Of a DNA stretch of 44,031 nucleotides, positions 1 through 44,031 are shown piece by piece. Position numbers and translations under genes: made by a program. How positions within the stretch are numbered: position 1 is the stretch's first letter; each line of letters starts with the position of its first letter. Where the stretch lies: positions 1 through 44,031 of the IMG/VR virus record IMGVR_UViG_3300009182_000114; one strand, 5' to 3'. The notes beneath the pieces were generated by a model. The model ran no database searches. It saw only the letters and a list, made by a program, of their open reading frames with translations, and had not been told where the DNA came from. Origin of the DNA: a virus.

Positions 1-561
1 AATGCGCTGTGGAAGAGCACACTCATCATCTCCGGACCAAAGCTTTGCAAACTCGATGGCTAGGGTGCGTGCTGCCATCTTCCCAAGCGTAGGAACTACT
101 GAGCCGTACGTATACGTTACCTCAATATCGCAAGGAGTCCAAGGAACACCGGACGCTGCTTGAAGTACTGAGTGATCTACTAGATAGTAAGCTGAGGGGT
201 TAACTACACGACCAGCACGTGTACGAACCGTGTGAATCTTTTGCACTGGCTTTCCACGAAGACGAACACGGGACGTAGGTGATAGACCGTCATACGTTAG
301 CTCTGCAAAGTCATTAAACTCTTCACGAGGAATGTTATACACGTTTCCATCAAGAAGCGTCGCGTTGAATGTTTGTGCTGATGGGCCTAGGAGGAACGCA
401 CGGTGAGTACAGATATAGCGCTCAGTTACCGTTACCGCTCCAGTGTAGCGTCTACCTGATAAAGCCCATAGAATATTAGATGCAGCCTTAGCGGCCTCAA
501 AGGAGAATTCTGTATTAGCGTATGGTCCCAGTTCATCTGGTGAAATCCAAAGCTCACTCAT
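1..561 (-). CDS. head-tail adaptor (connector) protein, partial
   Basis: The C-terminus is cut off by the window edge; 187 codons are visible from ATG at 561. The visible start is MSELWISPDELGPY, followed by AAKAASNILWALSGRRYTG and a TVTERY stretch. This pattern is typical of head-to-tail adaptors in actinobacterial siphophages (HK97 gp6-like, family knowledge). Such proteins form the ring under the portal that receives the tail. It follows the capsid and two virion proteins, the usual position. The leader has a weak AGAGA Shine-Dalgarno. A strong hairpin terminator lies between it and the upstream gene, so it may need read-through or a promoter I do not see. Confidence 0.75.
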   Translation of the reverse strand, partial: MSELWISPDELGPYANTEFSFEAAKAASNILWALSGRRYTGAVTVTERYICTHRAFLLGPSAQTFNATLLDGNVYNIPREEFNDFAELTYDGLSPTSRVRLRGKPVQKIHTVRTRAGRVVNPSAYYLVDHSVLQAASGVPWTPCDIEVTYTYGSVVPTLGKMAARTLAIEFAKLWSGDDECALPQRI

Positions 562-586
562 CTACGTCTCTTTTCATATCATTAGT

Positions 587-637
587 AAAACGGGCGGAGT
601 ACCTGTGTAACATATTACACATAGGTACATCCGCCCG
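587..637 (-). terminator. long hairpin terminator
   Basis: On the minus strand three stacked helices (CGGGCGGA/TCCGCCCG, TACCT/AGGTA, GTGTAA/TTACAC) form one long stem with small bulges, followed by TTTT. It lies just after the stop of the 350-aa virion gene and before the adaptor. It would reduce transcription of the adaptor relative to the abundant virion proteins. Confidence 0.75.
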
Positions 638-648
638 CTAAACTAGAT

Positions 649-1701
649 TTACGCTACTGGATCTGTTGCTGCCGCAATGATAAAGTCTACTGGGTAGTCA
701 GCGTTGAAGCCGGCGTTTCCAGGTACGTTGTATGCAGTCTGTGAACCCTGTGATAGGAAGTCAGTAACCTGACGACCTGCAGCTTGAACAAGCGCTCTCG
801 TCGTAGCGTCTGATGCGCTCGCGATGGTGCCTGTTGTTGCTGTTGTAACAGTAAAGGTGTTTGTTGTAACGGTGTTAATCGTAAAGATACCGTTGAACGC
901 GCCAGAGCCGTTAGTTGACCCTGAGATGGTCACAACGTCTCCTGCCGCATATCCGTGAGCAGCCGTAGTTGTAACTGTTACGGTTGAGCCTGCGCGAGCT
1001 GTAGTTGTTCCAGTTGCTGCTAGATCTCCGTGCCATACGTAGAAACCGTTTAGACCTGTTGGAGCCCAATCAGTACGTGCGTATGAGTAAGGACGCTCTG
1101 TTGCAACTGGGAACTCCCAGCGGTTATCTTGACCTGTTTGGAAAGCAGTGTTTCCAAGGCCGTAGCCTTCAAATGTATTAGCAAGTAAACCGTTTTCAAT
1201 TACACGGTCGCCAGATTGACGAAGCTTGCAGAATGGGAATACCCAGTGGAAGTAAGGCATCGTTGATGACTTCTTACCGGCCTTGATAGCATATGACCAA
1301 GCCTCGATGGCAACGCCGTTAGACGCAGGATCGTCACCAATCGCTGGTGAAGACCAACCGACTGACTTACGATTAGCTGCTGCGTATGTTCCCATGTTCT
1401 TACGAAGAAGAAGACCACCGGAGATAAGCTGCGTTAATTCTGGGTCTGGCTCACAGATTGCGAGCTGCATTGTAATTCTCTTTAGAGTGTCAGGTGACTG
1501 GTAAACAACACAAATTGTGCCATCAGCAGCCTTTTCTGTAATTTCATCGCCCTTTTCATACTCAGGTGTGAATGAAATACGAAGGAATGCCTGTGTTGTG
1601 TAGCTATCTCCTGGGTTGTTCAAAAGATTACCAACCGCGTCTAGGCGAGTAACCCTAATGGACACGCCTTGGATGCTGGCGGCGTAATCTTGAGTTGCCA
1701 T
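649..1701 (-). CDS. virion structural protein with FCCH-like module (tail tube or decoration candidate)
   Basis: 350 aa. Residues ~1-230 resemble a family of actinophage virion proteins (PDTLKRITMQLAICEPDPEL, PYFHWVFPFCKLRQSGDRVIENG, ANTFEGYGLGN) usually found just downstream of the capsid. I cannot say from sequence whether it is the tail tube or a decoration protein. Residues ~235-300 form a Thr/Val-rich beta module (VTVTTTAAHGYAAGDVVTIS, FTINTVTTNTFTV), the pattern annotated in phages as the E1 FCCH-like domain. The module is also present in the neighbouring 364-aa protein. ATG at 1701 has AAGGAG in its leader. The gene ends in a strong terminator, consistent with an abundant product. Confidence 0.7.
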   Translation of the reverse strand: MATQDYAASIQGVSIRVTRLDAVGNLLNNPGDSYTTQAFLRISFTPEYEKGDEITEKAADGTICVVYQSPDTLKRITMQLAICEPDPELTQLISGGLLLRKNMGTYAAANRKSVGWSSPAIGDDPASNGVAIEAWSYAIKAGKKSSTMPYFHWVFPFCKLRQSGDRVIENGLLANTFEGYGLGNTAFQTGQDNRWEFPVATERPYSYARTDWAPTGLNGFYVWHGDLAATGTTTARAGSTVTVTTTAAHGYAAGDVVTISGSTNGSGAFNGIFTINTVTTNTFTVTTATTGTIASASDATTRALVQAAGRQVTDFLSQGSQTAYNVPGNAGFNADYPVDFIIAAATDPVA

Positions 1702-1743
1702 GTGTTGTTTCTCCTTATTTGCTAACGACTCTAGGGTTTAATT

Positions 1744-2838
1744 CTATGCCGTTAGATCTAGTTTGATTGCGAGATGTACTGATGGATCAAAGTAAGCTAC
1801 CGCTGGGCGGTTTGCCTTGATCTTGATGTCGTTCTTGTTCCCTGACACATCGTAGCCTTGAGCTAGAGAGTCATTTACTACCTCTGATTTACCTAGGTGG
1901 GCAAACACCTTGCCAGAGGCGTAAATCCATTTACTATTGTCGTCACCTTGCATCTGAGCGTTAGCTGCTCCCGTAGGGGCAGTTGCCGAGATGTTTCCAG
2001 TAATCTTTGCAAAGGTAAATGTTGTTGAGTTAGTCACTGTTACGGTGTATGTACCAGCAAAGTTTGTAGCCCCAACCGTTGCTACGATCTGGACTGACTC
2101 GCCCGTCGCGCAATAGTGAGGTGTAGATGTTACCACGGTAACTACGTTAGATGCTACCGCAATTGTAGAGATTACTGAGTGAGGTCCATCTCCTGGGTAA
2201 CCAGAACCGATGATGACGTGAGCGCCGGACGCAGTCTGCATGTGCTGAAGACCCTTGTTGTCCATAAACATCTGGTTGTTGCTGGTCATTAAGACAAATG
2301 CGTCACGTGTAAGGTGTACTACACCGTGCTCTCCAGCAGGTGACATCTCGCCAACGTAGTGTTCTAGAAGAGCAAGTCCACGACGGGGAGAAACCTTTGC
2401 GCCATTACCGATTACGGTAACACTAGGCATAGTTAAGAACGGGTTAGCTAATCCCTGTGCTAGGGCAATCTCACCGTTCCATAATTCATATTCAAGTGCC
2501 TTTTGAGACACGCCTTCAAGCTGCTTGAGAACACGAGCAAATCGGTCCTCTCCAGCGAGGCTAAATGTTGAGCGCTGATCCTCTACCTCAATAAAGATAG
2601 GCTTGAGTTCGCGATAAAGCTTTGAGTTTGGGTTACTTGATACAACGTAGCTTGTTGTAGATGTTTCATCCCAGCCGCGGACGTAGTTTGGCTCAGTGAC
2701 ATACTCCTGAGAGAAACCGCGTGTCCACTGGTCTTCGTTTGAATGATCTTTAGACAAAGATGGCTTAGCTACAGCGAAGAGACCAAACTCAATTGGTTCA
2801 ATATCAGCTGCTGGAAGGATACCTTTAAAGGCTGCCAT
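1744..2838 (-). CDS. virion structural protein with inserted FCCH-like module
   Basis: 364 aa. The body (MAAFKGILPAADIEPIEFGL, RDAFVLMTSNNQM, HVIIGSGYPGDGP, then SKWIYASGKVFAHLG and a C-terminal VAYFDPSVHLAIKLDL) looks like a conserved structural protein found after the capsid in actinophages; I do not recognise a specific role. Residues ~220-290 (SNVVTVVTSTPHYCATGESV, FAGTYTVTVTNSTTFTFAKI) are an FCCH-like beta module apparently inserted between the HVIIGSG segment and the WIYASG segment. ATG at 2838 follows AGGAACAGAGAAT. It lies between the capsid gene and the 350-aa virion gene in one leftward unit. Confidence 0.68.
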   Translation of the reverse strand: MAAFKGILPAADIEPIEFGLFAVAKPSLSKDHSNEDQWTRGFSQEYVTEPNYVRGWDETSTTSYVVSSNPNSKLYRELKPIFIEVEDQRSTFSLAGEDRFARVLKQLEGVSQKALEYELWNGEIALAQGLANPFLTMPSVTVIGNGAKVSPRRGLALLEHYVGEMSPAGEHGVVHLTRDAFVLMTSNNQMFMDNKGLQHMQTASGAHVIIGSGYPGDGPHSVISTIAVASNVVTVVTSTPHYCATGESVQIVATVGATNFAGTYTVTVTNSTTFTFAKITGNISATAPTGAANAQMQGDDNSKWIYASGKVFAHLGKSEVVNDSLAQGYDVSGNKNDIKIKANRPAVAYFDPSVHLAIKLDLTA

Positions 2839-2881
2839 ATTCTCTGTTCCTAATCCTAATCTTTAATTAGTGGCTCGTATC

Positions 2882-2907
2882 GGGGGAGCCCGTAAACAGG
2901 CTCCCCC
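2882..2907 (-). terminator. GC-rich hairpin after capsid gene
   Basis: GGGGGAGCC and GGCTCCCCC form a perfect 9-bp stem with an 8-base loop. There is no U tract on either side, so it may act as a weak terminator or as a 3' stability or processing hairpin for the capsid mRNA. Confidence 0.5.
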
Positions 2908-2932
2908 TCAACGACTGTACTATTTGTACGGC

Positions 2933-4897
2933 TTAGTACTCGATTGCCGCAGCAGTAGCGCCACCTGTTGTATCGCGGAGAGCAGCAGCTACACCGTTAA
3001 CAGAGATGGTTGATGTGATCTTAAGAGATTCAACACCGACGAATGCAAGACCTTCGAATGTTTCAACGAACATCTTGTAATCGTTTGTGCCAACGAGTGT
3101 GGAGTCACGGATGATACCGAGATCAAGTGTGCCACCATCAAGGAACAAGAATGAGCCTTCTGCGAAGAGGTACCAGACGAATGAATCTGGGAACTCTAGG
3201 AGAGCAGCTGCACTCTGTGTGCCAAACACTGTTGCATCGAATGATGCTGTTAGGTTTACGTTACGTGAAGCAACGTAGCCATCGATCTCACCATATGCAG
3301 ACATGGCGTTGTCGCCAGGCATTGATAGTGTAAGATCTGCAGCCATTGCGTCCTTAACCCAACCAGGAATGATTGCGCGAAGTGGCGCATCAACTTCCAT
3401 ACGGTGGCGTGAACGGTAAGCAGCAGCAGCGCGGCCGATCTGGACTAGGAAGTCGCGACCGAAACCGATAAGGCTTGTTGTTGTTACAGCTGTTGAAGCT
3501 GTACCAATCTGTGTCATAAGGTTCTGCTCAGCTTCGCGTGCGTGCTGAATAAGACCAAGCTCGTTGTGGCGAGCGATCAACTCAGGATATGCACGTGTTG
3601 CAAGGTTACCAAACTGTAGCTGCAATGTGACAGCGTCAGTTGCAACAGTCTGCTCTGCAGCAGCTGCAACTGTTAGGCTTGCCTTTGTAGCTGAGCTAGG
3701 TGTGATATCAGTAGCATTTGTCCATACATCAACAGCGTTAGCGTATGAGCTAAGTACTGGAGGTGTTACGAAACGAATACCGCCACGATCAGCAGCAAAC
3801 TTAGCAAGTGAATCACGTACTGGACGTGATGTTGAACCAATACCGAAGATGTCGTAACGAACTTCGTATGGAGCAACGTGGCCACCAGAAGCAGTAATTG
3901 CCTCAGGTGATGTTAATGCTTGGATCTTAGCCCAGTTGGACTCAGCATCCTGTGTAAGTGTGCGCTCTTCTGGGAATGATGTGTGAAGAGAAGCAACGAT
4001 GTGCTGCTCGCCATCTCCACCATTTACACGGCGTAGACCATGTAGACGCTTTGAGAATGCCTCTGCGACGTCTGACATGTTGTTCATTTCACTGCCTGCT
4101 GTGTAGCCAGGAATATCAGCGCCCGCGGTAATTGCCACGGATGCGACTGATGTCTCTGTTACTGGGCGACGGTCAGCTGGAGCTTCGAAAGATGCTCCTT
4201 CATTTGATGCGGCGGCGGTCACTGTTGCCTCCTGCTCCTTCTGCTCTTCTTGAGCAACTTGGGTTGTTTCTTCAGTTGATGCCTCTGCAGCAACTGGTGC
4301 CTCAACTACTGCTTCAGCAACAACTTCCGTTGATGCCTCTGCTGCAGGTGTAGCGTCCGCAACTGCCTCAGCAGGTGCAGCTTCTGTAACTTCTGGTGCA
4401 GCGGCTTCTGCAGGTGCAGCAGCCTCTGTTGTTTCTGTTGTTTCTTCAGTTGACAATTCAGATCCTTCTTCCGTAGCAGTTGACGCGGTGGTCATTGGCT
4501 TTTTAGCAGCAGGTGCTGCAGGCACAGCTGGAGCTTCCTCATCGGGTGTTGGCTCTTTCGCTTCCTCTTCAGGAGTCTCTTTAGCTTCTTCCTCTGGGGC
4601 ACCTTCAGCTGGTGTTTCTTCATCAGCCTTTGTGGCGTCTTCTTGTGCAGCATTAACTCGGCTTGCGGCTTCAGCGGCGCGTGACGCAAGTTCTTCAACT
4701 GCGGCCTCACGGCGCTTAACCTCAGCACGAACTGTGTCAAGCATGTCAGCAAGTGACGTCATCGCGTCGACTGTCTGCGGAGTAGGATCTTCCTTTTCAA
4801 CCGTCTCGAATTCGCCGACGATAGCAGTCTGCAACTCGTTGATATCTGCATCATTGAGCTCAGTTAGCTGGTCTAGCATTTGTTTGATACGGTCCAC
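2933..4897 (-). CDS. major capsid protein with N-terminal acidic scaffold-like domain
   Basis: 654 aa with a GTG start at 4897 and a very strong GGAGGAGGG Shine-Dalgarno. Residues ~1-80 are helical and coiled (MDRIKQMLDQLTELNDADIN). Residues ~80-240 are Ala/Glu/Pro/Thr-rich low complexity, and ~260-654 carry the HK97-type capsid body (RPVRDSLAKFAADRGGIRFVTPPVL, QIGRAAAAYRSRHRM, FVWYLFAEGSFLFLDGG, MFVETFEGLAFVGVESLKIT). A scaffold or delta domain fused to the capsid and removed by a prohead protease is known in HK97-like phages, and the protease polyprotein is encoded just upstream. The Ala/Glu run would be cleaved during maturation (inference). Confidence 0.88.
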   Translation of the reverse strand: MDRIKQMLDQLTELNDADINELQTAIVGEFETVEKEDPTPQTVDAMTSLADMLDTVRAEVKRREAAVEELASRAAEAASRVNAAQEDATKADEETPAEGAPEEEAKETPEEEAKEPTPDEEAPAVPAAPAAKKPMTTASTATEEGSELSTEETTETTEAAAPAEAAAPEVTEAAPAEAVADATPAAEASTEVVAEAVVEAPVAAEASTEETTQVAQEEQKEQEATVTAAASNEGASFEAPADRRPVTETSVASVAITAGADIPGYTAGSEMNNMSDVAEAFSKRLHGLRRVNGGDGEQHIVASLHTSFPEERTLTQDAESNWAKIQALTSPEAITASGGHVAPYEVRYDIFGIGSTSRPVRDSLAKFAADRGGIRFVTPPVLSSYANAVDVWTNATDITPSSATKASLTVAAAAEQTVATDAVTLQLQFGNLATRAYPELIARHNELGLIQHAREAEQNLMTQIGTASTAVTTTSLIGFGRDFLVQIGRAAAAYRSRHRMEVDAPLRAIIPGWVKDAMAADLTLSMPGDNAMSAYGEIDGYVASRNVNLTASFDATVFGTQSAAALLEFPDSFVWYLFAEGSFLFLDGGTLDLGIIRDSTLVGTNDYKMFVETFEGLAFVGVESLKITSTISVNGVAAALRDTTGGATAAAIEY

Positions 4898-4916
4898 TGT
4901 CCCTCCTCCGGGCCAG

Positions 4917-5021
4917 TCAGGATGAACGGGATTCGTTCATCTCGTTGATCAGTCCAAGGCCGAGGGACTCCGAAACGCAAATAACTGCGGAGAGGCACTC
5001 TACCTGAATTGAATAATACAT
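4917..5021 (-). CDS. 34-aa small protein between protease and capsid
   Basis: ATG at 5021 to TGA at 4917 gives MYYSIQVECLSAVICVSESL followed by GLGLINEMNESRSS. It starts 7 bases after the stop of the protease gene and ends 20 bases before the capsid start. It fills the gap without a Shine-Dalgarno, so translation would rely on coupling. The composition is protein-like (hydrophobic first half, polar tail). It resembles short ORFs I recall at this position in actinophages, but I cannot name a family. Confidence 0.5.
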   Translation of the reverse strand: MYYSIQVECLSAVICVSESLGLGLINEMNESRSS

Positions 5022-5027
5022 TATATT

Positions 5028-8000
5028 TTAAGTCAGTATTCGAAGAAGCTTGCTCATTTCAGAGGATATTTGGCTCTGGTTGAACATAATGCTTCCAGAC
5101 ATAAAGTCGCGGACGCCCTTTGTGGCAACTTCCCCGTCCTTTTGTCCGATGTGCTTATTGACTCTATCAATCATCTCTCTCACGAGGTTTTGAGTCTCTA
5201 GAGGTAGATCACTGAATCTCATAACTTTAGTCTGGTCACCGAAGTTTAGCGGTAGGTTGGCAATAACTGAACCTAGCTCCTTGGCTGCAGATCTAACTGA
5301 GTCAAGTGCCTTAGGATCAAGAGCGTGTGAGTCAATTCGATCTACAACTTCTAGAAGTTCGTTTCCAGCCTTAGCCGCATCATCGAGGCGACCATCTTCA
5401 TTTGCTTGTTTAGTTTCTGCGATCTTATCCGCTATGTCCTTTGGAGCTCCATCTGGTCCGAAGCTATCTCCTAGACGTGCAAGAACATCACTAAACTTAC
5501 CTTTTTCATCACGCGGTTGAGTCTCAGCGTTGTACTTTGGCTGTACAGGCTGGTCTTTAACCTCAACCGCTGATGGTTTTCCCAAGTCCACCGGCGTTTC
5601 AATGATAGGTGCGTCAGCAAATTCTTGAACAGACGCAGCCTTCCAGTTTTCAGGAATCAATGTTTCCTTGCCTAATGCCTTGGCTCGTTTACGAATGTGG
5701 GCTCGTACCTTTGCACGATCACCTTTTGTAGAACGACCATACGCATGAATGGCATTTTTTAGATCCTTTTCATTACGAATTGGATATGAACCATCAGGAA
5801 GAGCTTCGCCAGACTTAGCTAGCTTCTCTCTTGCCTTGTCTGAGACTACGGTTAGCTCTGTTAGCTGTGAGCCATCAACTGATAAGCCAGCCGATGCGCT
5901 AATTGCCGCTAAACGCTCTCTTAGGTTCTTTACCGTGAACTCTAGGTTTCCTGCCGCTGTCTTCCAGTCCTCTGGAACAAGGTCAGCTTCTCCTAGTTGA
6001 CGGGCACGCTTAACGATGTGGCTCTTAACCATGTCCTGGCGTCCAGGGTGCGCACGTCCAACAGTGTGAATGGCGTTCTTTAGATCTTCTGAGTTACGGA
6101 TAGGGAACGAACCGTCTGGAAGGGCTTGACCTTTTCCAGCAAGTACCTTACGTTCACGATACGAAACGTAGGTAAAGTCTCCCATGTCAACGGGCTCGTC
6201 CTTCACGCGTGTAGCGAGTTCAGCCATACGTGCGCCAAGCTCTAATTTCTTTTGTTCTCTAACTGGCGCGAAGCGGGCGCGAATAGCATCAGCCTTAGCA
6301 GAAAGTTCTGCTAGTTCCAACTGCTCCAGTTTTTCAATGCGGGAGGCAAGTTCTGCTACCGGGTCTGACTTCATCTTTGCAAGTACACTTGCGCCTGCTG
6401 CAACCAACGCCATTACCTGGCCGGATGCGACACGTGCTCGTGCTATTGGGAATCCAGGTACGTTAACCTGGCAAACCGCAACCAGCTCAAGGCTGCCTTT
6501 GATAGGGCGCCAATCGCCGGAAGGGGCAGACGCGCGTAGAGCGCGGATCTGCTCGGGGGTTGCGCTAGGGCGAAGTGCGCCCGCGACCCAGATGCCGTGG
6601 GCATCTTCTCCTGCATGGACATCTGCTACTGCCGAGGCTGTGTCGTCGTAATGACGAGCAGCTGCCTGAGCGCTTGCCTCTAATGAAGCGTGACCACCTG
6701 CCAACGTTAGTTGGCCAACAGGTGCGTCAATACCTGCGTCGGTGCGAACTACACCTGTGTGGAAATATGCGTACTTACTTTTACTCCGTGGTGGACGGGT
6801 ACCAAATGACATTCCAATATGATCTACATGCCAAGCGGCGATGTGACCAAATACGCGACCCTCATCAGTAACTGTGAGTGGTGTCGCCTTTTGGAGCTTT
6901 GGATCCGTGAACCAGTCTGAAGGTGGAACTACAGGAATCGCGCCGGCGACAAAACCACAAGCAACGAGCGTGGCAGCCTCCGATGGATCCATATCTTCCA
7001 CATAGACTCCGTCTGGTAGCACAGTAGTGGCCTCCTGATTGCTAGTATCGTTGTTATCCTCATTTAGGATAATCCTGCATTCTTGGAAGGCAGGCTTTGG
7101 TACAATGGTAACTCCCATGACGCGTGCCTTCGTGATATTTAGTCGGCTATTACCAACCTTATTTTCTTCTCCTAGAGTTTCAGTTGAAGCTTCTTCCTCT
7201 GCCTCAAACTTATCCATATCCGCGGAGACGCCTCGGATAAACCCGTTACGTACTAAACGCTCAGCTTCCTGACCGTATACGCCTGTATCGAAAACGCCTG
7301 TGGCATTTCCAATTCCTTCGTCTGTTCTTTCCATGTGGTCGATGCGACCAACTACGACTGAACCGGAGTGGCCGTCAGCTGTTTTAATCTGCCACATCAA
7401 AGGAAGTGGTAGATCACGCATCTCAATTGCACCCTTTTGGAAGCGACGTCCGTCACCGGAGTCCTTGTCCTCAGGAATTACTAGTGGAATGGTAAAACCT
7501 GCACCGTCTCCCAAGGGAGCCGTAGGAAGTTCACCACTTGCTATAACGTTCATGCGGTTTCTCGCGTCTCTTGCCTTAGCATTTAGATAGGAGTTTTCTA
7601 GGAACTTGTCAAGTGAAACAAGTTCGGTGTTAAAGTTACCGTGATGCTGGGACTTCTTACCTTCCTCGGCAAGATGCTTGCTATCGCCTGTCCACATGCC
7701 CGTTGCCTCATGATGACGCAACGCACAGTAGCCTTTAGCCCGTGGACCCATGTACTTCATCAAGTGATGATAACAACGTGTCCAATCGCCTGGTGTGTTC
7801 CAGCGGATCTTTGCCGCACCCTTACCGTATAACCAGTAACGGCGAAGCTTTTCAGCGTTACCACGATTACGGTCAAGTCCACCTTCAAACGCAGCGGTTA
7901 CCGCATACGCGTTTGGATCCTGGTCGTCCTCGGCGTTAGGGCTCTCATCGGTGAGCATGTCTACAAGAAGGAAGATGATGTTATCGTCAGGTGTCCACGT

Positions 8001-10532
8001 TGAATCAAAGTGTGGGTCGTTCTCCCGTGAAATCTGCTCTAGTGGCATTTCCAAATCGTCATGTGGAATATCAGTCGCAGGGTTCATCTCAGGTTGCTTA
8101 ACAAGATGTGGATAGTCAAACTGGTCAAGACTTGAGTTATGCTTGCCACGATCTAGCTTTGCGTGTTGAGCAGTCCACATGCCTGTTGCCTCATGATGGC
8201 GAAGTTGGCAATATCCTTTAGCGCGAGGTCCAAGGTACTTCATAAGGTGACGAACGCAACGCTTCCAGTCACCTGGTGTTCCCCAGCGAATCTTTAGTGC
8301 GCCCTTACCGTGTGTCCAATAGCGACGAAGAGTTTCTGCGTTTCCACGATTCCGATCTAGTCCGCCTGCTGCCATAAGTGCAGCTTGCATGATGTCCTGG
8401 CGAGGACCCCACAGTGCGGTAAGAACGTGATCTGCAGTGTAGAGAGAAGCCGTAACGCCATCAACCTGTGTTAACACGCTGCCAAGTGTAGCGCTATCAA
8501 GAGGAACAATTGGAGGAGGAGTTGCAGAGTTAAGATCTGCAAGAATTCCTTCATCACGAATCCACTTTCCGTTGACTCTCTTATAGGTCATCGGAGTGTT
8601 TGACTTAGAGCTTCCAGGAACGACGCTAACAAGTTCAAGAACCGCGCGGGGATCATCTGGAGAAACAATGGCTGCGTAGATAGGTTGAACGTCAGTCGTG
8701 TCTGGAGTTAACTCTGTTCCAACCTCGGCCTTTGGCTTTGGAGTTTCCTCTTCCTTTACGTCTCCTGCGGAGGTAACTGCATATGGAGTACTAGTACTTA
8801 CCGCAGACGCTGGTCCTTGAATTGGCTGATACCAAACGCGATTAGGCGTAAGTGTTCCTCCTGCTGGAGTGGTAACTGTCTTATTAAGCCACGCCGCAAG
8901 AAGAGGATGTTGGTAAGCGTCAACGGCAAGGTTCTTGCCGGTCATCTTTTCCATTTCCTTTTGATACTTAGCGTCCTGTGCGTGTGCAGCATCTACTGGA
9001 TTTACAGCGCTAGGACTTGCTGTAGGTGCAGGCGCAGCAGGCACCTTAGGTTGTCCTGCAAGGAAAGCATCTCGTTGTTCTTTTACCCATGCAGGGAAGT
9101 TGCTAAGAATACTTTGTAGATCCTGTGACGTCATCTGTGGAAGAGTTCCAGGGATCTGTGCAGTTGGAGAGTCAATCGGTGTGCGCGGTTGACCTAAAAT
9201 TCCATTGGTGTCAATTGGAGGAGTCTCGGCTGTTGTTGAGCCAGCAACATCGTTTAGATACGCGCCAACACCTTGAGTTGTATTAGCTGGAACCTCAACG
9301 GTTTTACCACTATCAAGTTTAATAGTTAAGTTTTTTGTATCTGGGTTGATGGCAGTTACGCTTCCAACGCCGTTCTGTGTGTCTCCGCCGATAACAACGC
9401 GAGCACCTTGAGCTGCAAACTTTCCACCGGCGTCACGCACCTGTGAACTAGCGTTCTTTGAGCGTTCCTCGGGAGTATAAACCTTATCAGTTGGAACTAC
9501 GGGAGCTCCAACTGCTGTGATTGCAAAGTCAACCATGTCCCAGTCAATATCTGGGAGAGCCTGTGAAACAAGCATTGCCTCATCAGCGTCGATGTCATCG
9601 ACTGAAACTAATGTAAAAGGATTTTGCTGTAGGCGTGCTGATATGATAACAGCTGAATCAGCGTCTACGACTATCCAATCCTTTTGGCACGTGTCATACG
9701 GGTCATCTAGTGCCTTGTCATACGTCCAGATGTCACCATCAACGTGTCCAAGGTCATCCCAGTTCGCGTCGTCCCAAACGTAAACCTGCCCATCAAGATC
9801 AATCTTATAAAGACGATCCATACCTGAACCGTCAAGACGAACGCGAGTCATGAACGTAGGACCGATCATAGGACCTAGTTTATACGCGTCCTTAAATGCA
9901 TTGGTGTCTGCGTCATAGCTGACTGCGCGAGCATACTCGCTATAGTCTGGAACGTAGCCAGGAAGAGTGTAACCGTCAGCGGTTACCGCTTTCTTGTTTT
10001 CTCTTTCAACGATTGCTTGCGCCCAGCGCCAGCCTGCGTCTCCGCCCCAGAGAGCCCACGCAATACGCCCATTAGAAGGAAAGTTCGGTTCACCTGGCTC
10101 AAAGCCCTTTGCCTTCTTATCGACTTCATGACGAGGAAAATACTTAGCAATATGACGAATAACACGTAGACCAACTTGTCCTCCATTGGATAGAGTGCGA
10201 GCCGTGTTAAGACCTACTGGAGTTCCTCCACGGTGATGTTCCTTATGCCACGCTAAAGCACGCTTAGCTTCATTCTGAACACCTTTAGGAATGGTGTACA
10301 TGCGACCAGCGGAGGCAACAACTGTAATTTCTAGTGAGGTTAGCGCACCTGCCGCAAGATCAGTTACTGAACTTGAGAATTCTTCATCTGAAGGTACCCA
10401 GTGATACGACGACGCCAGTTTACGTGCGTCATCTACTTGGACGACAAGGTTGAGATTCTTGTCAATAACTACACCCTTGTTATTCTCTGAAAAGAACACT
10501 AGCGAGTTAGACGTACCAACAGCTTTTGGCAT
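5028..10532 (-). CDS. giant capsid-maturation polyprotein with prohead protease, GIRW-type and DUF6582-like repeats
   Basis: 1834 aa, far longer than a usual prohead protease (200-700 aa). In order: residues ~1-200 carry an early domain (IPKGVQNEAKRALAWH...FPSNGRIAWALWGG). A KOW-like segment at ~370-425 follows an RDAGGKF motif. Two ~65-residue repeats at ~720-790 and ~880-950 share GLDRNRGNAE, GKGA-KIRW and LRHHEATGMWT. A serine prohead-protease-like core at ~970-1160 (LPLPLMWQIKTADGHSGSVV, with the His near 1054) precedes the actinophage capsid-maturation module at ~1220-1400 (GHIAAWHVDHIGMSF, YAYFHTGVVRTDAG). Two DUF6582-like repeats lie at ~1460-1530 and ~1567-1635 (ALPDGS-PIRN--DLKNAIH). 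A helical tail ends it. ATG at 10532 overlaps the upstream TAA by one base (TAATG). It is probably self-processed into several head proteins (inference). Confidence 0.8.
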   Translation of the reverse strand: MPKAVGTSNSLVFFSENNKGVVIDKNLNLVVQVDDARKLASSYHWVPSDEEFSSSVTDLAAGALTSLEITVVASAGRMYTIPKGVQNEAKRALAWHKEHHRGGTPVGLNTARTLSNGGQVGLRVIRHIAKYFPRHEVDKKAKGFEPGEPNFPSNGRIAWALWGGDAGWRWAQAIVERENKKAVTADGYTLPGYVPDYSEYARAVSYDADTNAFKDAYKLGPMIGPTFMTRVRLDGSGMDRLYKIDLDGQVYVWDDANWDDLGHVDGDIWTYDKALDDPYDTCQKDWIVVDADSAVIISARLQQNPFTLVSVDDIDADEAMLVSQALPDIDWDMVDFAITAVGAPVVPTDKVYTPEERSKNASSQVRDAGGKFAAQGARVVIGGDTQNGVGSVTAINPDTKNLTIKLDSGKTVEVPANTTQGVGAYLNDVAGSTTAETPPIDTNGILGQPRTPIDSPTAQIPGTLPQMTSQDLQSILSNFPAWVKEQRDAFLAGQPKVPAAPAPTASPSAVNPVDAAHAQDAKYQKEMEKMTGKNLAVDAYQHPLLAAWLNKTVTTPAGGTLTPNRVWYQPIQGPASAVSTSTPYAVTSAGDVKEEETPKPKAEVGTELTPDTTDVQPIYAAIVSPDDPRAVLELVSVVPGSSKSNTPMTYKRVNGKWIRDEGILADLNSATPPPIVPLDSATLGSVLTQVDGVTASLYTADHVLTALWGPRQDIMQAALMAAGGLDRNRGNAETLRRYWTHGKGALKIRWGTPGDWKRCVRHLMKYLGPRAKGYCQLRHHEATGMWTAQHAKLDRGKHNSSLDQFDYPHLVKQPEMNPATDIPHDDLEMPLEQISRENDPHFDSTWTPDDNIIFLLVDMLTDESPNAEDDQDPNAYAVTAAFEGGLDRNRGNAEKLRRYWLYGKGAAKIRWNTPGDWTRCYHHLMKYMGPRAKGYCALRHHEATGMWTGDSKHLAEEGKKSQHHGNFNTELVSLDKFLENSYLNAKARDARNRMNVIASGELPTAPLGDGAGFTIPLVIPEDKDSGDGRRFQKGAIEMRDLPLPLMWQIKTADGHSGSVVVGRIDHMERTDEGIGNATGVFDTGVYGQEAERLVRNGFIRGVSADMDKFEAEEEASTETLGEENKVGNSRLNITKARVMGVTIVPKPAFQECRIILNEDNNDTSNQEATTVLPDGVYVEDMDPSEAATLVACGFVAGAIPVVPPSDWFTDPKLQKATPLTVTDEGRVFGHIAAWHVDHIGMSFGTRPPRSKSKYAYFHTGVVRTDAGIDAPVGQLTLAGGHASLEASAQAAARHYDDTASAVADVHAGEDAHGIWVAGALRPSATPEQIRALRASAPSGDWRPIKGSLELVAVCQVNVPGFPIARARVASGQVMALVAAGASVLAKMKSDPVAELASRIEKLEQLELAELSAKADAIRARFAPVREQKKLELGARMAELATRVKDEPVDMGDFTYVSYRERKVLAGKGQALPDGSFPIRNSEDLKNAIHTVGRAHPGRQDMVKSHIVKRARQLGEADLVPEDWKTAAGNLEFTVKNLRERLAAISASAGLSVDGSQLTELTVVSDKAREKLAKSGEALPDGSYPIRNEKDLKNAIHAYGRSTKGDRAKVRAHIRKRAKALGKETLIPENWKAASVQEFADAPIIETPVDLGKPSAVEVKDQPVQPKYNAETQPRDEKGKFSDVLARLGDSFGPDGAPKDIADKIAETKQANEDGRLDDAAKAGNELLEVVDRIDSHALDPKALDSVRSAAKELGSVIANLPLNFGDQTKVMRFSDLPLETQNLVREMIDRVNKHIGQKDGEVATKGVRDFMSGSIMFNQSQISSEMSKLLRILT

Positions 10533-11623
10533 TACTGCTGCTCCTCTGATGCTTGGCTATCGTCTGTAATTGGTCCACCTACTACCCACGCGTCACATGT
10601 ACGTGACGATGCGCACTTAAAGTCAAATGCCTCACAGTACCCAAGCTCTGCAGTGTCAATCGCGTCCCATGCATTTTGTGCGCCAGAGTCACCGGCGGCA
10701 AGACCGCCTTCGATACAGTCAAGCATCTTCTTAGTACGAATAAACATTACACAGTTTCCACACACGCTCTTACGAGCGTCATCAGACGCTACTCCCCAGC
10801 GGTCTGCCTTCTTCTGCCAAAAATCGTCGTTAGGCTCTTTTGGATTCAGCGGACCATATCCACCTTTGTCGATAGCGTGCTGGCGATTAGCAAGATTAGC
10901 GGCAATGTCCTGAGTAGCAACTGGGCATGAGTCAGCTGTATCAGCACCAGCCGCAGTTACGGGTCCAAGGTTAAAAGGCACTTCATACTTTGCAAGATCA
11001 TCAGTAAGAATAGGCTCGTTATTTGCCTGTGCCATATCAAAGATCTTTGTAAACTTAGGGTCGATCTCGTTAACCTCAAGATCGTCAAGGGAGTCATCAC
11101 CTTCGGCAAGCTTGTGCCAGTTCTTGTTGTCACGGATGTAAAGACCAGAATCATTTGAGTACACTAGGTACTTGACTTGATTAGTATCTGTGTCTACCGC
11201 AGCGTATAGGTTCTCATCGTCTGCTGGTGCGTCGGGAGAAAACGCTGTTTCAACTTCAGTCATTAACCGTTCCTCCAGTGCCTGCGCAGGGACGTTTGTG
11301 TGCAGCTGTGAAGCCCACAAACCGTCTGTATCAACGAATGCTCTTACTGTATAGATTTTACCGTAACTTGAGAATGTTATGTCTCCTCTTTGGGCATTTA
11401 GATGCACATCCTGGGCTCTAACAAGAGGGTAATAGCGATTTCCGTTTATTGAGTATACAACAGCATTTGGCGCGTCATCTAGAGTTTCTACGCCCATTCC
11501 ATAGACTGGCATAAACATGGGTGCGTCTACGTCGTCCTTAAAAGATAGCACCGCTGGTCCTTGCAGGTAGATGCCCTTGTCCTGCAGTTCTTGAGTTGTA
11601 AACGTTAGTTGTCGACTGTCCAT
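10532..11623 (-). CDS. head-associated protein with Cys-rich C-terminal domain
   Basis: 363 aa. The N-terminal ~200 residues are beta-rich (MDSRQLTFTTQELQDKGIYL, NGNRYYPLVRAQDV) without a recognised family. Residues ~230-345 contain seven or more Cys in a spaced pattern (CPVATQ, CGNCVMF, LDCIEGG, GYCEAFDFKCASSRTCDAW). This recalls Cys-rich domains of phage head proteins that look like small iron-sulfur or zinc proteins; the metal is unknown. ATG at 11623 has AAGGACAA in front. It sits between two giant head genes, which suggests co-packaging or an internal head role (inference). Confidence 0.6.
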   Translation of the reverse strand: MDSRQLTFTTQELQDKGIYLQGPAVLSFKDDVDAPMFMPVYGMGVETLDDAPNAVVYSINGNRYYPLVRAQDVHLNAQRGDITFSSYGKIYTVRAFVDTDGLWASQLHTNVPAQALEERLMTEVETAFSPDAPADDENLYAAVDTDTNQVKYLVYSNDSGLYIRDNKNWHKLAEGDDSLDDLEVNEIDPKFTKIFDMAQANNEPILTDDLAKYEVPFNLGPVTAAGADTADSCPVATQDIAANLANRQHAIDKGGYGPLNPKEPNDDFWQKKADRWGVASDDARKSVCGNCVMFIRTKKMLDCIEGGLAAGDSGAQNAWDAIDTAELGYCEAFDFKCASSRTCDAWVVGGPITDDSQASEEQQ

Positions 11624-11629
11624 TTGTCC

Positions 11630-14600
11630 TTATGCCTTCTTTCCTACTACGATAACTTGGTCAAGTGGACGTCCACCCAACGTGGTAATTCCCATAGCGG
11701 TGAGCTTTGTAATCACTGCGTCACGTATATCTGAGCGCATGACAACTACGTCAAGATCTTCCCAGGCAATACGGTGCTTAAACATAACCTCGTAGGCTCC
11801 AACCTTAGCAGCAGAGATAACATCCTTATTCGGTGTTCGTTTTCCATAGGCGTCGTGTTGGTTGGCGTAGAAGTCAAGACGCTCGTAAAGTTTTAGAGGA
11901 TCAAAGTATAAGGCAGGAGCAGACCCCGACACTCCGTACTCCTTGGCAGACGCATTTGCAACAGGCTTAGTAAAGACGTAGTCTGCACCGCCCGTTGGAA
12001 CGTCAGACTGACTAGACATGCCGTTGGTGCCAATTCCCTCGCTCCATCGGGTTGTAGTAGACAGTAGTCCACCCTGAGGAGTTGAGAATAGAGCTACAAG
12101 CCAGTTAACTTCCTTATCTTGATATGTAGCACCTGGAGTTTCTCCTGTGTACATACTTAGATTGTGTTGGATAGCCGCAGGTTTACCTGTTGCCTCCCAG
12201 ATTTTTTGCGCACCTTCTGGTGAAAGACGAAGTTCAACACGTCCACTTGCACCAGGTACTACCTGAACGTCCTCTGGTGTAATCCCCCACTTGTCCTTAA
12301 TACGCGCAAGACTTTGCTCTCTTAGGTTGCCCTTAGGGTTTGTGTTGGCATCTGTCTTTGCGTCAAAGATACTCATTAGACGGTTTTCAATAAGAACTTG
12401 AATGTCAGCCTGCGTAGCAGGGCGATTAGCTGTAACGCCTGCAAGAGAAAGAGCCTCGGCAATTTGGTCAGGTGTTGCCGTTGCAGGAGCTTGGATATTT
12501 ACAGTGTTGTGAAAAGCTCTTGGAGCCTTTTCATAATAATTACTTGAAAACTTATTCGTAGCGTCCTTATTAGCACGGTTAATACGAATTGTTATTCCAT
12601 CCTTAGTGCGAACTACCCATGTTAGACCACTGTTACTTGTATGGCCAGCCTTTTCTGGGTTAATCTGTCCGACTCCATCAGAACCAACGTCAATTCGTAG
12701 AATCTTAAACTGTTCAGACATTACGCCGTTCTTTTCATTTTCTTCCTTAGAGTTCTTTAGGAAGCTAGCTATAAGATCGTTTGCTGCCCAGCTAGTTAAC
12801 TTAAACTTATATAGGAAACCGTCAACGCCCTCTGCGTCCTTAACGTGCATTACACGAAGGTCAAGATCCTCTATCGAGTCGCTATCAACTACAGCAGATG
12901 CACCTTTTATACCATTTGCTTTTTCTGATGTATCAGTAACCTTGGAAACTGCATCAGCTAAAGAAGGAATGTTATTAAAATCAGACTTAGACCAGTCAGA
13001 CGGCTCTGACACGATGATTGGCGCAACACCTGCTCCTGTTGCCTTCTTACTTCCCTTTGTCTTAGATAACTTAGGAAGACCATCGTTGTTTACAGCGCCG
13101 GTAGCAGAGACAGTTTTTGCGCTTCTCCAACCTTTACTTCCGTCTTCAAATTGAACAAGTGCATAGTTCTCGGCATTAACCTTTATGATAGTTCCCTTTG
13201 CACCTTTCTTATCTGTAATCTCAATTCCTTGATAGACCTCATTACCACTTGCATCGGTAATGGTCATCGTTCCTTCAGGAGCTGCAGGAATTCCTTCAGG
13301 AGGAGTTTCAATATCTGGTGTTAAAGCTTTTTGCAAATCTGCAGAGCTAGCGACTGCGTCTTCCTTGCTTGTCCAATCGACTCCACCTTCAGCAGATATC
13401 TCGGCAATTTGCTTGTCGCCAGGTTCCCATGAACCTTTGTAAACACTGATGCCCTCTGTCTTTTGGCCAGGTCCTTGGTTTGGACCAAAGAATGTAAAGC
13501 CGTCTTTTTGATAATAGTTATCATTACCCATGATGCCAGATATAAGATTCGCAATATCTGCTTCTCGAACTGTGTCTAGTGTTTCACTCGACGCTTGAGG
13601 CTCCTCAGGGGCAGCAGGCTCAGTTTTAGATTCAGGTTGCGCTGGAGCTTCCGGTGCTATGTCTTTGGGAGCAGCCGGCGCAGGAGTTTCCTCAGGCGCC
13701 GTTGGAGCTTTTGGGACTGGTGATACTTCTTCTCCACCACCGCCAGGCAGCGATGATAGCTGCTTGGTAGATTTAACCTTAGGCTTAGTTTCTCCGTCAC
13801 CTTGAACGTAGACGTAGCTGGCGTTTCCGTTATCAAATTTAACAACAGTGCCGACGTCACCTGTCTTGTTATGCTTTACCTTCATGCCAACAGTAATGTT
13901 AACACCATCAGAAGTGGTGTAGACCTTTTCACCTGTTGTCTCAGGTGTCGGTGTTGACACGGTGTCTGAGATTGTGTTTGGCTCTTCAATCTTTGCGTTA
14001 TCTACTATCGTAGACGTGTCCTCGGCAAGAAGTCCATAACGATCTAAGATGTCGTAGCGACGAGCCTCAAGAGTTGTTGTTAGATTAGAAGCAGTCTCTG
14101 GATCAGAGATAACAGAGTGAACAAGCGTGCCGATCTCTTCATTCGAGATGTTAAGAAGTCTACGCGCAGATTCCTTCTGCTGTTCCTCGGTCATTGAGCC
14201 AAAGATAGCTGACGATTGAGGATTCATCTTAGAGTCACGAAGAGTATCTAGCTCAGTAACCTTGTCACCAAATAGTTTTCCTTTAGGCGCACCCATAGCA
14301 CGGAAGAGAAGCGCTCCACCTGGGTCTACACGGACAGGGTCTCCGTTTTCGTCAGTAACTACGTTATCAAACGCTAACCCTGCCACGTCCCAGTTGGCAA
14401 GCCAGGCGTCAACAGCAAAGCCGTCCTGTAACTTAGCAAGATATTCCTTGTCCTTAAGCTTAGACTGCAGATCTTCCTGAGCGCCAGGAACCATTGGAGA
14501 GTAAACCTTTAGTGCGCCGTCTTCACCTGAGCCCATGTACATCTCTGCGGCAGGAACGTCAAGTGCACGATACAACGCAGACGCAAGCACCTCGTTTTGT

Positions 14601-17600
14601 GCGTGCAGCTCAGACTTAGGCGTCTTGATGTACGCTTGATTTCCTTCAGGGTCCTCGTAGGTTCCACCTTCGTTAGATCCCTTTTGACCGCCAACCTTCT
14701 TGTAAGGTGCTAGGTCATACTCAGCTGCAATCTCGTTTGCAAGATCTGTGACTGGGCTGTCAGAGAGACTATCTGCTACTGGAGGATTTTCATCGGCAAC
14801 GGCGTGAGCTCCGGGCTCGGTGTTTGCAATGTCATCTAAGATTTCATTAGTGTCAACGCCTTGAATCTGAAGAGCGTCACGGATTGCCTCAATGGGGATA
14901 GACGACGTGTGCTCTTCATCAAATTTTAGCTGCGCTGTGCCAGATCCGTCCTCGATACCTGCACGGAAAACTTCTACTAGATCTTCTGACGCATAGTCAC
15001 GCGCAATAGACAGTGGATCATCTGTGACAACGTCACCCTCTGCGTTTGCCGGCAAGTACTTATCAGGGTCAGGAACATGATAGCCTTCAGGAAGTTCTAC
15101 TGCCTTATTTTGTAGTAAGAACTTATCAGAGTTACTACGATACGCGTTTAGAACAGCGTCGCGTTGCGAAAGCTTTTCAAGGGTAACGCCGTATACGGTC
15201 TTGCCGTTCTTTTCCTCTGTAACCTTTACCTTTGTTACGGTGTAGTCTCCCCAGACAACGTGCTCACGCTCGTCTTCGTACATGCTCGTGTTTGTTGCAT
15301 CAAACGCTGTAGCTTGTCCTGGTTTTACTTGAATTATGACTGAAGCCTTATCACTATCTGCGTTCCAGTTGCGAGAGTATTTCTCAGCTTGAATTCTGTC
15401 GTCTGAGAACGAGCGTGGGTCGATTGAAACAAATCCGCCTTGAGTAGTGTACGACTCTAGTGACTCGGAGTCAACGTTAAGTTCAATTCCTCTGTACAAG
15501 GTTTTCTGGTTATCAGTACCTAGATAGTTCATAAGCTTAAAGTAGGAACCTGCCAGCGAGTCAGGAGAGTTAATATCTTCCTTCCCCTGAGCTACGTAGA
15601 GCTTAGACGCAATTAGCTCGTCAAACGTTCCCCATTTTTTAACAAAGGCAACAACGTCTTCATCCGATGAGGTTCCGTTGTGCTTTCTGATGGCCATGTC
15701 AATAGCATATCCAAAATCGCTGTCACCATCGTTAAAGTCTGCTGTGCCTCCGTCAAGTGCAGTAAGAAGTCCCCACATCGCACGGAATGCCTGCTGGTCA
15801 TCAGGGTTATCAGAGAATGCCTTGTCAATGTGATCAGTCAGTAATGACTTATATCCTTCGTAGTTTCCAGCTTCATTTATAGCCTTAAGACTGTCTCCTA
15901 CGCTTGTAAGACTCTTGTTCTGTTCATCTCCAGAGTCCTTAGCGTCACTCATCATGGCAACGCTGGTTATCGCAACCGACGGAGTTGCTAGCTTAGAGTG
16001 AAGCTCTAGGATCCCCTTATCAACTGAAAGATCATCAAATAGTACAGAAGGCGATTGAGCGTTTATTTGCTCTTGCTTGTTGTCACCCTTAAGTGCAGAC
16101 GTGTTCTTGTTTTCACCGAGCGCTGAATCATAGATCTCCGCGACAAGACGATCTGCGTCAACGCCTTTTTCCTTTAGCGCCTCGTAGATTGCCTCGGCAG
16201 GAACGTATTCTTCTCCAGCCTTAAAGTCAAGTGCGCCTGCACCGCTTGCTACGTTTTTAATCTCTACAGGTTTTGGCTTAGGGCCAGGCTTAGACTTCTT
16301 TGCTGGAGCTTCTTCATCGTCCTCGCCGATGGTGTCAAGCTCTTGCTTGAACATCGCTGCAAAATCCTTTTTACCGATTAGCGCCTCGGTAAGCGCACCT
16401 GCTAGTTCATCCTGCGTAAACTTATTAGCGATAACCTTTGGATCATCTGTAAAGTCAGAGCTGTCCTCATCTACACGTCCCTGTGGTTCATACTCATACT
16501 TTGTTTGAAGCTTATACGCGTTATTAGGGACTGTCCAATCAGTGAATGACTTGTCTGCACTTGTAGCAGGTTCCTCGGTAGGCGCTGTTGGAGTAGCAGG
16601 CTCCTCTGGAAGAGTTGCAATTGGTTCTTTCTCTTTAGGAGGATTATTCTTGTTCTCCGGCATAAGATTAAACGTCGCTGAGTTAATCGCGTATAGACGA
16701 TTTTCTTGTTCCTTTTCAGCCTTACTTGGGAAATCAGGCATTGGTCCCATGTTAGACTTGTCTTCAGAGTCTGCAGCGTACTTTGGATAGTTATCCTTTA
16801 GATACTGTCTAACTTCCTCACGGGTTGCTCCGGAGTCAATAAGCTTTGCAATGTCTTCATTATTAAAGTCGTATTGGTCAGCGTATGCTGCTAATGTTTT
16901 CTTAGTTGATTCGCGACGCTTAAGCATCTCCTTGTTGTACGCGTCAGGAATGGCAGCTTCAACTTCGTCCCATGACTTATAGACATTTCCATCAAAACTA
17001 ATACTGCCATCATCACTAAGTTTTGCTGGCAGACTAACAGGGGGTTCATCACTGACGCGCTTGTTATACTCTACAAAATGATGCTTGTCCTTGGCAAGGT
17101 CGTTATGCAGACTTGCGTAAAGAAGATCCTTAGATGAACCGGTCCATCCTTCTGGCAGATCGTTGCCATTAACATCTTTATTTGTAGCATGATTTTCATT
17201 TATCTCTGCTATAACCTTTTTGTTACTTTCACGCTGAGCCTGCTTTGCTTCAACGGCAGCTTTTTCTTTATCACCTTGAGTCTTGATAAGTGCCTGCTGC
17301 TCATCGTGAGCCTTTTGGTACTCAGGCATAGCCTTATCAAACTTGTCTTGATCCTTTTCAGCGTAGTCTTGAGTATCTGACCAGGTCTGCATGATGCTTA
17401 CGACTGCGTCTTTCTTTCCTGTAAACGGGTTCATACGAGAAAGAATATAGGTTGGAGACTTTCCATTAAGCTTAGGAGCGGTAGCCTTTTCTGCAGGAGT
17501 TGTAGCCTCACCTACAGCTTGCCCGTCGATGTTTTTAACTACCGGACTTGAATCCTTAAGGTCTGGGTCTGAAGTTGAATACTTAGTGTTTTGCTTAAAT

Positions 17601-18655
17601 GCGTTGTTAATGCCCTTGCCTGCAGACTTGTTTCCAGGGTTATAAACCTCTACGATGTAGTTATCATCAGACTTAAATATCTTGTCTGGTCCAGTATCTT
17701 GTCCGGTGTTATCCTCAACAAGATCCCATCCGTCTGGAGAATTTTTAGGTTTTAGATCTGAGAACTCTACTGCCTTAACGCCAGATGGAAGTTGAACGTT
17801 TGACTCGTGATCCTTAACTGCGCCTGATGGAAGAATTGCCTTAATGGCCTCTGTCTTGCTTGTAGGGATATCATATAGTCCGTCAGGAATTCCTTCAACT
17901 CCATGAAGCTCGACGGTATAGTCTCCGGGGTTTGATGAGTTGCCAGAAAATCTTCCAACGACGCTGTGAATTGCGCCATCAAGCATACGCATGAAGAACT
18001 GTAGTCCTCCGCCTTCCTCAGCAAATCGGCCTTTACGGTCACGACGCTGTAGACGAGCGCGAAGAGAACGAGACGCGGAGTCGTTTCCAGCAGCGATGAG
18101 AGCTGAAACAGAGGTGTCAACGCGAAGTTCCTGTGGGATAAGTCCAGCGGTTAAGGCTTGAACACGAGAGAAAGCATGAAGACGCTCTACTGAGTATAAA
18201 GGCTGAGAATAAGCAGACGCAACAAGTTCCTTTACTGATTCATCAATGCGAGGATCCGCTGCGACCCAGCGCGCCTGTGCTTCACGCATTGAGAAGTTCG
18301 TCATGAAGTGTGAGCGCGATGAAAGCGGGTGACCTACAGGAAGAAGATCAGTGTGCTCGTTCTTGCCGTTGATGTGCTCACCATTATGAGCTAGAGAAAG
18401 AAATGACGCAACCTCGCGGTACGCTGAGAAAAATCGTGTTTCATTTGAGAGAGAAGCTGTCTTGTTGAGAGAACGTGACGCGACTGTAAACGCGGACTTA
18501 ATTGAAACCTGGCGTTCAACGCCAACCTTGGCGTTTTCAGACTCGACGAGGGACGTAATTGACGCGCGAAGACTCTGTGAACTCTTAGGTTTTATCCTTG
18601 GAGATATCGCCTCTCGTTCCTGCGCTGCAACTAGTCTGCTTATAAGTGAGTCCAC
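11630..18655 (-). CDS. 2341-aa head-associated protein with two ART-like domains and a kinase-like domain
   Basis: GTG start at 18655 with AGGA 7 bases upstream. N-terminal ~220 residues: helical segment with a DLLPVGHPLSS motif shared with the next upstream gene, ending in RDRKGRF. Residues ~1050-1150: VIP2-type ADP-ribosyltransferase signature (LYRGIEL Arg, GGFVSIDPRSFS in place of STS, EDEREHVV as the ExE). Residues ~1310-1500: kinase-like fold of HipA or PI3/4K type (AYIKTP Lys, WLANWDVAGLAFDNV, VRVDPGGAL). Two KOW-like modules at ~1585-1620 and ~1815-1840. C-terminus ~2170-2341: a second ART-like domain (LLSTTTRWSEGIG, YEVMFKHRIAWEDLDVVV). Low-complexity Pro/Ala/Glu linkers join the modules. 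Possibly packaged and ejected with DNA to modify host proteins (inference); enzymatic activity is unproven. Confidence 0.75.
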   Translation of the reverse strand: MDSLISRLVAAQEREAISPRIKPKSSQSLRASITSLVESENAKVGVERQVSIKSAFTVASRSLNKTASLSNETRFFSAYREVASFLSLAHNGEHINGKNEHTDLLPVGHPLSSRSHFMTNFSMREAQARWVAADPRIDESVKELVASAYSQPLYSVERLHAFSRVQALTAGLIPQELRVDTSVSALIAAGNDSASRSLRARLQRRDRKGRFAEEGGGLQFFMRMLDGAIHSVVGRFSGNSSNPGDYTVELHGVEGIPDGLYDIPTSKTEAIKAILPSGAVKDHESNVQLPSGVKAVEFSDLKPKNSPDGWDLVEDNTGQDTGPDKIFKSDDNYIVEVYNPGNKSAGKGINNAFKQNTKYSTSDPDLKDSSPVVKNIDGQAVGEATTPAEKATAPKLNGKSPTYILSRMNPFTGKKDAVVSIMQTWSDTQDYAEKDQDKFDKAMPEYQKAHDEQQALIKTQGDKEKAAVEAKQAQRESNKKVIAEINENHATNKDVNGNDLPEGWTGSSKDLLYASLHNDLAKDKHHFVEYNKRVSDEPPVSLPAKLSDDGSISFDGNVYKSWDEVEAAIPDAYNKEMLKRRESTKKTLAAYADQYDFNNEDIAKLIDSGATREEVRQYLKDNYPKYAADSEDKSNMGPMPDFPSKAEKEQENRLYAINSATFNLMPENKNNPPKEKEPIATLPEEPATPTAPTEEPATSADKSFTDWTVPNNAYKLQTKYEYEPQGRVDEDSSDFTDDPKVIANKFTQDELAGALTEALIGKKDFAAMFKQELDTIGEDDEEAPAKKSKPGPKPKPVEIKNVASGAGALDFKAGEEYVPAEAIYEALKEKGVDADRLVAEIYDSALGENKNTSALKGDNKQEQINAQSPSVLFDDLSVDKGILELHSKLATPSVAITSVAMMSDAKDSGDEQNKSLTSVGDSLKAINEAGNYEGYKSLLTDHIDKAFSDNPDDQQAFRAMWGLLTALDGGTADFNDGDSDFGYAIDMAIRKHNGTSSDEDVVAFVKKWGTFDELIASKLYVAQGKEDINSPDSLAGSYFKLMNYLGTDNQKTLYRGIELNVDSESLESYTTQGGFVSIDPRSFSDDRIQAEKYSRNWNADSDKASVIIQVKPGQATAFDATNTSMYEDEREHVVWGDYTVTKVKVTEEKNGKTVYGVTLEKLSQRDAVLNAYRSNSDKFLLQNKAVELPEGYHVPDPDKYLPANAEGDVVTDDPLSIARDYASEDLVEVFRAGIEDGSGTAQLKFDEEHTSSIPIEAIRDALQIQGVDTNEILDDIANTEPGAHAVADENPPVADSLSDSPVTDLANEIAAEYDLAPYKKVGGQKGSNEGGTYEDPEGNQAYIKTPKSELHAQNEVLASALYRALDVPAAEMYMGSGEDGALKVYSPMVPGAQEDLQSKLKDKEYLAKLQDGFAVDAWLANWDVAGLAFDNVVTDENGDPVRVDPGGALLFRAMGAPKGKLFGDKVTELDTLRDSKMNPQSSAIFGSMTEEQQKESARRLLNISNEEIGTLVHSVISDPETASNLTTTLEARRYDILDRYGLLAEDTSTIVDNAKIEEPNTISDTVSTPTPETTGEKVYTTSDGVNITVGMKVKHNKTGDVGTVVKFDNGNASYVYVQGDGETKPKVKSTKQLSSLPGGGGEEVSPVPKAPTAPEETPAPAAPKDIAPEAPAQPESKTEPAAPEEPQASSETLDTVREADIANLISGIMGNDNYYQKDGFTFFGPNQGPGQKTEGISVYKGSWEPGDKQIAEISAEGGVDWTSKEDAVASSADLQKALTPDIETPPEGIPAAPEGTMTITDASGNEVYQGIEITDKKGAKGTIIKVNAENYALVQFEDGSKGWRSAKTVSATGAVNNDGLPKLSKTKGSKKATGAGVAPIIVSEPSDWSKSDFNNIPSLADAVSKVTDTSEKANGIKGASAVVDSDSIEDLDLRVMHVKDAEGVDGFLYKFKLTSWAANDLIASFLKNSKEENEKNGVMSEQFKILRIDVGSDGVGQINPEKAGHTSNSGLTWVVRTKDGITIRINRANKDATNKFSSNYYEKAPRAFHNTVNIQAPATATPDQIAEALSLAGVTANRPATQADIQVLIENRLMSIFDAKTDANTNPKGNLREQSLARIKDKWGITPEDVQVVPGASGRVELRLSPEGAQKIWEATGKPAAIQHNLSMYTGETPGATYQDKEVNWLVALFSTPQGGLLSTTTRWSEGIGTNGMSSQSDVPTGGADYVFTKPVANASAKEYGVSGSAPALYFDPLKLYERLDFYANQHDAYGKRTPNKDVISAAKVGAYEVMFKHRIAWEDLDVVVMRSDIRDAVITKLTAMGITTLGGRPLDQVIVVGKKA

Positions 18656-18664
18656 GTGAGTGTC

Positions 18665-19258
18665 CTATCGTAGATTCTTTGGAAGAAGGTCTGAGTCTTT
18701 ACTTTTATCTAAGGCGGAAGCTAGAACGGCCGCGCGGTCAAACGGAGACTCGTTGTCGCGTACTCCACGCATCCACGCTGCACGTAGTGCAGGAATTCCT
18801 TCATAGCTTAACGTTGAAAGCTCTGCCATAGCGACTAGTGCATGCTCCGGAGATTCGTAGTCTTCCTCAGATAGAAGTTCAGCAAAGATATCATTGTCTT
18901 CACTGTTAAACTCTACAGAGGCACTTGCCTTAGATGATTTTGGATGTCCGTGAGGCAGTAGATCGTTATCCTGCACATAGTTAGAGTTAGCAGGACGCCC
19001 TGTGCGAAGGAGACGTAGAAATGCATTAACGCGAGCCATTGCCCACTGATTGCGATCTGTTCCTAGTCGATGAGAACTAGAGTACGCACCTGCACCACGA
19101 CGGTACACGGCCTTAAGCATTCCAAGAGTTGCCTTGCGCCCGTCGGACGCCTTGGCATTATGCTCTTGAACTTTGTTCTTAAGGGTAGCGGTTACCTCAG
19201 CGCTAAAGTTAATCTTGTTTTTAGCGCTGGATGCAGGACGTACACCAGTCGAGGTCAT
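18665..19258 (-). CDS. head-module protein with GAGAYSSSHR / DLLPxGHP domain
   Basis: 197 aa. Residues ~50-120 (YRRGAGAYSSSHRLG, NQWAMARVNAFLRLLRTGRP, DNDLLPHGHPKSSK) form a domain common in actinophage head modules and in some bacterial prophages; its function is unknown to me. The C-terminal half is helical, with Ala-rich segments. The start is 7 bases after the Dps-like stop, with only a weak Shine-Dalgarno, so it is probably coupled. The DLLP-GHP motif recurs in the N-terminus of the downstream 2341-aa protein. Confidence 0.68.
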   Translation of the reverse strand: MTSTGVRPASSAKNKINFSAEVTATLKNKVQEHNAKASDGRKATLGMLKAVYRRGAGAYSSSHRLGTDRNQWAMARVNAFLRLLRTGRPANSNYVQDNDLLPHGHPKSSKASASVEFNSEDNDIFAELLSEEDYESPEHALVAMAELSTLSYEGIPALRAAWMRGVRDNESPFDRAAVLASALDKSKDSDLLPKNLR

Positions 19259-19264
19259 CTTTAA

Positions 19265-19831
19265 TTATTTCTCGTCGTCAGAGTTTCCGTCAAGACCGAG
19301 AGTTGAGCGAAGCTGCCATTGCCACTTCTGATGCATTTCAATGCGCGCAGCAAGGAAGTTACAAGCACCTTGCTGGTTGATAGCGTTACACGCATCAAAC
19401 GCAGCCATAAGGTCAGCGATGGTTACCTTGTTAATTGCATAAAGGTTCTTTGATAGACTGATCGGGTCAAACGCGTCACCCTCTGTGTCAGGAACGTTTG
19501 TTGCGTCAGCGATGTCTGAAAGATTCATTGGAGCATCAAAGCCAAACTTACGAACGATCTCTGCAAGATCATCAACTGACTCAAAAACGTCTTGATAGAT
19601 ATCACCAAAGAACTCGTGGAACTGGGCAAAGTCTTCACCGCGAACGTTCCAGTGTGAGCCGTGCGCCTCAAAGTACATGGTAAAGGCATCTGCCATTGCA
19701 ACGTAGACTGCCTTTGCAGCTGAAGGTTTATCAGTGGCGGGCATCATCATTCCTGTTTCTTCAGTAGCTTCTGGCATCATGATGATGTCGTCGCCACCCA
19801 TATCGTCTTGCATATCCATTGGACTTGACAT
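19265..19831 (-). CDS. Dps/ferritin-like protein
   Basis: 188 aa, with a Met/Asp-rich N-terminal extension of ~35 residues and then a Dps core. The ferroxidase pattern is intact: HGSHWNVRGEDFAQFHEFFG supplies two His, and SVDDLAEIVRKFG supplies Asp and Glu, as in bacterial Dps. Dps proteins form 12-subunit shells that oxidise iron and can coat DNA. The gene lies between portal and head proteins with 2-base and 6-base gaps, so it is expressed with the virion genes. ATG at 19831 has AAGGAG 8 bases upstream. The setting suggests a virion or DNA-packaging role rather than simple stress defence (inference). The acidic Met-rich tail is unusual. Confidence 0.87.
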   Translation of the reverse strand: MSSPMDMQDDMGGDDIIMMPEATEETGMMMPATDKPSAAKAVYVAMADAFTMYFEAHGSHWNVRGEDFAQFHEFFGDIYQDVFESVDDLAEIVRKFGFDAPMNLSDIADATNVPDTEGDAFDPISLSKNLYAINKVTIADLMAAFDACNAINQQGACNFLAARIEMHQKWQWQLRSTLGLDGNSDDEK

Positions 19832-19833
19832 TA

Positions 19834-21603
19834 TTATTTCTCCTTAGTTATTTCTGAAACTGGCTCAGCGATAGGCGCTGGAGTTTCTTCTGCCGGTGCA
19901 GTTGTTGTTGGGGTTTCTTCAGCGGGAGCTGGAGTTGCCTCAGGTGTTGGTGCTGTGTCTGCTGAAGGACCCTTAAGCAAACGCTCCATCTCAGGAGAGA
20001 TTGGAGCTACTGAGGCAGCCTGTTGTGCCATGCGGGTTGCATGCATAACATCTGGCGCAACTGCACCAAGCATTGACTCAGTAAGATCAGGTGAGATAGC
20101 GCCCTTCTCAATGAGAAGACGAAGTGCTAGCTCTGTAGGTGATGGAGCGTCAGCCTCGGAGAATCCGTGAGCGCGACGCCATGAATCGAACGATACTGCC
20201 ATACGGTCAAAGCCAGAGTCAGCGTCAGCTGCACGGTCATTACGTGTTGCAACCTGTGATGCATCAAACCAAATTGTGATGCGCTCAACGTCAACTGGGT
20301 TGAATCCGTTAGCAAGAAGATAAGGGCGTAGATAAACTACTGTAATTGAATCACAGATAAGAAGAAGTAGTGGCTCAATGTGTGCCTTGTATAGAGCTTC
20401 ATCAATCTGCAGCGCGTTCGAGTACTTAACGTTAGCAAGACCCGTTACTACATCCTTAGGAACATCTAGGCCCTGAAGGATACGTTCAAGTACGCGATCT
20501 GCACGTTGTGCAAGCGCAGGGTCAAACGAACGTTCAAACTTAAATTGTTTGATCTTGTCGCCAAGCTCTGCAGGTCCACGAATAACAAGAGGTACGACAG
20601 CGGATGCGGATTCCTCGTCGCGAATTGGAGTTGTCATTGCATCGATGAGTTGATCCTCAAACTCGTCGGCTGACTCCTCGGGAGTAATGCCTTCGTTTGT
20701 TAGATCTGCGTCATCACCATATGGATAATCTGGATCTGGAGAGGCAGCAACAGAAAGTCCGTCTGGCAAGTACAGTGCACCCGCGTTTAGACGCGAGCGT
20801 GCAGTTGCACGGAACGTTCTGTTGAGGAGAAGTAGCTCTGCGCAAAGATCAAGAAGTCCACGTAACGAAGAGTCAGACTCTTCAGAGTAGCGTGGGTGCG
20901 ATTTCCAGATGCGACCAATGAATGCATTTGGAGGAAGAGGAATTGATCCGTTCTTCTGACCCGAGCCTGCTTGATATTCACGACGTGGGTTAATAACAAA
21001 AGCGCCCTTGGCGTTGATCTGTAACTCATCTACTGAGCGAATATCCCAGGACTCTGGAATGTTATGTCCGATACGCTCCGGAACTTGAATTAGATAACAC
21101 TCGCCCGCAACGCAAAGGTTAAGAGCTGCATCGCGAAGAAGACCAGCCTGTCCGCCGTATGCGGAGTCAAGACGTGTTAGTGCACGCTCTGCGGCGGACG
21201 CAAGACGTGCGTCAACCGTGTCAGAGTTACGAATAGGGACTGGTGTCTCCGCTGGATCTTGAACAACCGCAGCGTAGAGACGAATACGAGATACAACAGA
21301 TGCAACTAGGTTAAACGCGTACTTGATCTCACCTATCGCGTCGTAGTACTCCCAAGCTTCAGCTTGCCATGAAGATGAAGATGAGATACGGCGTTGACGG
21401 AAGCGTTCAGCTTCACCTTTGTCGTTAAGGTTTAACTGAACTGCCGCAGCGGTTAAGCCACGTGGGTAATTGTAGACAACTGGGTCTGGAGAAGAATAAT
21501 TTAAGATGCTTGTTACGTTAGCTGAGGAAGAGCGTGTTGCTGCAGCTCTGCGCTGGGCACGGTTCTGTGGTCGATTGTTGTTGTCTCGACTGAATACGGC
21601 CAA
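19834..21603 (-). CDS. portal protein
   Basis: 589 aa. TTG start at 21603 preceded by GAGGAGCTTAAA. The sequence matches actinophage portals: a low-complexity N-terminus, then WEYYDAIGEIKYAFNLVASV (the first conserved helix), PLVIRGPAELGDKIKQFKFE, LERILQGLDVPKDVVTGLANVKYSNA and a polar Pro/Ala/Thr/Glu tail. The portal is the dodecameric DNA entry ring at one capsid vertex. It lies downstream of the terminase and upstream of the Dps-like gene, as expected in head modules. The DVPKDVVTG segment is the signature I rely on most. Confidence 0.9.
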   Translation of the reverse strand: MAVFSRDNNNRPQNRAQRRAAATRSSSANVTSILNYSSPDPVVYNYPRGLTAAAVQLNLNDKGEAERFRQRRISSSSSWQAEAWEYYDAIGEIKYAFNLVASVVSRIRLYAAVVQDPAETPVPIRNSDTVDARLASAAERALTRLDSAYGGQAGLLRDAALNLCVAGECYLIQVPERIGHNIPESWDIRSVDELQINAKGAFVINPRREYQAGSGQKNGSIPLPPNAFIGRIWKSHPRYSEESDSSLRGLLDLCAELLLLNRTFRATARSRLNAGALYLPDGLSVAASPDPDYPYGDDADLTNEGITPEESADEFEDQLIDAMTTPIRDEESASAVVPLVIRGPAELGDKIKQFKFERSFDPALAQRADRVLERILQGLDVPKDVVTGLANVKYSNALQIDEALYKAHIEPLLLLICDSITVVYLRPYLLANGFNPVDVERITIWFDASQVATRNDRAADADSGFDRMAVSFDSWRRAHGFSEADAPSPTELALRLLIEKGAISPDLTESMLGAVAPDVMHATRMAQQAASVAPISPEMERLLKGPSADTAPTPEATPAPAEETPTTTAPAEETPAPIAEPVSEITKEK

Positions 21604-21642
21604 TTTAAGCTCCTCGTCCTTGTTTAACGGAATGGCTAGACA

Positions 21643-21936
21643 CTATCTGTCCATCCATGCAGCTATGATACCAACAACCGCGGAGATCGCCAAGATGGCC
21701 GAAACCGCTATCGTTTGTATTGGTACTATAATATAGGCAATTACAAATAATGATGAGAACCAAAAGCCCATGCACCAGTAACAGGTGATGATGTATCCGA
21801 TGGTTTTATCATACGGGAAGTACCTCCAGACGAGGTCGCGAAACTTATCAGATACCGTGTCCTCGATAACTAGTCGTGACAGACGGTAGGTTGCTAGGGT
21901 AAGCAGTATCAGGTGCGTCATTGAGATGTGTATCAT
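21643..21936 (-). CDS. DUF1360-family small membrane protein
   Basis: 97 aa from ATG at 21936, which overlaps the upstream stop as ATGA and has AAAGGA 8 bases upstream. A longer reading frame reaching 22002 is rejected for that reason. It shows TYRLSRLVIEDTV, then ITCYWCMGFWFS with the family's paired Cys, and two or three hydrophobic segments. DUF1360 proteins are small membrane proteins of unknown function found in phages and Gram-positive bacteria. The gene lies between portal and terminase with two other accessory genes. Confidence 0.78.
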   Translation of the reverse strand: MIHISMTHLILLTLATYRLSRLVIEDTVSDKFRDLVWRYFPYDKTIGYIITCYWCMGFWFSSLFVIAYIIVPIQTIAVSAILAISAVVGIIAAWMDR

Positions 21937-22301
21937 TCTTGTGGGTCCTTTTCTGAGTATACATGGCGGTATGGATTCCAGCTTCTTAGCCGAGATCCGC
22001 AACCGCAGTTGGCGTCATACTTGTAGGCAATCATCTTCCCGTTCTCGGTTATCACGTATGAGTCCTCGTTACGGTCGTTTGATTTGTGAAACTCGGCGTA
22101 GGCTTCACTAAAGATTATCCTTGGCCCATCGCTGTGATCTACGGCTACGATAATCCGGGTGTCGGATACAACAACCCTGGTCTTTGTAACTCCATAGGCA
22201 CCTTCACTGATAGGCGATGATGTCATCATCTGCACCTTCTCATACGTACCCTCAGGAGCAACCGCAACGAACGCGGGAAACAGATCGTGTACAACCTTCA
22301 T
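21933..22301 (-). CDS. 122-aa hypothetical protein with CGCGSRLR motif
   Basis: Beta-rich N-terminal ~95 residues and a C-terminal ANCGCGSRLRSWNPYRH segment. I have seen Cys-Gly-Cys-Gly-x-Arg-Leu-Arg endings of this kind in actinophage accessory proteins, often next to DUF1360 genes, but the function is unknown. ATG at 22301 shares one base with the upstream TAA. Its stop overlaps the next ATG. A tightly coupled three-gene set (this gene, the HTH gene and DUF1360) is implied. Confidence 0.62.
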   Translation of the reverse strand: MKVVHDLFPAFVAVAPEGTYEKVQMMTSSPISEGAYGVTKTRVVVSDTRIIVAVDHSDGPRIIFSEAYAEFHKSNDRNEDSYVITENGKMIAYKYDANCGCGSRLRSWNPYRHVYSEKDPQE

Positions 22302-22816
22302 TATCGTCCTAACCTTCTAGCCATAGCACGGTAGGTAACTACTGCCGCTGCCGCAAGTTCTCGAACTGTCACGTTTTTAGCGTAAAGGTCAAGACAGATC
22401 TGACCAAGCTCAGCGTTTGCGATTGCAGCTGGCGAGTTGTCAAGCATTCCGGAGCGGTAGCGACGCGCTAGAGGAGATAGTTCCTTTATACGTGCTAGTT
22501 GATCTATAGGTATACCAGGACTCTTTGGCTTACGAGGTACGTAGCCTTTTGGTTGAATCTTGATCTTAGGTTTTACAACGGGGGCAAGCAACGGAGAGTA
22601 GTTATGCTCACGTACAACCCACGAACGAACCGTTGAGCGGGGACGTGGAGGACTGAATGCGTTGCCGATGGCCTGTAAGGTCCAGCCTTCGTTATAGAGA
22701 TCTCTAATGCGCGTGTATAGCGAGTCCTCGGTTAGTGAAGATAGAAGACTTATTTCAGAGATAGGAAGTGGCTGCTTACGAGCGAAGCGGCGCTTGGTTT
22801 CCATAAGGTACACCAT
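22301..22816 (-). CDS. HTH DNA-binding protein, paralogue of the terminase-proximal HTH gene
   Basis: 171 aa. Two helix-turn-helix-like segments: near residue 40 (YNEGWTLQAIGNAFSPPRPRS) and at the C-terminus (NVTVRELAAAAVVTYRAMAR). Between them is ARIKELSPLARRYRSG, which aligns with LTRLLELQPLAQQVRSYGK of the 190-aa protein at 24,245-24,817. The two are therefore probably duplicates flanking the large terminase. The start is uncertain: ATG at 22816 or 22804, neither with a clear Shine-Dalgarno. It may be a transcription regulator or a second small-terminase-like protein. Confidence 0.6.
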   Translation of the reverse strand: MVYLMETKRRFARKQPLPISEISLLSSLTEDSLYTRIRDLYNEGWTLQAIGNAFSPPRPRSTVRSWVVREHNYSPLLAPVVKPKIKIQPKGYVPRKPKSPGIPIDQLARIKELSPLARRYRSGMLDNSPAAIANAELGQICLDLYAKNVTVRELAAAAVVTYRAMARRLGR

Positions 22817-22842
22817 AACATGATGTGTACAACTTTTATGCT

Positions 22843-24237
22843 TTAGCGAACCTTAAATACCGTAGAACGAAGAGAGGGGATGCGCCGATTTGAGTGAGAC
22901 TTGGCGGTGATGTGTCCACCAACAAATCCTGCAGGAGGTTTGATGAGGAGCGCGGTTAGCGCGTGAACTAAAGCGTCAACGCGGTCAGGAGACTTACCTT
23001 CACCTGGAATCCAGCTCATCATTTGAGATTCAAGATCAGCTAGGTAGCCGATGTGGTGAACACGTCCTTGCTCGTATGCAAGGGTGATAGGCTCCGCACG
23101 TAATTGCTTTCCAACCTTAGAGTGAACCTCTAAAACCTTTACGCTTGGGTCAATCGTGTTAATTGCATTGCGAACGAGCGCACCGCCTTGGTTTACCTCG
23201 GCAATAACTGGGCAACCCCACTTGCGTGCCATCTCGACAACGCGGTTAGCCCAAACGTCTGGGGAGCCAAGAATTGATGCGTCCTCAAGTACCCAGGACT
23301 GCCTCTTGTAAAGATCTCGCTCGCCGGTTGATGCAACAACAACGATACCGCACTCGTCTCGTGGATTTTCAGCGACCGATGGGTCAACGCCGATGCAGCG
23401 TAGAGGTGTTCCTCCAGGAAGAGCGCCCTGGCGATTTCGTTCAATAAGTTCCTCGGTCCAGAGAGCGCCTTCAACCTGATCTAGCATCTCGCCGTAAAGT
23501 TCCTGCTGCGCTAGGCGCGTTCCCTCGTAGACGCCCTTGATTGCGTCAAGGTACGCGGCTGAGAGGTTTCCGGAGTTGTCCATAGTTGAACCACGGGTAA
23601 TGATTACCTTGCCGGTCTTTTCAGCCTCGGCCATAAGCGCGTAGAGAAGAGGAACTCTCTTAGGAGTCGTCGTAACCACGATCTTTGGGTTAAGTCCAAG
23701 ACGAGTACCAACACGTAGGTTATCAAACGCTGTCATACCTGCCGCGTCGGGAGTCTGCCTCCAGGCGGCAACCTCGTCACCCCAGGCGTGCGTGAATTGA
23801 GGACCACGGAGTGAATCAGGTTCATCCGCGGTAAAACATGTGGCGGTGTTTCCGTTAGGCCAGGTTAGTCTTCGCTTTGACGGTTCGTATAGTGGGCGCT
23901 CGCTTGGAGGCGTCACGTTAATAATTCCGGACTCACCTTCAACGATAACGTCACGAACGTCAGCTGCGGTACGAGCAACGAGCGCAAAGCGTCTCTGTCC
24001 GGTGTTCGTGTACTTCGCAGTCTCGCGAACCCACTCAGCTGCCGTGCGTGTTTTACCAGCACCGCGACCGGCGATGTACGCCCAGATATTCCAGTCATCA
24101 GGCGTAGGAGCCTGTTGTTCAGGACGTCCCCACAGCGACCAGTCAAATAGAATTTGGTCTGGATCCATACCTTCAAGTACGGCTGCACGTTCCTCGTCAC
24201 TGAGAAGCGCGAGTTGCTCCATGATGCTCTTTGCCAT
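22843..24237 (-). CDS. terL: terminase large subunit
   Basis: 464 aa. ATPase domain: Walker A at AYIAGRGAGKTRTAAEWV (residues ~51-68), Walker B around THAWGDEVAAW, and coupling motif VVTTTPKR. Nuclease domain: first acidic residue in CIGVDPSVAENPRDECG, second in VIAEVNQGGA, third in SPDRVDALVHALTALL. These are the catalytic Asp/Glu positions of an RNase H-like headful or cohesive-end nuclease. The enzyme packages phage DNA through the portal. ATG at 24237 has AAGGA 11 bases upstream, lying within the end of the preceding HTH gene. Confidence 0.95.
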   Translation of the reverse strand: MAKSIMEQLALLSDEERAAVLEGMDPDQILFDWSLWGRPEQQAPTPDDWNIWAYIAGRGAGKTRTAAEWVRETAKYTNTGQRRFALVARTAADVRDVIVEGESGIINVTPPSERPLYEPSKRRLTWPNGNTATCFTADEPDSLRGPQFTHAWGDEVAAWRQTPDAAGMTAFDNLRVGTRLGLNPKIVVTTTPKRVPLLYALMAEAEKTGKVIITRGSTMDNSGNLSAAYLDAIKGVYEGTRLAQQELYGEMLDQVEGALWTEELIERNRQGALPGGTPLRCIGVDPSVAENPRDECGIVVVASTGERDLYKRQSWVLEDASILGSPDVWANRVVEMARKWGCPVIAEVNQGGALVRNAINTIDPSVKVLEVHSKVGKQLRAEPITLAYEQGRVHHIGYLADLESQMMSWIPGEGKSPDRVDALVHALTALLIKPPAGFVGGHITAKSHSNRRIPSLRSTVFKVR

Positions 24238-24244
24238 GAATAAA

Positions 24245-24817
24245 TTATTCCTTATTTAGTGGAAAGCGATTTTCCTCAAAGATGGGAGTGTAGGCGCGAG
24301 ATGCTCCGCCGCCTGGCTTGTATCCGTAGCGTGCAAGTCTAAAACGAAGAGCGCCGTGCGTAACACCTAGACGCTTAGCAAGACGGTACAGGGTTACGTT
24401 TTCAACGGTGTGAGCGTAGTGAAGTAGATACGTATACTCCTCAGCCTCCTTGCGAAATGACTTGCCGTATGAGCGAACCTGTTGAGCTAGAGGTTGAAGC
24501 TCTAGTAGACGTGTAAGAGTCTCGGGGGTTGGCTCGATGAACTCGCGCTTAGGTTTAGCACCTTCAACGAGTGGAGGCTCGGGAATATCAAATCCTGCAC
24601 CTGCAACTCTGAGCGCCTCGGTAAACTTAGTGGCATTACAGATCTGGCGAATTCTCTCACGGGAAAGGCCAACCATCTGTCCGATGGAATCAAGTGTCCA
24701 ACCTCTTTCACGGAGGGCCTTGATGTATGCGTCGCGGTCTTCGTCATCCTTCAGCGCGGTGAAAGTTTCACGCACGGAGTCAGGAAGTACATGATGAATC
24801 TTCTTATATTTTGCCAT
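24245..24817 (-). CDS. HTH protein upstream of terL, candidate small terminase, leaderless
   Basis: 190 aa with a sigma-region-4-like HTH (ALRERGWTLDSIGQMVGLSR, then ERIRQICN) near residues 35-65. A second HTH (NVTLYRLAKRLGVTHGALRF) lies near the C-terminus. The position immediately before the large terminase and the DNA-binding fold fit a small terminase subunit; a regulator of the divergent pair is the alternative. ATG at 24817 lies 6 bases after an extended -10 (TGATATAAT), so the mRNA is predicted to start at the start codon. There is no Shine-Dalgarno. Confidence 0.66.
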   Translation of the reverse strand: MAKYKKIHHVLPDSVRETFTALKDDEDRDAYIKALRERGWTLDSIGQMVGLSRERIRQICNATKFTEALRVAGAGFDIPEPPLVEGAKPKREFIEPTPETLTRLLELQPLAQQVRSYGKSFRKEAEEYTYLLHYAHTVENVTLYRLAKRLGVTHGALRFRLARYGYKPGGGASRAYTPIFEENRFPLNKE

Positions 24818-24877
24818 GTGAATATTATATCACGTTATCGTCATATACGTGACTCGATATGATAAGGTATTCACATG
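24815..24877. promoter_or_regulatory. divergent promoter region with inverted repeat
   Basis: The leftward promoter has TGATATAAT (TATAAT at 24824-24829), 6 bases before the HTH gene ATG. The rightward one has TATGAT at 24858-24863 and AAGG 7 bases before ATG 24875. The outer arms CATGTGAATA (24815-24824) and TATTCACATG (24868-24877) are a perfect 10-base inverted repeat that includes both start codons. An inner CACGT/ACGTG pair (24831-24835, 24848-24852) has a different centre. The region looks like a shared operator or a regulatory switch between the head module and the plus-strand island. Confidence 0.6.
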
Positions 24878-25450
24878 ACTGACTATCCAAACTGGTTTGA
24901 GACCTCAAACGCCAAGACTCCATTTGTTCTCTACATGGAGGAGTTCTACGGCAAGCCTGACCTAAACTTTTTGCAGATCGGCGCGTACTGTGGTCACGCG
25001 TCAACGTGGCTATTGGCAAACGTGTTGAACGAGAAGGGCTCCGTATTACACGACGTGGATACGTGGGAAGGCTCAAACGAACCTGGCCACGACGGAATGG
25101 ATTTCAGCGAGGTAGAGAAGATCTACGACAGCAACATGAATCTCTTCACAAACGTAAACAAGTACAAGATGACAAGCACGGAGTACTTGCTGAGCGCTCG
25201 CGATGAGCGATTTGACTTTATCTACATTGATGGCGCCCACAGCGCAGAGCAGGTGATGGAGGACGCAACACTAAGTTGGCCACTCCTCAAGAGTGGTGGC
25301 ATCATCGCGTTTGACGATTATCAATGGCCAAGTCCCGATGGAAACGAAATGAACTCGCCTAAACCTGCGGTTGACTTCTTTCTTCGGTTGCATAAGCATG
25401 AAGTTGATGTCCTGCACAATGCGTGGCAGGTTTGGCTTCGTAAACACTAA
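24875..25450 (+). CDS. class I SAM-dependent methyltransferase-like protein (Methyltransf_24 type)
   Basis: 191 aa. Motif I is NFLQIGAYCGHASTWLLANV, with the Gly-rich SAM loop. The acidic residue of motif II is in HDVDTWEG. FDFIYIDGAHSAEQVMEDAT with GGIIAFDDYQW is the typical motif IV/V region of this family, which includes sugar and natural-product methyltransferases. Substrate cannot be told from sequence. It is one of only two plus-strand genes in the window and diverges from the HTH gene. AAGG lies 7 bases before ATG 24875, and an intrinsic terminator follows about 85 bases after the stop. Confidence 0.8.
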   Translation: MTDYPNWFETSNAKTPFVLYMEEFYGKPDLNFLQIGAYCGHASTWLLANVLNEKGSVLHDVDTWEGSNEPGHDGMDFSEVEKIYDSNMNLFTNVNKYKMTSTEYLLSARDERFDFIYIDGAHSAEQVMEDATLSWPLLKSGGIIAFDDYQWPSPDGNEMNSPKPAVDFFLRLHKHEVDVLHNAWQVWLRKH

Positions 25451-25507
25451 CTGCGCTCTAATTTAAGTGTACAGAAGGATAAAAGTAGTACATTAAGGCT
25501 AATTGCC

Positions 25508-25536
25508 TTGGACGTGAGAGTGAGAGGTAGTATATT
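25508..25536 (+). promoter_or_regulatory. candidate -35/-10 promoter nested in a terminator
   Basis: TTGGAC at 25508-25513, a 17-base spacer, and TATATT at 25531-25536 resemble a sigma70-type promoter. The -10 overlaps the first arm of the following terminator stem. A transcript starting near 25543 would lack that arm and could read into the noncoding island. Matches to consensus are partial. Confidence 0.4.
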
Positions 25537-25570
25537 GGAGACACTCTTCAAAACGTCTCCAACCTTTTTT
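25535..25570 (+). terminator. intrinsic terminator of the methyltransferase-like gene
   Basis: TTGGAGAC and GTCTCCAA form an 8-bp stem with a 12-base loop, followed by CCTTTTTT on the plus strand. On the minus strand no U tract follows, so it acts rightward. Confidence 0.8.
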
Positions 25571-26000
25571 AGCCTTCAGGTGGCATTTGTTTTTCTCCCA
25601 GATTCTTGAGCGTGAAGGCAGGCATGCCTTGCCACTGTGCCTACATAAAAAATAGTCTTTAGGACAGCCCCCTAGAAATACAGGTAAACATTCCTACAGG
25701 TAACCTTTGGGTACCTTTGGTTACCTTTGGATACCTTTTAGGAAGCCTACAGGCTGGCTAGCCTATGGGTCAGGCTAGGCTTGGACAAGTTACCTATAGG
25801 CAACCTAGCATCTAAGTAGAAGTAGAGCTGGGTAGCATCGAGCTAGCTGGGCTGGATCTTCCTAGTGGAAGTTGGGTTGGGATGCCCCTGAGCTAGCCTG
25901 TCCTTGAGTAGCTCCTGGGTTTCTGGGAACTCCAGGGAATGTGCCTATGGGTTGTTATAAAAATGTTATGGCCAAGAAAGGGCGTATTTGGAGTATGCCT
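25571..26000. other. noncoding structured island of about 430 bases
   Basis: I see no credible coding frame on either strand here; ATG-started frames are a dozen codons or so. The stretch is dense in CTAG tetranucleotides, hairpins (CTAGCCT/AGGCTAG at 25758-25778, CTTCC/GGAAG near 25859-25871, GCCTTCA/TGAAGGC at 25572-25578 and 25613-25619) and a tandem repeat. It lies between two plus-strand genes, away from the leftward units. It could be a noncoding RNA, a replication origin or a recombination or packaging site; nothing here matches a known RNA family that I recognise. Confidence 0.55.
25699..25738. repeat. four tandem 10-base repeats
   Basis: Four consecutive decamers: GGTAACCTTT, GGGTACCTTT, GGTTACCTTT, GGATACCTTT. 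Only positions 3 and 4 vary. Ten bases is about one helical turn, so a bound protein would meet the same face four times, as at iterons or clustered operators. Confidence 0.85.
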
Positions 26001-26031
26001 GTTATAATTATTACAAGCCTAGGAACCTAGG
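26000..26031 (+). promoter_or_regulatory. extended -10 promoter with tandem CCTAGG palindromes
   Basis: TGTTATAAT, with TATAAT at 26003-26008, has the same extended -10 form as the leftward promoters but on the plus strand. Two copies of the palindrome CCTAGG (26018-26023 and 26026-26031) lie just after the predicted start site, in operator position. Confidence 0.65.
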
Positions 26032-26034
26032 TAC

Positions 26035-26050
26035 TTGATTGGAGAATCAA
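26035..26050 (+). promoter_or_regulatory. leader mini-hairpin presenting GGAG in its loop
   Basis: TTGATT and AATCAA form a perfect 6-bp stem whose 4-base loop is exactly GGAG, the Shine-Dalgarno, ending immediately before ATG 26051. This decides the start at 26051 rather than TTG at 26039, which lies inside the hairpin. Confidence 0.6.
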
Positions 26051-26281
26051 ATGGTTGTAATACAGAAGGACTATGGGTACGGCGTCAAGGTTACTACCAA
26101 GACCCAGGATGGAAAGAACCCAGAGTCTGCCGCAGTTAAGTTTGATGGAAACAGGAGCCGCACCTTTCTAGGTCAGGGTGCTAGTGAGTACGCCCTAGAG
26201 TTTGTGAATGAACTCATCGGTGAGTATCGCCGCAAGGAAGCTCACGCACTGACCAAGGTGTTTGGCCTCATGAAGTTCTAA
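26051..26281 (+). CDS. 76-aa hypothetical protein
   Basis: Starts MVVIQKDYGYGVKVTTKTQD and continues with RSRTFLGQGASEYALEFVNE and a basic tail. I do not recognise the family. It has a beta-then-helix look, with slight positive charge. It has its own promoter and a bidirectional terminator, and is the only gene on the right flank of the noncoding island. A role linked to that island is possible but unsupported by homology. Confidence 0.65.
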   Translation: MVVIQKDYGYGVKVTTKTQDGKNPESAAVKFDGNRSRTFLGQGASEYALEFVNELIGEYRRKEAHALTKVFGLMKF

Positions 26282-26292
26282 CCCGCAGGTAT

Positions 26293-26332
26293 AAAAAGGA
26301 AGGGACCCACCGCAAGGTGAGTCCCTTTCTTT
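26293..26332. terminator. bidirectional terminator between convergent genes
   Basis: AAGGGAC/GTCCCTT with an inner ACC/GGT pair and a GCAA loop. U-rich tracts follow on both strands (TCTTT rightward, CCTTTTT leftward). It separates the rightward 76-aa gene from the leftward lysis-related genes. Confidence 0.85.
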
Positions 26333-26342
26333 ATGTTTGGTA

Positions 26343-26789
26343 CTAGAGCTCTACGACCACATTAGGGTCGCCCGCAAATAGGCTGGAGAATGTTTGTTCG
26401 TCCATTAGCCCATCGCCTTCAATGCCCTTATCCTTTTGGAATGACGCCACCGCATTGAGGGTAAGGTCACCGTAGAATCCGTCGATGTCGCCATCAGCCT
26501 CAGGGTAGCCAAGCTCAGCAAGGCGACGTTGTAGGTGATGAACCGTAAGGCTCTTTTGGCTGTGCATGTTTTTGTACACGCAGGCGCTAAGCTTTACCGT
26601 ATCGACGTCATTACCAGAAACCACGATTGGCTCTGGCTCTGGGACGTAGGTGTAGGTTGGGGCAGGAGCTGAGACTTCCTCAACTACCGCAATAGATTCC
26701 TCAGCCGCAGCTGGCTCGTGCCAGTCTGCCGCAGGGATCTCTTCAGCTAAAGCTGTCTCCAGCTCTAGGTCATCTTCGTTATGTGCCAT
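26343..26789 (-). CDS. acidic protein with C-terminal peptidoglycan-binding domain
   Basis: 148 aa. Residues ~1-65 are strongly acidic and Pro-rich. Residues ~75-145 match PG_binding_1 (LTVHHLQRRLAELGYPEADG, IDGFYGDLTLNAVASFQKDK, then GIEGDGLMDEQTF). Such domains attach enzymes to peptidoglycan. There is no catalytic domain and no signal peptide. It lies 16 bases after the lysin gene, so wall binding and cleavage may be supplied by separate proteins. GAGGA precedes ATG 26789. Confidence 0.8.
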   Translation of the reverse strand: MAHNEDDLELETALAEEIPAADWHEPAAAEESIAVVEEVSAPAPTYTYVPEPEPIVVSGNDVDTVKLSACVYKNMHSQKSLTVHHLQRRLAELGYPEADGDIDGFYGDLTLNAVASFQKDKGIEGDGLMDEQTFSSLFAGDPNVVVEL

Positions 26790-26805
26790 AAAATAAATTC
26801 CTCTG

Positions 26806-27435
26806 TTAGTAAGGTCCAGGTCCTGGATACATTTTAAGCCACTTGGTTACCGTTGTGCCGCGTTCACGATACGCGTTCTTACCGATACCCCAGGCTCCAA
26901 AGTCTGTTCCACGAGACATGAAGTATGCAGCCTCCGCATTGCGGACGGGGTCATACAGGTCGTTGTTCGTCGACATGAGGAACTTGTTACGACGATCTCG
27001 TCCCATAGTATCCAGCATGTTGATCTGAAATAACCCGTATGAGTTATCACCTGTTCGTTTGTTCATGTTGTGAGACAGTGGGTGTGCGTTGCTCTCGCGC
27101 ATAACGATTGCATAGGCGATCTTCAAGTTGTTACCCTCGAAGCCAACTGCCGCTAACATGTCAACCAACTGGTGTGGTGTCAGCTGCTCCTTGTACCCTC
27201 TAAACTTATCAAGGATGTGATCCTTGTGAAGCATGACGGTCTTCAAAGAAACTGTCTTTGTCAATGGTGTCAATGGTGTCACTTCTGTCATTGGTGTCAT
27301 TGGTACTACTTGTACTGCTGTTAAGGCATTTGCCTTAGTTACATTGTCGTGCGCGGTTACAAGTGTTGCAACCGTTACTAACGCTACCGCGTAAGCTACT
27401 GACGTCAAAGCTACTTTCTTTTCTGAAAGTCTCAT
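26806..27435 (-). CDS. lysozyme/transglycosylase-like lysin with N-terminal membrane segment
   Basis: 209 aa. Residues ~9-28 are a hydrophobic signal-like or anchor segment (KVALTSVAYAVALVTVATLV), followed by a Thr/Val/Pro linker. Residues ~90-205 look like an SLT/lysozyme-fold domain: KIAYAIVMRESNAHPLSHN has the likely catalytic Glu, then NSYGLFQINM and NAEAAYFMSRGTDFGAW. It would cut peptidoglycan glycan strands for lysis or as a virion-associated enzyme. Strong AAGGAGGCG leader before ATG 27435. Its wall-binding partner follows. Confidence 0.8.
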   Translation of the reverse strand: MRLSEKKVALTSVAYAVALVTVATLVTAHDNVTKANALTAVQVVPMTPMTEVTPLTPLTKTVSLKTVMLHKDHILDKFRGYKEQLTPHQLVDMLAAVGFEGNNLKIAYAIVMRESNAHPLSHNMNKRTGDNSYGLFQINMLDTMGRDRRNKFLMSTNNDLYDPVRNAEAAYFMSRGTDFGAWGIGKNAYRERGTTVTKWLKMYPGPGPY

Positions 27436-27476
27436 CGCTAGTTCGCCTCCTTGATGTAGGGGACAGGGTCAACAGT

Positions 27477-27875
27477 TCAGCTAAGTGCCTTACTGTGTTC
27501 TTCGCTTGCGTCGTCCCACTCAGCGTCGTAGCCAATTGCGTTGCCACGGGCACCGCTATCCTCTACGTCGTGCATGATAGACCACACGCTTCCCAACGTG
27601 TGCGCGAAGCTTTTCCCTCGGGTTACAGCTACCTGTGATTTGTAGTTGCTGTAGTCGAGGAAATCTATTGAGTCAGAAACCCACTTACCGAACATGTCCT
27701 TCGTTGCGACAACACGGTATGGGTAATCTGCGTTTGGTGTGTTCATGATGTCCGTGTCGCATAGGCTAGCCAACGGCATTAGCGATTCACGGTCGCGTGC
27801 GCGAACCATCAGAGTATCTTTTAGTCCCGCATGTTGAACGGCACTGACAAATCCTGTTTCAGTAAATAACCACAT
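27477..27875 (-). CDS. conserved actinobacterial/actinophage hypothetical (MWLFTETGFVSAV family)
   Basis: 132 aa. MWLFTETGFVSAVQHAG, TLMVRARDRESLMPLASLC, TPNADYPYRVVATKDMFGKW and GSVWSIMHDVED match a family I know from actinobacterial chromosomes and phages; its function is unknown to me. Its presence supports an actinobacterial host. The start at 27875 follows a leader with CATGACGAAGAGACGAGG and an extended -10 promoter. The stop is 42 bases before the lysin start. Confidence 0.72.
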   Translation of the reverse strand: MWLFTETGFVSAVQHAGLKDTLMVRARDRESLMPLASLCDTDIMNTPNADYPYRVVATKDMFGKWVSDSIDFLDYSNYKSQVAVTRGKSFAHTLGSVWSIMHDVEDSGARGNAIGYDAEWDDASEEHSKALS

Positions 27876-27905
27876 AGGTGGTACCTCGTCTCTTCGTCAT
27901 GGGCT

Positions 27906-27916
27906 TAATAATAACA
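27906..27916 (-). promoter_or_regulatory. variant extended -10 promoter for the MWLF-family gene
   Basis: TGTTATTATTA, with -10 TATTAT at 27908-27913 on the minus strand, 32 bases before ATG 27875. It differs from the common element at one -10 base and lacks the CC before TG. Confidence 0.55.
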
Positions 27917-27985
27917 TCAAGTCCTGTTTTATGGAAACCAATAGACATAAATGTCAAATGGTGATTCATCTTGATAGTCTAGCCG

Positions 27986-28162
27986 TTAGGCTAGATCTAC
28001 TCCCTCAGGCAAGCTATCAACCGCGTCAACCGATACGGTAAATAACTCTTCCTTTAGGGATTTAGCTATAAGTCGGGCACTGTCTGGTTTGACATAGCCT
28101 TCATACGCTAAGTTACCTTTATCGTCCTTTGCGACGATGTGGTAGGCAATTGGATCTGCCAT
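27986..28162 (-). CDS. 58-aa hypothetical protein
   Basis: ATG at 28162 chosen for its AAGGAGGGCAAG Shine-Dalgarno; the longer frame to 28252 runs through the promoter and into the next gene. The sequence is MADPIAYHIVAKDDKGNLAY, then a YVKPDSARLIAKSLKEE helix. Family not recognised. A small CTAGCC/GGCTAG hairpin overlaps its stop. Confidence 0.7.
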   Translation of the reverse strand: MADPIAYHIVAKDDKGNLAYEGYVKPDSARLIAKSLKEELFTVSVDAVDSLPEGVDLA

Positions 28163-28180
28163 CTTGCCCTCCTTTCCTAT

Positions 28181-28199
28181 GGGTAAAATTGTATCACCC
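28181..28199 (-). promoter_or_regulatory. variant extended -10 promoter inside a GGGT/ACCC dyad
   Basis: TGATACAAT (-10 TACAAT at 28188-28193) lies between GGGT (28181-28184) and ACCC (28196-28199), 25 bases before ATG 28162. The dyad could be an operator. Confidence 0.5.
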
Positions 28200-28205
28200 G
28201 TAGAT

Positions 28206-28769
28206 CTATCGGCCGAACTTCTTCCGGCACTCTGGTCCAAGTTGTAGCTCACGGCTGGTTGGATCTGTTAGTTCAGCTCCGCAGCTACCACAGCAGCTGT
28301 AAACCGTACCGAAAAGCTTGGCGTACTTGTATGGATCCTTAGCCACGATGTTAACTAATGTTAACGCATCCTCGTTAGCCAGTCTCCAACGGGTAAACCC
28401 ACCGAGAGCACCCGTAAGGCGCTTCATGTAGAGTCGACCCATGTATTCGCGTATCTCCACGAACATCATGTCACCTGAAAGCTTGGTGCTAGTCAGGCTA
28501 ATGTCAATTTCTTCATTAGGAATTGCGTACTTAGATTTAGGAGCTTTCAAAAGTGCTTCCTGAATCGAGCCGCTTACCACAATTTTTGTGGTAGCCTTTG
28601 GTAGCTTGAGCAGCATGTCAATAAGGGAAGACGCTGTCTTCTTGTCCATCGATAGCAGGGCTTGCTTCCAAGCTAGCCGTGCACCCTCCTCCAGCTCCCG
28701 TTCCTCGAGTAAGCTGTTGATGAATCCCACCTGCTTCTCCGATGGGCCAAACAATGTCGCTGTCGTCAT
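28206..28769 (-). CDS. DUF6011-like zinc-finger protein
   Basis: 187 aa. MTTATLFGPSEKQVGFINSL resembles N-termini of phage proteins that often accompany DUF6011. The C-terminus CCGSCGAELTDPTSRELQLG, followed by PECRKKFG, is a treble-clef-like zinc motif matching DUF6011. The middle is a beta-rich region around TRWRLANEDALTLVNIV. Function unknown; nucleic-acid binding is a reasonable guess. ATG 28769 follows GGGGAGGAG, 30 bases after its promoter -10. Confidence 0.72.
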   Translation of the reverse strand: MTTATLFGPSEKQVGFINSLLEERELEEGARLAWKQALLSMDKKTASSLIDMLLKLPKATTKIVVSGSIQEALLKAPKSKYAIPNEEIDISLTSTKLSGDMMFVEIREYMGRLYMKRLTGALGGFTRWRLANEDALTLVNIVAKDPYKYAKLFGTVYSCCGSCGAELTDPTSRELQLGPECRKKFGR

Positions 28770-28797
28770 TGGGTTCTCCTCCCCGTAGTTGATAGGC

Positions 28798-28810
28798 TAA
28801 TTATATCAGG
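28798..28810 (-). promoter_or_regulatory. CCTGATATAATTA promoter (copy 1)
   Basis: Exact 13-base element on the minus strand; TATAAT ends 30 bases before ATG 28769. The leader lacks the AACGACGAAAGGA motif and has GGGGAGGAG instead. Confidence 0.78.
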
Positions 28811-28833
28811 TAGGGGGAGGAGAACTCCAAACG

Positions 28834-29004
28834 TTACGCCCTTTGGGCCAGGAGACCCATAGTTACGCCTGCCAAGGCAAGAGTTAGTGCCTCTATCGGC
28901 CTCTCAGGGCGTGTGAAGGCCAGGATAAGCGCGAGCAGGGTAAATACCGTAGCACCTACGGCTGGCCACACCAAATCGCGTAGGCGTGAGAATAGATCTG
29001 GCAT
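28834..29004 (-). CDS. 56-aa two-helix membrane protein
   Basis: Found by reading the gap: MPDLFSRLRDLVWPAVGATV, a hydrophobic stretch FTLLALILAF, a short TRPERPIEA turn, then LTLALAGVTMGLLAQRA. Two membrane segments and small size fit a holin-like protein, but many phage membrane proteins look like this and the lysin is 1.4 kb downstream. ATG 29004 is 7 bases after the stop of the HTH gene. Confidence 0.6.
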   Translation of the reverse strand: MPDLFSRLRDLVWPAVGATVFTLLALILAFTRPERPIEALTLALAGVTMGLLAQRA

Positions 29005-29010
29005 GTTAAC

Positions 29011-29310
29011 CTACTTTACCGGGCGTGTTCGGCCCTTGAGGCGGGTTGAGGCATCACGAATGGTTGTTCCTGATGCGTCAATGAGCTTGCGAGCCTTACC
29101 GTAGGTAACGCCTAGTTCCTTAGCTACTTCGACGACTGGCATACCCTTTGCGTATAGCTGGGCAGCAGCTTGTGGTGTTACATCTGTCATGCTGTTTCCT
29201 TTCGTCATTTCGGCTGGCGGTTCTTCCGCAAGCCAGGCACGAGACCTCACGATGAGATCCCTTGCCTCGTTGAGTAACTGCAGCTGCGAGCTACCCAAAG
29301 TTATCGACAT
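29011..29310 (-). CDS. small HTH protein with two possible starts
   Basis: 99 aa from ATG 29310, or 59 aa from ATG 29190. The HTH is VVEVAKELGVTYGKARKLID, followed by a basic tail. ATG 29310 overlaps the end of the upstream zinc gene by 10 bases, suggesting coupling. ATG 29190 is preceded by ATGACGAAAGGAAACAGC, the start-associated motif of neighbouring genes. Both forms may be made. The N-terminal extension is a plausible helix (LNEARDLIVRSRAWLAE). Confidence 0.65.
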   Translation of the reverse strand: MSITLGSSQLQLLNEARDLIVRSRAWLAEEPPAEMTKGNSMTDVTPQAAAQLYAKGMPVVEVAKELGVTYGKARKLIDASGTTIRDASTRLKGRTRPVK

Positions 29311-29465
29311 GTTGAACAGTAGTTTCCAACACGTATGTTTTTCATTGCGATGTCATAGACCTTGCCGCAATGATGACACGCTACCTTTATCAAGTCTCCG
29401 CGTTTAGGCTCACGCTTCTTAAGCTTAGGAATGTTTGGTAATGGAATCCTTATGGTGATAATCAT
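29301..29465 (-). CDS. 54-aa zinc-ribbon protein
   Basis: Read from the gap: MIITIRIPLPNIPKLKKREP, KRGDLIKVACHHCGKVYDIA, then NYCSTCR at the end. Two CxxC knuckles 17 residues apart suggest a zinc ribbon. ATG 29465 overlaps the upstream TGA as ATGA, and its own end overlaps the next ATG. No family assigned. Confidence 0.68.
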   Translation of the reverse strand: MIITIRIPLPNIPKLKKREPKRGDLIKVACHHCGKVYDIAMKNIRVGNYCSTCR

Positions 29466-29782
29466 TTTGTTTCATCGCCTCCTGGAGCTGTAGCCTTGAA
29501 CGCACGGTACGTAGCCGTATCAGCTGGGAGAAATCCATCGTCCGCGTGACATGAGAAACAGAGATACTCGTTGCGTCGATGCGACGGGTCACGAACTACC
29601 TTGTCATGTTTTCCGCATCGGTCGCAGATCGGGTCCTTTGGTTTAGTGCGAGCCCACTCGCGATAGCAGTAGGCACAGATCAAGTTATCAGCCGCGTTGT
29701 AGATAAGAACGTTGTCTTCGTTGCACGTTACACATGTACCGTAGACATAGAGCTTGTCACGCTGTATGGTTCCTTGTGTCAT
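29462..29782 (-). CDS. 106-aa protein with four Cys knuckles
   Basis: Four CxxC pairs (CVTCN, CAYCYREW, CDRCGKHDKVVRD, CFSCHADDGF) suggest two zinc-binding units of HNH or zinc-ribbon style, without HNH catalytic residues that I can identify. AGGATCTAATT precedes ATG 29782. It is the first gene of a coupled run of small zinc and HTH genes. Confidence 0.7.
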   Translation of the reverse strand: MTQGTIQRDKLYVYGTCVTCNEDNVLIYNAADNLICAYCYREWARTKPKDPICDRCGKHDKVVRDPSHRRNEYLCFSCHADDGFLPADTATYRAFKATAPGGDETK

Positions 29783-29817
29783 AATTAGATCCTAATCCTT
29801 TTACCTGAACTTGTAAA

Positions 29818-30078
29818 CTAGTCTACTTGACTTTCTAGAACACGCATTTTTCGTGGTCCGTATTGTGAGGTAGGTAGTCCAATGTTAATAGATACCTGAC
29901 AGTCGATGTAGTCGGTGTGTCGAGCTGAGATCCTGAGGTTACCCTTAGCCTTTAGTCCAAGGTTCACGAACTCGATGTCCTGTGGGTTGTAGATGTAGTG
30001 ACCGCAGGAGATGCAGACCTCAAACGTGTTGTCGTCTCTGCGACGAGGCACGCGCTCGTCCTTTGCTATGAACTTCAT
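29818..30078 (-). CDS. 86-aa hypothetical protein with one CxxC
   Basis: MKFIAKDERVPRRRDDNTFE, then CISCGHYIYN and a beta-rich C-terminal half (KGNLRISARHTDYIDCQVSI). Only one clear CxxC plus one extra Cys. AAGGACAAGCG precedes ATG 30078, which overlaps the upstream stop as ATGA. Confidence 0.66.
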   Translation of the reverse strand: MKFIAKDERVPRRRDDNTFEVCISCGHYIYNPQDIEFVNLGLKAKGNLRISARHTDYIDCQVSINIGLPTSQYGPRKMRVLESQVD

Positions 30079-30230
30079 CGCTTGTCCTTAGGCTTTACCA
30101 CGCCGAGGATTGGCTGGATCTTAATAATTGACTTTCGGTACTGGTAGTACTTGTATCCAACGATGGAGGCAAGTGCCAGTGCCGCTACTACTAGGTGACC
30201 CCAGGTGAGGTCGAAGCTGACATGTATCAT
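30075..30230 (-). CDS. 51-aa single-pass membrane protein
   Basis: Read from the gap: MIHVSFDLTWGHLVVAALAL, then ASIVGYKYYQYRK and a basic tail ending KPKDKR. One membrane helix with a positive cytoplasmic tail. ATGA overlaps at both ends tie it to its neighbours. Confidence 0.66.
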   Translation of the reverse strand: MIHVSFDLTWGHLVVAALALASIVGYKYYQYRKSIIKIQPILGVVKPKDKR

Positions 30231-30460
30231 TTGGTTCCTCTCAATGAACGCTCTGCGATTTCATCTAACGATGCTGCAAGTAAAAGGGCTGGGAAGCAGC
30301 CAACGATTGCTGATAGAACTGCTGCCGCTAAGCTAAGCCAGCGCGGTCCTGCTAGAAAAATCATTGCTGAGATGAAGAGCCATGAGGCTGCAAGTACTTT
30401 CATTCCCGCTGCGTAGCGGCGGAATCGGTAGACCTTGTCTGTCTTGTATGTAATCTTCAT
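30227..30460 (-). CDS. 77-aa two-helix membrane protein
   Basis: ATG 30460 is preceded by ATGACGAAAGGACTAAC and preferred over an upstream in-frame start. Two hydrophobic segments (MKVLAASWLFISAMIFLAG and SLAAAVLSAIVGCFPALLLA) flank a short turn; ends are charged. Function unknown. It heads the run of coupled genes going left to 29,818. Confidence 0.7.
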   Translation of the reverse strand: MKITYKTDKVYRFRRYAAGMKVLAASWLFISAMIFLAGPRWLSLAAAVLSAIVGCFPALLLAASLDEIAERSLRGTK

Positions 30461-30502
30461 GTTAGTCCTTTCGTCATTCACCGTGGGGTTTCGGTGATAG
30501 GT

Positions 30503-30515
30503 TAATTATAACAGG
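30503..30515 (-). promoter_or_regulatory. CCTGTTATAATTA promoter (copy 2)
   Basis: Exact element with T at the variable base; TATAAT ends 44 bases before ATG 30460. It lies 5 bases beyond the stop of the next upstream gene. Confidence 0.78.
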
Positions 30516-30519
30516 TAAA

Positions 30520-30726
30520 TCAGGCAGATGCTAGCAACTGAAGGGTTTCAGTTTCATTTAATTTTCGATAGTCTACCTTCGTGTAGGTATGAATCTGTTC
30601 AGTGACCTCGAGCTTGTTGATGGCTCCAGTAGTTCCTGTGACCAGTTGCTTCACGAACTCGGCTGAGTCAACGTGATACCCATAGGTGGTTCCGTTAACC
30701 GTGATTGCTACTCCGTATGATTTCAT
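30520..30726 (-). CDS. 68-aa hypothetical protein
   Basis: MKSYGVAITVNGTTYGYHVD begins a small beta-rich protein with a helical C-terminus (YRKLNETETLQLLASA). ATG 30726 follows AACGACGAAAGGAAATAA, but no CCTG[A/T]TATAATTA element precedes it. Instead a UUCG-capped hairpin separates it from the upstream gene, so expression probably comes by read-through or processing. Confidence 0.68.
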   Translation of the reverse strand: MKSYGVAITVNGTTYGYHVDSAEFVKQLVTGTTGAINKLEVTEQIHTYTKVDYRKLNETETLQLLASA

Positions 30727-30760
30727 TTATTTCCTTTCGTCGTTTTGGGTGGGGGAAGGC

Positions 30761-30778
30761 GGGGAGCCGAAGCTCCCC
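30761..30778 (-). terminator. UUCG-tetraloop hairpin upstream of the 68-aa gene
   Basis: On the minus strand GGGGAGC-TTCG-GCTCCCC is a 7-bp stem closed by C(UUCG)G, one of the most stable RNA tetraloops. Flanking GGGTGGGG and CCCCACCC can pair in an alternative longer structure. No U tract follows. Confidence 0.55.
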
Positions 30779-30787
30779 ACCCTTTTA

Positions 30788-30994
30788 CTAATCTTCGTCT
30801 TCTTGCTCTTCGTGGTTCAAGAAGTCTTCAATCGCTCCTTGGACCGCGTCACCGACCATCTCTGAAAGTCGGTCGAGCTGCTCATCGGTAAAGGTTACCT
30901 TTGGCTCATCGTCATTCATGTAGTTGGCCATTTCCTCAATCATGTCAACTGTTAGTACTGACTCAACTACCTTGTAGTCTTTGCTGTATGCCAT
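30788..30994 (-). CDS. 68-aa acidic hypothetical, paralogue of the 70-aa protein at 36,819
   Basis: ATG 30994 lies after TTGGAGATCCGAAA. The sequence MAYSKDYKVVESVLTVDMIE, then FTDEQLDRLSEM and an acidic tail, aligns with the protein at 36,819-37,031 over its whole length (YSKDYK, LTV, EEM, FT--Q---LS, FLN). Function unknown; duplication within the genome is likely. Confidence 0.68.
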   Translation of the reverse strand: MAYSKDYKVVESVLTVDMIEEMANYMNDDEPKVTFTDEQLDRLSEMVGDAVQGAIEDFLNHEEQEDED

Positions 30995-31034
30995 TTTCGG
31001 ATCTCCAATTCCCACGGCGTTTCCGTGTATAGGT

Positions 31035-31047
31035 TAATTATAACAGG
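31035..31047 (-). promoter_or_regulatory. CCTGTTATAATTA promoter (copy 3)
   Basis: TATAAT ends 42 bases before ATG 30994. Confidence 0.76.
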
Positions 31048-31065
31048 TAGGTGTCTAGAACCTGA

Positions 31066-31242
31066 CTAGCTCTTAGTTCCCCAGGTCACCAGGGTGATGA
31101 CCTTGTCCGCAAGAAAGTTGCTACGGCGATAAGCTTCAGCCCAAGATTCGGCCTCAGCTTCTGAACGGCAGTACTGGTAGACGGTTTCCCCGCTACTCAA
31201 GGTGTAGTAATACTTAGTTTGGTTTCCTGGTACATTTTTCAT
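31066..31242 (-). CDS. 58-aa hypothetical protein
   Basis: ATG 31242 follows GGATTGGAGATCCAA, in which GGAT/ATCC can pair around the Shine-Dalgarno. The upstream in-frame extension to 31332 crosses the promoter and is rejected. MKNVPGNQTKYYYTLSSGET, then a helix with SEAEAESWAEAYRRSN. Family unknown. Confidence 0.66.
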   Translation of the reverse strand: MKNVPGNQTKYYYTLSSGETVYQYCRSEAEAESWAEAYRRSNFLADKVITLVTWGTKS

Positions 31243-31271
31243 TTGGATCTCCAATCCGTTAGCGTATAAGC

Positions 31272-31284
31272 TAATTATAACAGG
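31272..31284 (-). promoter_or_regulatory. CCTGTTATAATTA promoter (copy 4)
   Basis: TATAAT ends 31 bases before ATG 31242. Confidence 0.76.
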
Positions 31285-31288
31285 TAGG

Positions 31289-31468
31289 TTAGGACCTAGG
31301 CTTGCGCTCTGGACTTCGCCTGGAGATTTCACAGGTATCTGGTTTTATACCTTGAGACTTTAGCCAAGCCTTCGCCGCATCCTCGTTCATGAACTGCCCT
31401 ACCCAGCTTCCGCTGGGGAGGAACACGTTCACAAGCTGATACAGCGTGTTGGTTTCCTTAGTACTCAT
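31289..31468 (-). CDS. 59-aa hypothetical protein
   Basis: ATG 31468 lies just inside the end of the 34-aa membrane gene. MSTKETNTLYQLVNVFLPSG, then FMNEDAAKAWLKSQGIK and a basic tail. The W-centred helix after a short strand resembles the organisation of the 58-aa neighbour. Shine-Dalgarno weak (GGCGACG); coupling likely. Confidence 0.6.
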   Translation of the reverse strand: MSTKETNTLYQLVNVFLPSGSWVGQFMNEDAAKAWLKSQGIKPDTCEISRRSPERKPRS

Positions 31469-31562
31469 CGTCGCCAATGTGAATCGGGAACTTATTAGCA
31501 AATGAAACTACTGCTACCGTACCAATGGTGCATGCTGCAACTATAATTAGAATTAGAAACAT
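31458..31562 (-). CDS. 34-aa membrane peptide
   Basis: Read from the gap: MFLILIIVAACTIGTVAVVS, then FANKFPIHIGDDEY. One membrane helix with a short acidic tail. AGGAGA lies 5 bases before ATG 31562, inside the end of the upstream gene (TAATATG), and its stop overlaps the next start. Confidence 0.6.
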   Translation of the reverse strand: MFLILIIVAACTIGTVAVVSFANKFPIHIGDDEY

Positions 31563-31563
31563 A

Positions 31564-31782
31564 TTACTCTCCTAGTCCGAACATCTCTGTCCAACATTTT
31601 GGGTGGTACCCAGTTTTTAATTGTTCACGCTTGGGTTTTGGCATCTCAGGGAATGCATCTTGAATGAGCATACCGCTTGTCCAAGCTTCGTAACCTCGAG
31701 CATCAACCTCAAGGGAGTCTGATAAACCGCACCATGAACATGGTGGAGTTTCTACAAGATAGATTTCATTTTCCAGAGCCAT
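31564..31782 (-). CDS. 72-aa zinc-binding hypothetical
   Basis: CSWCGLSD near the N-terminus and HPKCW near the C-terminus suggest a single zinc site. Between them is YEAWTSGMLIQDAFPEMP. ATG 31782 follows AACGACGAAAGGATAATC. First gene of a three-gene unit with the 34-aa and 59-aa genes. Confidence 0.7.
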   Translation of the reverse strand: MALENEIYLVETPPCSWCGLSDSLEVDARGYEAWTSGMLIQDAFPEMPKPKREQLKTGYHPKCWTEMFGLGE

Positions 31783-31806
31783 GATTATCCTTTCGTCGTT
31801 ATAGGA

Positions 31807-31819
31807 TAATTATAACAGG
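31807..31819 (-). promoter_or_regulatory. CCTGTTATAATTA promoter (copy 5)
   Basis: TATAAT ends 26 bases before ATG 31782, the shortest spacing among copies with a Shine-Dalgarno that drive an intact gene. Confidence 0.78.
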
Positions 31820-31823
31820 TACC

Positions 31824-32420
31824 CTACTCGTCTTTTAGCTGAGCTAGGACCGTGAACGGTCCACCTGAGCCGGAGTCTAGTTTAGCTCCAATGGCTAGGG
31901 ATTCCTTTACTATTTCTTTAGCCGTATCAACGGTGAGCTTTCCCTTAGCTGGAAGATACGCATAGAGAGCTCCAATGGCGTAGTCACCACCAGTTCCCAT
32001 ACCGTATAGACCAGTCGCATCTTTAACCCAGGCGTAATCCTCGCCGAGCTCGTAGATAGTTCCATTGACAACAACAAGAATCATTGAACCTTGTGATGCA
32101 GCTTCTTTTGTTTCTGGTCCAAGAGTTCTATCCGCGTATCCGTGGTCCTCGAAACATTTACGAAGAGCTGGCACGAAATCATTTGTAATGAATGCGTCGA
32201 GTTCACGACCGTATAAACCACTTGCGTCTGGTGGTGTGAACGTGTGTTCAAGAATGTTTATTGCACGCATGTCGCCTGCAGCACCAAATAAGTATTCGTC
32301 GTTAGCTACAATTTTTCCGTAACCCTTTGACATCGTATAGATACGACCTTCATCGGTGATACGTGAATCTGAACCTACGACTGCCCAGCCTGGTCCCTGC
32401 ACAGCAATTATTGTAGTCAT
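31824..32420 (-). CDS. HslV/proteasome beta-like Ntn-hydrolase peptidase
   Basis: 198 aa. MTTIIAVQGPGWAVVGSDSR is the classic N-terminus: after Met removal Thr is the nucleophile, Asp18 fits Asp17 of the family and Lys36 (YGKI) fits Lys33. LYGMGTGGDYAIGALYAYLP matches the GSGG-A-GA loop near Ser129. Length is close to HslV (~175-200 aa). HslV needs the unfoldase HslU and the proteasome needs Mpa/ARC; no such partner is seen nearby. It may degrade host or phage proteins, or be structural (inference). GAGAGGACGCCA precedes ATG 32420. Promoter lies within an inverted repeat. Confidence 0.85.
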   Translation of the reverse strand: MTTIIAVQGPGWAVVGSDSRITDEGRIYTMSKGYGKIVANDEYLFGAAGDMRAINILEHTFTPPDASGLYGRELDAFITNDFVPALRKCFEDHGYADRTLGPETKEAASQGSMILVVVNGTIYELGEDYAWVKDATGLYGMGTGGDYAIGALYAYLPAKGKLTVDTAKEIVKESLAIGAKLDSGSGGPFTVLAQLKDE

Positions 32421-32433
32421 TGGCGTCCTCTCA

Positions 32434-32465
32434 GCGGTAGGTTCATTCTATCCTATACCTACCGC
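32434..32465 (-). promoter_or_regulatory. promoter of the HslV-like gene framed by an inverted repeat
   Basis: GCGGTAGG (32434-32441) and CCTACCGC (32458-32465) are perfect 8-base arms around a -10-like TAGAAT. This differs from the exact 13-base element. The arms frame the promoter like a repressor site, or would form an RNA stem if transcription starts upstream. Confidence 0.55.
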
Positions 32466-32482
32466 CAGAGAACAGGGTCTTA

Positions 32483-32818
32483 TTAGACTAAATCTACAAT
32501 TGAGGTAGGTACCACAATCTCTGAGGAGACCACCTCACCGTTAGGAAGATACTTGGCAAATCGACCTACAGGTACGTCGAGTTTGACAACAATCTTCTTT
32601 TGGCGAATGCCAACAACCTTACCTGTATGTCCGATAACATACCGCGTGCCACAGGAATCATTGAAGCGAACTGAGTCGCCGATACCGAAGTCACGGGTGG
32701 TTTGGGTTGCGCGAACCTTCTTCATTCTTGCGTCTACTGCGTCCTTGACTTTAACCAGGTCCTTGTCTAGGATTCCTGAGTCTAGGGCCGCTTGAACTGC
32801 CTCTAGGGTCATGTCCAT
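32483..32818 (-). CDS. 111-aa protein with KOW-like segment
   Basis: Helical N-terminus (MDMTLEAVQAALDSGILDKD) and a beta-barrel-like half: FGIGDSVRFNDSCGTRYVIG, then HTGKVVGIRQKKIVVKLD, similar to KOW or SH3-like modules seen in the head proteins here. RNA or protein binding is possible. ATG 32818 follows AACGACGAAAGGACACCAA. Confidence 0.66.
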   Translation of the reverse strand: MDMTLEAVQAALDSGILDKDLVKVKDAVDARMKKVRATQTTRDFGIGDSVRFNDSCGTRYVIGHTGKVVGIRQKKIVVKLDVPVGRFAKYLPNGEVVSSEIVVPTSIVDLV

Positions 32819-32846
32819 TTGGTGTCCTTTCGTCGTTTGGTAAGGC

Positions 32847-32859
32847 TAATTATATCAGG
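32847..32859 (-). promoter_or_regulatory. CCTGATATAATTA promoter (copy 6), overlapping a stop codon
   Basis: TATAAT ends 30 bases before ATG 32818. The TGA of the upstream 47-aa zinc gene (32855-32857) is the TG of the extended -10. Confidence 0.78.
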
Positions 32860-32998
32860 TAGGTTGCTTGAATCCTAGGTTGCTCAGGTGAGAATCATAG
32901 GTGTCCTTTGATTCTTTAAAGCACGGGTCACAGGTTACCTTACTCAAACTAAAGCTTTTGTTCTTTAACCGCAGGTGACAGCGGACACAGGTTATCAT
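32855..32998 (-). CDS. 47-aa zinc-ribbon protein
   Basis: Read from the gap: MITCVRCHLRLKNKSFSLSK, then VTCDPCFKESKDTYDSHLSN. Two CxxC pairs form a likely zinc ribbon. ATG 32998 overlaps the upstream TAA (TAATG). Its stop lies inside the next promoter. Confidence 0.68.
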   Translation of the reverse strand: MITCVRCHLRLKNKSFSLSKVTCDPCFKESKDTYDSHLSNLGFKQPT

Positions 32999-33309
32999 TA
33001 GTTATCTAAGTCTGAGTACTTGTATTGTGGGTACATTTTATAGAAGCCTTGCATGTCCCAGTTCATATCCGTATTGCAGATAGAACAGTTATTAGGATAG
33101 ATGTCGTCAGGGTCACTCATGTCAAGTTTAACTAACTGAAGGCCGCACTCACCAAACCCAGCAGCAAGGTTCTCGAATATCGCATAGCGATTTTCCTCGG
33201 GGCTTTTACGAAACGCAATTGCCAGACGCTCCTCGCCAGTCAGTTCCTTCCAAGGGACTGCTGGACCACGGCACCACATAGATACCATAACCTTTTCAGT
33301 GCTCACCAC
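32998..33309 (-). CDS. 103-aa hypothetical with CSIC motif
   Basis: GTG 33309 overlaps the upstream stop and has AGGAG. MVSTEKVMVSMWCRGPAVPW, then a helical middle (LTGEERLAIAFRKSPEENRY), NNCSICNTDMNW and a polar tail. One CxxC only. Function unknown. Confidence 0.63.
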   Translation of the reverse strand: MVSTEKVMVSMWCRGPAVPWKELTGEERLAIAFRKSPEENRYAIFENLAAGFGECGLQLVKLDMSDPDDIYPNNCSICNTDMNWDMQGFYKMYPQYKYSDLDN

Positions 33310-33542
33310 AGTTCTCCTCTCAATGCGTGTTCGTATTGGTCACCGCGGTACGAGTTAGAACCAAAGGAGATGTCGCCCATAGCAAGCTTGTCCAAGTTAA
33401 AGACAGCGGTATGACCTTCGTTCTCAAACATGACAACAAGCATGTCGCCTTCACCTTCGTGTTTCACGATGGCAACTTGAAACGGTAGACCTGAAACGCC
33501 ATTTCGATGAAAGTCAGAGTCGGTGACTGTTATGTTATCCAT
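33303..33542 (-). CDS. 79-aa hypothetical protein
   Basis: ATG 33542 overlaps the upstream stop by 8 bases. MDNITVTDSDFHRNGVSGLP, FQVAIVKHEGEGDMLVVMFE, then DISFGSNSYRGDQYEHALRG. It is beta-rich and reads like a small conserved phage protein, with no named family. Confidence 0.62.
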   Translation of the reverse strand: MDNITVTDSDFHRNGVSGLPFQVAIVKHEGEGDMLVVMFENEGHTAVFNLDKLAMGDISFGSNSYRGDQYEHALRGELW

Positions 33543-33801
33543 CGTAGCCATCATCCTCATACTCTCTTTCAAAGTCGGAGCTAAGACCACAGGTTGGGCA
33601 CTTCCAAGTCCAAGACTCGAACACCACGTTCCAACTGTGAAACTCTTTTGTTAGAGTGATTTCTCGCTCTTCAACGATATCAAACTCAACGCACTCGTCG
33701 TTTTGGCATGAAGCCTCACGGTGGTCGATGTCCTCGCTTGAGTCGTAGCCAGCAATCTCAGGTTCGTTACCTGAGACTCCAGGAGGATAGTTGCTCGACA
33801 T
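33535..33801 (-). CDS. 88-aa zinc-finger protein
   Basis: ATG 33801 lies 1 base after the upstream TAA; an in-frame extension to 33870 overlaps that gene and is rejected. CQNDECVEFD and CPTCGLSSDF form a likely zinc site around WNVVFESWTW. Acidic C-terminus. Confidence 0.64.
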   Translation of the reverse strand: MSSNYPPGVSGNEPEIAGYDSSEDIDHREASCQNDECVEFDIVEEREITLTKEFHSWNVVFESWTWKCPTCGLSSDFEREYEDDGYDG

Positions 33802-33802
33802 C

Positions 33803-34153
33803 TTAGGCAAGTCCTGCTCTAACAAGAACATCCTCGCGACTCTTTGGAGAAACTCCAAGAAGTTTGGCAACGAGTTCTACCGCGCGAAACTTACTTCCAC
33901 CGATGTTCCAGTCAATTCGCTCGTTCATCGCTGGGGTTCCAAGTTCGTATCTCTTCCAGTCATAGATCTCTGCGTCTGTTCCATCCGCAAAGCGAATACA
34001 CCAAGATACGGTGAGTTTTCCATCACCTGAGAAATCTACAACAGATGAGTCAAACGTTGGTTCTCCAAATACCTTTTCAATCTCTGCTCGGGTTACATCG
34101 AAGATGTATCCCATGAGGCTTCCGCCTGCAGTTGTGTCGTGTATGAAATCCAT
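33803..34153 (-). CDS. 116-aa conserved phage protein
   Basis: MGYIFDVTRAEIEKVFGEPT, VSWCIRFADGTDAEIYDWKR, then IDWNIGGSKFRAVELVAKLL. I recall similar sequences in actinophage accessory regions; no function known to me. ATG 34153 follows GGAGAAGGAA. First of a five-gene unit that ends in the 47-aa zinc gene. Confidence 0.68.
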   Translation of the reverse strand: MDFIHDTTAGGSLMGYIFDVTRAEIEKVFGEPTFDSSVVDFSGDGKLTVSWCIRFADGTDAEIYDWKRYELGTPAMNERIDWNIGGSKFRAVELVAKLLGVSPKSREDVLVRAGLA

Positions 34154-34182
34154 TTCCTTCTCCTATCGTTTCGTCGTTGGTA

Positions 34183-34195
34183 TAATTATATCAGG
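34183..34195 (-). promoter_or_regulatory. CCTGATATAATTA promoter (copy 7)
   Basis: TATAAT ends 31 bases before ATG 34153. The leader contains AACGACGAAACGATAGGAG, a lengthened form of the start-associated motif. Confidence 0.78.
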
Positions 34196-34203
34196 TAGGT
34201 ACT

Positions 34204-34323
34204 CTACCCTTTGTGCCAACAATCACAGCCACATCTCTTGGCACAATACTCGTGTTCACCTTCAACACAGTTATGGCACTTTGGCTTGACCACTGTTGTA
34301 CCTTCAATTTTAGTTATTTTCAT
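34204..34323 (-). CDS. 39-aa Cys-rich peptide, predicted leaderless
   Basis: Read from the gap: MKITKIEGTTVVKPKCHNCV, then EGEHEYCAKRCGCDCWHKG. Six Cys and three His in 25 residues suggest tight zinc binding. The start codon lies 6 bases after TATAAT, so transcription should begin at or next to ATG, with no Shine-Dalgarno. Confidence 0.66.
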   Translation of the reverse strand: MKITKIEGTTVVKPKCHNCVEGEHEYCAKRCGCDCWHKG

Positions 34324-34327
34324 AGGA

Positions 34328-34340
34328 TAATTATATCAGG
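34328..34340 (-). promoter_or_regulatory. CCTGATATAATTA promoter (copy 8), leaderless type
   Basis: TATAAT, then TATCCT, then ATG 34323. The 6-base spacing places the transcription start at the start codon. Confidence 0.75.
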
Positions 34341-34392
34341 TAGGTGTAGAGAAAGGTACCCTACTTGTGAGTAGGGTACCCTCAACTTCTAT

Positions 34393-34731
34393 TTAGTCTT
34401 CTACTATTTCTTTTAGATTATCAAACCACTCATCAAAGATTTCTTGGTATTCATCTGACCATGTATCTATGTCTGTGGTGGTTATGGTTTCTTGACCATC
34501 AACATATTCATTATTTTCTATTGATAGTGAGTGGTACTTATTGTCTGAAGTCTTAAGAATGTATGAAGACCACTCGTCACTTGGGTCTACAACAACTGCT
34601 GCTACATTTGTAGGTATGATGTATGGTAGGTTTTGATCTTTTAATACATCTACTAGGTGTTCAACTGTTGATGAATACATTGGGTTTTGTAGGAGGTTAC
34701 TAAAGAGACCTTCAATTTTGTTTGAGTTCAT
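34393..34731 (-). CDS. 112-aa acidic hypothetical, AT-rich
   Basis: MNSNKIEGLFSNLLQNPMYS, then VDVLKDQNLPYIIPTNVAAV and a Glu/Asp/Trp-rich C-terminus (WSDEYQEIFDEWFDNLKEIV). Third positions are visibly more AT-rich than neighbours, which suggests recent acquisition. ATG 34731 follows TTGGATTCCAA. The very acidic tail could mimic nucleic acid, but no homologue is recognised. Confidence 0.63.
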   Translation of the reverse strand: MNSNKIEGLFSNLLQNPMYSSTVEHLVDVLKDQNLPYIIPTNVAAVVVDPSDEWSSYILKTSDNKYHSLSIENNEYVDGQETITTTDIDTWSDEYQEIFDEWFDNLKEIVED

Positions 34732-34773
34732 TTGGAATCCAATCTATCTTACTAACCCTTGTGGTTAATAAGA

Positions 34774-34786
34774 TAATTATATCATA
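34774..34786 (-). promoter_or_regulatory. variant promoter with ATGATATAATTA
   Basis: The same TGATATAATTA core preceded by TA instead of CC; TATAAT ends 44 bases before ATG 34731. Confidence 0.7.
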
Positions 34787-34853
34787 TAGAACCCTAAAAA
34801 TCAGGTAAATAGAGTAAAATAGAGTGGTCAGTTTTATGACTTGACCAGGTCAT

Positions 34854-34888
34854 TTCTCAGGGGAGGATTGGAGTACTCACCCTGAGAA
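34854..34888 (-). terminator. hairpin after the WGR gene
   Basis: TTCTCAGGG and CCCTGAGAA form a perfect 9-bp stem with a 17-base loop, just after the stop at 34893. No U tract on the minus strand. About 65 bases to the left carry nothing clear beyond an imperfect GGTCA dyad. Confidence 0.5.
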
Positions 34889-34892
34889 GCTT

Positions 34893-35135
34893 TTAGACCG
34901 CGTAGGCCAGTTCGTATCCCTTGTCCAGCTTTTCCTGAACCTTCATGAATGCGAGTTGACGAGCGTAGCTTTCTGAGTAAACGTTCTTTACCTCAGATTG
35001 ACGGGTAGCTTTTTCAGCCATTCCCCAGCTTGTGCGAACGATGGTTCCGTCCACTGTAACTTCATAAACCTTCTTGCGTCCAGCGGCACCGCGGCCACCG
35101 TCCGATTCCTTCAACAAACACCATTTCTTTTGCAT
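34893..35135 (-). CDS. WGR-domain-like protein
   Basis: 80 aa. VYEVTVDGTIVRTSWGMAEK, KNVYSESYARQLAFMKVQEK, then LDKGYELA match the WGR fold (Trp-Gly central motif, helix with a KLxKGY end), although Arg of WGR is Met here. WGR domains occur in PARP-family and MolR-like proteins and bind nucleic acid ends. ATG 35135 has AAGGA 6 bases upstream and is preferred over ATG 35141. Confidence 0.7.
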   Translation of the reverse strand: MQKKWCLLKESDGGRGAAGRKKVYEVTVDGTIVRTSWGMAEKATRQSEVKNVYSESYARQLAFMKVQEKLDKGYELAYAV

Positions 35136-35177
35136 TTGCATTCCTTCCGTCGTTTCACCGGATATTCGGTGATGGGA

Positions 35178-35190
35178 TAATTATATCAGG
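35178..35190 (-). promoter_or_regulatory. CCTGATATAATTA promoter (copy 9), overlapping a stop codon
   Basis: TATAAT ends 44 bases before ATG 35135. TGA 35186-35188 of the upstream gene supplies the TG. Confidence 0.78.
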
Positions 35191-35599
35191 CAGGTTGGTT
35201 GAGAGCGCCCATAATGTCTTCCCTTGAGAAAACTTTTACACTTGATAAGGCACCGCGTTCAATTTCCTTTGAACCGTATGCCCAGCTCGTTGCGTCCCCA
35301 AAGAACGAGGCACTGTGGTCAGCACCAGGAGACCAGAGCTTCCTCGTGGTTAGCCGCGTATCAATTTCCCACACGTACACATAGTCATGGGGAACTAGGT
35401 TCACGATTGGACCGATCTCTGAATCCATCGTGCCGTGCACGTGGTCAAGGACGCGGAACCACATGAAGGTGAGAGCGTGGGCTACTGTTTCAGCCGCATA
35501 GATTTCTCCCCAGTTAGATTTCAATCCCTCTGCGTTTATGTCACCAAACACGCACTCAGGCGCACAGTGATAAAGATATCTTGGCATCTTGTTACTCAT
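35186..35599 (-). CDS. ART/KptA-fold-like hypothetical protein
   Basis: 137 aa. PRYLYHCAPECVFGDINAEG followed by IYAAETVAHALTFM resembles the N-terminal half of ADP-ribosyltransferase-fold proteins such as RNA 2'-phosphotransferases (Tyr-His-x-x-x, Glu-Gly-Leu, Ile-Tyr-x-x-Thr). DYVYVWEIDTRLTTRKLWSP and a C-terminal VKVFSREDIMG complete it. Catalytic residues are not certain, so this is a fold-level guess. ATG 35599 overlaps the stop of the 52-aa gene. Confidence 0.55.
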   Translation of the reverse strand: MSNKMPRYLYHCAPECVFGDINAEGLKSNWGEIYAAETVAHALTFMWFRVLDHVHGTMDSEIGPIVNLVPHDYVYVWEIDTRLTTRKLWSPGADHSASFFGDATSWAYGSKEIERGALSSVKVFSREDIMGALNQPA

Positions 35600-35750
35600 C
35601 TACTGCCTCCCGCATCGCGTTACGTTTCTTATCTCCTCGAGAACGATTTCTCTTGGTTCCTTTGTGTGCAAAGATCGAGACACGCTGGTTCAGCTTCGGG
35701 CCAGAGGTTCCTCTGATGAGCCGTAGCAGCGGGTTCTTGTTCTTGTTCAT
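35592..35750 (-). CDS. 52-aa basic protein, predicted leaderless
   Basis: Read from the gap: MNKNKNPLLRLIRGTSGPKL, then SIFAHKGTKRNRSRGDKKRN. Strongly basic, likely nucleic-acid binding. ATG 35750 is 6 bases after TATAAT with no Shine-Dalgarno. Confidence 0.62.
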   Translation of the reverse strand: MNKNKNPLLRLIRGTSGPKLNQRVSIFAHKGTKRNRSRGDKKRNAMREAVDE

Positions 35751-35754
35751 AAGC

Positions 35755-35767
35755 TAATTATAACAGG
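35755..35767 (-). promoter_or_regulatory. CCTGTTATAATTA promoter (copy 10), leaderless type
   Basis: TATAAT, TAGCTT, ATG 35750. Same 6-base spacing as at 34328, with the T variant. Confidence 0.75.
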
Positions 35768-35775
35768 TGGGCCAA

Positions 35776-35809
35776 ATGAAAAAGAGCTACCACTTCTCCT
35801 TGGTAGCTC
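35776..35809 (-). terminator. intrinsic terminator
   Basis: GAGCTACCA/TGGTAGCTC 9-bp stem with an 8-base loop, followed on the minus strand by TTTTTC. It ends the unit of the basic 99-aa gene just before the next promoter. Confidence 0.85.
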
Positions 35810-35826
35810 TCTTCCTGGACTTTTAC

Positions 35827-36126
35827 TTAGGCAGCTTTAGCTTTAACCTTTGTGAAAGTTTTCTTGCCGCGACGAATCGCAGACATAGTTTGTGATGCTT
35901 CCTTAGTCGAAGCAACCTGCATCTTCTCTCCTGTCGAGGTATTGAAGATAACATAGTGCGAGCGATCTGCCGCACGTAGTACAGCTAGCGTCTTACGCTT
36001 GCGGAAGTACGCTGGGGTGTAGCCGTTTGGAAGCTTTACGCCTTTAGGAAGCTCAGGAAGAGCTTCAGTGCGTTGATAAGGCTTCGCCCGAACGACTACC
36101 TTAGGGGTAGTGTTTTTAGTAGCCAC
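35827..36126 (-). CDS. 99-aa basic hypothetical protein
   Basis: GTG 36126 after a leader with GACGAAAGGACAGG. MATKNTTPKVVVRAKPYQRT, LPNGYTPAYFRKRKTLAVLR, then HYVIFNTSTGEKMQ and a Lys/Ala tail. High positive charge suggests DNA or RNA binding. Separate promoter and terminator make it a single-gene unit. Confidence 0.68.
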   Translation of the reverse strand: MATKNTTPKVVVRAKPYQRTEALPELPKGVKLPNGYTPAYFRKRKTLAVLRAADRSHYVIFNTSTGEKMQVASTKEASQTMSAIRRGKKTFTKVKAKAA

Positions 36127-36149
36127 AGGGTTACCTGTCCTTTCGTCTT

Positions 36150-36320
36150 TTAATGCACCGCAGGCGACTTGCTTGCGGACTGATCTATTATAACAAGGTT
36201 CTTCCTGAAAAGTACAATCAGGAGAAGTCTGCCGTAATAGCCAATGATAAATCTAAGAGCGCCGATCTCGCCGTCACTGTAGCGGCCCGTGGTCTCCATC
36301 ATTCCTTCGTGTAGACTCAT
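36150..36320 (-). CDS. 56-aa membrane protein
   Basis: ATG 36320 overlaps the upstream TAA (TAATG). MSLHEGMMETTGRYSDGEIG, then a hydrophobic ALRFIIGYYGRLLLIVLF segment. Its C-terminal codons contain the promoter of the next gene. Confidence 0.6.
   Translation of the reverse strand: MSLHEGMMETTGRYSDGEIGALRFIIGYYGRLLLIVLFRKNLVIIDQSASKSPAVH
36187..36198 (-). promoter_or_regulatory. variant promoter TTGTTATAATAG within a coding region
   Basis: Extended -10 TGTTATAAT with TATAAT 60 bases before GTG 36126, located inside the 56-aa gene. Confidence 0.65.
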
Positions 36321-36571
36321 TAGTCGATTGCCGACTGGTCGCACGTAGGTAGAGCGTGGGTTCTCCAGTCAATGAGGATACGCTCTAGCACCTCTTTGTA
36401 GTCTGGCGGAAGAATCTTAATTGCGTTCTCAACCATGATGATGTCGATAAGTGTTCCCTGACTCGATTGAGCACAGTCAAGCAGCGTCATCGCGCACGTG
36501 TCGCAGTGATTGGTCATCAGCGGGTTCGCCTCTTCTTCAGGCGTGTCCGGACTGAACTCTTGCTCTGTCAT
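36320..36571 (-). CDS. 83-aa hypothetical protein
   Basis: Acidic start MTEQEFSPDTPEEEANPLMT, then CDTCAMTLLDC and a helical C-terminus (VENAIKILPPDYKEVLERIL). GGGAGGAAAT precedes ATG 36571, which overlaps the upstream stop as ATGA. Cys spacing might bind a metal. Confidence 0.64.
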   Translation of the reverse strand: MTEQEFSPDTPEEEANPLMTNHCDTCAMTLLDCAQSSQGTLIDIIMVENAIKILPPDYKEVLERILIDWRTHALPTCDQSAID

Positions 36572-36822
36572 ATTTCCTCCCAGTATTTTGGATGTACGGA
36601 GTCGTAATCATACTCACCGTCTGGATACTTTGTAAAAAAGTCTGTAGGTCGACCAAGGCGAACCCACACCGTGATGCGCTTAGCCATCTCCACCCGTGAG
36701 TTGTCATTGGTCTCCATGATGATGTCAAAATCAGACTGTTCCCACCGATCGGTTTCAATCAGCTGGATGTTTGACGCGTCGCCAAAGTTGCCGTCCTCGG
36801 CAAAGTAATGTACCTGTGTCAT
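36568..36822 (-). CDS. 84-aa acidic hypothetical protein
   Basis: MTQVHYFAEDGNFGDASNIQ, MAKRITVWVRLGRPTDFFTK, then an Asp/Tyr-rich end. The start and the upstream stop overlap as ATGA. Second gene of a five-gene coupled unit. Confidence 0.64.
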   Translation of the reverse strand: MTQVHYFAEDGNFGDASNIQLIETDRWEQSDFDIIMETNDNSRVEMAKRITVWVRLGRPTDFFTKYPDGEYDYDSVHPKYWEEI

Positions 36823-37031
36823 GAGTTTACGTTCAAGAAGTTCGAGATGATTTCTTGAATCGCCTCCTCAATGTCATTGGACAGCTCGTTGATTTGGTCA
36901 TTGGTAAATGATCTACGGTCTTCCTCTGAGCCACCGTAGGTCGTCATTTCCTCTAGCTCGTCGACCGTCAAGCTTGAGTTGATAATTTTGTAATCCTTTG
37001 AGTAAGGAGTGTCGGTAATCTGTATTGTCAT
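36819..37031 (-). CDS. 70-aa acidic hypothetical, paralogue of the 68-aa protein at 30,788
   Basis: MTIQITDTPYSKDYKIINSS, then LTVDELEEMTTYGG and FTNDQINELSNDIEEAIQEI. Aligns end to end with the 30,788 protein. ATG 37031 follows AACGACGAAGGGATCCGAA. Heads the unit that runs to the 56-aa membrane gene. Confidence 0.68.
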   Translation of the reverse strand: MTIQITDTPYSKDYKIINSSLTVDELEEMTTYGGSEEDRRSFTNDQINELSNDIEEAIQEIISNFLNVNS

Positions 37032-37062
37032 TTCGGATCCCTTCGTCGTTGGGTTGATAGGC

Positions 37063-37075
37063 TAATTATAACAGG
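37063..37075 (-). promoter_or_regulatory. CCTGTTATAATTA promoter (copy 11)
   Basis: TATAAT ends 33 bases before ATG 37031. It begins 5 bases past the stop of the DUF7455-like gene. Confidence 0.78.
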
Positions 37076-37079
37076 TGCC

Positions 37080-37307
37080 TTAGGCAGATTGGCGCTCCCA
37101 GACTGGACCCAGCCATAGGAAGCCTTCCTCATCGTGAATGGCGAGAGCTTGGAGAACAAGAGAGTCCTTGTTCCGTTTGGCGTGATGACCGCAGAATAAA
37201 AGCTGACCGTTGAGAAAAATTGCGCGAACCTTTGCCGCTGCACTACATGTGTCGCATCGGTCCTCAGCCGTCAAGGCTGGAACCTCAGGCTTGGTTTGTG
37301 TTTGCAT
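37080..37307 (-). CDS. DUF7455-like small zinc protein
   Basis: 75 aa. RCDTCSAAAKVRAIFLNGQL followed by LLFCGHHAKRNKD matches the actinobacterial DUF7455 pattern (CxxC, then CGHH) that likely binds zinc. ATG 37307 has GGGAGGA 5 bases upstream; a longer frame to 37571 overlaps two genes and is rejected. The family is common in actinobacteria and their phages. Confidence 0.76.
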   Translation of the reverse strand: MQTQTKPEVPALTAEDRCDTCSAAAKVRAIFLNGQLLFCGHHAKRNKDSLVLQALAIHDEEGFLWLGPVWERQSA

Positions 37308-37503
37308 CGATGTCCTCCCACTCCGTAATGAATCGTGCCTCAAAGTCTTCAATCGGACGCTTGAGTCCGAGGTGTGCCATCTGAAGGTATCTCTCAACGT
37401 CCGCACGCTTGCGTGCCCGAAACTTAGAGATACGTTCGCCCGTGTAGACGTCAACGATTTCCCAGACGCCCGCTGATGCGTTCTTCTTTCTAGTCGCCGA
37501 CAT
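37285..37503 (-). CDS. 72-aa hypothetical protein
   Basis: MSATRKKNASAGVWEIVDVY, then TGERISKFRARKRADVERYL and an acidic C-terminus. Mixed charge and short length; a nucleic-acid-binding helix is possible. It overlaps the upstream stop by 14 bases and the next start by 23 bases. Confidence 0.62.
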   Translation of the reverse strand: MSATRKKNASAGVWEIVDVYTGERISKFRARKRADVERYLQMAHLGLKRPIEDFEARFITEWEDIDANTNQA

Positions 37504-37867
37504 AGATGTGAACCTCGCCCGCTCTTGCCGATGCTAGCTTTGCCGCTAGCTCTTGGAGCTGGGTAACCCATGCTTGTGACAGTGGGTGGTTGTATCCGTC
37601 ATCGTCCGGAGCGCCGGTGACAACGATGTTGCCCATGATGACGTCCGTCATGCCGAATGCCTTCTCCCAAAGATGCGTGCCGATGATGTTTGGTTCCATA
37701 CCGTTGATGAGCTTGCCCTCTTCGTTCACCCAGATGGTGAGGTCGTCCCGCAGGTCGACACATTGAATGAGTCCGCCAACCGCATCGCGCAGTTGCTCGT
37801 AGCTCTCAGTCTCGAGGTCAAGGACCTCGGTGGTGAAGTCGGTGTTGATGCGTAGTGCCGTCTTCAC
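37490..37867 (-). CDS. DUF3846-family protein
   Basis: 125 aa with GTG start overlapping the upstream TGA. YEQLRDAVGGLIQCVDLRDD, then IWVNEEGKLINGMEPNIIGT and DVIMGNIVVTGAPDDDG match DUF3846, common on phages, plasmids and mobile elements and of unknown function. Often linked with antirestriction genes in other genomes (family knowledge). Confidence 0.83.
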   Translation of the reverse strand: MKTALRINTDFTTEVLDLETESYEQLRDAVGGLIQCVDLRDDLTIWVNEEGKLINGMEPNIIGTHLWEKAFGMTDVIMGNIVVTGAPDDDGYNHPLSQAWVTQLQELAAKLASARAGEVHIYVGD

Positions 37868-38010
37868 TCTGTCACCGCGAACTTATGAATGTTGCCGTCC
37901 GCATCCTCGCGAACGCCGGTGTAGATGATAACCTGTCCGTCGTTGTCCTGGTCAAGTACCGCGTTAGGGAGTACCTGTAGGATCTGTCCAACCATTTCAT
38001 CGAATGTCAT
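37864..38010 (-). CDS. 48-aa small conserved actinophage protein
   Basis: Read from the gap: MTFDEMVGQILQVLPNAVLD, then QDNDGQVIIYTGVREDADGN. The pattern MTFDEM...LPNA...EDNDGQ-IIYT recurs in actinophages (my recollection), function unknown. AACGACGGAAGGAAACAAA precedes ATG 38010; stop and next start overlap as GTGA. Confidence 0.73.
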   Translation of the reverse strand: MTFDEMVGQILQVLPNAVLDQDNDGQVIIYTGVREDADGNIHKFAVTE

Positions 38011-38036
38011 TTTGTTTCCTTCCGTCGTTGTTAGGA

Positions 38037-38049
38037 TAATTATATCAGG
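38037..38049 (-). promoter_or_regulatory. CCTGATATAATTA promoter (copy 12), containing a stop codon
   Basis: TATAAT ends 28 bases before ATG 38010. The TAA inside TATAAT (38040-38042) is the stop of the 83-aa gene. Confidence 0.79.
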
Positions 38050-38291
38050 TGGGTTTTACTGATCTCCTGTGCCATCCGCTTTAGCTCCTCGTCACTTGTC
38101 GGGTTTGCCGCAAGAACGGTAAGCGAGTGGACGAGCATCTTTAGCTCGTTCCCATCCAGTTCTATCACGTACTCATTAAGAAGTTTGTCGACCTGGTCTG
38201 CAAACTTCTCCGGGTTATCACGTGTAGCTCTAGCCAGTGTCACTAAAGCCACGGCGGCAGTGAAGCCTGCCGGGTGTTCGAGCTTTGTCAT
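38040..38291 (-). CDS. 83-aa helical hypothetical protein
   Basis: ATG 38291 overlaps the upstream TAA (TAATG). MTKLEHPAGFTAAVALVTLA, then KFADQVDKLLNEYVIELDGN and a helical end. Predicted all-alpha; unknown family. It shares the transcript with the Myb-like gene. Confidence 0.64.
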   Translation of the reverse strand: MTKLEHPAGFTAAVALVTLARATRDNPEKFADQVDKLLNEYVIELDGNELKMLVHSLTVLAANPTSDEELKRMAQEISKTHLI

Positions 38292-38572
38292 TACATCTCG
38301 CAATCGCATTTAGTAAGCCAGCATTGTGGGCAGGCTTGGACTTGTGGGGCAGGGGTTGTTTGCTTTCTTGCCTTGGTGAGCCCGTTGGCTCCAAGATAAG
38401 TTTGGACGGCATAGTAGGTACGCCCAAGAATAATTGCAATGTCGGTGACTGAAACGTTAGCCTCACGGAGATCTTTTAGCTTATTGATCTCTGTAATGGT
38501 CCACTCGTTTCCAGCGGACACTGCAGCAAGGAGGGTAAAGTTTTGGTACTGGTGCTGGTATTCATTATGCAT
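38291..38572 (-). CDS. Myb/SANT-like DNA-binding protein with C-terminal Cys cluster
   Basis: 93 aa from ATG 38572, which follows GGATTGGAGATCCAT. NEWTITEINKLKDLREANVS, then VTDIAIILGRTYYAVQTYLG matches a Myb-like or GcrA-like HTH (Trp at start, LGRTYxAV recognition helix). C-terminus ACPQCWLTKCDCEM may bind zinc. Probably a small regulator. Confidence 0.72.
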   Translation of the reverse strand: MHNEYQHQYQNFTLLAAVSAGNEWTITEINKLKDLREANVSVTDIAIILGRTYYAVQTYLGANGLTKARKQTTPAPQVQACPQCWLTKCDCEM

Positions 38573-38599
38573 ATGGATCTCCAATCCGGTTCGTTAGGA

Positions 38600-38612
38600 T
38601 AATTATATCAGG
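38600..38612 (-). promoter_or_regulatory. CCTGATATAATTA promoter (copy 13)
   Basis: TATAAT ends 29 bases before ATG 38572. The leader is of the GGATTGGAGATCC type. Confidence 0.79.
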
Positions 38613-38615
38613 TGC

Positions 38616-38933
38616 CTATCCTACCTGGAGCAGGTCTCCACAGAGACCGCAGTAGTACGCATCGCCTAACCTGGAGTTCTCATCGAACTCGTGGACCATG
38701 TCGTCCTTTGGGTGTATGCACACTGGCTTGCCGTCATCATCGTTCACAAGTGTCGAGACACTGAAGTCAAGTTCGATACCGCGGTTGCGTTCCTGTGCAT
38801 TGGGCAAGTCGGAGATGTTGATCTCGTCGTTCTCTGCCTGGCGCATGAGTTCTCGTGCGTGCGCGTCGCTGTCTGCCTCGAACCAGACCTGGTTCATTGA
38901 GACCTCGTTGAATCTAAACGTGTATGTTGCCAT
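38616..38933 (-). CDS. 105-aa hypothetical with C-terminal CGLCG
   Basis: ATG 38933 with AACGACGGAAGGATACGGA; a longer frame to 39038 crosses the hairpin and is rejected. MATYTFRFNEVSMNQVWFEA, then SDAHARELMRQAENDEINIS and YYCGLCGDLLQ at the end with CIHPKD upstream. Likely zinc-binding C-terminus; otherwise unknown. Confidence 0.67.
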   Translation of the reverse strand: MATYTFRFNEVSMNQVWFEADSDAHARELMRQAENDEINISDLPNAQERNRGIELDFSVSTLVNDDDGKPVCIHPKDDMVHEFDENSRLGDAYYCGLCGDLLQVG

Positions 38934-38959
38934 TCCGTATCCTTCCGTCGTTGTGTGTA

Positions 38960-38989
38960 GTGTGACTGGGTCTTTCGACCCAGTCACAC
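38960..38989 (-). terminator. 13-bp GNRA hairpin
   Basis: GTGTGACTGGGTC-GAAA-GACCCAGTCACAC on the minus strand, a perfect 13-bp stem with a GAAA tetraloop. No U tract follows; 19 bases later comes the next start-associated motif. Possible terminator, processing site or 5' stabiliser. Confidence 0.65.
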
Positions 38990-39034
38990 CGTAGTGCACT
39001 TTTGGAACTCGAGCCACGTACTCCGACCTAAGCC

Positions 39035-39238
39035 TCACTTGCCGAACAAGAAGAGAGCGACTCTTCCGCTAACGTTCGGTAGACTGTTGACTAGGTCTGT
39101 GCCCTCCGCAACTGCGACCTGCGCCGCATACCCACCACGCCTCAAGGCGCTAGGGAACTCTTCATCCTGATTGCCCTTCTCCGGAGTACTCTGCCAGAAG
39201 CAGAACCGTTATGGTCGGTCAGGAATCCGTTCCTCCAT
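39035..39238 (-). pseudogene. interrupted 67-codon ORF with in-frame TAA at codon 10
   Basis: ATG 39238 reads MEERIPDRP, then TAA at 39209-39211, then 57 sense codons RFCFWQSTPEKGNQDEEFPS, LRRGGYAAQVAVAEGTDLVN and VSGRVALFLFGK to TGA 39035. The downstream part reads as a natural protein, but no ATG, GTG or TTG with a Shine-Dalgarno restores it. An alternative CTG (39223) after GGAGGA is out of frame with it. The unit has an exact promoter, 18 bases before ATG. Likely a decayed gene, a recent frameshift or nonsense, or programmed read-through. Confidence 0.6.
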
Positions 39239-39254
39239 ATTTAGTTTGTTAGGA

Positions 39255-39267
39255 TAATTATATCAGG
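39255..39267 (-). promoter_or_regulatory. CCTGATATAATTA promoter (copy 14), overlapping a stop codon
   Basis: TATAAT ends 18 bases before ATG 39238 of the interrupted ORF. TGA 39263-39265 of the upstream gene lies in the element. Confidence 0.77.
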
Positions 39268-39532
39268 TCGGCATACTATTGGAGTCGCCTGGAGTAATAC
39301 GAAGCATGATGTTGCCGTTGTGTGCATGATACTGACTCAACACGTCGTAAAGAAGATTTGCGATGTCTGGCTTTAGCTCGTACTCCGCGGAGCCTTCATC
39401 ACTGGTGTATAGGAACGTGTTGGCAGAGATTGGAAACTGCTGGCTGCCGCTTCGAATGAAGACAACACGCTCATCGTGCATTCGCTCATAGCCTTGTTCA
39501 AGGCCGTCAAGATTTATGTTCTGGTCTGACAT
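39263..39532 (-). CDS. 89-aa hypothetical protein
   Basis: MSDQNINLDGLEQGYERMHD, VVFIRSGSQQFPISANTFLY, then IANLLYDVLSQYHAHNGNIM. Unknown family. GAAAGGCACCC precedes ATG 39532, and a terminator lies between it and the upstream gene, with no promoter element of its own, so expression may be by read-through. Confidence 0.65.
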   Translation of the reverse strand: MSDQNINLDGLEQGYERMHDERVVFIRSGSQQFPISANTFLYTSDEGSAEYELKPDIANLLYDVLSQYHAHNGNIMLRITPGDSNSMPT

Positions 39533-39557
39533 GGGTGCCTTTCGGTTTGGTTGTGAG

Positions 39558-39583
39558 AAAACCCGCTGGGGTTACCAGCGGGT
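39558..39583 (-). terminator. intrinsic terminator between two small genes
   Basis: ACCCGCTGG/CCAGCGGGT 9-bp stem with a 5-base loop, then TTT on the minus strand (GGGTTTTCT). Short U tract suggests partial termination. Confidence 0.75.
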
Positions 39584-39598
39584 CTCTCTTGCAGACTC

Positions 39599-39949
39599 TT
39601 AGAGAGTCTTGATGAATGTGTAGGGTGTTGATACCAATGTTGCGTCGTAAGCTTCTGGGAAAGCAGACTGTAGAACCTTACGGTCAATCTTGGAATTTGA
39701 TGAGTGAGCAAGCTTGAAGCGTTCCACTCCGCGGATTACTCCGACTTCAGCGTCTCCGAGAAGAACGCGAAGACGAGCTTCAGCTTCTTCCTTTTGAGTT
39801 TCAAGGGCCTTGATGGCTTCCTTTGCAGCGATGAACTTTGCCAAAGCCTTTTCAGCATCTGTAGCTGTAAGGTCAATGACGGGTGTTGCGATTGTTGCAG
39901 TCGTTGCAGTTGTTACTGTTGTGACTGCGGATGATGTCTTTGTAGACAT
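39599..39949 (-). CDS. 116-aa coiled-coil hypothetical protein
   Basis: ATG 39949 with ATGACGAAGGGACACCAA. Thr/Ala-rich N-terminus, then a helical KALAKFIAAKEAIKALETQK-EEAEARLR segment, LLGDAEVGVIRGVERFKLAH and TPYTFIKTL end. The helix followed by a GDAEVG strand resembles small phage proteins near recombination genes (for example YqaJ-linked), but none of those genes is seen here. Confidence 0.62.
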   Translation of the reverse strand: MSTKTSSAVTTVTTATTATIATPVIDLTATDAEKALAKFIAAKEAIKALETQKEEAEARLRVLLGDAEVGVIRGVERFKLAHSSNSKIDRKVLQSAFPEAYDATLVSTPYTFIKTL

Positions 39950-40000
39950 TTGGTGTCCCTTCGTCATTTTCACCGGAACCGGTTGGTTTCGATGTTAGGA

Positions 40001-40013
40001 TAATTATATCAGG
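40001..40013 (-). promoter_or_regulatory. CCTGATATAATTA promoter (copy 15)
   Basis: TATAAT ends 53 bases before ATG 39949, a long leader containing ATGACGAAGGGACACC. Confidence 0.77.
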
Positions 40014-40019
40014 TAGGGC

Positions 40020-40065
40020 CCGACAAGGGCGGGACAATCTGACGGAAGGTTACCGCCCCTGTCGG
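40020..40065 (-). terminator. 13-bp hairpin after the VWA gene
   Basis: CCGACAAGGGCGG and CCGCCCCTGTCGG pair over 13 positions with one A-C mismatch (C-A on the plus strand). No U tract; the next promoter begins 7 bases further left. Same layout as at 41,916. Confidence 0.6.
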
Positions 40066-40074
40066 AGATTAGGT

Positions 40075-41859
40075 TTAGGCTGCCGTTCTAGCGGTAACCT
40101 TGGTTAGCGCCTGGGCTGCAGCCTTTCCGATTTCGGTGGCTGCCGTAGCAGGGTTCATGTCGCCCTCTAGGACGACACCATCGGTGTTCTGTAGAATATG
40201 GCGAGGTTGGTATGAGTGGTCGAATGGGAGCCACAGAACTGCAACGCCCATGTCGTGGCAACGCTTCATCCAATGCTTTGCCTTCTCTGTCTCCTCCGGA
40301 GTGTAGCACCCATCACTTACAACTACAAGTAAGCGAGCGCCGCGCCCATGCAAGAGATTTAGTGAACCGTCTAAAGCTTTGAACGCCTTGTTGAACTTTT
40401 CAGTTCCATCAGGTGCAGTGTAGACATTTACCTCAGGAAGGTGTTGCCCTGCCTTGAGTGTTGGGAATACATCTGAACCGTAGTACACCATCGCTGCGCG
40501 TCCTTGAACTCGACGAACCGCTTCACTCATAACCCAGGCAGTCACTGCCATTGGTTGCATAGCAGAACTCATTGAACCTGAGATGTCTACCATCACGCCA
40601 ACAGTAAGTGTTGGGTCCTCGGTGTGCTTACGAACAGTGCGCTTCCAAGGTTCTGTGGTTGCCATCGCACCCTTTGCCTTTAGAGCAGCAGCTTGAACTG
40701 CAGCGCGGGTGTTCAACTTTCCTGGAGGAAGCATTGATGATACCTCGACTGCATCACGCTCACGATACTTTGCACGTTCTAGCATTGTTGCAACCTTTAC
40801 GGCTGCCGCGCGCTCTGGTCCAGTTGGCATGCGCTTCTCTGAGAGACGTGAACCTGTCTTTGTAAAAGGTTGTGGGCCAGTGCCACGAGAGAATACATCG
40901 ACTGCAGTGTCCTTGTGGTCCTTAGCTTCTTTTGATTCGCTAGCTTTTGTCTTAGCGATTTCCTGCCACTCTTCAGTTGTCTGTTGGTCATCAACATCTT
41001 CCTGTGCATTGATACCGCATACCTCGGCAGCATCTGCTAAAGCGTCAAGTAGATCTTCAATAAACTGTTGTCCTGCTTCATCAGGAGTTCCTCCCTCTGT
41101 TTCACCACGCTCTGTGGCAGCATCCTCAACAAGCTTTGCCCACTCCTTTGCAAGTTCATAGAGTGGCTCAGAGTTGTAGTGGATGTCGTGCATTTGGAAG
41201 CGACCCCACACTGAGCGAAGTTTGACAAGTAGGTCCTCGCCAATAAACTCCTCAAGTAGTTCTGCAAGTTCCTCAACGTCCTCACGCTCTAGAACGTCAG
41301 CGTCAAGGCGAGCAAGTGTAAGCGCAGCAAGATGCGCTGCCGCACGAGTAGATGAAAGTTCTTTTAAGTTTTCGCGGGCATCTGCAAGTACGATGTCAAG
41401 AGCACAGGAACGAAGGAACGCACGATTTTGTGGAGTCTCTGTGACGCCATGTGCTTCGATTCGTGATTCCTCAAGGATACTGATCGCGTGGAACTCAGCT
41501 TTGCTTAGCTCTGCGTTCGCTTTTGCAAGATCCCATCGTGAGTACTTGGCATGTAATGCCTCGTGGAAGATCGCACCTGAGGCGCGAGGAAAGTCGAATT
41601 GTGTTTCACGTAGTGTGATGTCGCCAATTTGTTCAGGGGTTACACCCTTTCCAAAAGCAATGTCAACGTTTACCTCAACCTCAGCAAGTGGTGGGTTGAA
41701 GCAGGCTGGTGCGTCTCCTCCAGCTCCGGGTCCAACGTAGGCAACGATGTCTGAGCGTCCTGCCCATTCGTTTACTAGTCGACCAAGCTGGGCTCCGGTG
41801 CGTAGCCACTCCGGTGGAGTTGCCGCAGCGCGGGTACCTTCGATCTTGATGTGAGCCAT
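40075..41859 (-). CDS. VWA-domain protein with HExxH metallopeptidase-like motif (CobT/MoxR-partner type)
   Basis: 594 aa from ATG 41859, which follows ATGACGGAAGGAAACCAA. Residues ~95-110 contain SGAIFHEALHAKYSRW (H99, E100, H103) and SILEESRIEAHG near 127-137, the arrangement of a zinc metallopeptidase with a third acidic ligand. The centre is acidic and charged. Residues ~418-590 are a VWA domain: GVMVDISGSMSSAM with the metal site D425-S427-S429 and VVVSDGCYTPEE. VWA proteins of this sort work with MoxR AAA+ ATPases to insert cofactors or remodel targets (established for CbbQ/CbbO, NorQ/NorD). Its partner is the next gene upstream. Substrate unknown. Confidence 0.85.
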   Translation of the reverse strand: MAHIKIEGTRAAATPPEWLRTGAQLGRLVNEWAGRSDIVAYVGPGAGGDAPACFNPPLAEVEVNVDIAFGKGVTPEQIGDITLRETQFDFPRASGAIFHEALHAKYSRWDLAKANAELSKAEFHAISILEESRIEAHGVTETPQNRAFLRSCALDIVLADARENLKELSSTRAAAHLAALTLARLDADVLEREDVEELAELLEEFIGEDLLVKLRSVWGRFQMHDIHYNSEPLYELAKEWAKLVEDAATERGETEGGTPDEAGQQFIEDLLDALADAAEVCGINAQEDVDDQQTTEEWQEIAKTKASESKEAKDHKDTAVDVFSRGTGPQPFTKTGSRLSEKRMPTGPERAAAVKVATMLERAKYRERDAVEVSSMLPPGKLNTRAAVQAAALKAKGAMATTEPWKRTVRKHTEDPTLTVGVMVDISGSMSSAMQPMAVTAWVMSEAVRRVQGRAAMVYYGSDVFPTLKAGQHLPEVNVYTAPDGTEKFNKAFKALDGSLNLLHGRGARLLVVVSDGCYTPEETEKAKHWMKRCHDMGVAVLWLPFDHSYQPRHILQNTDGVVLEGDMNPATAATEIGKAAAQALTKVTARTAA

Positions 41860-41891
41860 TTGGTTTCCTTCCGTCATTTGTACTGATGGGA

Positions 41892-41904
41892 TAATTATAT
41901 CAGG
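41892..41904 (-). promoter_or_regulatory. CCTGATATAATTA promoter (copy 16)
   Basis: TATAAT ends 34 bases before ATG 41859, giving the VWA gene its own promoter separate from the AAA+ gene. Confidence 0.79.
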
Positions 41905-41915
41905 TGCCCCAGTTT

Positions 41916-41943
41916 GGAGGGTAGGCACCCATACCTACCCTCC
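41916..41943 (-). terminator. 10-bp hairpin after the MoxR-like gene
   Basis: GGAGGGTAGG/CCTACCCTCC perfect 10-bp stem with an 8-base loop, 21 bases past the stop. No U tract. Confidence 0.6.
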
Positions 41944-41963
41944 AGGGCAGCCAAGGTCTAGCC

Positions 41964-42947
41964 CTAGATCTTGGCTGGTCGGCAGTCTTCGCCGAACGCC
42001 CTAGTGAACACGTCCGCAACGACGGGGCGGTCGAGTTCAGGCGACGCGGCGAGTAAGTTCGCGATTGCGAACTTGGTGCCGAAGTCTTTTGCAATGTCGC
42101 GGAAGGCAAGGAGCTCACGCATTTGTGGAGCCCATGAGGTTTCACCTGCCAGTTGCTTCTTTGCAAGATTTTGTGCAGCGGTAACGATTGTTGTTGGAGC
42201 ACCAAGCTTACGAGCAAGTGTCCAGTCAGTGGTCATCTCTGCTTGAAGTACGAAGCGAGATAGAAGAGCTTCCGATAGTCGAACTCCGGGAGCGTTTGGG
42301 TTGGTTGCTGCAATTACGTAGAACCCATCTTTTGCTTTGACAGTTCCACGCTCTGGGTTTGCAGTGACTGTGTACTCCTTGGTTCCGTCCATCAGAGAGT
42401 AAGTTCCTGCTAGAACCTTTGGATCAACGAGACCGACCTCGTCGATGAAGAGTGGCTTACCTTCCTCGGCAGCACGAAGTAGTGGACCATCGACCCACTC
42501 GTATCCACCTGAAGGTGTTTGGATGTATCCGCCAATGAAGTCTGAAAGTTCAGTGTCTCCTGTACCGAGAACTGTTTCAACCTCATCGAGGAAGGCTGCT
42601 TGGACAAGTGCTGTCTTACCGCAACCGGGTGAACCGTAGATAAGAATTGGTTGGTTATTAGTGCGCGCCTTGCGAAGAACCTGCACGTCATCGTGCTCGC
42701 CCCACTTACGTGCAAAGTAGTACTCGCCATTTGGTCGAATGTACTTCTCTTCACCAAGCATTGCGTCAGCAGAGATCACAGGGACAACTTTCTTTGGAGC
42801 GGCAGTTCGGGCAGTTGCTCTTCCAGGTGCTGGCATGAGCGCATCAAGCTTCGAACCTAGTTCGGAGTTGACGCTCTGGGTTGTGACGCCTAGTAAGGCA
42901 TCTGTCAATCCAGGGTACAACTTATCGTACTCTGAAGTTTCCATCAT
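41964..42947 (-). CDS. MoxR/CbbQ-type AAA+ ATPase
   Basis: 327 aa. Walker A GSPGCGKTAL (residues ~105-114), Walker B PLFIDEVGL (~165-173), sensor-1 AATNPNAPG and arginine finger LLSRFVLQ define a MoxR-clade AAA+ protein. The ~80-residue N-terminal extension is low complexity. ATG 42947 or the adjacent ATG follows AACGACGAAAGGAAGTA. The VWA gene follows after its own promoter. The pair is expected to form a chaperone-like complex (inference from family). Confidence 0.88.
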   Translation of the reverse strand: MMETSEYDKLYPGLTDALLGVTTQSVNSELGSKLDALMPAPGRATARTAAPKKVVPVISADAMLGEEKYIRPNGEYYFARKWGEHDDVQVLRKARTNNQPILIYGSPGCGKTALVQAAFLDEVETVLGTGDTELSDFIGGYIQTPSGGYEWVDGPLLRAAEEGKPLFIDEVGLVDPKVLAGTYSLMDGTKEYTVTANPERGTVKAKDGFYVIAATNPNAPGVRLSEALLSRFVLQAEMTTDWTLARKLGAPTTIVTAAQNLAKKQLAGETSWAPQMRELLAFRDIAKDFGTKFAIANLLAASPELDRPVVADVFTRAFGEDCRPAKI

Positions 42948-42983
42948 TACTTCCTTTCGTCGTTTGGCTGGGTGGCCGTAGGA

Positions 42984-42996
42984 TAATTATATCAGG
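42984..42996 (-). promoter_or_regulatory. CCTGATATAATTA promoter (copy 17), overlapping a stop codon
   Basis: TATAAT ends 38 bases before ATG 42947. TGA 42992-42994 of the upstream 153-aa gene supplies the TG. Confidence 0.79.
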
Positions 42997-43453
42997 CGAA
43001 TAGAGACTCGCCGAAGTTTAGAGCGCGGCGGCAACGAGTGATGCGACCGAGAATTTTGTAAGGAGTCTTACCTTGGCGGATATCTTGCATATCCTCAGGG
43101 GTTACCTCAACTGCAATTGGTTGCTTGTACAACGTGTAACCTTTTGCGATGAGCTGGTTGAACAGGTTGTTTGTAAATGAGATGCGATCTGGGAACGTAG
43201 CTTTTGCGTGGTCAGTTCCAAGTTGTAGAATTGCCCCAGATGATGAGTCAACTTCACTGATAGTACTTGAAGCGATTGCGCGCCATGATCTACGTGGTGT
43301 TGCCGCAGAGATACTTCTACGGTAGCATGTCATTGGCACTGTCTTACCTGCAATGGACGTTAGTCCCTCAGGGGTAATGATAACCTGAGTTGTTTGGGAA
43401 CCGGACCTCAATTCGAGATACAGCGCCTTTCCGACAACTGATGTGTTTGTCAT
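42992..43453 (-). CDS. 153-aa hypothetical protein
   Basis: MTNTSVVGKALYLELRSGSQ, YRRSISAATPRRSWRAIASS, FTNNLFNQLIAKGYTLYKQP, then KILGRITRCRRALNFGESLF. Basic and mixed alpha/beta; no family recognised. AACGACGGAAAGGACACACCC precedes ATG 43453. Directly upstream of the MoxR/VWA pair, so a functional link is possible. Confidence 0.68.
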   Translation of the reverse strand: MTNTSVVGKALYLELRSGSQTTQVIITPEGLTSIAGKTVPMTCYRRSISAATPRRSWRAIASSTISEVDSSSGAILQLGTDHAKATFPDRISFTNNLFNQLIAKGYTLYKQPIAVEVTPEDMQDIRQGKTPYKILGRITRCRRALNFGESLFA

Positions 43454-43490
43454 GGGTGTGTCCTTTCCGTCGTTTGGTGGTGCGTTGGGA

Positions 43491-43503
43491 TAATTATATC
43501 AGG
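43491..43503 (-). promoter_or_regulatory. CCTGATATAATTA promoter (copy 18)
   Basis: TATAAT ends 39 bases before ATG 43453. TTGACT at 43515-43520 lies 16 bases upstream of TATAAT, a partial -35 that other copies lack. Confidence 0.8.
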
Positions 43504-43665
43504 TCAGTCTTCAGAGTCAATAGGGTAAAGGTAATTGCCTAGGTCAATGTCAAGTCCTGTTTTGATTAGGACCTCACCGTTCTCGTAGACAACCTTTGCT
43601 GTGGGAAGTCTCTCCGCCATGTACTCGCGAAGATGATCAAGAGTTTCTACCTCGGCGATCTTCAT
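43504..43665 (-). CDS. 53-aa acidic hypothetical protein
   Basis: ATG 43665 overlaps the upstream stop as ATGA; a longer frame to 43749 is rejected for lack of a Shine-Dalgarno. MKIAEVETLDHLREYMAERL, then ENGEVLIKTGLDIDLGNYLY. Small helix-strand protein, unknown family. Confidence 0.65.
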   Translation of the reverse strand: MKIAEVETLDHLREYMAERLPTAKVVYENGEVLIKTGLDIDLGNYLYPIDSED

Positions 43666-43958
43666 GCGTTCACCGTAACGTAGACGTCCTTGCGACGAAG
43701 TGCCGCGGATGTTGTGACGAACCCTGGAGAGCATGGACACATTGAGCATCCTGCGTTTCGGTTCCAGCTTAGTTGAATGTCCTCATAGCCAAGTTCAGCT
43801 AGAGCTGCAGTCGCGTATGCGCGCCACACCTTGATTGGACGGTTGCGTCGATTTTGTAAGTTCTCAAGAATTGTTTCATCAGCGATTGAAACGTAGATGC
43901 GTCCTTTGTCCGCACGCTCGTTCCAGCTGCGTGTTCTTACTTGGGTGTTCAGGTTCAT
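43662..43958 (-). CDS. 98-aa hypothetical with CxxCxC motif
   Basis: MNLNTQVRTRSWNERADKGR, PIKVWRAYATAALAELGYED, then AGCSMCPCSPGFV and a beta end. The GCSMCPCSPGF segment is reminiscent of conserved actinophage proteins and could bind zinc or iron. AACGACGGAAGGAAAAGCCC precedes ATG 43958. Confidence 0.68.
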   Translation of the reverse strand: MNLNTQVRTRSWNERADKGRIYVSIADETILENLQNRRNRPIKVWRAYATAALAELGYEDIQLSWNRNAGCSMCPCSPGFVTTSAALRRKDVYVTVNA

Positions 43959-43992
43959 GGGCTTTTCCTTCCGTCGTTTGTTTGGTACTGGA

Positions 43993-44005
43993 TAATTATA
44001 TCAGG
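43993..44005 (-). promoter_or_regulatory. CCTGATATAATTA promoter (copy 19)
   Basis: TATAAT ends 36 bases before ATG 43958. The 26 bases to the right are probably the end of an upstream gene, whose stop (TGA or the TAA in TATAAT) would lie in the element, but the frame is not decidable. Confidence 0.78.
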
Positions 44006-44031
44006 CTGGGCTTCTCCATAAGGTCGTTACC

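What the first reader, a model, noticed from the sequence alone, without database searches (positions are those of the whole stretch)
11630..18655. 2341-aa head-module protein with two ART-like domains and a kinase-like domain
VIP2-like ART motifs (~1050-1150), a HipA/PI3-4K-like core (~1310-1500) and a second ART-like C-terminus (~2170-2341) are joined by low-complexity linkers and KOW-like modules. Being in the head module next to the portal, it may be packaged and injected to modify host targets early. Combining kinase-like and double ADP-ribosylating activities in one virion polypeptide is unusual.
Basis: partly seen in the sequence, partly recalled or inferred. Interest (0 to 1): 0.72.

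Follow-up and report, generated by a model that had tools for sequence, protein, structure and literature searches.

The report
Giant phage-head protein: kinase plus two ADP-ribosyltransferases
A very large phage protein, encoded among the genes that build the virus head, carries a kinase-like enzyme and two different ADP-ribosyltransferase-like enzymes; it belongs to a large, scarcely catalogued family in which this kinase and an ADP-ribosyltransferase keep occurring together, so such proteins are probably delivered with the viral DNA to modify the bacterium at once.

Summary
The gene is on the minus strand (11630-18655, GTG start, 2341 aa), in the head module: TerL, portal, Dps-like, 197-aa protein, this gene, a 363-aa protein, prohead-protease polyprotein, capsid. 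AlphaFold2 models of aa 930-1560 and 1862-2341 are confident (pLDDT 93). The first module is an R-S-ExE ADP-ribosyltransferase (ART; Foldseek: HopU1, ExoS). The second is a HipA/CtkA-type kinase fold whose catalytic K, E, D, N and D are conserved in nearly all of 144-146 unique domains. The C-terminus is a divergent ART-like domain, closest to DarT, with H, Y and E conserved; that call is weaker.

The kinase domain has no Pfam, NCBIfam or PHROG hit in this protein, yet one scan found 256 encoding stretches in IMG/VR. It is strongly fused to ARTs: 80 of 111 large kinase ORFs carry one, against 7 of 174 other large ORFs in the same loci. Many relatives also carry MuF or minor-capsid domains; one (Yersinia phage fHe-Yen8-01) is annotated as particle-associated. 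It is best read as a head-packaged 'polyvalent' effector injected with DNA. The class is known; a HipA/CtkA kinase joined to R-S-E ARTs, plus a DarT-like end, is a new variant. Packaging, activity and targets are untested here.

The parts
11630..18655 (-). whole gene, 2341 aa, GTG start
   Evidence: homologues with the same domain order in IMG/VR and in phage DSL-LC01
18296..18643 (-). N-terminal submodule a (aa 5-120), shared with the 197-aa gene 18665-19258, which matches DUF5824
   Evidence: E 2.9e-41 in the 197-aa protein
17723..18268 (-). N-terminal submodule b (aa 130-311), shared with the prohead-protease polyprotein 5028-10532
   Evidence: E 6e-34
16652..17665 (-). middle region (aa 331-668), conserved in the close clade, function unknown
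16094..16540 (-). repeat unit copy 1 (aa 706-854)
15179..15844 (-). ART1, R-S-ExE ADP-ribosyltransferase domain (aa 938-1159; R1055, S1082, E1129, E1131)
   Evidence: HopU1 3u0j, ExoS 6gnj
14789..15103 (-). repeat unit copy 2 (aa 1185-1289)
14036..14707 (-). HipA/CtkA-type kinase domain (aa 1317-1540; K1344, E1355, D1423, N1431, D1444)
13094..13957 (-). linker with KOW/SH3-like segments and a P/A/E-rich stretch (aa 1567-1854)
   Evidence: weak
12305..13039 (-). C1 domain (aa 1873-2117), confidently folded, no family identified
11651..12292 (-). C2, divergent DarT-like ART candidate (aa 2122-2335; H2164, Y2226, E2289)

Best explanation
This is a head-packaged polyvalent effector. Its N-terminus is built of two modules shared with neighbouring head-module genes and probably docks the protein into the procapsid. 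The long protein is ejected with the DNA, as a whole or after cleavage in its linkers. In the new host an active HipA/CtkA-type kinase phosphorylates a host target, the R-S-ExE ART (ART1) ADP-ribosylates host protein (by analogy with T4 Alt), and the DarT-like C-terminal ART modifies a second substrate, possibly nucleic acid. The purpose is host takeover or disarming of defence in the first minutes. Shown computationally: the gene, the folds, intact catalytic residues, synteny with head genes and recurrent kinase-ART fusion. Inferred: packaging, ejection, enzymatic activity, targets and purpose.
For: The gene lies in the head module of the window and in the same place in DSL-LC01 and many IMG/VR relatives. 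AlphaFold2 pLDDT is 93 for aa 930-1560, with Foldseek hits to CtkA and to the ARTs HopU1 and ExoS. Kinase catalytic residues are conserved in at least 143 of 144-146 unique domains. HipA_C is hit weakly by 22 of 75 members. C2: DarT is the only sensible Foldseek hit, is hit by 2 of 47 members (best E 0.0016), and gives hhalign prob 26% against 1.8% or less for every other profile tested. Kinase-ART fusion: 80/111 against 7/174 large ORFs, p 3.5e-36. Among 39 diverse relatives, 19 hit PF03496, 13 MuF, 7 PF01129, 3 minor capsid protein 2. A relative is annotated 'phage particle associated protein'. Polyvalent proteins and head-packaged ARTs are an established concept (PMC5512222, PMC9503650).
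Against: No proteomics or biochemistry exists for this phage. No MuF domain was detected in this protein; its N-terminus is of another kind. The Foldseek E-value for C2 is not significant (0.35). TM-scores to CtkA are moderate (0.53 by target length). ART1 is degenerate (R to K, E-x-E altered) in some close relatives (L018, L024), so it is not essential to every phage. The particle-associated annotation is for a relative that shares only the kinase domain at detectable sequence level.
Confidence: 0.62

Rival explanations
1. The kinase-fold domain is an in-cis regulator of the ART rather than a separate effector: it modifies ART1 or the carrier chain to keep ADP-ribosylation off during assembly or to switch it on after ejection.
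For: Kinase and ART are fused far more often than expected (80/111 against 7/174) across unrelated phages with different N-termini. A kinase-fold protein that inactivates an ART effector is known (Legionella SidJ and the SidE family; my own knowledge, not tested here).
Against: The kinase also occurs in ORFs without a detected ART (41 of 142), some in short ORFs. In Gordonia phage Forza the kinase (gp78) and the ART (gp80) are separate genes. ART position relative to the kinase varies.
Confidence: 0.2
2. It is a polymorphic, MuF-type toxin carried for competition between lysogens and non-lysogens, not for helping the infecting phage.
For: MuF toxins with ART domains are described in temperate phages (PMC5576092); many relatives here have MuF domains.
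Against: The window protein has no detectable MuF domain, no immunity gene was recognised next to it, and the domain order is conserved in the clade rather than showing swapped C-termini.
Confidence: 0.1
3. It is mainly a structural or scaffolding head protein in which the enzyme-like domains are relics.
For: N-terminal modules are shared with other head genes; ART1 is degenerate in some relatives.
Against: Kinase catalytic residues are nearly invariant, and R-S-E or E residues are largely kept in both ARTs.
Confidence: 0.08

Closest known systems
Polyvalent proteins of phages and conjugative elements (Iyer et al. 2017, PMC5512222)
   Same: Very large multidomain proteins encoded with virion genes of portal-terminase phages, joining unrelated enzyme activities including ARTs and kinases; predicted to be packaged and injected
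   Different: [quoted passage not shown] its kinases are a group that lost the C-terminal subdomain and keep a conserved histidine and aspartate. Here the kinase is HipA/CtkA-like with a helical C-lobe in the model and ART1 is R-S-ExE.
MuF-VIP2 ART fusions and MuF polymorphic toxins (PMC7302621, PMC9503650, PMC5576092)
   Same: A head-module gene next to the portal that joins a head protein with a VIP2-like ART; many relatives in this family combine MuF, kinase and ART domains
   Different: The passages found in those papers describe no kinase domain in these proteins; the window protein has no MuF domain and has a second, DarT-like ART
T4 Alt
   Same: R-S-E ART that is head-packaged and injected (as described in PMC5512222)
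   Different: Alt has no kinase domain (my own knowledge); the ART here is only distantly related
Yersinia phage fHe-Yen8-01 gp129, Aeromonas ST4, Pseudomonas Dolphis and Jeremy 'ADP-ribosyltransferase' proteins
   Same: The same kinase domain (38-41% identity) in one protein with an ART (C-terminal VIP2-like in gp129, ST4 and Dolphis); gp129 is annotated as particle-associated
   Different: No detectable Nterm, ART1 or C2 domain of the window clade; the ART is C-terminal to the kinase
Actinomycetia phage DSL-LC01 WJZ48510.1 (3289 aa)
   Same: Closest annotated homologue, same domain order and same place in the head module
   Different: Longer, about 33% identity over the aligned parts, annotated only as hypothetical
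Helicobacter pylori CtkA and HipA kinases
   Same: Best fold match of the kinase domain is CtkA; K, E, D, N, D pattern; HipA_C weakly matched by many members
   Different: Sequence too far for a family hit in this protein; catalytic loop is NWDxxGxxxDN and the metal motif is DxGG, where the HipA proteins examined have NxDxHxxN
DarT
   Same: Weak structure, Pfam-member and profile match of C2, including the catalytic glutamate region
   Different: Weak in each single test; no DarG-like antitoxin recognised

Membership tests
Polyvalent proteins (PMC5512222) | several disparate catalytic domains in one polypeptide | tested here: met
   kinase and R-S-E ART folds in one model, further ART-like C2
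Polyvalent proteins (PMC5512222) | encoded among virion genes of a portal-terminase phage | tested here: met
Polyvalent proteins (PMC5512222) | packaged and injected | not testable with these tools
   only an annotation on a relative, fHe-Yen8-01 gp129
MuF polymorphic toxins | MuF domain in the protein | tested here: not met
   no PF04233 hit in the window protein; present in 13 of 39 relatives
R-S-E (VIP2/Alt-like) ARTs | R, S and E-x-E residues in the right order | tested here: met
   R1055, S1082, E1129, E1131 conserved
R-S-E (VIP2/Alt-like) ARTs | ART fold | tested here: met
   Foldseek HopU1 and ExoS, prob 1.00
R-S-E (VIP2/Alt-like) ARTs | sequence-profile match (Pfam PF03496, or hhalign to phage VIP2-like ARTs) | tested here: not met
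   no hit; hhalign prob 0.4%
HipA/CtkA kinases | kinase fold with HipA/PI3-4K-like core | tested here: met
   CtkA top hit, E 2.5e-5
HipA/CtkA kinases | catalytic Lys, Glu, Asp, Asn, Asp | tested here: met
HipA/CtkA kinases | HipA_C model hit in this protein | tested here: not met
   no hit in this protein; weak hits in 22 of 75 members
Kinases of polyvalent proteins in PMC5512222 | loss of the C-terminal subdomain; conserved His and Asp with an insert | tested here: not met
   the model has a helical C-lobe and the loop is NWD...DN...D
DarT | ART fold closest to DarT | tested here: inconclusive
   prob 0.75/0.51/0.25 but E 0.35-0.74; hhalign prob 26% against 1.8% or less in the other profiles
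DarT | DarT Pfam model hit in this protein | tested here: not met
   no hit in this protein; 2 of 47 members weakly
DarT | ADP-ribosylation of DNA bases | not testable with these tools
   needs biochemistry

The most novel reading that the evidence does not exclude
A widespread, uncatalogued family of head-packaged proteins couples an atypical HipA/CtkA-type kinase to ARTs as one functional unit: the kinase controls, or acts in sequence with, ADP-ribosylation in the newly infected cell, and the window clade adds a DarT-like ART that modifies nucleic acid.
Probability: 0.22. Interest if true: 0.82.

Novelty: new variant of a known kind. Interest (0 to 1): 0.63.

Why it matters
Phage-injected enzymes are a rich source of host-takeover mechanisms, and very few are characterised. 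A kinase family with intact catalytic residues, found in phages and bacterial genome records of several phyla and repeatedly fused to ARTs in head genes, points to a shared and testable early-infection strategy that current domain libraries do not see.

Tried and rejected
PDB profile searches by sequence found no relative for the kinase, ART1+kinase or C-terminal alignments. Pfam, NCBIfam and PHROGs give no ART or kinase hit in the window protein. ART1 did not match phage VIP2-like ARTs by hhalign (prob 0.4%), so its assignment rests on fold and residues. A first DarT alignment used wrong reading frames and was redone; at least one wrong-strand row (L226) remains in the redone set, so that test is only supporting. 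In one search, 'terl' labels that coincide with portal coordinates come from a carried-over file in my script and are not terminases. The baseline includes loci fetched by ART queries, so (kinase-fetched loci only) is the one to use. The count of ORFs with two or more ART domains contains duplicate contigs and is not used. Considered unlikely: that the protein is a purely structural head protein (catalytic residues too well kept).

Full report
Gene and surroundings. The open reading frame is on the minus strand, 11630-18655, 2341 aa, GTG start. The window is a 44,031-base IMG/VR virus record. Read on the minus strand the module runs: TerL (22843-24237), portal (19834-21603), Dps-like protein (19265-19831), a 197-aa protein (18665-19258), this gene, a 363-aa protein (10532-11623), an 1834-aa polyprotein with a prohead-protease part (5028-10532), major capsid protein (2933-4897), a 364-aa protein, and a major-tail-protein-like gene (649-1701). 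The closest annotated homologue, phage DSL-LC01, has its 3289-aa homologue between portal and capsid maturation protease. DSL-LC01 is a metagenome-assembled phage with predicted Actinomycetia hosts (PMC10611076); a similar host for the window phage is an inference.

Domain anatomy. Profile searches of nine pieces of the protein against ORFs of relatives gave the order: N-terminal region, middle region, repeat, ART1, repeat, kinase, KOW-like linker, C1, C2, conserved in the close clade. The N-terminal region is two submodules. One makes up much of the 197-aa protein just upstream (E 2.9e-41). The other occurs in the prohead-protease polyprotein downstream (E 6e-34). Sharing modules with both neighbouring head genes is the best in-sequence hint that the protein docks into the head; that reading is inference.

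ART1. R1055, S1082, E1129 and E1131 are conserved at 89, 84, 89 and 100% in 19 unique sequences. The AlphaFold2 model of aa 930-1560 has pLDDT 93 and pTM 0.84. Foldseek against the PDB returns the ARTs HopU1 (3u0j, E 4.2e-4) and ExoS (6gnj, E 6.1e-4), both prob 1.00; the output does not give residue ranges, and I assign these hits to the ART1 part of the model. No sequence-profile match to PF03496 or to phage VIP2-like ARTs was seen. In relatives L018 and L024 the motif is degenerate.

Kinase. The same model's best PDB hit is H. pylori CtkA (3akl, E 2.5e-5, TM 0.53 by target length), with many protein kinases below it. Over 144-146 aligned unique domains, K1344 is K in 143/144, E1355 is E in 143/144, D1423 is D in 144/146, N1431 is N in 145/146 and D1444 is D in 145/146: an intact active site, not a pseudokinase pattern. 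HipA_C matches 22 of 75 members and HipA_2 matches 5, weakly, and hhalign puts HipA (prob 15.9%) above every other profile tested (6.5% or less). The window protein itself has no Pfam, NCBIfam or PHROG kinase hit. One IMG/VR scan found 256 encoding stretches and one genome scan found 49 in bacterial genome records; isolated phages with it infect Gordonia, Yersinia, Enterobacter, Aeromonas, Pseudomonas and Morganella.

C-terminal domain. The model of aa 1862-2341 has pLDDT 93.4 and pTM 0.92. Foldseek against the PDB has no significant hit; among the 50 listed, the only matches with probability of 0.25 or more are DarT structures (7omu 0.75, 7omv 0.51, 7yk3 0.25). In the viral library the best hits are uncharacterised giant-virus proteins (prob 1.00, E 8.7e-3). 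Two of 47 members match the DarT Pfam model (best E 0.0016), and hhalign to a DarT alignment gives prob 26% with the catalytic glutamate region aligned, against 1.8% or less for all other profiles. H2164 sits in a strand, and Y2226 and E2289 lie at the starts of later strands. I read C2 as a divergent DarT-like ART with an H-Y-E pattern, at about 70%.

Kinase and ART belong together. In loci fetched only by the kinase query, 80 of 111 large ORFs with the kinase carry an ART-type domain, against 7 of 174 large ORFs without it (Fisher p 3.5e-36; the sequences are related, so the p-value is nominal); for R-S-E ARTs alone the numbers are 70/111 and 5/174. Pfam scans of 39 diverse kinase proteins gave PF03496 in 19, MuF in 13, PF01129 in 7, NUDIX in 5 (NUDIX_4 in 1), minor capsid protein 2 in 3 and LPD23, a 'large polyvalent protein associated' domain, in 1. 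In a Pseudomonas juntendi plasmid that carries phage genes, the kinase protein sits between a minor head protein and a protease. Of 191 loci with the kinase, 124 have a recognised head gene within the fetched stretch (some loci overlap on the same contig). In Yersinia phage fHe-Yen8-01 the kinase-ART protein is annotated 'ADP-ribosyltransferase toxin; phage particle associated protein'; no paper on that phage was found.

Comparison with what is known. Polyvalent proteins (PMC5512222) are the right class. [quoted passage not shown] A later survey finds Alt/VIP2 ARTs often fused to MuF and 44% of phage ARTs in contexts suggestive of head packaging (PMC9503650). Microbacterium phages with MuF-VIP2 fusions and a >4,400-aa predicted virion-associated protein are reported (PMC7302621). 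I found no description of this kinase family or of its fusion to R-S-E ARTs within the papers searchable here.

Mechanism. Best-supported: packaged in the head, ejected with DNA, and acting on host targets by phosphorylation and ADP-ribosylation. Shown: gene, folds, active-site conservation, synteny, fusion statistics. Inferred: packaging, ejection, activity, targets and benefit. The main rival is that the kinase controls the ART in cis.

Verdict. The protein is a new variant of a known class. The part most worth following is the uncatalogued kinase family and its tie to ARTs.

Noticed in passing
window 19265-19831 (-): Dps/ferritin-like protein (PF00210, E 7e-15) encoded between the portal and the giant protein; only one phage (Synechococcus S-SRM01) in the collection has a relative.
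   Followed up: partly
window 31824-32420 (-): Proteasome-beta/HslV-like protein (PF00227, E 4.4e-6); DSL-LC01 has an 'HslV' gene too.
   Followed up: no
window 40075-41928 and 41964-42947 (-): Adjacent MoxR-type AAA_5 ATPase (E 3.9e-21) and VWA CoxE-like protein (below Pfam's cut-off), a chaperone-like pair.
   Followed up: no
window 35186-35599 (-): 137-aa protein that by eye resembles a small ART (LYHCAP...INAEGL), but no Pfam hit and no relative in the phage collection.
   Followed up: partly
window 5028-10532 (-): 1834-aa polyprotein with a prohead-protease part; the N-terminal submodule b of the giant protein recurs in it.
   Followed up: partly
L021, L022, L034, L061, L075: Relatives of 2686 to about 4980 aa (some cut by the contig end) with two or more ART domains and, in L021, two kinase domains in one ORF.
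   Followed up: partly
L049, L059, L076, L079, L085: Loci with two kinase ORFs side by side, one long and one about 500-570 aa.
   Followed up: no
L210 6576-10976: Kinase domain in a 'NUDIX domain-containing protein' in the head module of a phage-like plasmid of Pseudomonas juntendi.
   Followed up: partly

Follow-up and report, generated by a model that had tools for sequence, protein, structure and literature searches.

Arrays of strong phage promoters are already known, and several described systems resemble parts of the one analysed here. The early promoters of T4 (Alt) are likewise many, dispersed and strong matches for the host polymerase, although, unlike the sites described below, they keep an UP element and a -35. 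T4 middle promoters are described as a host -10 joined to a phage box (AsiA/MotA sigma appropriation; PMC2988021). The account of Thermus phage P23-45 has gp39 favouring middle/late extended -10 promoters by displacing sigma region 4 (PMC7403470), and for PafBC of mycobacteria a -26 motif on sigma-A polymerase is described, with the factor lying between promoter DNA and sigma domain 4 (PMC11804915). In cluster K phages, ESAS are reported as putative SigA promoters with inverted repeats and a consensus that varies between subclusters (PMC3203893; PMC11373665).

The window, by which we mean the whole 44,031-nucleotide stretch of DNA that was analysed, is part of a large freshwater phage of actinobacteria. 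The first-pass annotation had claimed 19 exact minus-strand copies of a 13-mer between 28798 and 44005, and a recount of the pattern CCTG[A/T]TATAATTA returned exactly that number; the annotation had overlooked a plus-strand copy at 25998-26010, which brings the window total to 20. None of 100 shuffled windows held any copy, with 0 expected, against the 20 real ones, which rules out a chance origin. The several one- or two-base variants also claimed were mostly illusory: there are no one-mismatch copies and only three with two mismatches (two minus, one plus), so the set is nearly all-or-none. TGNTATAAT is absent from positions 1-24800 of the window. We read these copies, with a probability of roughly 0.87, as promoters for the host's housekeeping sigma-A polymerase, each serving its own short unit. 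The polymerase would recognise a perfect extended -10 (TGnTATAAT) without a -35 and begin transcription 7 nt past TATAAT, on an A; the short units so served belong to a block of small non-structural genes. The observations behind this reading are copy number, placement, orientation, the lack of a -35, the pyrimidine-A step at -1/+1 and the ORFs that begin on +1 (Table 1). We infer from the sequence that the copies fire, and that they do so before the structural genes.

Table 1. Putative promoter elements and the predicted RNA in the window; start sites and units served are predictions.
Feature	Sequence	Position	Strand	Predicted +1	Predicted unit or remark
Promoter core	CCTGATATAATTA	28798-28810	-	28793	drives ORF 28206-28769
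Promoter core	CCTGTTATAATTA	30503-30515	-	30498	
Promoter core	CCTGTTATAATTA	31035-31047	-	31030	
Promoter core	CCTGTTATAATTA	31272-31284	-	31267	
Promoter core	CCTGTTATAATTA	31807-31819	-	31802	drives ORF 31564-31782
Promoter core	CCTGATATAATTA	32847-32859	-	32842	before ORF 32483-32818, then HslV-like protease ORF 31824-32420
Promoter core	CCTGATATAATTA	34183-34195	-	34178	drives ORF 33803-34153
Promoter core	CCTGATATAATTA	34328-34340	-	34323	39-aa ORF whose ATG begins at +1; predicted leaderless
Promoter core	CCTGATATAATTA	35178-35190	-	35173	overlaps TGA of ORF 35186-35599
Promoter core	CCTGTTATAATTA	35755-35767	-	35750	ORF 35592-35750, whose ATG begins at +1; predicted leaderless
Promoter core	CCTGTTATAATTA	37063-37075	-	37058	
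Promoter core	CCTGATATAATTA	38037-38049	-	38032	
Promoter core	CCTGATATAATTA	38600-38612	-	38595	drives ORF 38291-38584
Promoter core	CCTGATATAATTA	39255-39267	-	39250	5' end of structured RNA 38955-39251
Promoter core	CCTGATATAATTA	40001-40013	-	39996	drives ORF 39599-39973 (ATG inside the listed GTG ORF)
Promoter core	CCTGATATAATTA	41892-41904	-	41887	drives VWA-like ORF listed as 40075-41928; assigned ATG downstream of promoter
Promoter core	CCTGATATAATTA	42984-42996	-	42979	drives AAA ATPase ORF 41964-42947
Promoter core	CCTGATATAATTA	43491-43503	-	43486	drives ORF 42992-43453; only good -35 match (TTGACT, 16 nt)
Promoter core	CCTGATATAATTA	43993-44005	-	43988	drives ORF 43662-43958
Plus-strand copy	CCTGTTATAATTA	25998-26010	+	26015	drives ORF ending 26281
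Element without CC	TGATATAAT	24824-24832	-	24817	ORF 24245-24817, whose ATG begins at +1; predicted leaderless
Divergent promoter-like	TGATATAAT (TATGATATAATTA)	34776-34784	-	34769	drives ORF 34393-34731
Divergent promoter-like	TGTTATAAT then AGA	36187-36195	-	36180	drives GTG ORF 35827-36126
Structured non-coding RNA		38955-39251	-		5' end at most 1 base from the promoter's +1; hairpin at end

The element had been called a textbook extended -10, which is right for the perfect TGnTATAAT and the missing -35 but incomplete as to the bases before TG. TG stands at -15/-14, one base before the -10 hexamer, in all 20 copies (part of the definition of the 13-mer), and the two positions ahead of it, -17/-16, are CC in 20 of 20, again by definition, where the textbook motif preferred by known sigma factors is given as TRTG (PMC7403470). 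A consensus CC at these positions is also found in most relatives compared, DSL-LC01 excepted. The likeness to the P23-45 middle/late promoters lies in TGn plus TATAAT without a -35 and in a host sigma-A polymerase (PMC7403470); the window differs in having CC for TR, about 20 near-identical copies and lineage-specific discriminators. The best match to TTGACA averaged 2.42 of 6 over the 19 sites, lower than the 2.91 for 2,000 positions drawn at random, which rules out a hidden -35, and a match of at least 5/6 occurs at a single site of the 19; these figures speak to the absence of the element, not to activity without it. An AT-rich upstream element is ruled out as well (upstream AT 0.47 versus 0.51). 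Aligned, the window's promoters show no conservation at -35 or anywhere upstream of -18, and accordingly no T4-type phage box in place of the -35. The conserved block is nevertheless wider than the 13-mer, which had been taken as the only conserved element, and runs from about -18 to +2 (ACCTGaTATAATTAtCCTAt); the 16 bases upstream of it are near chance, at about 0.3 identity both within genomes and across distant orthologs.

A start about 7 bases after TATAAT had been predicted, and base composition supports this placement: across 228 distinct sites from the window and 15 relatives (16 records; related sites, not independent ones), that base is a purine in 190 (A in 182), and -1 is a pyrimidine in 215. 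Sites entered this set by an exact TGNTATAAT with enough flank, others being left out, so the selection itself fixes these nine bases in relatives, but not the conservation at -18 to -16 and at -6 to +2. In three ORFs the A of the ATG falls exactly on the predicted +1 (34323, 35750 and 24817), and we predict all three to be leaderless. The last of them is an HTH-protein gene ahead of the terminase, and its geometry recurs in two relatives (G003 and G011).

Within the minus-strand array, two units are predicted to be leaderless and one to be a non-coding RNA. The latter, about 295 nt long and covarying, sits behind the copy with +1 at 39250. No Rfam match at E<=1 falls on it in a search of positions 24000-44031, which gave three weak matches elsewhere. 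When a portion of the window's leader was folded by itself, its energy was uninformative (z -0.28); covariation was informative. A protein reading of the same interval, which holds a 58-codon open stretch, was dropped because the indels are not multiples of three.

The placement of the copies largely agrees with what had been claimed. Fourteen of the 19 minus-strand copies lie between assigned genes, a placement that had been stated for all of them, and the other five reach into the 3' end of the ORF upstream (ends at 42992, 39263, 38040, 35186 and 32855); in four of these five, read by eye like the ends themselves, the stop codon is the TGA of CCTGA. Some copies are crossed by mechanically called ORFs with earlier GTG or TTG starts (for example at 41892, 40001, 37063 and 31272). 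We assigned gene starts by hand, as the first ATG with a Shine-Dalgarno-like stretch or an ATG at +1, and counted from the end of the 13-mer to that ATG at 18 minus-strand sites, excluding the site with +1 at 39250, which has no such ORF. The distance, put earlier at mostly 26-53 bases, is 24-51 nt at 16 of the 18 and 4 nt at the other two, the pair predicted to be leaderless. Spacing between copies is 145-1891 bases, about one per small unit, in keeping with the earlier claim. Intrinsic terminators between units are not significantly enriched (25 versus 18.4, sd 5.0), and insulation of the units therefore remains a supposition.

These distances bear on whether the copies could instead act in translation, like the 13-bp start-associated sequences (SAS) of cluster K phages, which are described with a similar length and copy number and a restriction to the non-structural half (PMC3203893). 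We consider this very improbable, since SAS typically lie 3-7 bp before the start codon, at the ribosome site, whereas here a separate, loose Shine-Dalgarno-like pattern follows 3' of the 13-mer at 18 of 19 sites, and one copy precedes a non-coding RNA; AGGAG, a feature of SAS, is moreover absent from the 13-mer. The window shares with cluster K SAS and ESAS the repetition of intergenic elements in the non-structural half, but ESAS have -35 and -10 hexamers and number 7 in Adephagia, whereas the sites here lack a -35 and the larger arrays hold 20-44 copies.

It had been proposed to search related phages for the 13-mer. There the core TATAAT is kept, whereas outside TGnTATAAT each lineage has bases of its own, which switch as a group; the 13-mer therefore represents a single dialect within a broader system and is not universal. 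The relatives were the best 80 of 462 and the best 80 of 119, with 40 of the first 80 loci taken. At orthologous promoters, bases -6 to -1 switch together: identity is 0.36 across dialects and 0.61 within them at equal protein divergence, DSL-LC01 and pairs outside 45-75% protein identity being left out. Because the groups (the A-type being G003, G004, G005 and G031) were assigned after the consensus had been seen and 13 rows were relabelled by hand for the tree, this comparison and the tree are descriptive. A recognised array is absent from 25 of 82 rows, from records of up to 136 kb (six of the 25, with 6-10 TATAAT and no clear word, were classed by hand), so phages of this type can do without the array. 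Scanning IMG/VR for CCTGATATAATTAT gave at least 120 stretches, almost all of which held just one match; isolated copies thus often arise by chance, and significance attaches to multi-copy arrays alone. In the large records (98-136 kb), arrays mostly form one block on one strand, with exceptions; in one (G044), 19 of 19 sites share a strand at 63.6-78.4 kb.

One clade has, in place of CCTG, a C[TC]NRRG box that lies 4 nt upstream of TATAAT (-22 to -17). This box reaches 44 copies in one record (G041), all on the plus strand at 17.5-43 kb, and its distance to TATAAT is constant in five of six records and in 12 of 14 cases in the sixth. In these six box-type records, 105 of 107 forward-strand boxes are followed by a -10-like hexamer (88 TATAAT, 17 other TANNNT). 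This weighs against the copies being operators or stoperators, that is, binding sites of a phage repressor with a merely secondary likeness to a -10. Cluster A stoperators, some 20-30 oriented, asymmetric 13-bp sites, do recall the window (19 minus, one plus in 44 kb), as do their identical copies oriented along transcription and lineage-specific consensus as described in PMC6550527. Most of them, however, lie outside promoters and block elongation, whereas the copies here front units with promoter geometry down to +1; no cognate repressor was identified in the window, and we hold this explanation to be quite improbable.

The sites could also be sigma-A promoters whose flanks double as operator, with a repressor shutting the whole set. 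Set-wide dialects would suit this arrangement, as would the inverted repeat that encloses the -10 in DSL-LC01 (GATTC...GAATC), both arms of which are changed jointly (AGATC/GATCT) at the promoter of a small HTH gene. Elsewhere in DSL-LC01, though, several sites combine a variable left arm with an unchanged GAATC on the right, and at site 36653 only the right arm is changed; the clade to which the window belongs shows no clear dyad, and the rigid spacing of the box is explained equally well by joint recognition with polymerase. We regard such a double role as unlikely. Two ACCTGTTATAAT sites lie outside the box array of DSL-LC01; CCTG is thus not confined to a single lineage.

Under sigma-A promoters as we prefer to read them, each lineage would keep its own flanks at most copies, either the discriminator at -6 to -1 or the box. 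These flanks might have spread by recombination among short repeats that propagates the best promoter, as neutral passengers read by nothing, which would yield identical copies and lineage-specific flanks without any factor. This is rather unlikely in our view: sequence beyond about -18 to +2 is not homogenised, the box position is nearly invariant, and we know of no conversion tracts confined to some 20 bp at 20-44 sites. A factor encoded by the phage may read the flanks and thereby set timing, strength or exclusivity; this is a tentative proposal, somewhat short of even odds. More specifically, and improbably as matters stand, the whole early block of this family of freshwater actinophages may be under a promoter dialect in which an invariant host -10 is combined with an element at fixed distance and a co-evolving phage factor acts with the polymerase.

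Candidates for reading such a dialect include a WhiB protein acting on sigma-A and the small HTH protein encoded in the early block. The candidate HTH protein, of about 70-90 aa, was not found in two of nine box-clade phages, both fragments, and occurs in three phages without the box. WhiB proteins bind sigma-A region 4, and DSL-LC01 encodes one. The arrangement would resemble PafBC in placing a factor-specific element on sigma-A polymerase, but such an element is restricted to the box clade and lies nearer to the -10, and the HTH protein is small. It differs from T4, where the MotA box is centred at -30; the sister-clade box is absent from the window. A point shared with T4 is an ADP-ribosyltransferase domain, encoded here within one giant structural-module gene. 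A multi-subunit-type phage RNA polymerase, virion-carried or other, was rejected: DFDGD/DFDID-type motifs are absent from all six frames of DSL-LC01 and from the window's 2341-aa protein, and the latter has no polymerase-family match in Pfam, PHROGs or PDB sequences. One DKDGD stretch in its DSL-LC01 counterpart was not taken as a polymerase motif.

For annotators, the array points to probable starts of transcription, to genes predicted to be leaderless and to a non-coding RNA, all in phages where many genes are unnamed. Dozens of related metagenome phages can be compared, with the -10 fixed and the flanks changing jointly at most copies over orthologous genes, which makes them a natural experiment on what keeps a promoter set coherent: a reader protein, gene conversion or selection for strength. 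If the dialect proposal were true, 20-44 promoters would switch dialect at once, and the promoters of each phage would answer only to its own factor.

The copies of the extended −10 core CCTG[A/T]TATAATTA are very likely promoters, as the first-pass annotation proposed, because of their position, the lack of a −35 element, the pyrimidine-A step at the predicted start point and the ORFs that begin on that point, all of them features of the DNA sequence. The exact pattern occurs 20 times in the window and in 0 of 100 dinucleotide shuffles. An exact pattern search confirms the count and coordinates of the 19 minus-strand copies, which lie 145-1891 bases from their neighbours; the original set was complete on that strand but missed the plus-strand copy. 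The "several" one- or two-base variants that were said to accompany them reduce to two on the minus strand and one on the plus strand, all with two mismatches, and no one-mismatch copy is present on either strand of the window. Placement between genes holds for 14 of the 19 by the assigned gene starts, and the other five overlap just the final bases of the ORF upstream of them. The absence of a consistent −35 is borne out, since the best TTGACA match within a spacing of 15-19 nt scores a mean of 2.42 of 6 positions at the 19 sites versus 2.91 at 2,000 random places, with a good match confined to the copy at 43491.

Transcription is predicted to begin at +1, 7 nt after TATAAT. Across 228 distinct sites drawn from the window and 15 relatives (16 records, not independent because some are close), this base is A at 182 sites and G at 8, and C or T precedes it at 215, which agrees with the proposed start about 7 bases after TATAAT. 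At 34323 and 35750 an ATG falls exactly on the predicted +1, giving predicted leaderless ORFs. Leaders at the other 16 assigned minus-strand sites span 20-47 nt. Downstream of 18 of the 19 copies there is a loose Shine-Dalgarno-like pattern. The ORF ahead of the terminase is likewise predicted to be leaderless, with its ATG on +1 at 24817, a geometry seen again in the relatives G003 and G011. This ORF (24245-24817, minus strand) encodes an HTH protein with a Pfam Sigma70_r4 match over 24 residues (1.4e-8).

In the simplest mechanism, host sigma-A polymerase would recognise the copies through the extended −10, with no need of a −35. Such recognition is described for extended −10 promoters, as is their exploitation by the phage proteins gp39 and AsiA, which displace sigma region 4 (PMC7403470). 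The array block of the relative phage DSL-LC01 encodes a WhiB protein (Pfam E 3e-20). WhiB proteins bind sigma-A region 4. The structural module of the window encodes a giant protein (ORF 11630-18655, minus strand), with the portal gene on one side and a head-protease-like gene on the other. One of its domains (15101-15829, minus strand) has invariant R, S and ExE residues across nine aligned sequences and a fair structure model (pLDDT 80), and ADP-ribosyltransferase folds are found among all 50 PDB matches listed (best E 1.2e-6, query TM 0.31-0.42); the domain is predicted to adopt this fold. A stretch downstream of it may be kinase-like. The WhiB gene and the ADP-ribosyltransferase-like domain point to phage action on the polymerase without proving it. 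T4 Alt is described as an injected ADP-ribosyltransferase that boosts some T4 early promoters (PMC2988021). By analogy the giant protein is possibly an Alt-like injected enzyme; that it is packaged, or acts on the polymerase, is speculation.

The window is a 44,031-base viral record whose large terminase shares 78% identity with its counterpart in Actinomycetia phage DSL-LC01, described as a phage of 129 kb assembled from a Dishui Lake metagenome (PMC10611076), and next closest are Microbacterium phages of 186-195 kb (61-63% identity); by this kinship, the window is probably a piece of a larger phage infecting an actinobacterium. Its first 24.8 kb carry the terminase, portal and other head genes and contain no TGNTATAAT on either strand, and 24.8-44 kb, chiefly small genes, bear the array. 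The layout in relatives resembles this arrangement, one block mostly on one strand: ACCTGNTATAAT is present in 6 of 12 relatives' records of 98-136 kb, and the exceptions are single stray copies in G045, G047 and G051, plus single copies on the opposite strand in G047 and G048.

Predicted promoter elements, arrays and structured RNA copies in the window and its relatives
Feature	Record	Position	Strand	Count or remark
Exact 13-mer	window	28798-44005	minus	19 exact matches
Exact 13-mer	window	25998-26010	plus	exact match
Looser TGNTATAAT relatives	window	24832, 34784, 36195	minus	three sites
Fourth TGNTATAAT match	window	34178	plus	overlies minus-strand copy 34183-34195
ACCTGNTATAAT array	G044	63.6-78.4 kb		19/19 same strand
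ACCTGNTATAAT array	G046	75.2-90.2 kb		11/11 same strand
ACCTGNTATAAT array	G051	89.6-104.6 kb		15/16 same strand
ACCTGNTATAAT array	G045	14.7-30.1 kb		11/12 same strand
Box at TATAAT	DSL-LC01 array block			24/25
Box at TATAAT	L300			21/21
Box at TATAAT	L302			15/15
Box at TATAAT	L294			26/28
Box at TATAAT	L284			27/31
Box at TATAAT	L273			18/20
Box at TATAAT	L270 group			only 5/6; few TATAAT there
Box at TATAAT	L310 group			only 7 of 10-12; few TATAAT there
Structured RNA	L235	5884-6178
Structured RNA	L262	1791-2085
Structured RNA	L247	12171-12445
Structured RNA	L267	9104-9378

The sequence flanking the invariant TATAAT differs between lineages, each lineage having its own dialect at most copies. 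At 40 of the 80 loci from a terminase probe, the exact 13-mer is present in 16 records and absent in 24. An AAA ATPase probe from the array block, taken as the best 80 of 119 loci plus the window and DSL-LC01, gave 82 rows with 59 different proteins; at least four CCTGNTATAAT occur in 37 rows, GTC.CTCC in 3 and TGTGG in 1, and a recognised array is absent in 25. A single clade of the ATPase tree takes in 16 rows (SH-aLRT 89, short of the 95 star level; the tree does not resolve deep branches), and in 15 of them a box, C[TC]NRRG, ends 4 nt before TATAAT, without CCTGNTATAAT; the remaining row, L317, has the near variant CTAAAAG. CCTGN and box words occur together in none of the 82 rows. The more distant relatives L333, L335, L336 and L325 have TATAAT sets preceded by GTC.CTCC, or by TGTGG with a TTTG-like stretch near −35.

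The box itself comes in sub-dialects (CTAAAG, CTRGG(G) and CCAGAG), and its distance to a following TATAAT is constant (13/13, 16/16, 15/15, 22/22 and 9/9; 12/14 in L273). In six records, 105 of the 107 box words on the forward strand are followed by a −10-like hexamer, which is TATAAT in 88 cases and another TANNNT in 17. The densest array seen, in G041 (116.8 kb, L350-L355), packs 44 box-type promoters into ~25 kb, all on the same strand; in G042 the two strands carry 20 and 1. At the orthologous site before the ATPase gene, the window has CCTGATATAAT and box-type phages have the box and a −10-like sequence; many CCTG-type relatives have no promoter there. Outside its box array, DSL-LC01 carries two window-type ACCTGTTATAAT promoters (84347 and 99664 of its record; 34347 and 49664 in L090), preceding thymidylate kinase and pyrimidine dimer glycosylase genes.

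Within the CCTG group, the hexamer between TATAAT and +1, the discriminator, is TATCCT or TAACNN in some phages, AGATCT in G005 and AGTACT in G003. Orthologous promoters were paired by reciprocal best hits (downstream protein identity 45-75%). Discriminator identity is 0.61 within a dialect (n=205) versus 0.36 across dialects (n=138), in pairs that are non-independent and in groups formed after the consensus was seen, with the downstream proteins matched in identity (57.4 and 56.6). Conservation of the four bases ahead of TG is alike in both kinds of pair (0.73 and 0.75), and the next 16 bases upstream are near chance (0.33 and 0.30). Window and G003 discriminators are 0.33 identical at 13 orthologous promoters, with agreement of 0.61-0.65 within each genome; for the window and G011, at the same protein distance, the value is 0.72. 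Because orthologs diverge across dialects while copies within each genome agree, the flanks switch as a set, not promoter by promoter. The switch is imperfect: the first two bases are AG at 20/22 G003, 21/23 G005 and 9/11 G004 sites, TA at 18/20 window sites, and mixed in G040 and G031.

Comparison of ORF families in three box-type and five CCTG-type records yielded 14 G041 families found in 3/3 and 0/5, several probably not genes. One is regulator-like, a ~70-90 aa protein of the array block (DSL-LC01 37368-37592; gene at 37320-37592 in L089) without a Pfam match, which we read as an HTH protein and candidate reader. At its own promoter in DSL-LC01, both arms of an inverted repeat have changed jointly, from GATTC/GAATC to AGATC/GATCT. 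Of the nine distinct phages in the box clade, seven have the protein, and it was not found in the fragments of L294 and L302. A profile search found none in five large CCTG-type records (G044-G047, G051), nor did a less sensitive single-sequence search in a sixth such record, G048, or in four that belong to other types; it is also present in the CCTG-array phages G005, L308 and L314/315. Common descent accounts for the association of HTH protein and box as well as function does, because all box phages belong to a single clade.

The window also contains a ~295-nt structured non-coding RNA with a terminal hairpin (38955-39251, minus strand). Four sequences, two nearly alike, give 77 predicted pairs, 16 with compensatory changes. 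The window RNA has no Rfam match at E<=1. The RNA model finds the whole RNA in five phages among 84 sources, four of the five having built the model. It starts at the +1 of an array promoter in three of the five; the remaining two have no TGNTATAAT nearer than 434 nt upstream.

Among the nearest described cases are the cluster K SAS/ESAS (PMC3203893, PMC11373665), cluster A stoperators (PMC6550527), T4 early and middle promoters, P23-45 extended −10 promoters and PafBC sigma adaptation (PMC11804915). No description of this array was found in titles and abstract starts, a scope with most subscription journals and all preprints outside it, and the closest case listed there is a Gordonia phage with a 50-bp motif in five copies (PMC9671010). 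In the main text of the DSL-LC01 paper, no word starts with "promoter" (PMC10611076). The observation is real, and as a class the array is ordinary phage biology; what is new here is the family-wide dialects around a fixed −10 and, in one clade, a box held at a rigid position.
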